Below, in pieces: positions 1-36,167 of a stretch of DNA of 36,167 nt. The DNA is from Dyella sp. ASV24 (lineage in GTDB: Bacteria; Pseudomonadota; Gammaproteobacteria; Xanthomonadales; Rhodanobacteraceae): contig NZ_JAELTQ010000037.1 in NCBI RefSeq assembly GCF_016428905.1, forward strand, positions 1-36,167, read 5' to 3'. Each line of letters opens with the position of its first letter. Position 1 is the stretch's first letter. The notes beneath the pieces were generated by a model. The model worked only from the letters and a program-made list of their open reading frames with translations, made no database searches and had not been told where the DNA came from. The position numbers were made by a program, and so were the translations under genes.

Positions 1-367
1 CCCGTATGAGGCGGCGGGCGGGTGGAGATAAGGCCCGCAGGGGAATCGGCAGGGATGCCGATTCCTTTTCGCCGGGGCAGGAGCCCCGTCGAAAAGCCCG
101 GAACCCGACCGCGTACCTATCGGGCTTTAGCCCGATAGGCGCCTCATCCGGGGGGCCCTTTCTTTGGGTTACTTTTCTTTGGGCAAGCAAAGAAAAGTGA
201 CTCGGCCTCCGGCAGGAGGTCGAAACGCCCGCTGCGTAAGCGGCCAGGTCACGATCACGCGACAACCAAGCGATACCGCTACTGGATCCCGGCCTGCGCC
301 GGGATGACGGCCAAAGATGAAGCAATAAGGCGAGCACCCACCCCTCTCTCCAAAAGGGAGAGGGAGC
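1..367 (+). repeat. Composite repeat element, copy A (right part only)
   Basis: This is the right half of the dispersed element that recurs at 11220-12320, 24480-25407, 31994-32927 and from 35447. It is cut by the window start. In order it holds a GGAATCGGCA/TGCCGATTCC hairpin (about 49-72), a CGGGGC/GCCCCG hairpin, a perfect 11-bp stem CCTATCGGGCT/AGCCCGATAGG (116-139), the long hairpin with arms ACTTTTCTTTG and CAAAGAAAAGT (about 171-200), the CCTCC-ggca-GGAGG hairpin (206-219), a REP-like ATCCCGGC/GCCGGGAT module (about 285-305) and a terminal GGGAGAGGGAG-type end. The 11-bp stem is complete only in this copy; others keep only GGGC/GCCC there. ORFs across it encode strings such as FLWVTFLWASKEK, which are translations of the hairpins and not proteins. 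Confidence 0.9.
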
Positions 368-641
368 AGAAATGCAGCACCCCGCTCTTACCCCATCGCC
401 TCGCCACGCCTAAGAACACCCCCACCAAACCGCGCTGCATCGCAACATCAACAAACACCCCAACCTCCCCAAACCCCGTCAACCAAAGAACCAAACAACC
501 AAAACCTCCAACCGCACCCGCACAAACCGTTACAACCGCACCCATCGCTCGACATCCCCGCCACTCTGGTGCATACGTATTCACTTCAATGAACCGGCGC
601 AGCCATCGCAGAATCGCCGGACTCTGAATTGGGGAGAGGCA
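368..641. other. A/C-rich non-coding flank and upstream region of the MFS gene
   Basis: No gene is supported here. On the + strand, 421-540 is about 85 percent A+C (18 of 120 bases are G or T by my count), quite unlike the rest of the window. This bias fades toward 600. A palindrome-like site TGcATACGTATtCA lies at 570-583 and could be an operator for the sugar transporter that follows. A Shine-Dalgarno GGGGAGAGG lies just before the ATG at 642. A minus-strand ORF through this stretch looks membrane-like only because G/T-rich codons encode Val, Gly, Leu, Phe and Cys. Confidence 0.6.
570..583. promoter_or_regulatory. Candidate operator, TGnATACGTATnCA palindrome
   Basis: The 8-bp core ATACGTAT is a perfect palindrome. 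With one mismatched pair it extends to 14 bp. It lies about 60 bp before the start of the sugar transporter, a usual place for a LacI-type or similar repressor site. No regulator gene is adjacent and no clear promoter hexamers could be assigned, so this is weak. Confidence 0.25.
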
Positions 642-2081
642 ATGAATTTGAATTCCACACCGGCGTCGAAGAACGCCGTTGATGACCTTGGGCAGCACGC
701 CACCGCGCGTGTCGTGCTCATCGCCGCCGCAGCAGCGCTAGGCGGTTTCCTGTTCGGTTTCGATACCGCCGTGATCAACGGTGCAGTCGATGCCGTGCGC
801 GGCAATTTCGGACTGGATGCGGCCCGCATCGGTTTCGCGGTGTCATGCGCACTGCTCGGCTCAGCAGCCGGTGCCTGGTATGCAGGCCCGCTAGCGGATC
901 GCGTGGGCCGTGTCCGTGCCATGCAGGTGGCCGCTCTGTTCCTCGCGTTGAGCGCGCTTGGTTCGGGCCTCGTCACTGGCGTGGGCAGCCTGGTTTTCTG
1001 GCGTCTCGTGGGTGGCATCGGCGTGGGCGTGGCGTCGGTGATCGCGCCGACCTACATCGCGGAGATCTCGCCGGCCGCTGTGCGCGGTCGACTGGGCTCA
1101 CTGCAGCAGCTCGCCATTGTGCTCGGTATTTTCGCTGCGCTGCTCAGCGATGCGTGGCTCGCAAGCACAGCCGGCGGCGCCGCGGAGAAGCTGTGGTTTG
1201 GCCTCGCCGCGTGGCGCTGGATGTTCCTCGTCGCCGTGGTACCCGCACTGATCTACGGCTCGCTGGTGCTGGGCGTGCCGGAGTCGCCGCGCCATCTGGT
1301 TGCCAAAGGTCGCCTCGCCGAAGCAAAGGACGTGCTGCGCCAGGTGCTGGACATGCACAGCGACACCGCACTGGACGCCAAGGTGAAGGACATCCAGGAC
1401 AGTCTGCATTCGGAGTACCGCCCTACGCTGAAAGATCTGCGCGGCCCGCGCCTGGGCCTGCTGCCCGTGGTGTGGATCGGCATTCTGCTGTCGGTGTTCC
1501 AGCAGTTCGTAGGCATCAACGTCATCTTTTATTACTCGTCCACGCTATGGCACTCCGTCGGCTTCAGCGAGAGCGATTCGTTCTCCATCACGGTCGCCAC
1601 CTCGGTGGTGAACGTACTGGTGACGCTGGTTGCCATCGCATTGGTGGATCGCATCGGCCGCAAGCCGCTGCTGGTGATCGGCTCGGCCGGCATGACCATC
1701 ACACTGGGCGCGATGGCGTGGTGTTTCTCGCAGGCTACCGGCAGCGGTGCCAACCTCAGCCTGCCGGCACCGTGGAATATGGTCGCGCTGGTCGCCGCCA
1801 ATGCCTATGTAGTGTTCTTTGGGCTGAGCTGGGGACCGATGGTGTGGGTGCTGCTGGGCGAGATGTTCCCCAACCGCATCCGTGCCATCGCACTGGCCGT
1901 TGCCGCCGCGGCGCAGTGGCTGGCTAACTTCGTGATCACCAGCACCTTCCCGGCGCTGTCCGAAGTGGGCCTGTCTTTTGCCTACGGTCTGTACGCCGCG
2001 TTCGCGCTGATCTCGCTGGTCTTCGTGCTGAAGGCGGTGCGCGAGACCAAGGGGATGGAGCTGGAGCAGATGCAGGGCTGA
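642..2081 (+). CDS. Sugar porter family MFS transporter
   Basis: 479-residue inner-membrane secondary transporter of the sugar porter family (GalP/XylE/AraE-like), likely a sugar:proton symporter. The family signatures are all present: GGFLFGFDTAVINGA at about 34-48 in TM1, DRVGR at 86-90 between TM2 and TM3, RGRLGS at about 148-153, PESPRHL at 213-219 after TM6, QQFVGINVIFYYS at about 287-299 in TM7 (sugar-binding segment), DRIGRKP at 336-342, and ETKG near the C-terminus. Length is normal for the family. The ATG follows GGGGAGAGG closely. It stands alone: repeat A lies upstream and a strong terminator follows. The sugar cannot be told from sequence; glucose, galactose or xylose are all possible. 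Family assignment is firm, substrate unknown. Confidence 0.93.
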   Translation: MNLNSTPASKNAVDDLGQHATARVVLIAAAAALGGFLFGFDTAVINGAVDAVRGNFGLDAARIGFAVSCALLGSAAGAWYAGPLADRVGRVRAMQVAALFLALSALGSGLVTGVGSLVFWRLVGGIGVGVASVIAPTYIAEISPAAVRGRLGSLQQLAIVLGIFAALLSDAWLASTAGGAAEKLWFGLAAWRWMFLVAVVPALIYGSLVLGVPESPRHLVAKGRLAEAKDVLRQVLDMHSDTALDAKVKDIQDSLHSEYRPTLKDLRGPRLGLLPVVWIGILLSVFQQFVGINVIFYYSSTLWHSVGFSESDSFSITVATSVVNVLVTLVAIALVDRIGRKPLLVIGSAGMTITLGAMAWCFSQATGSGANLSLPAPWNMVALVAANAYVVFFGLSWGPMVWVLLGEMFPNRIRAIALAVAAAAQWLANFVITSTFPALSEVGLSFAYGLYAAFALISLVFVLKAVRETKGMELEQMQG

Positions 2082-2103
2082 TCTGCTCGGCGCTGTAGAA
2101 GCG

Positions 2104-2134
2104 AAAAAGGGCGCGTTTGACACGCGCCCTTTTT
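2104..2134 (+). terminator. Rho-independent terminator after the MFS gene
   Basis: A perfect 13-bp stem, AAAAAGGGCGCGT (2104-2116) and ACGCGCCCTTTTT (2122-2134), closes a 5-base loop and ends in a T run. It begins 23 bases after the MFS stop codon. The A run opposite the T run means it could also act on the other strand. Confidence 0.92.
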
Positions 2135-2149
2135 CGGCGTAGATATTTA

Positions 2150-2176
2150 ACTAATACTTTAATTGCTTAAAAGCTA
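2150..2176. promoter_or_regulatory. AT-rich promoter/operator candidate at the ArsR start
   Basis: This short AT-rich stretch between the terminator and the ArsR gene contains the imperfect inverted repeat ATTGCTTaaAAGCtAAT, which ends at the start codon. No good Shine-Dalgarno precedes the ATG. Small ArsR-family repressors often bind their own promoter, so autoregulation here is plausible but inferred. A leaderless or short-leader transcript is possible. Confidence 0.35.
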
Positions 2177-2494
2177 ATGGCCGTCGATCAAGTCTTCGAA
2201 GCACTCGCCTCCCGCCCCCGTCGCGAGATCCTGGCCTACCTCTCGGCACAGGAGTTGACGGCCGGCGACATCGCCAGCCGCTTCGATATGACGGCGCCAG
2301 CCATCTCCCGGCATCTGTCCATCCTGGAAGGCGCCGGGCTGGTGAGCAGCGAGCGCCGCGGCCAATACGTGTACTACCGGCTCAACAAGGACAGCCTGGT
2401 GAACACGCTGACCGGCTTCGCTTTCGAAATCTGCCCCACCGCAGGCCCGCTGAAGCGCGAATCGCGCAAGCTGGCTCGCAAGGGCGGCGTGTAG
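2177..2494 (+). CDS. ArsR-family winged-helix transcriptional regulator
   Basis: 105-residue DNA-binding protein of the ArsR/SmtB fold, of the small SdpR-like type. It opens with FEALASRPRREILAYLS, the usual first helix, followed by the helix-turn-helix with ELTAGDIASRFDMTAPAISRHLSILEGAGLV at about 27-57 and the beta wing ERRGQYVYYRLN at about 60-71. I see no cysteine pair of the ELCVCD type, so metal sensing is not suggested. The C-terminal tail is basic. It sits 49 bases before the cupin/DUF2867 gene on the same strand and probably regulates it and itself. Start taken at ATG 2177 although the ribosome site is poor. Confidence 0.88.
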   Translation: MAVDQVFEALASRPRREILAYLSAQELTAGDIASRFDMTAPAISRHLSILEGAGLVSSERRGQYVYYRLNKDSLVNTLTGFAFEICPTAGPLKRESRKLARKGGV

Positions 2495-2543
2495 TGCCGT
2501 AATCACCCGGCGAATGGTGCCGGGTTCGCAAAGGAGCTGCCCG

Positions 2544-3959
2544 ATGTCGTCCCACACCCAAGCCGTCGCCACCTTCCCCAGCGCTCGCCTCTCTTCGCGA
2601 AGCGGCGGGCTGCCCATCGAAGTAACCCTGATCGCGCAATTGGGTCACGGCTCCGGTGACCCACTGGTCGCCAGCGCGGCGGCGCGGCAACGAGCGCACG
2701 CCGGTTTTATCGATGCGATGGACGAGCCCTCGGCCAAGCTGGCCGGTGCGGACTTCGAAAAGGGCGACCCGACCTCGCTCTATAGCTTCACGGTGGAGGC
2801 AAAGGGACACCCCTTCCATCGCCACGCCGGGCACCGCGTATTCACGGCGATATCGGGTAGCGGCGGCGTGCAGCTTCGTTTTTCGGATGCGACGCCAGCG
2901 CAGGTTGCCGACGATCCGACCAGTTTTCTTCGCGGACTGCGCTACGTCGATATCCCACCGGATTGCCTGTTCACGGTGCGCTTCGGTGGCGATACCTGGC
3001 ACCAGTTCGCATCGCTGCGCCCTCGCGCCGGGCATCCCGCGATGTTCGCCCTGTCCTGCCACACCAACGAACTGGGTGGTGATCTTTCCCCGGATATCCA
3101 GCGACAGATCCGCGCGAATGAAGCGACCATTCCCTCGCTGACGGAGTTGCTACCACCCACCGTCCAGCGCCTGCTCGACGATGGCGCGCTTCGCCATGTG
3201 GACGTGCCCACCATGGCCTTGTCGCTCGATGCCCCCGCCGGCTCGCTGCAAAACCTGCTCTGTCGCGTTGCCAGAGGCGTCGCGGGACGACTGCGTGGCG
3301 CATGGGCGCACGTCCGCCGGGCGGGAGGCTTCGCGGCGGAGCGCGGTGGCCGCCATGCGGTGATGCTGCTCGACGAACCGCCAGCCGACTCGCTGCTGCA
3401 GAAGCAGTTGCAGGACCGCCACCATCATCAGGACACCTTCGTGCTCGGCCTCGATCAGGTGGGCATTGAGGGTTTGGGCGCCACCGCGCTGCTGAGTTCC
3501 CTGCTCGATGCCTTCATCGCCAACCCGCCACCCGGCGTGTCCCACCTGATGGCATTCCGGAACGTGCTCGTCAAACCGCTCGGTCTGCGCACCTCGTCGC
3601 TGGGCTGCCCGGTCTCGTCCCTGCTTGGCACGGCAGATGGTCCCAGGTTCTTGAACCGCTATCCCGTCATCGATCAACGAGTGGATGCGGGCGACACCTT
3701 TGCGCAGGTGATTCTGGGCGCGGACGACAAACATCTGCGCTTTCGCTCCTGCGTCGCCGTGCGCATTCGTGGCGCAGGCCGGGTCGAGCTCAGCCTGGGC
3801 ACCCGCGTGCAGTGCACGAACCTGTTTGGGCACCTCTACATGGCCGTCGTTGACCATTTCCACCGCGGCTATGCCAGCCCGATCATGCTGCGGACGGCCA
3901 CCGAGCACGCATTCGCCGCGCATGAGTCGCCGGTAGATGCGATCATGGCGCATGACTGA
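2544..3959 (+). CDS. Two-domain protein: N-terminal cupin-like region and C-terminal DUF2867-like domain
   Basis: 471 residues from the ATG at 2544, preferred over an upstream in-frame start because AAGGAG lies 7 bases before it. Residues about 75-175 read as a cupin-type beta barrel: HPFHRHAGHRVFTAISGSG (89-107) has the HxH metal-ligand pattern (His92, His94), and WHQF (His153) fits the second cupin motif. Residues about 280-457 match the DUF2867 family (DRHHHQDTFVLG, then the conserved FRSCVAVRI and LFGHLYMAVVDHFH strands), whose function is unknown. The protein follows an ArsR regulator, and its last bases overlap the start of dbpA (ATG 3952 before stop 3957-3959), so translation may be coupled. 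No signal peptide is seen. Domain calls are from recalled family patterns; function is not known. Confidence 0.72.
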   Translation: MSSHTQAVATFPSARLSSRSGGLPIEVTLIAQLGHGSGDPLVASAAARQRAHAGFIDAMDEPSAKLAGADFEKGDPTSLYSFTVEAKGHPFHRHAGHRVFTAISGSGGVQLRFSDATPAQVADDPTSFLRGLRYVDIPPDCLFTVRFGGDTWHQFASLRPRAGHPAMFALSCHTNELGGDLSPDIQRQIRANEATIPSLTELLPPTVQRLLDDGALRHVDVPTMALSLDAPAGSLQNLLCRVARGVAGRLRGAWAHVRRAGGFAAERGGRHAVMLLDEPPADSLLQKQLQDRHHHQDTFVLGLDQVGIEGLGATALLSSLLDAFIANPPPGVSHLMAFRNVLVKPLGLRTSSLGCPVSSLLGTADGPRFLNRYPVIDQRVDAGDTFAQVILGADDKHLRFRSCVAVRIRGAGRVELSLGTRVQCTNLFGHLYMAVVDHFHRGYASPIMLRTATEHAFAAHESPVDAIMAHD

Positions 3960-5343
3960 TTTCCGCACGCTCCCGCTTAAACCCGCGCTACTGGCCAGCG
4001 TGGAAACCCTCGGCTATACCGAGATGACCCCGGTGCAGGCTCTGAGCCTGCCGCCCATCCTCGAAGGCCGCGACGTGATAGCGCAGGCGCGCACCGGCAG
4101 CGGCAAGACCGCCGCCTTCGGCCTGGGCCTGTTGCAGCACATCGACGTGGACACCATCCGCCTGCAGGCGCTGGTGCTCTGCCCCACGCGCGAGCTGGCC
4201 GACCAGGTGAGTAAGGCCATCCGCAAGCTGGCGGCCAACATCCCCAACGTGAAGCTGCTGACGCTGTGCGGCGGCATGCCGCTGGGGCCGCAGTTGGCGT
4301 CGCTCACGCACGATCCACACATCGTGGTCGGCACACCTGGCCGCGTGCAGGAGCACCTTAAGCGCGGCAGCCTGCACGGTGGCGGTATCAAGGTGCTGGT
4401 GCTGGACGAAGCTGACCGTATGCTCGACATGGGCTTCAGCGAGGCCATCGACGACATCGTCGGTCGCATCGCCAAGCACCACCAGACGCTGCTGTTCTCG
4501 GCCACTTATGCCGAAGAGATCCGCCAGGTAAGCAAGCGCTTGCAGCGTGAGCCAGTGGACGTGACAGTGGAAGCACCGCACGAAGAATCCACTATCGAGC
4601 AGCGCTTCCACGAAGTGGAGCCGGCGCAGAAGATCGACGCACTCGCACAGTTGCTGGACAAGGGCACGCTCAGCACTGAGCAGACACAGCACGCACTGGT
4701 GTTCTGCAATATGCGCAAGGACGTGGACGCGGTGGCGCAAGAACTCGACCGACGTGGTTTCTCTGCACTGGCCTTGCACGGCGACATGGAACAGCGCGAC
4801 CGCGACGAAGTGCTGGTGCAGTTCGCCAACCGTAGCTGCTGCATTCTGGTGGCCACGGACGTCGCCGCGCGCGGCCTGGACATCGCCTCGCTGCCACTGG
4901 TGGTGAGCTACGACATCGCGCACGATCCGGACACGCACACCCACCGCGTAGGCCGCACGGGGCGCGCGGGCGAGAATGGCCTCGCCATTACGCTGGTCAC
5001 ACCGCGTGAACGTCCCAAAGCCATGAACATCGAAGAGCAGCTCGGTCAGCCATTGCGGTGGCAGCCACTGCGCGTGTCACCGCCGCGCGGCAAGCAGCTC
5101 AATCTGGCACCAATGAAAACCTTGGTGATCGACGCCGGCCGACAGGACAAGCTGCGCCCCGGCGATATCCTCGGTGCGCTTACCGGCGACGCCGGACTCG
5201 ACGGCAAGAACATTGGCAAGATCGACGTGTTCGCCACGCGCGCCTATGTCGCCCTGCAGCGGGATCTTGCGAACAAGGCGCTGGAACGGCTGCGTTCGGG
5301 CAAGATCAAGGGACGCAACTTCCGCGTGCGCGCCCTGCACTAA
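3952..5343 (+). CDS. dbpA: ATP-dependent RNA helicase DbpA
   Basis: 463-residue DEAD-box helicase; the E. coli protein is 457. DbpA binds 23S rRNA hairpin 92 and helps large ribosomal subunit assembly. Motifs in order: Q-motif region TEMTPVQ, motif I ARTGSGKT (46-53), Ia PTRELADQ, Ib TPGR, II DEAD (152-155), III SAT (183-185), V ATDVAARGLDI, VI HRVGRTGRAG. The last 75 or so residues form the DbpA RNA-binding domain (MKTLVIDAGRQDKLRPGDILGAL to GRNFRVRAL), which separates it from other DEAD-box proteins. Start 3952 (MTDFRTLPLK) was chosen because it matches the family N-terminus and overlaps the previous stop; an alternative ATG lies at 3937. The glutaminyl cyclase gene begins 32 bases after the stop. 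Confidence 0.95.
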   Translation: MTDFRTLPLKPALLASVETLGYTEMTPVQALSLPPILEGRDVIAQARTGSGKTAAFGLGLLQHIDVDTIRLQALVLCPTRELADQVSKAIRKLAANIPNVKLLTLCGGMPLGPQLASLTHDPHIVVGTPGRVQEHLKRGSLHGGGIKVLVLDEADRMLDMGFSEAIDDIVGRIAKHHQTLLFSATYAEEIRQVSKRLQREPVDVTVEAPHEESTIEQRFHEVEPAQKIDALAQLLDKGTLSTEQTQHALVFCNMRKDVDAVAQELDRRGFSALALHGDMEQRDRDEVLVQFANRSCCILVATDVAARGLDIASLPLVVSYDIAHDPDTHTHRVGRTGRAGENGLAITLVTPRERPKAMNIEEQLGQPLRWQPLRVSPPRGKQLNLAPMKTLVIDAGRQDKLRPGDILGALTGDAGLDGKNIGKIDVFATRAYVALQRDLANKALERLRSGKIKGRNFRVRALH

Positions 5344-5375
5344 GCTCACACCGTTCAACGGCAAGGAAACTCCAC

Positions 5376-6149
5376 ATGATCCGCTGGCGCTTTCTGGCCA
5401 CCGCATTCTGCGCACTCGCTGCCACTGCTGGCGTCCACGCCGCCACGCCCGTCTACGGCTATCGCGTGGTGAAGGTCTATCCACACGAAACCTCGGCCTA
5501 TACCGAGGGCCTCTTCTACAAAGACGGCTATCTCTACGAGAGTACGGGCGAAGCTGGCGACTCCACCGTGCGTAAAGTGGAGTTGGAGAGCGGCAAGGTC
5601 GTGCAGCGCCACGACCTGCCCTCGCAGTATTTCGGCGAAGGCATCGTCGACTGGGGCTCGCAGATCGTGCAGCTGACCTGGAAGGATCAGCTCGGCTTTG
5701 TCTATGACATGGCCAGTTTCAAGCAGCAGCGCACGTTCAACTATCCCGGCGAAGGCTGGGCGCTGACACGCGATGACAAGCACCTCTACATGAGCGATGG
5801 CTCGGCCGTGCTGCGTGTGCTCGATCCCCACACGCTTACTGCGGTCGGCAGCATCCTGGTCACCGACAACGGCCGGCCGGTGGTCAACCTCAACGAGCTG
5901 GAATGGGTGAAGGGCGAGATCTACGCGAACGTGTGGCTCACCAACCGCATCGCCCGCATCGACCCCGCCACGGGGCACGTCACCGGCTGGATCGACCTGA
6001 CCGGCCTGTTTGACGTCAGCACGCTGCCTGACCCCGGCAATGATGTGCTCAACGGCATTGCCTACGACGCCAAGCGCGACCGCCTGTTTGTCACTGGCAA
6101 GCGCTGGCCGAAGCTGTTCGAGATCACCTTGGTGCCACGCAGCCATTGA
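5376..6149 (+). CDS. Glutaminyl-peptide cyclotransferase, bacterial/plant type
   Basis: 257-residue secreted enzyme that turns N-terminal glutamine into pyroglutamate on peptides and proteins, probably in the periplasm. Residues 1-24 form a signal peptide ending in GVHA. The mature part is the five-bladed propeller of the glutamine cyclotransferase family: YPHETSAYTEGLFY with the conserved TEGL glutamate, GEGWALTRDDKHLYMSDGS, NLNELEWVKGEIYANVWLTNRIARIDPATG and NDVLNGIAYD. The Xanthomonas enzyme is a studied member. The ATG at 5376 has AAGGA upstream. It lies 32 bases after dbpA and could share its transcript, though no functional link is known. Confidence 0.93.
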   Translation: MIRWRFLATAFCALAATAGVHAATPVYGYRVVKVYPHETSAYTEGLFYKDGYLYESTGEAGDSTVRKVELESGKVVQRHDLPSQYFGEGIVDWGSQIVQLTWKDQLGFVYDMASFKQQRTFNYPGEGWALTRDDKHLYMSDGSAVLRVLDPHTLTAVGSILVTDNGRPVVNLNELEWVKGEIYANVWLTNRIARIDPATGHVTGWIDLTGLFDVSTLPDPGNDVLNGIAYDAKRDRLFVTGKRWPKLFEITLVPRSH

Positions 6150-6157
6150 AGCCCGCC

Positions 6158-6179
6158 ACCCCTGCCATTCGGCAGGGGT
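6158..6179 (+). terminator. Hairpin after the glutaminyl cyclase gene
   Basis: A 9-bp stem ACCCCTGCC/GGCAGGGGT with an ATTC loop begins 9 bases after the stop codon. Only two T residues follow the stem, so it is a possible but not classic intrinsic terminator. Confidence 0.55.
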
Positions 6180-6231
6180 TGAGCACTCCGGCCGGGGGTA
6201 AAGTGAGTCGTTACCTTGCCCGGAGCTTTCG

Positions 6232-7614
6232 ATGCGCTACGTTCCCCTGTTGTTGCCGCTGGCACTCAGCCTGGCCGTCTCCACCGCCTACGCGGATGAA
6301 GCTCCGGTACAACCGCGCGCACAACCCTCGCTACTCGCCTTGTCCACGGCACCCAGCGAAGCGGAACTGCATGCGACCATCGCCAAGCTGGTGAGCTTCG
6401 GCACGCGCCACACGCTCTCCGACACCACCTCCGACAAGCGCGGCATCGGCGCCGCACGGCGCTGGGTGAAATCGCAGTTCGAGGCCATCTCCAAGGAATG
6501 CGGCGGCTGCATCGAAGTGGTCACGCCCTCGCAGGTATTCACCGGCAAGCGCATCCCGCAGCCGACGGAAGTGATGGACGTGGTAGCGATCAAGCGCGGC
6601 AAGACCGATCCCAAGCGCGTGATCGTGATGACCGGCCATTTGGATTCGCGTGTCACCGACGTAATGAATGCGAAGTCCGATGCACCGGGCGCGAACGACG
6701 ACGCCTCCGGCGTAGCCGCACTGATGGAGGCTGCGCGCCTGCTCTCCAAGCAGGACAACGACGCCACCCTGGTATTCGCTGCGTTGTCCGGTGAAGAACA
6801 AGGCTTGTACGGCGGCAAGGTGCTGGCGGACTACGCTGTGCAGCAGGGCTGGCAGGTGCAGGCCGACCTCAACAACGACATCGTGGGCAACAGCCACGGC
6901 CAGAACGGCGTGCTGGACAACACCACAGTCCGCATCTTCTCCGAAGGCACCAAGACCAACGAGACCCCGGAGCAAGCGAAATACCGCGCTTATCACGGTG
7001 GTGAGGTGGATTCGCCTTCGCGCAACGTCGCGCGCTACATGGAGCAGATCGGCTCGACCTATCTGCCGGACCTGCGCGTACACATGGTCTACCGCACCGA
7101 CCGCTACAGCCGTGGCGGTGACCAGGTGCCGTTCCTTGAAGCGGGTTATCCCGGCGTGCGCGTCACTGAGGGCCACGAGGATTACACCCGTCAGCACCAG
7201 GATCTGCGCACCGACAAAGGCATCAAATACGGTGACACCATCGATGGCGTCGACTTCCGTTACCTCGCCCGCGTCACCGCGCTCAACACGGTGACCATGG
7301 CCGCACTCAGCCGCGCTCCGGCACCACCGAGCGGCGTAAGCATCGAAGGTGCGCTCGCCACCGACACTACCGTGCACTGGAAGAAGGTGCCGGGCGCCGC
7401 CGGCTACGTGGTGCACTGGCGCGATACCACTGCACCCCAATGGCAATACAGTCGCTCCGTAGGCGATGTGGACCAGGCCGTGATCAAGGACGTAGTGATC
7501 GACGACTGGTTCTTTGGCGTATCGGCCGTCTCCGCCGATGGCTACGAGAGCCCGGTGGTGTTCCCCGGCGATGCGGGCAATTTCGAACGCTCGCCGGCCC
7601 CGAAATCGCCATGA
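6232..7614 (+). CDS. Secreted M28-family zinc metallopeptidase
   Basis: 460-residue exported peptidase. Residues 1-22 are a signal peptide (MRYVPLLLPLALSLAVSTAYA). The M28 di-zinc site is complete: His136 in TGHLDSR, Asp156 in ANDDASG, general base Glu188 and ligand Glu189 in SGEEQG, Asp216 in NNDIVGN and His315 in EGHEDY. These fix it as an M28 enzyme, most likely an aminopeptidase. Residues about 360-455 resemble a fibronectin type III-like beta domain (VHWKKVPGAAGYVVHWRDT). Preceded by a GGAG ribosome site. It lies alone between a hairpin at 6158-6179 and a new promoter region before the DUF2167 gene. Substrate range is unknown. Confidence 0.93.
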   Translation: MRYVPLLLPLALSLAVSTAYADEAPVQPRAQPSLLALSTAPSEAELHATIAKLVSFGTRHTLSDTTSDKRGIGAARRWVKSQFEAISKECGGCIEVVTPSQVFTGKRIPQPTEVMDVVAIKRGKTDPKRVIVMTGHLDSRVTDVMNAKSDAPGANDDASGVAALMEAARLLSKQDNDATLVFAALSGEEQGLYGGKVLADYAVQQGWQVQADLNNDIVGNSHGQNGVLDNTTVRIFSEGTKTNETPEQAKYRAYHGGEVDSPSRNVARYMEQIGSTYLPDLRVHMVYRTDRYSRGGDQVPFLEAGYPGVRVTEGHEDYTRQHQDLRTDKGIKYGDTIDGVDFRYLARVTALNTVTMAALSRAPAPPSGVSIEGALATDTTVHWKKVPGAAGYVVHWRDTTAPQWQYSRSVGDVDQAVIKDVVIDDWFFGVSAVSADGYESPVVFPGDAGNFERSPAPKSP

Positions 7615-7737
7615 TGTGTGCCTATTCCAGGGCAACGGATAGCCTTAGGCGCTAAAATCCCTGCGCCGCTGCATCCTAGGAAACAGTGGCCGCATCGATA
7701 GGGATGCGTATCAACGGACGATACCAAGGGAATTTCC

Positions 7738-8652
7738 ATGTTTCGCAAAACGCTACTGCCGGCGCTGACCCTGCTTGCCGGCTTTGTCCTGGCCGCCCCC
7801 GTCGCTGCCATGCCCGACGACAAGGGCGAGCACCAGATGTCGGCGGAAGAATTCGTCAGCTCGCTGCATCCGAAGACGGGCGACGTGACCATTCCGGAGG
7901 CGAAAGCCACGCTGAAGCTGGCCAATGGTTACAGCTTCCTCTCCGCCAGCGATGCACAGCGCGTGCTGACGCAAGCGTGGGACAACCCACCCGACGACAG
8001 CGTGCTGGGCCTGATCCTGCCCAGCACCGACGCGCATTCGGTGCTGGACGATAACGCCTGGGCCGTGGTTGTCACCTTCGTCGACGAAGGCTATGTGTCC
8101 GACAAGGACGCCGCCAAGATCGACTACGACGACATGCTCAAGGACCTGAAGAAGGCCACACAAGACAACAACGCGGATCGCCTCAAGGAAGGCTATCCCG
8201 CCATCGAACTGGTCGGCTGGGCCGAGCCGCCGCACTACGATCCCTCCACGCACAAGCTGTACTGGGCGCGGGACCTGAAGTTCAAGAAAGCCGATGGCAG
8301 CGATGACGGTCAGACCCTCAACTACGCCATCCGCGTGCTGGGTCGCCGGGGTTATCTGTCGCTCAACGCCATCGCACCGATCAACCAGCTCGCCAAAGTG
8401 CGCACGGATATGCCCGAGGTAGTGGCGATGGCGGAGTTCGATCAGGGCGAGCGTTACGCCGACTACAACGCCAGCACCGACAAGGCCGCCGCTTACGGCA
8501 TCGCCGCACTGGTGGCCGGCGGTATCGCGGCCAAGGCCGGCCTGTTCGCCAAACTCGGCGTGCTGCTGTTGGCGTTCAAGAAATTCATCGTCATCGGCAT
8601 TGCCGCCGTTGGCGGTTTCTTCGCCAAGCTCTTCAAGCGCAAGAAGGCTTGA
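7738..8652 (+). CDS. DUF2167 family membrane-anchored periplasmic protein
   Basis: 304 residues. An N-terminal signal peptide (residues 1-24, ending in AAMPDD) leads to a mostly hydrophilic domain of about 220 residues. The C-terminus has two hydrophobic stretches (about 255-275 and 277-297) with a basic end FKRKKA. This is the layout of the DUF2167 family: exported domain and C-terminal membrane anchor, function unknown. Family hallmarks are GWAEPPHYDPSTHKLYWAR and LNYAIRVLGRRGYLSLN. The ATG at 7738 follows AAGGGA. A TAAAAT hexamer at 7651-7656 may be the -10 of its promoter. A strong hairpin follows. No partner gene is seen. Confidence 0.85.
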   Translation: MFRKTLLPALTLLAGFVLAAPVAAMPDDKGEHQMSAEEFVSSLHPKTGDVTIPEAKATLKLANGYSFLSASDAQRVLTQAWDNPPDDSVLGLILPSTDAHSVLDDNAWAVVVTFVDEGYVSDKDAAKIDYDDMLKDLKKATQDNNADRLKEGYPAIELVGWAEPPHYDPSTHKLYWARDLKFKKADGSDDGQTLNYAIRVLGRRGYLSLNAIAPINQLAKVRTDMPEVVAMAEFDQGERYADYNASTDKAAAYGIAALVAGGIAAKAGLFAKLGVLLLAFKKFIVIGIAAVGGFFAKLFKRKKA

Positions 8653-8661
8653 TGTCATTTG

Positions 8662-8693
8662 CCTGCCGCGCCACCCGAAGGTGGCGCGACAGG
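8662..8693. terminator. Bidirectional hairpin between convergent genes
   Basis: CCTGcCGCGCCACC (8662-8675) pairs with GGTGGCGCGaCAGG (8680-8693) around a CGAA tetraloop with one mismatch. It lies exactly between the ends of the DUF2167 gene and the minus-strand ArsR gene, so it can stop transcription from either side. It has no strong T run. A related hairpin, GAAGGTGGCGGAACAGGT, occurs at about 26640-26658, so this may be a small dispersed repeat as well. Confidence 0.65.
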
Positions 8694-8696
8694 TGT

Positions 8697-9401
8697 TCAA
8701 CGTTCGCTCTTCCAGGGCACACCCAGCGCCACCAGACGGCGCAGGCCATCATCGCTCGGTTGCAGCGCACGACTACCCGTCCGACGCCTGAGCCACCCTG
8801 CGTCGAGCAACGCATCGGTCAACGACACACCAAGCGGCCCGCCCAGATGCAGGCGCCGCTCCGTCCAATCCAGACATCCCCTGCCCGTCAACGGCAGCAG
8901 CGCCTGCACACGCGACGCATCAAGTCCTGCGTCGGCCAGTGCCTGTGCGCCACTCTCCAGAAGACGCATACCTTCGCTTGCCGCGTGCAGATAACCGCGC
9001 TGCAGGAGCGCATCGCACAAGCCCACGCCCAACCGCCCGGCGAGATGCCGATAACAGGTCCGCGCTGTGCGCAGCGCTCGGTTACCACCTGCAGGATCAG
9101 GTAACACGGGCCGCGTGCGCGGCAAGGCAAGCGTTTCGATCAAGGCCGCGACATCGTCATTGGCAAGGTGGTAGTAACGATGTCGCCCCTGCTCGTGCAC
9201 CGCCAACAACCCGCCCTCCAGCAAGCGCTTGAGATGCGCGCTGCCCGTCGCTGCGCCCACGCCCGCTGCCCGCGCCAGTTCGCCCGCAGGACGTGAGGTG
9301 CCGTCGATCAACGCCAGCAACATGGCGGCGCGGGCCGGCTCGGCGAGCAGTGCGCCGATCTCGGCCAGCTGGTATCGGCTCGGGGAGACTGCATCGTTCA
9401 T
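8697..9401 (-). CDS. ArsR-type winged-helix regulator with C-terminal extension
   Basis: 234 residues. The first 85 or so are an ArsR-type DNA-binding domain: LAEIGALLAEPARAAMLLALIDG, then ELARAAGVGAATGSAHLKRLLEGGLLAVHEQGRHRYYHLA with helix-turn-helix and wing. The rest (about 110-230) is a long C-terminal domain seen in a subset of stand-alone ArsR-like regulators, with His, Cys and Arg residues (TCYRHLAGRLGVGLCDALL, RGCLDWTERRLHLGGPLG) that could bind a ligand, but none is known. It is transcribed away from the flavin reductase gene across only 38 bases, so it probably controls both itself and that gene. The start has no strong ribosome site. Confidence 0.85.
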   Translation of the reverse strand: MNDAVSPSRYQLAEIGALLAEPARAAMLLALIDGTSRPAGELARAAGVGAATGSAHLKRLLEGGLLAVHEQGRHRYYHLANDDVAALIETLALPRTRPVLPDPAGGNRALRTARTCYRHLAGRLGVGLCDALLQRGYLHAASEGMRLLESGAQALADAGLDASRVQALLPLTGRGCLDWTERRLHLGGPLGVSLTDALLDAGWLRRRTGSRALQPSDDGLRRLVALGVPWKSER

Positions 9402-9439
9402 GCGCGCAGTCTAACGCCGTGCCTCGGGGCGATAGTTCG

Positions 9440-10123
9440 ATGACCAGCGAAACATTCACGGACCACGCCGAAGACACTGTCGGCATGGACATGCATCGCT
9501 ACCCCGACATGCGGGTCATCCGCCCTTCCATCCTCTACTTCGGTACGCCAGTGGTGCTGATCACCACACGCAACCCGGATGGCTCCACCAACATCACGCC
9601 GATGTCATCCGCCTGGGCGCTCGCCAACCGCATCGTCATCGGCCTGGCCGGTGGCGGACAGGGCTTGACGAACCTGCGGCGCGAAGGCGAGTGCGTACTC
9701 AACCTTGCCGGTGAGGACATGCATCGCGGCGTGGAACGCATCGCGCCAACCACCGGCCGCCAGCCGGTCCCCCCCTGGAAGCAGGCCACCGGCTATCGCC
9801 ATGAAGCGGACAAATTCGCGCTGGGGGGCTGGCACCCCGTGTCGTCCCTTGCAGTGAAACCACCACGCATCATGGAATGTCCGCTGCAAATGGAAGCCCG
9901 CCTGCTGCTGGACGTTGACCGTCCGCTGGACGCATGGACCGACGGCCCTGGTGGCTATGCCATCCTCGAACTGGAAGTGCTCCACGTGCACGCCCACGAG
10001 GACGTCACCGTACCCGACACCCAACATGTCGACCCCCAGCGCTACCGACCGTTGTTCTATCTGTTCCGCCATTACGTAGGCCCCGGCAAGCCCATGGGCC
10101 GAACGTTTAAAGCGGAAGTTTGA
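9440..10123 (+). CDS. Flavin reductase-like, FMN-binding split-barrel protein
   Basis: 227 residues from ATG 9440; upstream in-frame codons lie inside the divergent regulator and were not used. The fold is the FMN-binding split barrel of the flavin reductase/flavoredoxin family: PSILYFGTPVVLITTRNPDGSTNITPMSSAWALANRIVIGLAGGGQGLTNLRREGECVLNL is the typical N-terminal half, and ILELEVLHVHAHEDV the later barrel strand. It probably binds FMN and takes part in a redox reaction in the cytoplasm; the partner is unknown. It is divergent from an ArsR-type regulator, which suggests inducible expression. The ribosome site is weak. The epimerase gene begins 79 bases on. Confidence 0.87.
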   Translation: MTSETFTDHAEDTVGMDMHRYPDMRVIRPSILYFGTPVVLITTRNPDGSTNITPMSSAWALANRIVIGLAGGGQGLTNLRREGECVLNLAGEDMHRGVERIAPTTGRQPVPPWKQATGYRHEADKFALGGWHPVSSLAVKPPRIMECPLQMEARLLLDVDRPLDAWTDGPGGYAILELEVLHVHAHEDVTVPDTQHVDPQRYRPLFYLFRHYVGPGKPMGRTFKAEV

Positions 10124-10202
10124 ACGCGCCAGTGATGTTGTTGCAGCGAAAGCCGGTGCTAGGATCGAGCCCAATACGGCTTCGGTACGATTGCGGTCGA
10201 GC

Positions 10203-11189
10203 ATGCGCATTCTGGTTACGGGCAGTTCGGGTCATCTGGGCGAGGCGCTGGTGCGCACACTGCTCGATGACGGTCACGAGGTCATCGGGCTGGACGTAGC
10301 CGAGGGCCCTTACACCCACCGCGTGGGCTCCATCGCCGACCGAGCCTTTGTGAAACGCTGCATCGCTGGCGCTGCCACCGTGTTCCACCCGGCGACGCTG
10401 CACAAGCCACACGTCGCCACGCACGCCCGGCAGGATTTTCTCGACGTCAATCTCACCGGCACACTGAACCTGCTGGAAGAAGCTGTCGCCACCGGCGTGG
10501 AGTCCTTCGTCTACACCAGCACCACCAGCGTGTTCGGCGATGCACTCACCCCGCACACCGACGAGCCGGCGGCGTGGGTCACCGAAGACCTGGCACCCGT
10601 GCCCAAGAACATCTACGGCGTCACCAAGTCAGCCGCCGAGGACCTGTGCCAGTTGTTTCAGCGCAACCAGGGCCTGTCCACCATGGTGCTGCGCACGTCC
10701 CGCTTCTTCCCTGAAGAAGACGATGACCGCACGGTGCGCGCGCGTTACACCGACGACAACCTCAAGGCGAACGAGTACCTCCACCGCCGCGTAGATATCG
10801 AGGACGTGGTAAGCGCCCACCTGCTCGCCGCACGTCGCGCACCGATGCTGGGCTTTCGCCGCTACATCATCAGCGCCACCACGCCGTTTCTACCGGAAGA
10901 CCTGGCCGAGCTGCGCGTGCACGCACCGTTGGTGGTGCGTCGGCGCGTGCCTGGCTATGAAGCGATCTACGCGGAGCACGGGTGGAAGATGGCGCAGGGC
11001 ATCGATCGCGTGTACGTGAATCAGCGTGCGCGTGATGAATTGGGTTGGACGCCACGCCATGACTTTGGCGCGCTGTTGGCGCGATTGCAGGCGGGCGGGG
11101 ATATTCGCAGTCCGCTGGCTCGGGCGATTGGGTCCAAGGGGTATCACGCGGATGTGTTTAGTGATGGGCCTTATCCCGTCGAATCGTGA
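10203..11189 (+). CDS. NAD-dependent epimerase/dehydratase family protein (extended SDR)
   Basis: 328 residues from the ATG at 10203. The Rossmann nucleotide site is TGSSGHLG with Gly7, Gly10 and Gly13. The catalytic YxxxK is Tyr138-Lys142 (IYGVTKSAAED), with the Ser/Thr partner in YTSTTSVFG (104-112). It is therefore an extended short-chain dehydrogenase, probably acting on a nucleotide sugar or similar substrate; which one cannot be read from the sequence. From about 11030 onward the coding strand turns G/T-rich, with many codons ending in T or G, as the gene nears repeat B. The stop lies about 30 bases before that repeat. Little or no ribosome site is visible. Confidence 0.88.
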   Translation: MRILVTGSSGHLGEALVRTLLDDGHEVIGLDVAEGPYTHRVGSIADRAFVKRCIAGAATVFHPATLHKPHVATHARQDFLDVNLTGTLNLLEEAVATGVESFVYTSTTSVFGDALTPHTDEPAAWVTEDLAPVPKNIYGVTKSAAEDLCQLFQRNQGLSTMVLRTSRFFPEEDDDRTVRARYTDDNLKANEYLHRRVDIEDVVSAHLLAARRAPMLGFRRYIISATTPFLPEDLAELRVHAPLVVRRRVPGYEAIYAEHGWKMAQGIDRVYVNQRARDELGWTPRHDFGALLARLQAGGDIRSPLARAIGSKGYHADVFSDGPYPVES

Positions 11190-11219
11190 GTGGGGTTAGG
11201 CGCGGAGCGCACCGTTTTT

Positions 11220-12320
11220 CTCCCTCTCCCCTCCGGGCGACCCGAAGGTAGTCCCCTTTTGGGAGAGAGGGTTGGGGTGAGGGGTCAATCTAGCCCCACC
11301 GTTTCATCTTTAGCCGTCACCCCGGCGCACCCCGCAAAAGGGGGCAAGGGCCGGGGTCCAGTTTCGTCAGTGGTCGGCTGTCGCCTCATGCGCTACCGCG
11401 ATCTGGCCGCTTACGCAGCGGGCGTTTCGATCGTCTGCCGACGCTCGAGTCACTTTTCTTTTGCTGGCCCAAAAGATCCCACGGGGACTAGCTTCGCGTC
11501 GAAAGTAACCCAAAGAAAATGGCCGTAAGGCCAACGCCCGTAGCATCACGATGGGATAAGCCCGAACGGCTGAGGAATCGTGTGGCTTGGCAACCTTCGC
11601 CTCTACACAGCGGGTACGCCGAAGCGCTTCGCAACGCGCCATGGCGAAGAGGACTTAAAGCAGGCTTCGCTACGCTTCCCCATCGCTGAGGCTAGGGAGA
11701 GAGGACGCTACGCTTTCCTACCGCCGAGGCGAGGGAAAGGGAGCGCTACGCTTTCCCACCACTGAGGCTAGGGAAAGCAGACGCTACGCTTCCCGACCGG
11801 CGGGGAGAACTCGCCATCGAATGGCATCGCCTTTCTCTTCTGTCTTGGCTTTGTGCACTTAGAGCAAGAGCAACGCGACCTGCCGCGACGCGATGTGCAG
11901 CTCCGCTGCACGAGCCGTCCGCTTTCGCTTTTGATCTTCCGGGCCCCGTATGAGGCGGCGGGCGGGTGGAGATAAGGCCCGCAGGGGAATCGGCAGGGAT
12001 GCCGATTCCTTTTCGTCGGGGCAGGAGCCCCGTCGAAAAGCCCGGAACCCTCACGCGCACCTGGAGGGCGTAGCCCGGAAGGCGACTCATCCGGGGGGCC
12101 CTTTCTTTGGGTTACTTTTCTTTGGGCAAGCAAAGAAAAGTGACTCGGCCTCCGGCAGGAGGTCGAAACGCCCGCCGCGTAGGCGGCCAGATCGCGACCA
12201 CGCGACAACCAAGCGATACCGCTACTGGACCCCGGCCTGCGCCGGGGTGACGGTTTCATCGAAACCACAAGGCGAGCACCCACCCCTCACTCCAACCCTC
12301 TCCCCAAAGGGGAGAGGGAG
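11220..12320 (+). repeat. Composite repeat element, copy B (complete, about 1.1 kb)
   Basis: Starts with CTCCCTCTCCCC and ends with GGGGAGAGGGAG, so the ends are inverted relative to each other. The left half (REP-like module, GCGTTTCGATCGTCTGCCGA region, long TTTTCTTTTG hairpin) is a diverged reverse complement of the right half (TTTCTTTG hairpin, CCTCC-ggca-GGAGG hairpin at 12149-12162, ACCCCGGC/GCCGGGGT module). The centre carries CTACGCTTTCC-type tandem motifs (11670-11790), a GTGCAGC-tcc-GCTGCAC hairpin (about 11896-11912) and other stems. The left long hairpin is broken by about 26 extra bases (about 11471-11496) in one arm. ORFs over this stretch are not credible proteins. It lies between the convergent ends of the epimerase gene and a membrane-protein gene. 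Confidence 0.9.
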
Positions 12321-12430
12321 CCAAACTGAGGCGTTCCATGCAACTCCTACCCGCCCCAATGTCCCTTAAAACCTCGCCCCAATAACGCCGACAAAACCAC
12401 AACCAGCGACACATCGCGAAACAAAAAAAC

Positions 12431-12727
12431 CTACCCAATAATCGCCAACACCGCCGCCAACCAAACCACCACCACCCCACCCGCAAACGCCCGCCGCGCC
12501 GCCCCAATGCGCTCCGCACTCTCCTCACTCACCGGCGTCGTCACAATCCACGGCACCGACGCCAACAACCCAAAGCCAATAAAGGCCAACACAATCACCG
12601 CCACATCCAGCCCCCGCCATGGCACGGGCTCATGCACACCCCAATAGCCCAGAAAAGCCATCCCCATCGCACACAAAGTGGCCGATGCGGAACACAACCC
12701 GACGACTGAACCTGCTGGCGCACGCAT
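12431..12727 (-). CDS. Small hypothetical membrane protein
   Basis: 98 residues from ATG 12727, chosen because GGAGAC lies 7 bases upstream; a longer form could start at 12811. I see three hydrophobic stretches: about 8-26, 39-58 and 78-97, joined by a polar segment TTPVSEESAERIGAARRAF. No family is recognised. The C-terminal third lies in strongly skewed DNA (the + strand of 12421-12480 is about 90 percent A+C), which by itself makes translations look hydrophobic, so part of the signal may be compositional. The normal composition at its start and the ribosome site argue that it is real. It converges on repeat B and is divergent from the YceI gene. Confidence 0.55.
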   Translation of the reverse strand: MRAPAGSVVGLCSASATLCAMGMAFLGYWGVHEPVPWRGLDVAVIVLAFIGFGLLASVPWIVTTPVSEESAERIGAARRAFAGGVVVVWLAAVLAIIG

Positions 12728-12863
12728 GGCAGCTGTCTCCGGCGAGGGATACGCGGAGCGTACCGCAGCCGGGAAAAAGGAATGTCGAAATCCGGCGACT
12801 CCGTTCGTCATGAGGATAAGCGCGCCAAAACCGGCGCCCTTTCCCCCGTCCTAGGAGTCGACG

Positions 12864-13499
12864 ATGTCCCTGCCCTACCGCACGCCCACCGCCCTCACCA
12901 GCGCTCTGCTGCTCCTGCTCGCCACCAGTACGGCACATGCCGCGGCCGCAACCTATGCCGTCGACCCTGCACATACGTACCCCAGTTTCGAGGCCGATCA
13001 CTTCGGCGGACTGTCCACTTGGCGCGGCAAGTTCGACCGCACCTCCGGCAAAGTCATCTTGGACAAGGCCGTTGGCGCCGGCAGCGTAGACATCACCGTC
13101 GATGCCACCAGCGTGGATTTCGGCCTGGACAAGATGAACGAAACGGCCCGCAGCAAAGAGTTGTTCGACGTAGCCCAGTACCCCACCGCGACCTATCGCG
13201 GCCAACTTACCGGCTTCGTCAACGGTGTGCCGACGCGGGTGGACGGCTCACTCACTCTGCATGGCGTAACGCGTCCGTTGGAACTGACCATCAAAAGCTT
13301 CAAGTGCATACCGCATCCGCTCTACAAGCGTGAGCTGTGTGGCGCAGATGCCTATGCCACGTTCAAGCGTGATGCCTTCGGCATGGACAGCGGCAAGGAT
13401 TACGGCTTCAGCATGGACGTGACGCTGCGTATCCAGGTGGAAGCTCTGATCGAGGACGGCAGCGCCGGCAAAGTCGCGCTTGCTGCACCCACCCACTGA
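12864..13499 (+). CDS. YceI-family periplasmic lipid-binding-like protein
   Basis: 211 residues with a signal peptide (1-26, ending in STAHA). The mature part is the YceI lipocalin-like barrel, which in relatives binds isoprenoid lipids: YAVDPAHTYPSFEADHFGGLSTWRGKF at the N-terminus, LDKMNETARSKELFDVAQYPTATYRG in the middle, and LHGVTRPLELTI near 135-146. Two Cys (in KCIPHP and ELCGADAY) could form a disulfide. AGGAG precedes the ATG at 12864. It heads a tight cluster with the GST gene (15 bases on) and the SRPBCC gene, so the three probably form one operon. The role of the cluster is unknown. Confidence 0.93.
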   Translation: MSLPYRTPTALTSALLLLLATSTAHAAAATYAVDPAHTYPSFEADHFGGLSTWRGKFDRTSGKVILDKAVGAGSVDITVDATSVDFGLDKMNETARSKELFDVAQYPTATYRGQLTGFVNGVPTRVDGSLTLHGVTRPLELTIKSFKCIPHPLYKRELCGADAYATFKRDAFGMDSGKDYGFSMDVTLRIQVEALIEDGSAGKVALAAPTH

Positions 13500-13514
13500 G
13501 CACGGACTACGACC

Positions 13515-14189
13515 ATGTCACTTACGCTCTACATGCACCCGCTGGCAGCCTATTGCCACAAAGCGCTGATCGCGCTGTACGAGAACAACACCCCGTTCCA
13601 TCCTCACCTGGTGGATCTCTCGGACGATACGCAACGCGCTGCGTTCTACGCGCTGTGGCCGATCGGCAAATTTCCCGTGCTCAACGACCAAACGCGAGGC
13701 TGCATGGTGCCGGAATCCAGCATCATCATCGAGTATCTCGCGCGGCACTATCCCGGCAAAGTCGCGCTCATTCCCGAGCATCCCGACGCAGCGCGTGAAG
13801 TGCGCTTCCGCGATCGCTTCTACGACCAGTATGTTGCCGAGCCCATGCAGAAGGTGATCACCGACCGGTTACGCCCCGAGGGTCAGCACGATCACTACGG
13901 CGTGGCGCAGGCGCGGGACAAGCTGCGCTCCGCGCTGGACCTGATCGAGCGCGAATTCGAGCGCGACGATGGCGAACGCCTGTGGGGCGCTGGCGAGCAC
14001 TACAGCATGGCTGACTGCGCAGCATCGCCTGCGCTGTTCTATGCCAACTTCGTAATACCGCTGGAAGACGAGCATCCACTCACCGCGGCCTATCTGCTTC
14101 GCCTGATGCAACGTCCGTCGTATGCGCGCGTGCTGCGGGAAGCCGCGCCCTACATGCACATGGTTCCTTCCGAACCCGTCGAAGCCTGA
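13515..14189 (+). CDS. Glutathione S-transferase family protein
   Basis: 224-residue cytoplasmic protein. Residues 1-80 form the thioredoxin-like N-domain: LTLYMHPLAAYCHKALIALYENN with Ser2 or Cys14 as candidate catalytic residues, GKFPVL with the cis-proline, and PESSIIIEYL, the glutathione-binding segment. Residues about 95-215 are the all-helical C-domain (RDRFYDQYVAEPMQKV, YSMADCAASPALFY). It should conjugate or reduce using glutathione; the substrate is unknown. It begins 15 bases after yceI and ends 37 before the SRPBCC gene. Confidence 0.92.
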   Translation: MSLTLYMHPLAAYCHKALIALYENNTPFHPHLVDLSDDTQRAAFYALWPIGKFPVLNDQTRGCMVPESSIIIEYLARHYPGKVALIPEHPDAAREVRFRDRFYDQYVAEPMQKVITDRLRPEGQHDHYGVAQARDKLRSALDLIEREFERDDGERLWGAGEHYSMADCAASPALFYANFVIPLEDEHPLTAAYLLRLMQRPSYARVLREAAPYMHMVPSEPVEA

Positions 14190-14226
14190 CGTTCCAACCA
14201 CCGTTATTGCATCAAGGAGACCGACG

Positions 14227-14757
14227 ATGTTTATCGCACTGATCATTATTCTGGCCGCCATCGCCGTTGTGCTGATCGTGGCCGCCATGCGTCCCGATCA
14301 ATTCCGTATCGAGCGCTCAGCCACCATCCAGGCAGCGCCCGAACGCATCTTTCCGCTCATCAACGATCTGCACCGCTGGCCATCGTGGTCGCCGTACGAG
14401 AAGAAAGACCCGGACATGCAGCGCAACTTTGAAGGCCCGTCGGCGGGCACCGGCGCCGCCTATGGCTGGAACGGCAACAAGAACATCGGCAGCGGGCGCA
14501 TGCAGATCAGCGAGTCCGTACCGTCCTCGCATGTACGCCTTCAACTGGAATTCTTCACTCCGTTCAAAGCCAGCAACGTCGCCGATTTCGTGCTTGAACC
14601 GCAGGGCGCCGCTACGCGCATCACCTGGTCCATGCAGGGCCGCTGCAACTTCATGAGCAAACTGATGGGTCTGGTGTTCAACGTCGACAAGATGGTCGGC
14701 AAGGACTTCGAGGACGGCCTGGTCAACTTGCGTACGCTGACCGAAGAACCGGCCTGA
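14227..14757 (+). CDS. SRPBCC-superfamily protein with N-terminal membrane anchor
   Basis: 176 residues. One transmembrane helix at about 2-22 (FIALIIILAAIAVVLIVAAM), then a START/Bet v1-like SRPBCC domain: RIERSATIQAAPERIFPLINDLHRWPSWSPYEKKDPDMQRNF is the usual opening of the polyketide cyclase/activator-like group, and ATRITWSMQGRCNFMSKLMGLVFNVDKMVGKDFEDGLVNL the closing strand and long helix. Such domains bind hydrophobic ligands. AAGGAG precedes ATG 14227; an upstream in-frame start at 14122 falls inside the GST gene and was rejected. It is the last gene of the yceI-gst-SRPBCC cluster. Confidence 0.88.
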   Translation: MFIALIIILAAIAVVLIVAAMRPDQFRIERSATIQAAPERIFPLINDLHRWPSWSPYEKKDPDMQRNFEGPSAGTGAAYGWNGNKNIGSGRMQISESVPSSHVRLQLEFFTPFKASNVADFVLEPQGAATRITWSMQGRCNFMSKLMGLVFNVDKMVGKDFEDGLVNLRTLTEEPA

Positions 14758-15026
14758 TTCCGCAGTGCAACAACACATGCGCGTGCGTATTTTTCAAATG
14801 CGTAACAGCAGGCTTACGCCAAGCCTAAGCAAGCCAGCTTGCGGCTGAATGGATTCGACAACGCGCGCCGCATGCGTCAACCGCACTGCGGGCGCCTCGT
14901 TCTCCGGCATGAGTCATCCATCCACCGGTTGACCTACAGGGGTCACACACACCACATGCAGTGGGCGCAAGCCCAGGGGTTGTGACACCTATCCAAAACT
15001 TGTCGGAACAATGAGGACCGAAGCCC
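14758..15026. other. Intergenic region before the small secreted protein
   Basis: 269 bases with no credible gene. It holds a short GCAAGC-ca-GCTTGC palindrome at 14829-14842, which may end the preceding operon though it has no T run. A TTGACC hexamer at about 14931-14936 and a TTGTGA hexamer at about 14980-14985 could be -35 elements, but no convincing -10 matches could be assigned. A ribosome-site-like GAGGA lies at 15012-15016, before the ATG at 15027. Confidence 0.4.
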
Positions 15027-15386
15027 ATGAAGAACCTTATGACGTCGCGTTTCAGCCTGATCGCTTTCGGCATGGTCGCCGCCCTCGCCAGCGCCGGAGC
15101 CATGGCGCAGGCCACCAACCCCAATGACATCCCGGGCCACCCTCGCGTCAGCGAAGTGAACCAGCGCCTGGACAACCAGCAGAACCGCATCCAGGCCGGC
15201 GTGGCCGATGGTCAGCTCAACGCCAAGCAGGCCGCCCGTGACGAAAAGCAGGATTCCAACATCGCCGCCCGCGAGAGCCGTGATGAAGCCGAGCATGGTG
15301 GCCACCTGACCAAGCAGGAAGACAAGAACCTCAATAAGTCGCTGAACAAGGACAGCACGCGCATCCACAAGCAGCGCACCAAGTAA
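15027..15386 (+). CDS. Small secreted, charged, glutamine/asparagine-rich protein
   Basis: 119 residues with a clear signal peptide (about 1-27, AMAQA). The mature 90 residues have no hydrophobic core and are rich in Gln, Asn, Asp, Lys and Arg: NQRLDNQQNRIQAGVADGQLNAKQAARDEKQ and then LTKQEDKNLNKSLNKDS. It resembles widespread short exported proteins with two helix-loop repeats of the form QxRIxxGVxxGxLxxxEA, whose function is not known; some loops look EF-hand-like (DGQLNAKQA) but ligand spacing is incomplete. It stands alone and is followed by a perfect hairpin, so it is probably well expressed from its own promoter. Confidence 0.8.
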   Translation: MKNLMTSRFSLIAFGMVAALASAGAMAQATNPNDIPGHPRVSEVNQRLDNQQNRIQAGVADGQLNAKQAARDEKQDSNIAARESRDEAEHGGHLTKQEDKNLNKSLNKDSTRIHKQRTK

Positions 15387-15404
15387 TCGCCCGCGCGATC
15401 ACCC

Positions 15405-15433
15405 CGAACGGCCCGGCTCTGCCGGGCCGTTCG
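15405..15433 (+). terminator. Strong hairpin after the small secreted protein
   Basis: A perfect 13-bp stem, CGAACGGCCCGGC and GCCGGGCCGTTCG, closes a TCT loop 18 bases after the stop. No T run follows (CATGTGT), so termination may need help, but the stem is very stable. Confidence 0.75.
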
Positions 15434-15519
15434 CATGTGTGCGGGCACAACTTCCAGCACTATCCCTTCCCTGCCGGCGTGCCAGTATCCGGGGACCATC
15501 AATCGAGCGGGAGGGTCGT

Positions 15520-17592
15520 ATGGTCAGCAGGATTCTGGCAGCGGCATGCGCGTGTGCGCTGGCGTTCGGCACGGCCCACGCCACCGACGCATCGACGGGC
15601 AAGCCGCAATATGGCGCATGGGGCTTTGATCAGGCTGGTGCGGACACCTCGGTCAAACCCGGCAACGACTTCTTCCGCTACGCCAACGGCACCTGGCTGA
15701 ACCACACGCCGATTCCCGCCGACAAACCGGCCGTCAGCCTTCGGCTGGCCATGACCGACCTCACCGAGCAACGGCTGCATGACCTCATGGAGGCCGCAGC
15801 AGAGGACAAAAGCAACGGAGCGACGATCGAAGGCAAGGTCGGCGCGTTCTACCAGTCCTTCATGGACCAGGCGCATCTGGACGCGCTGGGTGCGAAACCG
15901 ATCGCCCCGCAACTCGACGCAGTGAAGCAAGCCACCACGCGCGACGCGCAGGCCGCGCTGATGGGGCGCACCAACACCGACTTCGATGGCTCGCTGTTCA
16001 ACATCGGCATCGACGTCGACCTGAAGGACATCAACCACTACGCCGTCTATGTATCGCAGGCCGGTCTGGGCATGCCGGACCGCGACTACTACCTCAAGCC
16101 GGAATTCGCGAACCAGAAGGCGGCTTACCAGGCTTACGTCACCCGCCTGCTCACGCTGGCCGGCTGGCCGCAGCCCGACGCCGCGGCGAAAGACGTGGTG
16201 GCGTTCGAGACGGCCATCGCGCAAGCGAGCATCAGCAAGGTCGAGCAGCGCGATCCGGTGGCGATGTACAACCCCATGAGCATCGGTGATCTGCAGAAGC
16301 TCGCACCCGGTTTTGCCTGGAGCGATTTCCTCAAGGCGGCGCAGCTCGGACAGCAGACGCATGTGGTCGTGATGGAGAAGACCGCGTTTCCGAAGCTGGC
16401 TGCGCTGTATGCGAAGACGCCGTTGACGACGATCCACGCCTGGCAAGCCGCGCGGATCGCGGACAATGCTGCCTATTACCTCTCGGACCCGTTCCAGCAA
16501 GCGTACTTCGAGATGCACAACAAAACGCTGGCCGGTCAGCAACAGATCGAAGCGCGCTGGAAGCGTGGCGTACATGCGGTATCGGGTGGCGACTGCGGCT
16601 TCGGCGAACGACTGGCCTGCTTCGGCAACCTGGGCTGGGGCGTTGGCCAGCTCTACACGGATAGGTATTTCCCGGCCTCGTCCAAGGTGAAGATCGAAGA
16701 ACTCGTCGCGAATCTGAAGGCGGCCTATCGCGCACGCATCGAGAAGCTCGATTGGATGGGCCCGGAAACACGCAGAGAAGCGCTGAAGAAGCTCGATACC
16801 TACACCATCAAGGTGGGCTATCCCGATCATCCGCGTGACTACGCCAACGTCGCCATCCACTCAGACGACCTTGTCGGCAACGTGCTGCACGCGGCGCAAG
16901 CCGACTGGTCGTTCTACGTGAATCGTATCGACAAGCCGGTCGACCGCAGCGACTGGAGCATGACGCCACAGACCAACGATGCCTATAACGGCTCGCTGCG
17001 CGACATCGTATTTCCTGCCGCCATCCTGCAGCCGCCGATTTTTGATCCCAACGCCGACCCCGCCATCAACTACGGTGCCATCGGCGGCGTCATCGGCCAC
17101 GAACTCACGCACGGCTTCGACGACGAAGGCCGCAAGATCGATGCCAGCGGCGCACTGCGCGACTGGTGGACGCCCGCCGATGCAAAGGCCTTCGAGGAAC
17201 GTGCGAAGAAACTCGGCGCGCAGTACAGCGCTTTCGAGCCACTGCCTGGCGTGCACATCAACGGCAACCTGACCATGGGCGAGAACATCGCCGATCTCGG
17301 CGGACTTACGCTCGCGCTCGACGCCTACCATGCCTCCCTGCAAGGCAAACCCGCACCGGTGATCGACGGCCTGACCGGCGACCAGCGCGTGTTCCTCGGC
17401 TGGGCCCAGGCATGGCGCGGCAAGCTCACCGACGATGCCATCCGTCGCCAGGTGACCAGCGACCCGCACTCGCCGCGCGCCTTCCGCGTCAACGGGCCGG
17501 TGCGTAATATCGATGCGTGGTACCAGGCGTTTGGGGTGCAACCGGAGGAGAAGCTGTATCTCGATCCCAAGGAGCGGGTGCGTATCTGGTAA
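15520..17592 (+). CDS. M13 (neprilysin/PepO) family zinc metallopeptidase
   Basis: 690-residue secreted endopeptidase. Residues 1-22 are a signal peptide (MVSRILAAACACALAFGTAHA). The M13_N region starts with KPGNDFFRYANGTWL. The catalytic site is His527-Glu-Leu-Thr-His531 in VIGHELTHGFDDEGR, with the third zinc ligand Glu588 in ENIADLGGL. The C-terminus ends in RVRIW, as in the family. Length is normal. The ATG at 15520 follows GGGAGGG at about 15509-15515; an earlier in-frame ATG at 15439 would spoil the signal peptide. It should cleave peptides in the periplasm or outside the cell. The next gene starts about 90 bases on. Confidence 0.95.
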   Translation: MVSRILAAACACALAFGTAHATDASTGKPQYGAWGFDQAGADTSVKPGNDFFRYANGTWLNHTPIPADKPAVSLRLAMTDLTEQRLHDLMEAAAEDKSNGATIEGKVGAFYQSFMDQAHLDALGAKPIAPQLDAVKQATTRDAQAALMGRTNTDFDGSLFNIGIDVDLKDINHYAVYVSQAGLGMPDRDYYLKPEFANQKAAYQAYVTRLLTLAGWPQPDAAAKDVVAFETAIAQASISKVEQRDPVAMYNPMSIGDLQKLAPGFAWSDFLKAAQLGQQTHVVVMEKTAFPKLAALYAKTPLTTIHAWQAARIADNAAYYLSDPFQQAYFEMHNKTLAGQQQIEARWKRGVHAVSGGDCGFGERLACFGNLGWGVGQLYTDRYFPASSKVKIEELVANLKAAYRARIEKLDWMGPETRREALKKLDTYTIKVGYPDHPRDYANVAIHSDDLVGNVLHAAQADWSFYVNRIDKPVDRSDWSMTPQTNDAYNGSLRDIVFPAAILQPPIFDPNADPAINYGAIGGVIGHELTHGFDDEGRKIDASGALRDWWTPADAKAFEERAKKLGAQYSAFEPLPGVHINGNLTMGENIADLGGLTLALDAYHASLQGKPAPVIDGLTGDQRVFLGWAQAWRGKLTDDAIRRQVTSDPHSPRAFRVNGPVRNIDAWYQAFGVQPEEKLYLDPKERVRIW

Positions 17593-17683
17593 GTACATGG
17601 AGGTAGCCACAGATCGGCCAAGACGCCGGGCTCAGCCACTCGCTAGACTCGGCGCCATGATGTCCATAAGGGAGGGAAACTTC

Positions 17684-18526
17684 ATGCGTCGTAGCGCTCT
17701 ATTCGTGTTGGCGGTTGGTGCCTTGATCGCCAGTTCATTGCAGGCAAGGGACGTCGCCAAGGTCGCTGAAGCCAGCATGCTGGTGACGGGCAGCGTAGAA
17801 CTGAACACCGATGGCAGCGTGCACGGCTATACGCTCGATCATCAGGAAAAGATCCCCAGCGCTGTGGTGGATCTAATCCAACGCAATGTGCCCACTTGGC
17901 GGTTCACGTTCTCCAATCCGCCGTCATCGATGCCCAAGGAAACAATGAGCTTGCGCGTCGTGGCCAAGAACGTTGACGAACGTCACACGACACTTTCGCT
18001 GACGGCCGTCCAGCTCGACGATGCGGCAGGCACACCCAGCGACCATGTTCACTCCACCGATCAGAAGCCCGTACCGGTCTTTCCTGCGTTTTCGCTCAAG
18101 AACCGCATATCGGGTAGCGTCTATCTACTGGTGAAGGTGGGAAGAGATGGCAAGGTCATGGACATTGCCACCGAGCAGGTGAACCTGCGCAAAGAATACG
18201 AGCAGACGAATATGGAGCTCTATCGCAAGGATCTTGCCGATGCCGCCGAAAAAGCAGTGCGCCAGTGGACGTTTGCCGTCCCGACGACGGGCAAGTCAGC
18301 CCAAGCGCCATCCTGGTTGGTGCGCGTACCCGTCAATTTCCACATAGCGAACGGAGACTACGATCCGAATAGCGGTTATGACTATGGCTCGTGGGAGATA
18401 TACATACCGGGTCCCCGCAGGAGCGTCTCCTGGCTGACCGACAAGCGGCTGCTCGCCGAAGCACCCGACGCCACACCGGCCGGCACCATTCACCAACTGG
18501 ATTCCGCGCCACAACTTGCACCCTGA
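17684..18526 (+). CDS. Exported protein with TonB C-terminal-like domain
   Basis: 280 residues. The start at 17684 follows GGGAGGGAAAC; longer in-frame starts overlap the M13 region and are not used. Residues 1-23 are a signal peptide (MRRSALFVLAVGALIASSLQA). The region about 185-265 resembles the TonB C-terminal fold: FSLKNRISGSVYLLVKVGRDGKVMDIATEQVN, then a helix, then AVRQWTFAVP. Unlike a true TonB energy transducer it has no long proline-rich linker and no uncleaved membrane anchor, so energy transduction is doubtful. It is better read as a periplasmic protein using the same fold. Ends 35 bases from the convergent antiporter gene, with no clear hairpin between. Confidence 0.7.
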   Translation: MRRSALFVLAVGALIASSLQARDVAKVAEASMLVTGSVELNTDGSVHGYTLDHQEKIPSAVVDLIQRNVPTWRFTFSNPPSSMPKETMSLRVVAKNVDERHTTLSLTAVQLDDAAGTPSDHVHSTDQKPVPVFPAFSLKNRISGSVYLLVKVGRDGKVMDIATEQVNLRKEYEQTNMELYRKDLADAAEKAVRQWTFAVPTTGKSAQAPSWLVRVPVNFHIANGDYDPNSGYDYGSWEIYIPGPRRSVSWLTDKRLLAEAPDATPAGTIHQLDSAPQLAP

Positions 18527-18561
18527 CGTCGCTGGGTATGTCGACGCGGAACCAGAACGTG

Positions 18562-19809
18562 TTAACGGGCGACAGATTTGACCTGACCTGCCGCCCGTGC
18601 GTGAAACGCCATCACCATCGGCGTCGTCATCATCGTAGTGACAATGGCCATCACCAGCAGGATGGTGAACATTGCAGTGTTGATGACGCCGGCATCAAGG
18701 CCAACCTTGATGACGATCAGCTCCATCATCCCGCGCGCATTCATCAGCGAGCCGATCGTGAAGCTGTCGCGCCAGCTCTGTCCGGCAACGCGCGCTCCTG
18801 CCGTACCGCCCAGCAACTTGCCCAACACGGCAACAGCGAGCACCAGCAGCAACGCCACACCCGCACCGCCCGTGAGCACCTGCGCACTGGTGCTCAGGCC
18901 CGCCAGCACGAAGAACACCGGAACTAGCGTCGCCACCGTCACGTGCTCCACGCGCTCGATCAGCTTGTGCAGCAAGCGGTCATCGCGCGGCAAGCACACG
19001 CCGAACAGGAAGGCGCCGAACACGGCGTGCAAGTTGAGCCATTCGGTGATGGCGGCGCAGCCAAAGGCTCCCGCCAGAAGGAAGGCGAGCACCGCGGCGT
19101 TCGCGTTGCCTTCCGGGGCGTGACGCGCCAGCAACCGCGCGCATAGCGGACGCAGCACAACCCACGTCAACACGAGCAGCAGCACCAGACCCATCACGGT
19201 GCGCCAAAACGGCGCCCAATCACCATGCGCGCTGATCAAGGCCACTACACAGGCCAGCATGATCCACGCAAGCACATCGACCACGGCAGCCGCAGCAATG
19301 CCCAGCCGCCCCGGCAGGCTGTCGGTCAGGCCCCGCTCCTTCACGATGCGCGCCATGACCGGCAACGCCGTGATGGCGCAGGCGGTGGCGAAGAACAGCG
19401 CGAAAGCCGTCTTGCTGATACCTGGTGGCGCGTAATCGGCATACAGCAGCGGCGCGATGCCCAGGGCGAGCATCATCGGGAGTACCACCGAGACGCCGCC
19501 GATCCATGCCGCTGGCCGCAACAAGCCGCCGCGCGCACTGGCCGGCACACGCAGCTCCGCACCCACCACCACCATGAAAAGCACCAAGCCCAAGGTACTC
19601 AGGCTCTGCAGATTGCCCAGACTCTCCACCGGAAAAAGCTGCTGCTGCCATGTCGGCGCGATGGCGCCAAACACGATGGGGCCAAGCGCCAGCCCCGCCA
19701 GCATCTCGCCCACCACCGCCGGCTGACCGAAACGACGAGCGACCGCCGCAACCAGGCGCGCCGCCACGATGATCACTACAAGCTGGATGAGCAACAGCGG
19801 ATGCCCCAT
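18562..19809 (-). CDS. CPA2-type cation:proton antiporter
   Basis: 415-residue inner-membrane antiporter of the monovalent cation:proton antiporter-2 (Kef/NapA-like) family, likely exchanging Na+ or K+ for H+. About 12-13 hydrophobic helices are seen. Family marks are FGQPAVVGEMLAGLALGP near the N-terminus, TACAITALPVMARIVKERG in the middle, LNLHAVFGAFLFGVCLPRD, FFVLAGLST and SLMNARGMMELIVIKVG. It lacks the C-terminal RCK/TrkA domain found in KefB and KefC, so nucleotide gating is not expected. The start at 19809 (MGHPLLLIQ) is favoured over 19869 because it opens directly into TM1 and has GAGG upstream. It is divergent from the reductase operon across a long regulatory region. Confidence 0.92.
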   Translation of the reverse strand: MGHPLLLIQLVVIIVAARLVAAVARRFGQPAVVGEMLAGLALGPIVFGAIAPTWQQQLFPVESLGNLQSLSTLGLVLFMVVVGAELRVPASARGGLLRPAAWIGGVSVVLPMMLALGIAPLLYADYAPPGISKTAFALFFATACAITALPVMARIVKERGLTDSLPGRLGIAAAAVVDVLAWIMLACVVALISAHGDWAPFWRTVMGLVLLLVLTWVVLRPLCARLLARHAPEGNANAAVLAFLLAGAFGCAAITEWLNLHAVFGAFLFGVCLPRDDRLLHKLIERVEHVTVATLVPVFFVLAGLSTSAQVLTGGAGVALLLVLAVAVLGKLLGGTAGARVAGQSWRDSFTIGSLMNARGMMELIVIKVGLDAGVINTAMFTILLVMAIVTTMMTTPMVMAFHARAAGQVKSVAR

Positions 19810-20092
19810 GCCTCTGGCCTCGATTTGTCTGGTAGCCGGATGGCGAGCCGGGAGATTGCCTTGCGGCATGGAAGATCCGCAACATTCTTCGCTGGGCCGG
19901 AGCTATGGCATACCCCGTACCGAGCCGCCGACCATCAGCTCTCCCCCCTTGAGACCGTCTGCTGCTCACTGCAGGCGCGGCGTGCCGTAGGTGTTCTTCG
20001 GCCCCTCAGGCAGCCCACGGTCGCCTGAAAATTTCCTCGCATTTCCTAACTCCGCCCCCCTCCTCAAGTTTTCCGGCTTATCCACGCTCAAT
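19810..20092. other. Divergent intergenic region upstream of nrdA promoter
   Basis: No gene is supported in this stretch. Near its right end, TTATCCACG at 20078-20086 matches a DnaA box at 8 of 9 positions. DnaA regulates nrdAB in E. coli, so the site is plausible, but one near match is weak evidence. The antiporter promoter must also lie here; I could not assign its hexamers. Confidence 0.4.
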
Positions 20093-20140
20093 CCACAATC
20101 TATTGGGTTGACCGACCCGTGCTAGCCCGATATGTTGTGC
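20093..20140 (+). promoter_or_regulatory. nrdA promoter with two NrdR-box-like sites
   Basis: A sigma70-type promoter fits TTGACC (20108-20113), a 17-base spacer and TATGTT (20131-20136). Two sites resemble the NrdR box (consensus acaCwAtATATwGwgt): CCACAATCTATTGGGT at 20093-20108, about 13 of 16 matches, and GCCCGATATGTTGTGC at 20125-20140, about 11 of 16. They start 32 bp apart, the three-helical-turn spacing typical of tandem NrdR boxes. One touches the -35 and the other covers the -10, so binding would block RNA polymerase. NrdR represses ribonucleotide reductase genes when dATP/ATP is high. The nrdR gene itself is not in the window. Confidence 0.7.
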
Positions 20141-20330
20141 CTCGTCGGTGCCACTCTCAGACCTATGGTCGGACTGGCTTAAAACGGGAATCCGGTGGAA
20201 ATCCGGGACTGCCCCGCAGCGGTAAGTGGAAACGAAAGCCAACAACGCACTGGCCCTCAGCGGCTGGGAAGCGGGAGCGATTAGGCGGGTCGAAAGGCCC
20301 ATGTCCACGAGTCCGAAGACCTGCCGACAG
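20141..20330 (+). ncRNA. Cobalamin (B12) riboswitch in the nrdA leader
   Basis: The conserved core of the adenosylcobalamin riboswitch is all present and in order: GGTGCC (20148-20153), AAAACGGGAATCCGGTG (20181-20197), GAAATCCGGGACTGCCCCGC (about 20198-20217), AGCGGTAAGTG, and the closing B12 box AGTCCGAAGACCTGCC (20310-20325). The putative transcription start lies just before it. It is a known type of control for B12-independent enzymes: when cobalamin is plentiful the class Ia reductase is shut down and a class II enzyme takes over. A downstream CCGTGG/CCACGG hairpin (20331-20349) may belong to the expression platform. Whether control is on transcription or translation cannot be told. Confidence 0.93.
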
Positions 20331-20383
20331 CCGTGGCCACGCACCACGGTGAAGGGTGACGGCTTCCGCGGGGAGGTGCGTCG

Positions 20384-20470
20384 ATGCGCGGGGCGCCTGC
20401 CCTGCCGCTCGACCGTCCGCGAGACTTCACCTTCATTTATTCAGCCCTGCGCGCGCGAGCAGGAAGTTGA
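20384..20470 (+). CDS. Possible 28-codon leader ORF between riboswitch and nrdA
   Basis: ATG 20384 follows a very good ribosome site (GGGGAGG at 20370-20376, 7-base spacing) and opens a 28-residue frame beginning MRGAPALPLDRPRD and ending at TGA 20468-20470, 25 bases before the nrdA ATG, in a different frame. It is too short to judge by composition. If translated, it could couple the riboswitch to nrdA expression. Equally it may be chance, since GC-rich leaders often contain such frames. Confidence 0.3.
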   Translation: MRGAPALPLDRPRDFTFIYSALRARAGS

Positions 20471-20495
20471 TGACCAAGCTTGGAGCGAAGTCGCC

Positions 20496-22985
20496 ATGCA
20501 ACCTATTGATACCACTGGCCGCGAGCGTGAAGACGAGCGCGCCGACGCCCCTGTTTTCTCTGCCGACACCGTCGTGGCCGAAGCGCCGCGCACGGATACC
20601 CCCTTCGCCCTGACCCCACCCCACAACCCCGGCCAGATGCGCGTGACCAAGCGCAACGGCCGCCAGGAAGTGGTGGACGTGAACAAGATCGTCCGCGCCG
20701 TTACCCGCAGCGCGGAAGGCCTGCATGCGGTCGACCCGATGCGCGTGGCGCTCAAGACCATCGGCGGCCTGTACGACGGCGCCACCACGCAGGAACTGGA
20801 CCAGCTGTCCATCCGCACCGCGGCGGCCCTTACCGCCGAGGAGCCCGAGTACGGTCAGCTCGCCGCGCGCCTGCTGGGCGCGTTTGTCGACAAGGAAGTG
20901 AGCGGCCAGGAAATCCAGAGCTTCTCGCAATCCATCGCGCGTGGCGCGGAACTGGGCATTCTCAACGATCGCCTGCGCGACTTCGTGTCGGCCAACTCCC
21001 GCAAGCTCAACGACGCGATCGATCCGCTCGCCACGCGCCGCTTCGAGTACTTCGGCCTGCGCACCGTGTATGACCGCTACCTGCTGCGTCATCCGCAGCT
21101 GCGCAAGGTCATTGAGACGCCGCAGCACTTCTTTATGCGCATCGCCTGTGCACTGGGCGGCAACGAGATCGGCGAAACGCTGGAGCTGTACCGCCTGCTG
21201 TCCTCGCTGGAATACATCGCCAGCTCGCCGACGCTGTTCAACGCGGGCACCGCGCACGAACAGCTCAGCTCGTGCTTCCTGCTCGACTCGCCGGCGGATT
21301 CGCTGGAGTCGATCTACGAGAAGTACGGCGACGTGGCCAAGCTCAGCAAGTTCGCCGGCGGCATTGGCCTGGCGTACTCGCGCGTGCGTTCGCGCGGTTC
21401 GCTGATCAAGGGCACCAACGGCCACTCCAACGGCCTGGTGCCGTGGCTGAAGACGCTGGACGCCTCCGTGGCGGCGGTGAACCAGGGTGGCAAGCGCAAG
21501 GGCGCAGCCTGCGTGTACCTGGAGCCGTGGCACGGCGACATCGAAGAGTTCCTCGAGCTGCGCGACAACACGGGCGACGACGCACGCCGCACGCACAACC
21601 TCAACCTGGCGAACTGGATCCCGGACGAGTTCATGCGTCGCGTGGAGAGCGACGGCGAGTGGTCGCTGTTCGACCCCAAGGTCGTGCCGCACTTCGTCGA
21701 TAGCTGGGGCGAGACGTTCGAGAAGGCCTACCGCGAAGCGGAGGCCGCTGGCCTCGCCACCAAGAAGGTCAAGGCGCGCGAGCTGTATGCCCGCATGCTG
21801 CGCACACTGGCGCAGACCGGCAACGGCTGGATGACCTTCAAAGACCGCAGCAACGCCACCAGCAACCAGACGGCGAAGCCGGAAAACGTCATCCACCTGT
21901 CGAACCTTTGCACCGAGATCCTGGAAGTCACCAACGCCGATGAAACGGCGGTGTGCAACCTGGGTTCGGTGAACCTGTCGCGCCACGTGGTGGACGGCCA
22001 GTTCGATTTCGACAAGCTCGCCTCCACGGTGCGTACTGCCGTGCGTCAGCTGGATCGCGTGATCGATCTCAACTTCTACCCGATCGACACCGCCAAGGTC
22101 GCCAACAACAAGTGGCGTCCGGTGGGCCTGGGTGTGATGGGCTTGCAGGACGTGTTCTTCAAGCTGCGCCTGCCGTTCGATTCGGCTGAAGCACTGATGC
22201 TTTCCACCCGCATCGCTGAAGAGATCTATTACAACGCGCTGTGGCAGTCGAACGAGCTGGCCGCTGAAAATGGCGCACACCCGGGCTTTGCCGAAAGCCG
22301 CGCGGCCAACGGTGAGCTGCAGTTCGACTACTGGTCGAACGCCACGCCCACCGACAAGGCACGCTGGGACGAACTGCGCGAGTCGATCAAGGCCAAGGGC
22401 CTGCGCAACTCGCTGCTGATCGCCATCGCACCGACCGCCACCATCGCGTCCATTGCCGGTTGCTACGAGTGCATCGAGCCGCAGGTGAGCAACCTGTTCA
22501 AGCGCGAGACGCTGTCGGGCGACTTCCTGGTGGTGAACCGCTACCTGGTGGAAGAGCTGAAGACGCTGGGCTTGTGGACCGCCGACGTGCGTGACGCCAT
22601 CAAGCTGTCCGAAGGCTCCATCCAGGGCATCAGCGCGATTCCGGAGCGTCTGCGCACGATCTACCGCACGGTGTGGGAGCTGCCGCAGAAGGCGTTGATC
22701 GATTTGGGTGCTGCTCGCGGTGCATACATCGACCAGAGTCAGTCGCTGAACCTGTTCATGGAAAACCCGAACATCGGTCAGCTCAGCTCCATGTACATGT
22801 ACGCATGGAAGTCCGGCATCAAGACCACGTATTACCTGCGTTCGCGCCCGGCCACCAAGATCGCCAAGACCACGGTCTCGGCAGCACCGGCAGCCAAGCC
22901 GGCGCCTGTTGCAGATCAGGAACAGGCCACGGCAGCCGTGTTCTGCTCGCTGGAGAACCCGGAATACTGCGAGGCCTGCCAGTAA
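20496..22985 (+). CDS. nrdA: Class Ia ribonucleoside-diphosphate reductase, alpha subunit
   Basis: 829 residues. It reduces ribonucleoside diphosphates to deoxy forms in the cytoplasm, with NrdB supplying the radical. An N-terminal ATP-cone (about 48-140: MRVTKRNGRQEVVDVNKIVRAV) gives allosteric control. Catalytic residues are Cys260 (SSCFLLDSP), Asn470, Cys472 and Glu474 (HLSNLCTEI) and Cys487 (AVCNLGSVNLS). The C-terminal redox pair is Cys825 and Cys828 (CEACQ). ATG 20496 was chosen because GGAG lies 10 bases upstream and earlier in-frame ATGs fall in the riboswitch. The first 45 residues are a poorly conserved, acidic/proline-rich extension. The DUF4180 gene follows after 6 bases, then nrdB. 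Confidence 0.96.
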   Translation: MQPIDTTGREREDERADAPVFSADTVVAEAPRTDTPFALTPPHNPGQMRVTKRNGRQEVVDVNKIVRAVTRSAEGLHAVDPMRVALKTIGGLYDGATTQELDQLSIRTAAALTAEEPEYGQLAARLLGAFVDKEVSGQEIQSFSQSIARGAELGILNDRLRDFVSANSRKLNDAIDPLATRRFEYFGLRTVYDRYLLRHPQLRKVIETPQHFFMRIACALGGNEIGETLELYRLLSSLEYIASSPTLFNAGTAHEQLSSCFLLDSPADSLESIYEKYGDVAKLSKFAGGIGLAYSRVRSRGSLIKGTNGHSNGLVPWLKTLDASVAAVNQGGKRKGAACVYLEPWHGDIEEFLELRDNTGDDARRTHNLNLANWIPDEFMRRVESDGEWSLFDPKVVPHFVDSWGETFEKAYREAEAAGLATKKVKARELYARMLRTLAQTGNGWMTFKDRSNATSNQTAKPENVIHLSNLCTEILEVTNADETAVCNLGSVNLSRHVVDGQFDFDKLASTVRTAVRQLDRVIDLNFYPIDTAKVANNKWRPVGLGVMGLQDVFFKLRLPFDSAEALMLSTRIAEEIYYNALWQSNELAAENGAHPGFAESRAANGELQFDYWSNATPTDKARWDELRESIKAKGLRNSLLIAIAPTATIASIAGCYECIEPQVSNLFKRETLSGDFLVVNRYLVEELKTLGLWTADVRDAIKLSEGSIQGISAIPERLRTIYRTVWELPQKALIDLGAARGAYIDQSQSLNLFMENPNIGQLSSMYMYAWKSGIKTTYYLRSRPATKIAKTTVSAAPAAKPAPVADQEQATAAVFCSLENPEYCEACQ

Positions 22986-22991
22986 GGTGCC

Positions 22992-23339
22992 ATGACGTCC
23001 ACGCGCTCCATCATCTTCGCCGCGGACCGATCCCTCGTGATCGGTTCGCGGCAGGATATCTCCGACGCCCTCGCCGCGAGCTTCGGCTCCGACGGTCTGG
23101 TACTCACCGAACAGGACGTGTCGCCGGACTTCTTTCGGCTCGCTACCGGGTTGGCCGGTGAACTCTTCCAGAAATTCACCAACTACCAGATTCCCGTAGC
23201 CCTGGTTATCCGGGATTTTTCAACGCACGGCGAACGCTTCGCGGAATTGGCTCGCGAGCACGCACATCACACTGCTATCCGTTTCGTGCATTCCATCGAC
23301 GAAGCGACTGACTGGTTGAACGCGCGGCTCGCGACCTGA
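22992..23339 (+). CDS. DUF4180 domain protein inside the reductase operon
   Basis: 115 residues, cytoplasmic. The sequence fits DUF4180: LVLTEQDVSPDFFRLATGLAGELFQKFTNYQIPVALVIRDFS is the family core, and IRFVHSIDEATDWLNARL the closing helix. Function is unknown in the family. It starts 6 bases after nrdA stops, with AAGG overlapping that stop, and ends 53 bases before nrdB, so it must be co-transcribed with both and share the NrdR and B12 control. This placement suggests a link to reductase assembly, radical maintenance or nucleotide supply, but that is inference from position only. The alternative is a chance insertion into the operon. Confidence 0.8.
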   Translation: MTSTRSIIFAADRSLVIGSRQDISDALAASFGSDGLVLTEQDVSPDFFRLATGLAGELFQKFTNYQIPVALVIRDFSTHGERFAELAREHAHHTAIRFVHSIDEATDWLNARLAT

Positions 23340-23392
23340 CCGCTCCCGTACCAGAACGCACCATCACCTATAACAATTAATCGGGAAATCCC

Positions 23393-24418
23393 ATGTCCGC
23401 CCAACCCGAACGTGCCCAGCACATCCTTGATCCCGGCTTCGAACTCACCCTGCGCCCGATGCGCTATCCCGAGTTCTACGAGATGTATCGCAACGCGATC
23501 AAGAACACCTGGACGGTCGAGGAAGTGGATTTCTCGCTGGACACGACCGACCTCAAGTCCAAGATGTCCGATGCGGACCGCCACCTGATCCACCGCCTCG
23601 TGGCCTTCTTCGCCACCGGTGACACCATCGTGGCGAACAACCTGGTGCTGAACCTGTACCAGCACATCAATGCGCCCGAAGCGCGCATGTACCTGTCGCG
23701 CCAGTTGTACGAAGAAGCGCTGCACGTGCAGTTCTACCTGACCCTGCTGGATACCTACATCCCTGATCCGACCGAACGCAACAAGGCGTTCGACGCGATC
23801 CAGAACATCCCGTCGATCCGTCAGAAGGGCGAGTTCTGCTTCAAGTGGATTGATTCCATCCAGGGTCTGCAGAAGCTCGAAACACGCGAGCAGCGTCGCC
23901 AGTTCCTGCTGAACCTGATCTGCTTCGCCGCCTGTATCGAAGGCTTGTTCTTCTTCGCTGCGTTCGCTTACGTGTACTTCCTGCGCTCGCGCGGCCTGCT
24001 GCACGGCCTAGCCTCGGGCACCAACTGGGTGTTCCGTGACGAGAGCTGCCACATGGCGTTCGCGTTCGACGTGGTGCGCACGGTGCGCGCCGAAGAGCCC
24101 GACCTGTTCGACGATGAGATGCGCACGCAGATCGAAGAAATGCTGGAAGACGCTATCGCCTGCGAAACCCAGTTCGCCGAGGATGTGCTTTCCGGTGGCG
24201 TGGCTGGTCTGTCGGTGAAGGACATGCGCCAGTACCTGGAGTATTGCGCGGACCAGCGCCTGGTCCAGCTTGATCTGCCGAAGAAGTACGGTGCGAAGAA
24301 CCCGTTCGACTTCATGGATCTGCAGGATGTGCAGGAAGTGACGAACTTCTTTGAGCGTCGTGTTTCGGCTTATCAGGTGGGTGTGCAGGGTGACGTGGCG
24401 TTTGACATGTCGTTCTGA
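23393..24418 (+). CDS. nrdB: Class Ia ribonucleoside-diphosphate reductase, beta subunit
   Basis: 341 residues. It holds the metal-tyrosyl radical cofactor used by NrdA. All ligands are visible: Asp77 (FFATGDTIV), Glu108 and His111 (YEEALHVQFY), Glu183 (CIEGLFFF), Glu217 and His220 (RDESCHMAF). The radical tyrosine is Tyr115, four residues after His111 as in E. coli Tyr122, so this is a tyrosyl-radical type rather than the class Ic type. The C-terminal tail VAFDMSF would dock into NrdA. A GGGAAA site precedes the ATG. The last 100 bases turn G/T-rich as the gene nears repeat C. Confidence 0.96.
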   Translation: MSAQPERAQHILDPGFELTLRPMRYPEFYEMYRNAIKNTWTVEEVDFSLDTTDLKSKMSDADRHLIHRLVAFFATGDTIVANNLVLNLYQHINAPEARMYLSRQLYEEALHVQFYLTLLDTYIPDPTERNKAFDAIQNIPSIRQKGEFCFKWIDSIQGLQKLETREQRRQFLLNLICFAACIEGLFFFAAFAYVYFLRSRGLLHGLASGTNWVFRDESCHMAFAFDVVRTVRAEEPDLFDDEMRTQIEEMLEDAIACETQFAEDVLSGGVAGLSVKDMRQYLEYCADQRLVQLDLPKKYGAKNPFDFMDLQDVQEVTNFFERRVSAYQVGVQGDVAFDMSF

Positions 24419-24479
24419 TCTGACGTTCGGCTCGGTTGTTGTCGCTGTAGTTGGTGTGTTGTCGCGAGCTGGCTCGCCT
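24419..24479. other. G/T-rich flank between nrdB and repeat C
   Basis: This short spacer is about 73 percent G+T on the + strand (24421-24480). I see no terminator hairpin of its own; the stems at the start of repeat C may end the nrd transcript. Confidence 0.5.
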
Positions 24480-25407
24480 GCCGCGGGCTTCCGCCCTCCT
24501 GCCGGAGGGCGGGTCACTTTTCTTTGCTTGCCCAAAGAAAAGTAACCCAAAGAAAGGGCACCCCGGATGAGGCGCCTTCCGGGCTACGCCCTCCAGGTAC
24601 GCGGTCGGGTTCCGGGCTTTTCGACGGGGCTCCTGCCCCGGCGAAAAGGAATCGGCATCCATGCCGATTCCCCTGCGGGCCTTCTCTCCACCCGCTCGCC
24701 GCCTCATACGGGGCCCGGAAGATCAAAAGCATCAAGCTCACGGCTCGTGCAGCTGCGCTGCACATCGCATCGCCGCAGGTCGTGTTGCTCCTGCCCTAGA
24801 GCAGAGAGCCAGTAGACAAAGCCAAGGCAGTAGACGGAGACGATGCCGTTCCGTGGTGAGTTCTCCACACCGGTTGGGAAGCCTCGCGTCCACTTCCTTA
24901 GCCTCTGCGATCGGGATGCGTAGCGAAGACCGCTTTAAGTCCTCTTCGCTTCGGCGCGTTGCGAAGCGTTTCGGTGTCCCCGCTGTGTAGAGGCGGAGGT
25001 TGCCCAACCCCACGATTCCTCAGCCGTTCGGGCTTATCCCCACGCCATGCAGAGCGCCTCAGCGCATCGGTGCCTTGCGGTGTAGCTGTGTTCCCCAATA
25101 AGGACGTTGCCTGTTTCCGAATACCTCGAACTCCAAGGCTTATATCCAACACGACGCTACCGGAGCTCTTAAGGCCATTTTCTTTGGGTTACTTTTCTTT
25201 TGGGCCAGCAAAAGAAAAGTGACTCGGCCTTCGGCAGAAGGTCGAAACGCCCGCTGCGTAAGCGGCCAGATCGCGGTAACGCTAGAACTGGGCGATACCG
25301 AAACTGGATCCCTGCCCTTGCCCCCTTTTGTGGGGTACGCAGGGATGACGGCCAAAGATGAAACCGCGAGGCGAGCACCCAACCCTCTCCCCAAAGGGGA
25401 GAGGGAA
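24480..25407 (-). repeat. Composite repeat element, copy C (inverted, left end trimmed)
   Basis: Same element as the others, in opposite orientation: the short-arm hairpin (ACTTTTCTTTG/CAAAGAAAAGT, about 24514-24543) now comes first and the long-arm hairpin (ACTTTTCTTTTG/CAAAAGAAAAGT, about 25190-25220) last. The outer CCCTCTCCCC module is missing on the left and present on the right (AACCCTCTCCCC to GAGGGA). Variant stems are informative: GCCCTCC-tgcc-GGAGGGC at 24493-24510 and CCTTC-ggca-GAAGG at 25228-25241 differ from CCTCC/GGAGG elsewhere by paired changes. The middle (24840-25150) has diverged more than other copies. It lies between the convergent ends of nrdB and the SPFH gene. ORFs across it are not credible. 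Confidence 0.88.
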
Positions 25408-25419
25408 GAAGAGCCCCCG

Positions 25420-26289
25420 TCACTTAACCGCCGACACACTCCCAAGATTCACAAAGGGCAACGCACTATTCCCCGTGTAAGTCGGCAAATGCCCATCCCA
25501 CTTCTCAATCGCCGACATCTGCACAATATTCGGGTTAGACCGCAACGCCTCACCCTTCAGCTCAATTGCTTTCGCCTCCGCCTCCGCAATAGTGATCTGA
25601 GCCTGAGCACGGCCCTGCGCTTCAGCCTCCACCTTCTCCGCTTCAGCCCTCGCCTGCGCCACTTCGTTCTGGCGCTGCTCCGCCATCTGCGTCGCCTGGA
25701 TCTTGGCGTTGATCGACTGCACCACGTTCTCCGGCAAGCGCAGTTCGCCCACCCAGTAGATCTTCTCCACGTCGATGCCAACGGCGGCGACCTCGTCGCT
25801 TACATCCTTCTGCACAGCTTCGATCAGGTTGGCCTTACCCTTGCCGTACACCGATTCGATATCCAGGCCGGATGCCTCTTTCACCAACGCATCGCGGATC
25901 ATGTTGCGCAGATAGACGTCCGTGATTTCATCGATACCTTTGCGGTATTTCTGGAAGATCAGCGTCACCTTTGATGGATCGATGTGATACGTGATGCCCA
26001 CATCCGCGTTCACCGTCAGGCCCTGCGCGGTCTGGAAACTGATGGATTCGTCAGTCGGTCGGCCTTCCGTCGGCGAACGGGTGAACGTGTAGGTCTGGGT
26101 GAAGGTGGGGAACGTATACATCTCATACCCCCAACCCACCCAGTAACGTCCCGGCGGCAGTTCCTGCAGCGAACCCTTGCCATCGCCATACATCTGGAAC
26201 TTCACACCGACATTGCCCGCCGGCACCTTGGAGCACGAAGCCAGCAACACGGCAGAGAGCGACAACGACAACATCCACAAGCGTTTCAT
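25420..26289 (-). CDS. SPFH/prohibitin-domain lipoprotein
   Basis: 289 residues. The start at 26289 follows AAGGAA; a longer frame reaching 26457 runs through the upstream small gene and is rejected. The lipobox LLAS-Cys19 marks a lipoprotein. Residues about 25-190 form an SPFH (band 7) domain: AGNVGVKFQMYGDGKG, GLTVNADVGITYHIDPSKV, YLRNMIRDALVKEASGLD, VAAVGIDVEKIYWVGELRLPENVVQSINAKI. Residues about 192-255 are an Ala/Glu-rich coiled coil, as in prohibitins and HflK/C. It should form membrane-bound oligomers; being a lipoprotein instead of TM-anchored is notable. Co-transcribed with the small membrane gene 5 bases upstream. The 3' end lies in A/C-rich (+ strand) DNA beside repeat C. Confidence 0.9.
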   Translation of the reverse strand: MKRLWMLSLSLSAVLLASCSKVPAGNVGVKFQMYGDGKGSLQELPPGRYWVGWGYEMYTFPTFTQTYTFTRSPTEGRPTDESISFQTAQGLTVNADVGITYHIDPSKVTLIFQKYRKGIDEITDVYLRNMIRDALVKEASGLDIESVYGKGKANLIEAVQKDVSDEVAAVGIDVEKIYWVGELRLPENVVQSINAKIQATQMAEQRQNEVAQARAEAEKVEAEAQGRAQAQITIAEAEAKAIELKGEALRSNPNIVQMSAIEKWDGHLPTYTGNSALPFVNLGSVSAVK

Positions 26290-26294
26290 GGCAA

Positions 26295-26492
26295 TTATTC
26301 CTTGTGAGTGAAACCGTGGCGCAGCAATAGATAGCCCCACGCCAACAGCACGATCAGCACGACCAGGCCCACGACCACGGCCAGCGTGCTGGCGGCCGAG
26401 ATCAGTTCTGGTCCGATGACACCGACGTACAGCACCAGGCAGAACACGAACGGCCACAGCCGTCGCGCCAGCCAGTCGACAAGCGTCTTCAT
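26295..26492 (-). CDS. Small two-helix membrane protein upstream of SPFH lipoprotein
   Basis: 65 residues from ATG 26492, with GGGGAAAA upstream. It has two hydrophobic helices, about 12-30 (LWPFVFCLVLYVGVIGPEL) and 36-58 (LAVVVGLVVLIVLLAWGYLLL), with a charged start (MKTLVDWLARR) and end (RHGFTHKE). No family is recognised. It ends 5 bases before the SPFH lipoprotein gene, so the two form an operon. Small membrane partners are common for SPFH proteins (NfeD with some prohibitins), but this one has no NfeD-like sequence. Confidence 0.75.
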   Translation of the reverse strand: MKTLVDWLARRLWPFVFCLVLYVGVIGPELISAASTLAVVVGLVVLIVLLAWGYLLLRHGFTHKE

Positions 26493-26794
26493 GGTTTTCC
26501 CCGTGTGTGATGAGTCGTTCGGCGAGCGCCGTCCGGATGCATGTCCGCGATCTCCCGCCAGTGGCACGCCATGCGTGCCGCTATCGAGCAATGCGCGAAA
26601 AAGAGAGAGGTTGCTAACCCGTCAAAAGAAGCCGTCGCCGAAGGTGGCGGAACAGGTCAGCGGCATATAGCGAGATAGCCGTCATATCAGCGCACTCCAG
26701 GCGCGCTATCGGATGAGGACGGCGCGCACTCTACACCGATTTTTGTGCATTGCAACAAGTCAGCACTGACGCAAATCCCTCCCGATCGACCTAT
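26493..26794. other. Divergent intergenic region, SPFH operon and BlaI operon
   Basis: No gene is supported. A hairpin CCGTCGCC-gaa-GGTGGCGG lies at 26632-26650 and shares GAAGGTGGCG with the hairpin at 8662-8693. The promoter of the SPFH operon should lie in its left part; no clear hexamers were assigned. Confidence 0.4.
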
Positions 26795-26840
26795 TGACTA
26801 CAGCTGTAGTCAGGGGGTAGCGTGACTACAGCTGTAGTCA
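26794..26840 (+). promoter_or_regulatory. BlaI promoter with twin 18-bp operators
   Basis: TGACTACAGCTGTAGTCA occurs twice, perfectly palindromic both times: 26795-26812 and 26823-26840, with centres 28 bp apart. TACA/TGTA half sites are the known recognition pattern of the BlaI/MecI family, and the BlaI-type gene starts 15 bases after the second site. A promoter fits TTGACT (26794-26799), which is part of the first operator, and TAGCGT (26818-26823) at 18-base spacing; the -10 is weak. Binding to both sites would cover the -35 and the start region. Autorepression of the whole operon is the expected mode. Confidence 0.88.
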
Positions 26841-26854
26841 TCAGGATCGTAGAC

Positions 26855-27241
26855 ATGAGCAAGCCTTCCATCGGTGATCAGGAGCTGGCGCTCCTGCAGT
26901 ACATCGCCGAACACAACAACGCATCGGTCGGCGAAGTGGCGACCGGTTTCGGCGAGCCGCGCGGACTCGCGCGCTCTACCGTGCTGACCATGATGGAGCG
27001 CCTGCGTAGCAAGTCCTACCTGCGTCGCAAGCAGGTGCAGGGCATGTACCGCTACAGCCCGGCGACCGGTCCCGGCGAAGTCATGCGCAGTGCCGTCGGC
27101 CAGTTCGTCGAGAAGACACTTAGCGGCTCCGTATCGCCGTTCGTCGCGTGGATGTCCGAACGCGCCGAGGTGAGCGACCGCGAGCTCGCCGAACTGGAAG
27201 CACTCGTGCATCAACTGCAAACGCGACGCAAGGAGACCTGA
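26855..27241 (+). CDS. BlaI/MecI/CopY-family transcriptional repressor
   Basis: 128 residues from ATG 26855; a GTG at 26822 would extend it through the second operator and is rejected. The winged helix is at about 6-75: DQELALLQYIAEHNNASVGEVATGFGEPRGLARSTVLTMMERLRSKSYLRRKQVQGMYRYSP. The C-terminal helices (VMRSAVGQFVEKTLSGSVSPFVAWMSE) form the dimer interface. In BlaI and MecI this linker is cleaved after BlaR1/MecR1 signalling. Its own gene has two matching operators just upstream. The M56 gene starts 1 base after its stop, the usual pairing. Confidence 0.93.
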   Translation: MSKPSIGDQELALLQYIAEHNNASVGEVATGFGEPRGLARSTVLTMMERLRSKSYLRRKQVQGMYRYSPATGPGEVMRSAVGQFVEKTLSGSVSPFVAWMSERAEVSDRELAELEALVHQLQTRRKET

Positions 27242-27242
27242 C

Positions 27243-29276
27243 ATGATCGCCTTCGCTCCCCTCGCCCAGGAAGTGATTGCACGACTTGCGTGGACGTCCC
27301 TGCAGGCCAGCTTGCTGGTCGGCGCCGTGTGGCTGATCAATCGCCGGCTTCCGCGCCTTTCCTCCTCCACGCGCTCGCTGCTGTGGTGGCTGCTCAGCGT
27401 GCAATTACTGCTCGGCCTGTTGCTACCGACACCGGTAGCGCTGCCGTTGCTCTCGCCCGAACCCATAACGACTACGACGACGACGACAACCACGCGAACC
27501 GATGATCAGACGACCCTGGTCATGACCACGACCACGGCACCCGCCGAGCACCGCATTGCCAGCCTCGGCCAAAGCGGCACGCTTCCGACGGGAGCACTCG
27601 CCGTCGCCGCCGAGCCCACCGACGAAGGATCACCTGCGCCCGCGCATGCCATGTGGTCGCGCGTGCTGCCGATCGCCTTCGCCCTGTGGCTGGCCGGCGT
27701 GATCGTGCAGTTGATCGCCACGTGGCGTCACTGGCGAGAGGCACGGGCCGTCGTGCGTGCATCGCGCGTCCTGGACGATCCTGCGCTGCAGGCGCTGTGC
27801 AATGCGCAGGCACGCACCATGGGTCTGCGTCGATGCCCGTCGCTACGCGTATCCGATGCCATCCGTTCACCGCAGGTCAGCGGGCTGTGGCGGCCTGTCG
27901 TGCTGCTGCCGGCAGACCAGAATCTATCGACAGATGAGTCCGCTCTCGCACTGGCCCACGAACTTACCCACCTGCGTCGCGGCGATCTGTGGATGGGCTG
28001 GGCGCCTGGCATCGCGCAGCGGTTGTTCTTCTTCCATCCCATGGTGTCGTGGGCGATGCGCGAGTACGCGCTCAATCGCGAAGCCGCGTGCGACGCGCAG
28101 GTCGTGCACCAGCACGATGCCGCACCACAGGATTACGGCCGCCTGCTGTTGCGACTTGGCGTGGCGCACCCGCTGCACGCGGGCCTCGCCGGTGCTTCGC
28201 CGACGTTCCATAACCTGAAAAGGCGCCTGACCCTGCTGCAGCTGAGTGGTCAGGACACCACCTCGCGCCTCCGCAGCGGTCTGATCGTGGCGCTGGTGGC
28301 CGCCATCGGTGTGTTGCCTTACCGCGTAACGGAGGCAAAGCCCGATGCACCTTCGCCCGCCGCAACATCGAACGCCTGGGCCGTGCCGGCGACACCTGCT
28401 ACCCCAGCAACGCCGGCTACGCCTGCGACACCACCAACGCTGGCTACACCCGTGACACCACCCACACCGGTCACACCCGCGACGCCGCCCACGCCGGTGA
28501 CGCCCGTAACACCGCCCACACCCGCGACGCCCGCCACTCCACCGACGCCGGTGACGGAGACCTGGCGAAAGCCTCCACCGCTACCGGCCGTGCCGCCTGT
28601 GCCGAAGGCTCCGCCCGCGCCGCCGGCGCCACCCGTAACGGGGTTCAGCGCACACCACATTGATATCGACACGCACGACGGCGCTGCTTACGGATTTGCG
28701 CTGATCGACAAAGACACGGTGATCGTCAACGGCAGCGACATCGATCTGTCGACGGCAAAGAGCCTGCGTAGCAATACCTCACCACTGGTGATGTTCCGCC
28801 GCGGCGGCGACACCTACCTCATTCGCGACCAAGCCTATGTCGAGCGTGCCAAGGGTGCCTATGAGGGTGTTACTCAAGTAGCCCGTGAACAGGGACGGCT
28901 GAGCGGGGAGCAAGGGGAGCTCAGCGGAAAAATGGCCGGCATCGGCGCACGTGACAGCTCGCTGGCCGTACGCCTGAGCAACATCGCGCAGCGCGAGAGT
29001 GACATGCTCGCGCGCCAGGCGCTCCATCCGTCCAGCGATCGCGGTGATTCCGAACGAGCCGGTTTTGCCAAAGAGCGTGCCGAGATCGAGCGCGAGCAGG
29101 CCGGACTGGAGAAGGAGCAGCAGCAACTCGAACAGCAGCAACGCGCGCTGAGCGAGCGCCAACGTGAGCTGAGCCGCCGCCAGCAAGACGTGTCGACCAA
29201 GGCCACGCAACAGATGATCCATGTGCTGGACGACGCACTGGCCAAGGGCGACGCCCAGCCGATAGGCAACCGCTAA
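27243..29276 (+). CDS. M56 (BlaR1-like) membrane metallopeptidase without a penicillin sensor
   Basis: 677 residues. TM helices at about 13-33, 44-68, 140-160 and 345-360. Zinc site His239-Glu-Leu-Thr-His243 (LAHELTHLRRGD) with the distal Glu280 (NREAACDAQV) on the cytoplasmic side. A threonine run (about 76-85) lies in the first loop. After TM4 comes a Thr/Pro tract of ATP, VTP and PTP units (about 382-437), then a Pro-rich link, a small domain (470-535) and a Gln/Glu/Arg coiled coil (about 545-655). No Ser-x-x-Lys penicillin-binding domain is present, so the signal is not a beta-lactam through that route. It should sense something in the periplasm and cleave or inactivate the BlaI-type repressor. 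Confidence 0.9.
   Translation: MIAFAPLAQEVIARLAWTSLQASLLVGAVWLINRRLPRLSSSTRSLLWWLLSVQLLLGLLLPTPVALPLLSPEPITTTTTTTTTRTDDQTTLVMTTTTAPAEHRIASLGQSGTLPTGALAVAAEPTDEGSPAPAHAMWSRVLPIAFALWLAGVIVQLIATWRHWREARAVVRASRVLDDPALQALCNAQARTMGLRRCPSLRVSDAIRSPQVSGLWRPVVLLPADQNLSTDESALALAHELTHLRRGDLWMGWAPGIAQRLFFFHPMVSWAMREYALNREAACDAQVVHQHDAAPQDYGRLLLRLGVAHPLHAGLAGASPTFHNLKRRLTLLQLSGQDTTSRLRSGLIVALVAAIGVLPYRVTEAKPDAPSPAATSNAWAVPATPATPATPATPATPPTLATPVTPPTPVTPATPPTPVTPVTPPTPATPATPPTPVTETWRKPPPLPAVPPVPKAPPAPPAPPVTGFSAHHIDIDTHDGAAYGFALIDKDTVIVNGSDIDLSTAKSLRSNTSPLVMFRRGGDTYLIRDQAYVERAKGAYEGVTQVAREQGRLSGEQGELSGKMAGIGARDSSLAVRLSNIAQRESDMLARQALHPSSDRGDSERAGFAKERAEIEREQAGLEKEQQQLEQQQRALSERQRELSRRQQDVSTKATQQMIHVLDDALAKGDAQPIGNR
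28382..28560 (+). repeat. Thr/Pro-coding tandem repeats in the M56 gene
   Basis: The DNA is made of diverged 9- and 12-base units reading ATPATP, VTPPTP and similar, for about 55 codons. Such tracts change length by slippage. The encoded linker lies in the periplasm between the last membrane helix and the C-terminal domain. On the opposite strand it yields a Gly/Val-rich false ORF. Confidence 0.85.
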
Positions 29277-29338
29277 ACCGAGTGCGGTGGCGCGTGCAGC
29301 GCCGCCGCCAGACCGACATTCCATCGTGACATGACACG

Positions 29339-29356
29339 CCCCGGCTCGCGCCGGGG
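29339..29356. repeat. Solo REP-like hairpin inside the operon
   Basis: CCCCGGC-tcgc-GCCGGGG followed by TGACGG. The same module closes the right halves of repeats A, B and D (ACCCCGGCCTGCGCCGGGGT then GACGG in B and D). Here it stands alone in the 133-base gap between the M56 gene and the first permease, where it may lower expression of the downstream genes or protect the upstream mRNA end. Confidence 0.75.
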
Positions 29357-29409
29357 TGACGGAGGCGGCTTGCCTGCGTCCGTCCGATACCAAGAAATAA
29401 GGAGACGAC

Positions 29410-30711
29410 ATGCTCGGCTACTACGCAGCCACCGCCATCGGCAGTCTTCGCCGCAGCAAGGCGTTGGCCATCCTGATGATCCTGGTGATCGGGCTGGGCA
29501 TTGGCGCCAGCATGACCATGATCACCATCTTCCATGTGCTTTCCGGCGACCCGTTGCCGGGCCGCAGTGGGCAGCTCTATGCACCCGTCATCGACCCGCG
29601 CCCGCTCGCGCGCGATCACACGGAATCGCCGGAGCCCGACGGCAATTTCACCTGGCCCGATGCGATGAATCTGCTGCGTGCGAAGCGCGCCGATCGTCAG
29701 GCCGCCATGGCCGGCGGCGCCGTGCCGGTGCGACCTACGCAAAGCGGCGAGTTGCCGTTCTATGAAACCGGCCGATATGTCACCACGGATTTCTTCGCCA
29801 TGTTCCAGGTGCCGTTCACAGCGGGAAGCGGCTGGAGTCGAGAGGACGACGAAGCGCGTGCACGTGTGGTGGTACTCGGCAGCGATCTCAACCATAAACT
29901 GTTCGGCAATACCTCCGGTGTCGGACGCACGGTGCGCTTGAAAAACACTGACTTCCGAGTCATCGGCGTGGTGGACCACTGGAACCCGCAGCCGCAGTTC
30001 TATGCGCAGATCAATGGTCGCGTCTTCGGTAAGGCGGACCAGTTCTTCCTTCCCCTGCAAACCGCGCAGGAGCTGGAGCTGGATTTCAATGGCCGCTTTT
30101 CCTGCTGGGATAGTGGCGGCGATGCGCGCACCAGCGATCACTGCGTGTGGCTGCAGTTCTGGGTGCAACTGGATAGCACCAGCAAGGCACAGGCCTACCG
30201 CAACTTTCTGCTCAGCTACTGGCGCGACCAGCAAGCGCATGGGCGCATGCCGCGCCCGGTGAACGCTCAGCTCTACGGCCTGATGGAGTGGCTGGCGCAC
30301 GAACACGCCATCCCCGATGACCTGCGCCTGCAGTTGTCCCTATCACTGGGCTTCCTCGCCGTGTGCATGCTCAACGTGGTGGGTCTGCTGCTGGCAACCT
30401 TCCTGCGACGCAGTGGCGAAATCAGCGTGCGGCGCGCGCTGGGAGCACGCCGATGGGACATCTTCCTGCAACTGGGCGTGGAGTCGTGCGTGATCGGGGT
30501 GGCCGGCGGCCTGTTGGGACTCGGCATTGCATGCCTGGGCCTGTGGAGCGTGCGCCAGCGCCCTGACGGCTACGCACAACTCGCGCAGATGGACGTGAGC
30601 ATGTTGCTCGCGACATTCCTGCTGGCGCTGGTCGCCAGCGTTATCGCCGGCCTGTTGCCCGCATGGCGTGCCTGCCGCATTCCGCCCGCCCTCCAACTAA
30701 AGACGCAATGA
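29410..30711 (+). CDS. ABC transporter permease, MacB/FtsX type (first of two)
   Basis: 433 residues. TM1 at about 19-45 (ALAILMILVIGLGIGASMTMITIFHVL), a large periplasmic MacB_PCD-like domain of about 260 residues, then three helices at about 313-335, 358-383 and 397-420. FtsX-domain marks are RRSGEISVRRALGARRWDIFLQLGVES and LPAWRACRIPPALQLK. This is the MacB topology without the fused ATPase. Such permeases act as mechanotransmission units for efflux or lipoprotein/peptide handling, with a separate ATP-binding subunit. It overlaps the second permease (ATGA at 30708-30711). GGAGA precedes the ATG. Confidence 0.9.
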   Translation: MLGYYAATAIGSLRRSKALAILMILVIGLGIGASMTMITIFHVLSGDPLPGRSGQLYAPVIDPRPLARDHTESPEPDGNFTWPDAMNLLRAKRADRQAAMAGGAVPVRPTQSGELPFYETGRYVTTDFFAMFQVPFTAGSGWSREDDEARARVVVLGSDLNHKLFGNTSGVGRTVRLKNTDFRVIGVVDHWNPQPQFYAQINGRVFGKADQFFLPLQTAQELELDFNGRFSCWDSGGDARTSDHCVWLQFWVQLDSTSKAQAYRNFLLSYWRDQQAHGRMPRPVNAQLYGLMEWLAHEHAIPDDLRLQLSLSLGFLAVCMLNVVGLLLATFLRRSGEISVRRALGARRWDIFLQLGVESCVIGVAGGLLGLGIACLGLWSVRQRPDGYAQLAQMDVSMLLATFLLALVASVIAGLLPAWRACRIPPALQLKTQ

Positions 30712-30719
30712 GGCCCGCC

Positions 30720-31931
30720 ATGTCGCACTCCCCACTGATCGCCAGCCTGACGCGCCATAAGCTCACGGTGGGCCTGCTCGTGATGCAGGTGGCACTGACC
30801 TGCGCCATCGTCTGCAACGTCGCGTCCATCATCGGCCATCGTCTGGCCCAGATGCGCGCATCCAGCGGGGTCGTAGAAAACGAGCTCACACTGATCGAAA
30901 GCGTCAGCGTCGACGAATCCGCCAATCAACTGGCCAAGCACGACACCGACCTGGCCGCGCTGCGTGGAATTCCGGGCGTTCAGTCCGTCGCAGCGGTGGA
31001 CTCCCTTCCCCTGAGCGGCCGCAACTGGAGCAACGGCATCGCTTTCGAGCCCAACGGCCCCTCCATGACATCCGCCACGGCCTATAGCGGCACGCCGGAA
31101 GAGCTGCGCACCTTGGGTTTACGAATGGTCGCTGGCCGCCTGTTTCTGCCGGAGGAATACATCTCCCTCGACGCTGCTCACGATTGGACGGGCATCAATC
31201 GCGTGCCATCCACCATCATCTCGCGCTCACTCGCGGAGAAACTGTTCCCAGGAAAAGACCCCTTAGGCAAGGTGATCTACCCCGGCGACGGCCCCGTCCG
31301 CATCGTCGGCGTCGTTGAGCAGATGCTGCGACCCACACTGGATGAATCGGAGAGCAGCGGATACGTCACGCTCTTCCCCATGTTGCCCGATACGGCCAGC
31401 ATCACCTACGTGATGCGCAGCGCGCCGCAGGATCGCGACCGCATCCTCCAGCAAGCGAAGCGCGTGCTCACCTCGCTCGACAGCAATCGCGTACTACGCA
31501 ACCCGCAGACCTTCAGCGACCTTCGCGACAACTACTTCCGTCGCGACCGCACCATGATCTCCCTATTGTTGTCCGCCGCACTCGCGTTGTTGTTGGTCAC
31601 CGCGGCAGGCATCGCCGGCCTCGCCAGCTTCTGGGTACAACAGCGACGCCGATCCATCGGCATCCGCCGCGCGGTAGGCGCGACGCGGCAAGACATCCTG
31701 CGCTATTTCCAGACGGAGAACTTCGTGATCGTGGGAGCGGGCGTGGTGCTGGGCGTGGTGCTGGCGTATGGGCTCAACATGTTGTTGATGGAGCGGTATG
31801 CGCTGGAGCGGTTGCCTTGGTTTTATGTGCCGGCGGGGGCGTTGGTGTTGTGTTTGATTGGGCAAGCGGCGGTGTTGGGGCCAGCGTTGCGGGCGAGTAC
31901 GGTACCGCCGGTGGTGGCGACGAGGGGATAG
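30720..31931 (+). CDS. ABC transporter permease, MacB/FtsX type (second of two)
   Basis: 403 residues from ATG 30720, with GAGG at 30710-30713; ATG 30708, which overlaps the previous stop, is an equal alternative and suggests coupled translation. TM1 is at about 14-36 (VGLLVMQVALTCAIVCNVASIIG). A periplasmic domain follows, then helices at about 283-305, 340-362 and 370-392, with the FtsX signature RRRSIGIRRAVGATRQDILRYFQTEN. It pairs with the first permease to form a heterodimer. No ATPase gene is in this operon. The last 200 bases or so become strongly G/T-rich (31801-31860 about 80 percent) as the gene nears repeat D. Confidence 0.9.
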   Translation: MSHSPLIASLTRHKLTVGLLVMQVALTCAIVCNVASIIGHRLAQMRASSGVVENELTLIESVSVDESANQLAKHDTDLAALRGIPGVQSVAAVDSLPLSGRNWSNGIAFEPNGPSMTSATAYSGTPEELRTLGLRMVAGRLFLPEEYISLDAAHDWTGINRVPSTIISRSLAEKLFPGKDPLGKVIYPGDGPVRIVGVVEQMLRPTLDESESSGYVTLFPMLPDTASITYVMRSAPQDRDRILQQAKRVLTSLDSNRVLRNPQTFSDLRDNYFRRDRTMISLLLSAALALLLVTAAGIAGLASFWVQQRRRSIGIRRAVGATRQDILRYFQTENFVIVGAGVVLGVVLAYGLNMLLMERYALERLPWFYVPAGALVLCLIGQAAVLGPALRASTVPPVVATRG

Positions 31932-31993
31932 TTGGGGGTTTGTTTTCTTGCATGTGTCGTGAGTGCGGGTGGTTGTTGAACCTCGCGATTCTG
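31932..31993. other. G/T-rich flank between permease and repeat D
   Basis: About 80 percent G+T on the + strand through 31921-31980. No gene or separate terminator is seen. Confidence 0.5.
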
Positions 31994-32927
31994 CTCCCTC
32001 TCCCCTGTGGGGAGAGGGTTGGGGTGAGGGGGGGTGCTCGCCCTATGGTTTCGATGAAACCGTCATCCCGGCGAAGGCCGGGATCCAGAGCCTCGGTGTT
32101 TGATTGTCGCGTTACCGCGACTTGGCCGCTTACGCAGCGGGCGTTTCGATCGTCTGCCGACGCTCGAGTCACTTTTCTTTTGCTGGCCCAAAAGAAAAGT
32201 AACCCAAAGAAAATGGCCATAGAGCCAACGCCCGCAGCATGTCGTTGGGATAAGCCCGAACGGCTGAGGAATCGTGTGACTTGGTCAGCTTCGCCTCTAC
32301 ACAGCGGGTACGCCGAGGCGCTTCGCAACGCGCCATAGCGGAGAGGACTTAAAGCAGGCCGCGCTACGCTTCCCGACCGCTGTGGGGAGAACTTGCCACC
32401 GAACGGCATCGCTTTTTCTCTTCTGTCTTGGCTTTGTGTCTTAAAGCAGGAGCAACGCGATCTGCCGCGATGCGATGTGCAGCGCAGCTGCACGAGCCGT
32501 CCGTTGTCGCTTTTGATCTTCCGGGCCCCGTATGAGGCGGCGGGCGGGTGGAGAGAAGGCCCGCAGGGGAATCGGCAGGGATGCCGATTCCTTTTCGTCG
32601 GGGCAGGAGCCCCGTCGAAAAGCCCGGAACCCGCACGCGTACCTGGAGGGCGTAGCCCGGAAGGCGACTCATCCGGGGGGCCCTTTCTTTGGGTTACTTT
32701 TCTTTGGGCAAGCAAAGAAAAGTGACTCGGCCTCCGGCAGGAGGGCGAAACGCCCGCCGCGTAGGCGGCCCGATCGCGGTAACGCATGAGGCGACGACCA
32801 ACCATTGACGCCACTGGACCCCGGCCTGCGCCGGGGTGACGGTTTCATCGAAACCATAAGGCGAGCACCCGACCTTTACCCCCTTTTCGGGGCTCACCCC
32901 AACCCTCTCCCCGAAGGGGAGAGGGAG
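31994..32927 (+). repeat. Composite repeat element, copy D (complete, about 0.93 kb)
   Basis: The most intact copy. It begins CTCCCTCTCCCC and ends GGGGAGAGGGAG. From left: GGGGAGAGGGTTGGGGTGAGG end module, TTTCGATGAAACCGTCAT, REP-like ATCCCGGC module, CGTC-tgcc-GACG hairpin (32151-32162), long-arm hairpin (about 32169-32204), centre with GTGCAGC-gca-GCTGCAC, the GGAATCGGCA stem, short-arm hairpin, CCTCC-ggca-GGAGG (32731-32744), ACCCCGGC module, GGTTTCATCGAAACC and the end module in inverted form. The two halves are thus imperfect reverse complements around a unique centre. No transposase or RAYT gene is inside. It separates the convergent permease and S9 peptidase genes. The 346-codon minus-strand ORF through it is an artefact. 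Confidence 0.9.
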
Positions 32928-32993
32928 AAAAAGCGGTGAGGCTTCGATGCACCTCACCACTCGACACAACCACAAAAGACAAACCCCGCCCCA

Positions 32994-35330
32994 TTAATCC
33001 TTCGGCGGCTTCATCTCGTACTCCCTCGGCGGAACATCCCCCGCCAAATTACGCACAAAATAATCCCACCGCTTCCGCATCATGTAATTGCTCGCCGCAC
33101 CATACCCATGATGCGCATTCGGAATCAGCAGCAGATCAAAATCCTTGTTCGCTTTGATCAGCGCATCCACCACCAACAGCGTTTCGTACGGTGGCACGTT
33201 GTCGTCCATGGTGCCGTGAGCAAGCAGCAGATGGCCCTTGAGTCCGGCCACGTGATTCTGGTTGGCCTGGTCGTCGTAATTGCTCTTGCCATCCTTGCCT
33301 TCCACCAGCAAACCCTGCCACTTCTCCGCCCAGTCGTCTTCGTAGTTGCGGTTGTCGTGGTTGCCGCTTTCGGCAATGCCTACCTTGAACAGATCCGCGT
33401 AACGGAACATCGCTGTCACCGTGGCATTGCCGCCGCCGGAGTGGCCCCACATGCCCACACGGTCCATGTCGATCCAGGCATAACGCTTGCCCAGTTCCTT
33501 CAGGCCAGCGACCTGGTCGGGGATGGTGTTGTCGCCAATGTTGCCGAAGTACGCATCGTGAAAAGCCTTGGAGCGCCAGGGCGTGCCCATGCCGTCGATG
33601 GCGACCACGATAAAACCCAGCTCCGCCAGCGCCTGATGGTCGGAGCGTGCGGGATTGAAGCTGCGCGAGCCCACCGAGCCTGTCTGCGGACCGGGGTACA
33701 CATAGTCGACGATCGGGTACTTCCTCGACGGATCGAAATGGGTCGGTTCGAACATCAGGCCGTATAGCTCGGTCTTACCGTCGCGCGCCTTTACTGTGAA
33801 CGGCTCGGGCGCTTTCCAGCCAGTCGCCAGCAAGCGTGAGATATCGGCTTTAGCAATGGCGTTCACCACATGCCCGTCCTGCGCGCTACGCAGCACAGTG
33901 ATGGAGGGCGTGGTCGGCGTGGAATAGGCGTCCGCGAACAGACGTCCATCCGGCGACAGCGTGATGGTGTGGTCAGCCGGCTCCGGGGCGAGCAGCGTTG
34001 GCGTGCCGCCATCCAGGCTCACCTTGTAGAACTGCTGGTAATAGGGATCAACGCCCTTCTCACGACCGACGCCACGGAACCATAGCGTGCGCGCGGCGGC
34101 ATCGACCTTCAGCACCTCGGTGACGTTGCCTTCGCCGGTGGTGATGGCGTGCTTGAGCTTGCCATTGTCCAGATCGTACAGGTAGAGGTTGCCCCAATTA
34201 TTGCGCTCGCTAAACCAGACAACCTCGTGACTCGCCGGCAGGTATTGCCAGTTGACCTTGCCGTTGCCGCTCTCGTAGTAAGTGGGCACGCTTTCGTCGA
34301 ACACGGTACGCACGTCGCCGGTATGGATGTCCGCTACGCGGAACCAGGCCTGTTTGTGGTCGCGCGACGACGACACAAAGGCAAGTGAACTTCCGTCCGG
34401 CGCCCACTGCACATCGTCCCAACCGCCATCGCGCCCGCAGCTGACATCGTCACACAGGGTGGACCGATGCTGATCGGGCTCCATCTTCAGGCGCAGCACT
34501 TTGCGCGCATCGACGTCGACGATGACGCGTTCGATCATCGTCACGTCCTTGTCGCCCACCAGCGGGTACTTCCACTTCTCTACCTTGGGGTGGCCGACGT
34601 TGGTGCCGACCAGCACCATGTCGCCGGTCTTGCGCTGATCCTGCTGGAAGGTCGCGATGCGCTTTGAATCGGGTGACCACACCAGGATGGCCTTGTTGGT
34701 GTGCTTCCAACCCGCGTTGTCGGTGGCGTAACCGTAGTTCTCCACGCCATCGAGAGTGATCTGCGTCTCCTTGCCCGTTGCCGTGTCACGCAGCCACAGA
34801 TTCCAGTCCCGCACGAAAGCTTCCGAGTGCTTGTCTGGCGAGAGCACACCCGGCTCGTGACCCACGCCATCGACACTCTCGTCGCGGCCGGCGGTGCAAG
34901 TGGCATTACCCTTCATGTCGCACAGGTAGTGCTTGTCGCGCAGGTTTACGTCAAGACGGCCATCCGCTGTGGTCGTGAATCCTGAGATACCAAGCTTCGC
35001 TGCACTGACTGGCTTGTCGAGTGCCTTGCTCAGTGCAGCGGCAAGTCGCGCATGATCGAACGCGGGCTCTGTCTTGCCAGTTGCCGTGTCGAAGCGCACG
35101 AAGTGGTCACCACCCGCATCGTGGTCGCGATACCAGAAGTGCGTGTCGTCCAGCCAGGTCACCATCTGTACCGCGTGATCAACCAGCGGTGTCACGTTGT
35201 AACCCACGTAGCGCTCGGCGCGTGCGTAGTCCTCGGTGGTCAAGGTGCGGCTCTGTGCGGCCGCGCCCATCGAAAGCGCGCCCAGTGCCAGCGCGCCGGC
35301 AAGGCGCGCGCTGCGTGTGGTCAATGTCAT
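32994..35330 (-). CDS. S9 family peptidase, dipeptidyl peptidase IV-like
   Basis: 778 residues from ATG 35330, with GGGGAG upstream; a longer start at 35351 is not needed. Signal peptide 1-26 (MTLTTRSARLAGALALGALSMGAAAQ). The N-terminal two thirds is the DPP-IV beta-propeller (DTHFWYRDHDAGGDHFVRFD, LWLRDTATGKETQITLDG, VWSPDSKRIATFQQDQR). The C-terminal alpha/beta hydrolase has Ser631 in GHSGGG, Asp709 in HGTMDDNVP and His741 in NAHHGYG. It should remove dipeptides from the N-terminus of peptides in the periplasm or outside the cell; proline preference is likely but not proved. The 3' end lies in A/C-rich (+ strand) DNA next to repeat D. Confidence 0.95.
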   Translation of the reverse strand: MTLTTRSARLAGALALGALSMGAAAQSRTLTTEDYARAERYVGYNVTPLVDHAVQMVTWLDDTHFWYRDHDAGGDHFVRFDTATGKTEPAFDHARLAAALSKALDKPVSAAKLGISGFTTTADGRLDVNLRDKHYLCDMKGNATCTAGRDESVDGVGHEPGVLSPDKHSEAFVRDWNLWLRDTATGKETQITLDGVENYGYATDNAGWKHTNKAILVWSPDSKRIATFQQDQRKTGDMVLVGTNVGHPKVEKWKYPLVGDKDVTMIERVIVDVDARKVLRLKMEPDQHRSTLCDDVSCGRDGGWDDVQWAPDGSSLAFVSSSRDHKQAWFRVADIHTGDVRTVFDESVPTYYESGNGKVNWQYLPASHEVVWFSERNNWGNLYLYDLDNGKLKHAITTGEGNVTEVLKVDAAARTLWFRGVGREKGVDPYYQQFYKVSLDGGTPTLLAPEPADHTITLSPDGRLFADAYSTPTTPSITVLRSAQDGHVVNAIAKADISRLLATGWKAPEPFTVKARDGKTELYGLMFEPTHFDPSRKYPIVDYVYPGPQTGSVGSRSFNPARSDHQALAELGFIVVAIDGMGTPWRSKAFHDAYFGNIGDNTIPDQVAGLKELGKRYAWIDMDRVGMWGHSGGGNATVTAMFRYADLFKVGIAESGNHDNRNYEDDWAEKWQGLLVEGKDGKSNYDDQANQNHVAGLKGHLLLAHGTMDDNVPPYETLLVVDALIKANKDFDLLLIPNAHHGYGAASNYMMRKRWDYFVRNLAGDVPPREYEMKPPKD

Positions 35331-35446
35331 GCGTACTCCCCAGTGGATCATGGCGTGCCGGCAGGGTTGTTGTGTGCCGGACCTTTGATCGTAGTGTTAC
35401 TGATGGGTGGGGACGTATGCCATTGGTTTGGGTTGCCGCCGTTTTT
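35331..35446. other. Upstream region of the S9 peptidase gene, G/T-rich
   Basis: It should hold the S9 peptidase promoter, but no hexamers could be fixed. The + strand is about 67-74 percent G+T, the same sign as at the left side of every other repeat copy, even though here the nearby gene has its 5' end, not its 3' end, against the repeat. Confidence 0.5.
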
Positions 35447-36167
35447 GTCCCTATCCCCTTCGGGGAGGGGGTTGGGGGGAGGGGTAGGTGCTCGCCGCAC
35501 CGTTTCGATGAAACCGTCACCCCGGCGAAGGCCGGGGTCCAGTAGCGTCAGTGGTCGGCTGTCGCTTCGAGCGTTACGGCGACCTGGCCGCTTACGCAGC
35601 GGGCGTTTCGATCGTCTGCCGACGCTCGAGTCACTTTTCTTTTGCTGGCCCAAAAGAAAAGTAACCCAAAGAAAATGGCCGGAGAGCCAACGCCCGCAGC
35701 ATTACCTTGGGATAAGCCCGAACGGCTGAGGAATCGTGTGGCTTGGCAACCTCCACCTCTACACAGCGGGTACGCCGAAGCGCTTCGCAACGCGCCATAG
35801 CGGTGAGGACTTAAAGCAGGCTTCGCTACGCTTCCCTACCCCTGGGGCTAGAGAGAGAGGACGCTACGCTTTCCTACCGCCGAGGCGAAGTAAAGAGAGT
35901 GCTACGCTTCCCGACCGCTGTGGAAACTCGCCACCTAGTGGCGTCGCTTTTCTCTTCTGTCTTGGCTTTGAGCCATAGAGCAGGAGCAACGCGATCTGCC
36001 GCGACGCGATGTGCAGCTCCGCTGCACGAGCCGTCCGCCGTCGCTTTTGATCTTCCGGGCCCCGTATGAGGCGGCGGGCGGGTGGAGAGAAGGCCCGCAG
36101 GGGAATCGGCAGGGATGCCGATTCCTTTTCGTCGGGGCAGGAGCCCCGTCGAAAAGCCCGGAACCCG
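35447..36167 (+). repeat. Composite repeat element, copy E (left part, runs off the window)
   Basis: It has the end module (TCCCTATCCCCTTCGGGGAGGGGG), TTTCGATGAAACCGTCAC, the CCCCGGC/GCCGGGG module, CGTC-tgcc-GACG (35613-35624), the long-arm hairpin, a centre with CGCTACGCTT-type tandem motifs (about 35825-35915), GTGCAGC-tcc-GCTGCAC and the GGAATCGGCA stem, then ends at the window edge. Its last 107 bases match the first 107 of the window with two differences, so the sequence breaks within the repeat on both sides. No gene is present. Confidence 0.9.

Follow-up and report, generated by a model that had tools for sequence, protein, structure and literature searches.

The composite repeat and its copies in the window

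The window analyzed here, the whole 36,167-nt stretch of the genome of the soil bacterium Dyella sp. ASV24 (G000), carries copies A to E of a composite repeat, placed between protein-coding genes whose ends lie in or adjoin the repeat flanks (Table 1). Structurally, the element consists of a long inverted repeat with an interruption between its arms, which measure a few hundred base pairs each; whole copies span 0.9 to 1.1 kb, and copy B is predicted to fold into one long hairpin of -328.4 kcal/mol (DNA parameters, no shuffle control at that length). With up to two mismatches, the arm core is found 117 times in the genome (54 forward and 63 reverse), with no occurrence of the reversed control, and the palindrome CGTCATCCCGGC-N(4)-GCCGGGATCCAG has 31 exact matches (18 and 13 on the two strands), again with none for the reversed control. 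The one Rfam match in the window, a cobalamin riboswitch (20129-20342), lies apart from the repeats.

Table 1. Copies of the composite repeat and their flanks in the window
Feature	Position	Strand	Basis and composition
Copy A, right half only (cut by window start)	1..366	+	Repeat families D2, D6, D8, D11; sequence; outward, gene-side flank on the right
Right flank of A, A+C-rich, to sugar-transporter gene start at 642	367..640	+	421-540 A+C 0.850; Sugar_tr
Left flank of B, G+T-rich, with 3' end of epimerase gene (10191-11189)	10990..11219	+	11060-11210 G+T 0.649; Epimerase
Copy B, whole; inverted arms, middle with 38-bp tandem repeat at 11668-11799	11220..12319	+	Repeat families, sequence, fold
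Right flank of B, A+C-rich	12320..12620	+	12421-12480 A+C 0.900
Left flank of C, G+T-rich, with 3' end of ribonucleotide reductase small-chain gene (23393-24418)	24200..24441	+	24421-24480 G+T 0.733; Ribonuc_red_sm
Copy C, whole; orientation opposite to B and D	24442..25406	-	Repeat families, sequence
Right flank of C, A+C-rich, to 3' end of minus-strand Band 7 gene (25420-26457)	25407..25600	+	25412-25560 A+C 0.644; Band_7
Left flank of D, G+T-rich, with final 210 bp of FtsX/MacB-type permease gene (30663-31931)	31720..31993	+	31801-31860 and 31921-31980 G+T 0.800 each; FtsX
Copy D, whole	31994..32927	+	Repeat families, sequence
Right flank of D, A+C-rich, to 3' end of minus-strand prolyl oligopeptidase/DPPIV-type gene (32994-35351)	32928..33100	+	32941-33000 A+C 0.767; DPPIV_N, Peptidase_S9
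Left flank of E, G+T-rich, adjoining 5' end of the same minus-strand gene (32994-35351)	35352..35449	+	35401-35450 G+T 0.740
Copy E, left part (cut by window end)	35450..36167	+	Repeat families, sequence

The outer palindrome of the repeat starts with CGTC and ends with CCAG, thus having the CGTC tag and CCA-type tail of the short palindromes defined in PMC3733652, and its matches across the order include head-to-head pairs; the comparison uses the consensus as described in that paper's text. The parts of PMC3733652 available to us describe CGTC REPs as head-to-head dimers between convergent or codirectional genes, and the Neisseria dRS3 type as lying in mosaic intergenic regions. Unlike those elements, which are 20 to 40 bp in all, the composite copies have the palindrome as only one layer, together with a core and a middle of their own.

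A mirror strand bias around the repeats

A preliminary description of the window had reported a mirror asymmetry around every copy, and the seven segment counts that it gave were reproduced exactly. The two other segments in Table 1, left of B and right of C, carry the expected sign as well. Among ∼19,900 overlapping background windows matched in size, between 0 and 0.43% were as extreme as the seven segments (two-sided).

We then considered the genome as a whole, analyzing 108 of the 117 arms and dropping 6 for a flank shorter than 400 bp, which left 102. On the strand leading outward from the repeat, A+C averaged 0.68 within 100 bp, exceeded 0.5 in 98% of the arms, and had come down to ∼0.49 by 450 bp, with values per successive 50 bp of 0.672, 0.681, 0.638, 0.611, 0.572, 0.545, 0.526, 0.522, and 0.511 and ∼0.49 thereafter (background 50-bp windows, mean 0.483, standard deviation 0.074). 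Repeat ends were set by the terminal motif or, where this was lacking, by a constant 290-bp offset, and some misplaced ends dilute these means; at copy A, for example, a chance motif match near 641 left the strongest stretch, 421-540, outside the flank used. Conversely, 83 extreme 120-bp segments were present in 974 kb; 71 of them had an arm no more than 800 bp away, and every one of these 71 carried the predicted sign. The asymmetry therefore holds as a genome-wide mean. It involves both base pairs, noncoding flanks having A at 0.312, T at 0.102, C at 0.371, and G at 0.216 on the outward strand over the first 50 bp. Both flanks exceeded 0.5 in 20 of the 22 repeats that could be analyzed on both sides, and left and right strengths of the same repeat showed no positive correlation (rho = -0.33, P = 0.13). 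The two arm types gave 0.659 (n = 41) and 0.679 (n = 40), which we do not take as a difference (P = 0.06).

The sign follows the side of the repeat and not the direction of the genes, as had been proposed for the window: noncoding flanks leading to an inward-reading first gene had A+C of 0.703 (n = 48), and those leading to an outward-reading one 0.689 (n = 20). The bias also enters coding ends, a second proposal that was borne out. Over the last 51 bp of genes beside a repeat, third-position G+T was 0.87 (n = 18) and 0.83 (n = 24), against 0.52 at 448 gene 3' ends having neither repeat nor hairpin, whether convergent or not, and on this comparison a general gene-end effect was rejected. Values at 50 to 150 bp from the repeat were 0.84 to 0.87, the FtsX gene left of D reached 0.92 over its final 150 bp, and the effect was strongest at third, intermediate at first, and weakest at second codon positions. 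Five gene ends with only a CTCTCCCC hairpin gave 0.53 to 0.56.

A general palindrome effect was likewise rejected. Five short palindromic elements without the arm core in G000 had no flank bias, and CGTC palindromes in G071 (n = 13), G089 (n = 9), G096 (n = 16), and the Dyella genome G013 (n = 6) had upstream G+T between 0.44 and 0.56 in the 50-bp bins out to 300 bp, rising only slightly if at all. The text of PMC3733652 available to us describes no strand bias for CGTC REPs, and the bias is weak or absent at short CGTC dimers in G000 and at the palindromes of three other genera. On the need for an inverted partner arm the evidence is mixed: locus L077 (10080-10807), whose two arms point the same way, was unbiased, but two loci with no detected partner arm (L060 at 7525 and L076 at 8021) were still biased outward, at 0.66 and 0.64. 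A Chi-like or other motif was rejected too: GGTGG-type words are enriched near repeats but are in equal excess in repeat-distant coding sequence and on both background strands. No flank-specific motif or oriented Chi-like word was found beyond composition, which points to a compositional preference. The strand bias is therefore real, reaches ∼300 bp on both sides, and is tied to the composite repeat.

The same sign is found in other genomes. All extreme segments near arm motifs carried it, 20 in G002 and 8 in G003, and since G002 is a single-contig assembly the bias is not an artifact of the 635-contig G000 draft. In 10 named species or strains of Dyella, of which AtDHG13 is probably G003 itself, the bias was weaker: 85 arms gave an outward A+C of 0.578 in the first 50 bp, and 82% of them exceeded 0.5 across the first 150 bp. 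Repeat age may relate to strength, although this is suggestive only: G+T of the last 50 codons in G000 was 0.76 (n = 8) where G002 has no core within 700 bp and 0.85 (n = 22) elsewhere (P = 0.07).

Substitutions in genes flanking the repeats

Of the 54 flank genes, 34 had a match in G002 and 35 in G003. Codon alignments were made for inward-reading genes with a G003 match; one was dropped for a stop inside the G002 gene, and 26 of the 29 remaining contained all three species. At third positions within 300 bp of the repeat, A/C-to-G/T changes on the G000 branch numbered 116, where far rates predict 52.1 (ratio, 2.23; bootstrap, 1.81 to 2.79), the reverse G/T-to-A/C changes 37 against 142.2 (0.26; 0.17 to 0.38), and within-class changes 19 against 14.3 (1.33; 0.62 to 2.42). 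The bias was still accumulating on this branch. An increase in favored changes, a decrease in their reverse, and unchanged neutral classes are what a fixation bias would produce, and strand-exchange mutation would produce the same. A model with a fixation bias (one bias parameter, rate scale 1.00) gave an AIC of 1141.3 for G000, strand-exchange models gave 1137.6 and 1136.1, or 1128.3 if limited to amino-keto classes, and added C-to-T and A-to-G changes only gave 1206.1. An additive model with extra changes in all A/C-to-G/T classes reached 1135.7 with an overall rate drop to 0.39, but within-class changes show no drop of that kind. For G002, the strand-exchange models gave 1296.9, 1308.4, and 1300.1 against 1302.1 for fixation bias. 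The fitted scaled coefficient S was 2.06 in G000, corresponding to an equilibrium G+T of ∼0.89, and only 0.79 in G002. A bias in which changes are retained, or inheritance from one strand, thus fits far better than added deamination (1141 and 1128 to 1138 against 1206), and these two are not separated.

The preliminary description had suggested that breakage at the hairpins exposes 3' single strands, on which deamination of C and A adds C-to-T and A-to-G changes and gives exactly this pattern. Part of this is compatible with the data: if the repeat broke, the strand left as a 3' single strand would be the G/T-rich one, and in the codon alignments both changes were raised near repeats (C-to-T, 1.72-fold; A-to-G, 3.72-fold). 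There is precedent in the G/T-rich heavy strand of vertebrate mitochondrial DNA, where, in the sections of PMC3269012 available to us, A and C are deaminated on the long-exposed strand, and at G002 fourfold sites deamination ties with fixation bias (541.4 and 541.6). Unlike in the mitochondrial case, however, C-to-G also rose (3.83-fold), and T-to-C (0.32), G-to-A (0.29), and G-to-C (0.15) fell compared with the remainder of those genes, with reverse changes overall at about one-fourth, none of which deamination predicts. On the G000 branch, the fall in reverse changes refutes deamination as the only cause, and as a general account we regard it as extremely unlikely. One-strand inheritance is a possible if doubtful alternative. 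The 5'-ended outward strand next to the repeat would be removed again and again and recopied from the inward strand, so that outward errors are erased and inward errors pass to both strands, leaving total change similar but shifted onto one strand. Its AIC values equal or slightly improve on those of fixation bias, but about three-fourths of outward-strand errors close to every repeat would have to be erased (fitted, 0.76 to 0.79), meaning processing in most cell cycles, and G-to-T (1.43) and C-to-A (2.13) lack the opposite shift expected, on 11 and 5 changes, respectively.

Possible origin of the bias

The explanation that we favor, tentatively and at somewhat below an even chance, is that 3' strands rich in G and T, which suit RecA, would be favored by selection or biased conversion where DNA is recurrently broken or stalled. 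Each copy would be a recurrent site of DNA breakage, stalling, or single-strandedness, and the strand running 5' to 3' into the repeat would on both sides be the 3'-ended single strand. Over ∼300 bp, G/T gains on this inward strand would be kept more often and A/C gains less often, with a scaled coefficient near 2 adjoining the repeat and no increase in mutation supply. G/T-rich 3' strands may rescue the site more often through RecA filament stability, whether by selection on repair success or by biased conversion. According to the accessible part of PMC3763553, the stability of RecA filaments is highest on TGG-type strands and lowest on CCA-type ones. The long interrupted palindrome resembles those that induce two-ended breaks in Escherichia coli, processed by SbcCD, RecBCD, and RecA, with RecA coating 3' strands on both sides (PMC4125073, as far as available). 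Here, by contrast, breakage is a proposal, and no flank-specific Chi-like word was seen. The nuclease best known for cutting hairpins is SbcCD, and G000 probably lacks SbcC, the best two matches to its model spanning ∼50 residues at 19 bits; the cut-off alone is a weak guide, as the model has matches in all 14 control genomes and only E. coli passes it. RecBCD was counted as present from its RecB model (1013 bits; cut-off, 696). RecBCD resection to Chi usually spans kilobases, more than the 300-bp reach, and together with the lack of a Chi-like signal, the probable absence of SbcC, and the two outward-biased loci with no detected partner arm, this counts against an explanation by RecA and breaks. 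GC-biased gene conversion at recombination hot spots is a similarly local and distance-limited fixation bias, but it favors G:C over A:T, whereas the bias here favors keto over amino bases on one strand and so has a direction.

Three further readings were weighed. Repeats might have inserted at preexisting strand switches or old repeat sites, as G003 gene ends with no detected nearby repeat have third-position G+T of 0.58 to 0.68, above the 0.52 of repeat-free G000 ends, 11 FtsX orthologues without the arm core still show 0.66 to 0.88 over the final 150 bp, and the G003 stretch examined at L215 has an extreme site near 7105 but lacks any arm motif. This is nonetheless very unlikely given the bias still being added on the G000 branch, the 448 unbiased repeat-free ends, the different repeats at these loci in most other relatives, and the five G003 flanks judged empty by eye, at 0.60 to 0.68 against 0.80 to 0.96 in G000. 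Selection on outward transcripts to be A/C-rich and unstructured, for example as Rho loading sites halting transcription out of the repeat, agrees with an outward strand that is C-rich and G-poor. The bias is, however, equally strong in flanks leading into outward-reading genes, the shift of A over T is as large as that of C over G in noncoding flanks, whereas Rho favors pyrimidine-C pairs, and copy D has no match to a sigma-70-type promoter (a weak test), leaving such selection with a slim chance at best. If each repeat were instead a small replication terminus where forks converge, both flanks would look like leading strands, and the G/T-rich inward strands do carry the leading-strand sign, GC skew being positive on one replichore. 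Once skew values had been used to place the origin, origin-proximal flanks were higher than distal ones (0.703, n = 18, against 0.630, n = 15; P = 0.0002); an initial assumption of the origin at G002 coordinate 1 had made distal flanks higher (P = 0.015). Interior third positions of the same genes differ alike (0.541 and 0.428), so that much of the gap is ordinary skew. Replication GC/TA skew likewise switches sign at a point with an excess of G and T on one strand, but over megabases, whereas the bias here reaches ∼300 bp at dozens of sites on both replichores and, as noted, on both sides of nearly all repeats. We consider local fork convergence highly improbable.

A search of the open-access literature found no title or abstract on such a bias or on Dyella repeats. 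In a stronger form of the RecA-based explanation, which we think unlikely, the repeats would be standing sites of breaks or fork convergence whose flanks have evolved telomere-like G/T-rich 3' strands through RecA-mediated selection or conversion on strand composition, overriding codon use. If true, RecA-driven selection or conversion on strand composition would act at dozens of sites, ∼300 bp to either side and within coding sequence, and if RecA is the cause, its preference for TG-rich strands would gain an in vivo, evolutionary meaning. A noncoding repeat that alters the strand composition of neighboring DNA, including the ends of genes, and does so measurably in three species would offer a natural test system for the processing of long inverted repeats in bacteria, and at such defined sites mutation could be told apart from selection or biased conversion. 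In Dyella, the flank bias confounds analyses of codon usage, skew, and horizontal transfer.

Composite element and its distribution

The host genome (G000) spans 5.63 Mb in 635 contigs, the window being contig C299. The ends of each composite copy are imperfect inverted repeats, and each arm comprises, from outside to inside, a CTCTCCCC hairpin unit, a CGTC-tagged palindrome and a core with TTTCTTTGGGTTACTTTTCTTT, the hairpin unit being absent from the left end of copy C. Copy B folds into a single long hairpin at -328.4 kcal/mol (DNA parameters, without a shuffle control at this length). The arm core occurs 117 times in G000 (reversed control, 0), in 18/18 same-genus relatives and in 0/12 genomes of other genera, and all 80 matches to the exact 48-base arm, among the matches listed, are from Dyella. 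The relatives (G001-G018) each carry between 2 and 89 arms, which would reflect recent expansion in some species. Elsewhere in the window, the large-chain gene of a ribonucleotide reductase has a cobalamin riboswitch at its upstream end, and B12 may control this NrdAB-type reductase.

Features of the window
Feature	Position	Strand	Details
Composite repeat			0.9-1.1 kb; copies B, C, D whole; A, E cut by window ends
38-bp tandem repeat	11668-11799		middle of copy B, ~3.5 copies
38-bp tandem repeat	35786-35962		middle of copy E
Cobalamin riboswitch	20129-20342	+	Rfam RF00174, 102.1 bits
Ribonucleotide reductase large chain	ORF 20226-22985		codon-model start 20495
Ribonucleotide reductase small chain	from 23393		after large-chain gene
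27-bp tandem repeat	28385-28556		6.4 units, within long ORF 27243-29276

Flank asymmetry around the arms

The preliminary description had reported, for the + strand, G/T-rich DNA to the left and A/C-rich DNA to the right of every copy, and its seven segment counts were all exact on recomputation. The asymmetry also appears genome-wide: in the 102 arms with enough flank, with element ends placed by motif or fixed offset and with known errors (e.g., copy A), outward A+C in successive 50-bp bins was 0.672, 0.681, 0.638, 0.611, 0.572, 0.545, 0.526, 0.522 and 0.511, then ∼0.49, and exceeded 0.5 over the first 100 bp in 98% of arms. A repeat-blind search of 974 kb of G000 returned 83 extreme 120-bp segments, counts that are not whole-genome counts because the DNA was picked around elements, with 10 background stretches of 20 kb added. 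Seventy-one lay within 800 bp of an arm and three beside a CTCTCCCC hairpin, all with the predicted sign (71/71 and 3/3). Nine lay elsewhere, one of them an assembly artefact at the end of contig C188 (L046, 11865-12028), where an adapter-like stretch, which we take to resemble a Nextera adapter, precedes a long poly-G run.

Among the relatives, 20/22 extreme segments in G002 (269 kb) and 8/12 in G003 (264 kb) were near arm motifs, with the predicted sign in 28/28. The bias is weaker in the rest of the genus (0.578 in the first 50 bp of 85 arms, with 65 ends set by fixed offset). A G/T-rich gene end at ∼7105 of L215 (G003, 30.9-kb contig C21), with no arm motif in the surrounding stretch examined, may be what a lost element left behind.

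Flanks of five short CGTC-palindrome elements lacking the core in G000 were unbiased, those of four composite copies from the same DNA set were biased, and CGTC palindromes in three other genera showed slight bias at most. These data point to the composite element as the requirement. Both arms were detected in 32 elements; one locus whose two arms share an orientation was unbiased, and two loci without a detected partner arm were biased.

According to gene calls from a simple purpose-made codon model, the first outward gene faces the element at 76 arms and reads away from it at 25, with none at 7. Noncoding flanks reached 0.703 beside inward-reading genes (n = 48) versus 0.689 beside outward-reading ones (n = 20), bearing out the proposal that the element side, not gene direction, fixes the sign. 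The bias also enters coding ends, as had been described: in the final 51 bp of genes, G+T at third positions was 0.87 (n = 18) and 0.83 (n = 24) next to elements, compared with 0.52 at 448 element-free gene ends. Within 150 bp, outward A+C in inward-reading genes was 0.80 to 0.87 at third, 0.57 to 0.67 at first and 0.51 to 0.52 at second positions, the order expected if protein constraint filters a bias acting at the level of the genome. Outward-reading genes showed a weaker third-position shift, 0.61 to 0.62 at 100 to 200 bp (17 to 18 arms) versus 0.47 to 0.49 beyond 400 bp, and 0.52 to 0.55 at 0 to 100 bp in few arms (5 and 7).

With the origin located by skew in 20 stretches of G002 and G000 gene order assumed conserved, origin-proximal flanks averaged 0.703 (n = 18) versus 0.630 for distal ones (n = 15; p = 0.0002). 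Much of this gap is ordinary leading-strand skew on top, since the genes concerned also differ at their interior third positions (0.541 and 0.428).

Substitutions and competing models

Genes ending at elements were codon aligned across G000, G002 and G003 (one genome per species). Most of these insertions are common to G000 and G002; in G003 the core is absent at most of the loci, where other repeat variants often occur. Where no repeat was detected in G003, gene ends are already mildly enriched in G/T (0.58 to 0.68), through lost elements or a position effect; five G003 flanks called empty were judged by eye from 340 bp. G000-branch changes were counted on the coding (inward) strand where G002 and G003 agree (26 loci). 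At third positions within 300 bp, relative to beyond 600 bp, C-to-T (1.72), A-to-G (3.72) and C-to-G (3.83) were raised and T-to-C (0.32), G-to-A (0.29) and G-to-C (0.15) lowered; intervals for G-to-T (1.43) and C-to-A (2.13) span 1. Pooled, A/C-to-G/T changes numbered 116 against 52.1 expected, G/T-to-A/C 37 against 142.2, and within-class 19 against 14.3.

The rise in C-to-T and A-to-G agrees with the earlier idea that A and C are deaminated on exposed 3' strands. As the sole cause, deamination is excluded on the G000 branch by the model fits: its AIC at near sites was 1206.1 (three parameters), versus 1141.3 for fixation bias (two parameters; S = 2.06, rate scale 1.00) and 1137.6 and 1136.1 for strand-exchange mutation (two parameters), or 1128.3 with amino-keto classes only. 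Per-class fixation bias gave 1130.5 (four parameters). A four-parameter model adding extra change in all A/C-to-G/T classes gave 1135.7 and required a general rate drop to 0.39, which the within-class counts, small (19) and decisive for telling the models apart, do not show. The order held at G000 fourfold sites (deamination 619.1, fixation bias 585.2). In G002, where the bias is weaker (S = 0.79), the AICs do no more than disfavour deamination alone (1316.9, versus 1302.1 for fixation bias and 1296.9 to 1308.4 for strand exchange); its fourfold sites give a tie between fixation bias (541.6) and deamination (541.4). The fits do not tell selection or conversion apart from one-strand inheritance, and resynthesis of one strand is a less likely than not source of the bias, ranked a little below selection or conversion.

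A possible role for RecA

In Escherichia coli, a 246-bp interrupted palindrome is described as yielding two-ended breaks via SbcCD (PMC4125073). This route is not simply transferable to G000, which has RecB but only two SbcC-model matches of ∼50 residues each. The model had no match above its cut-off in any of the 31 genomes searched; the best among 19 genus genomes reached 38.7 bits (G006), and G026, from another family, had two pieces of 219 to 234 bits.

The strand favoured on either side runs 5' to 3' into the element. The inverted repeat may break, stall forks or be processed, and the favoured strand would then be the 3' single strand held by RecA. RecA filament stability is described as highest on TGG and lowest on CCA repeats (PMC3763553), the same keto-amino contrast as in the flanks. 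No flank-enriched word exceeded the level of coding DNA elsewhere, a result that agrees better with a preference for composition than with a Chi-type signal. We infer, tentatively and at somewhat less than even odds, that selection or conversion would favour RecA-friendly 3' strands beside these elements.
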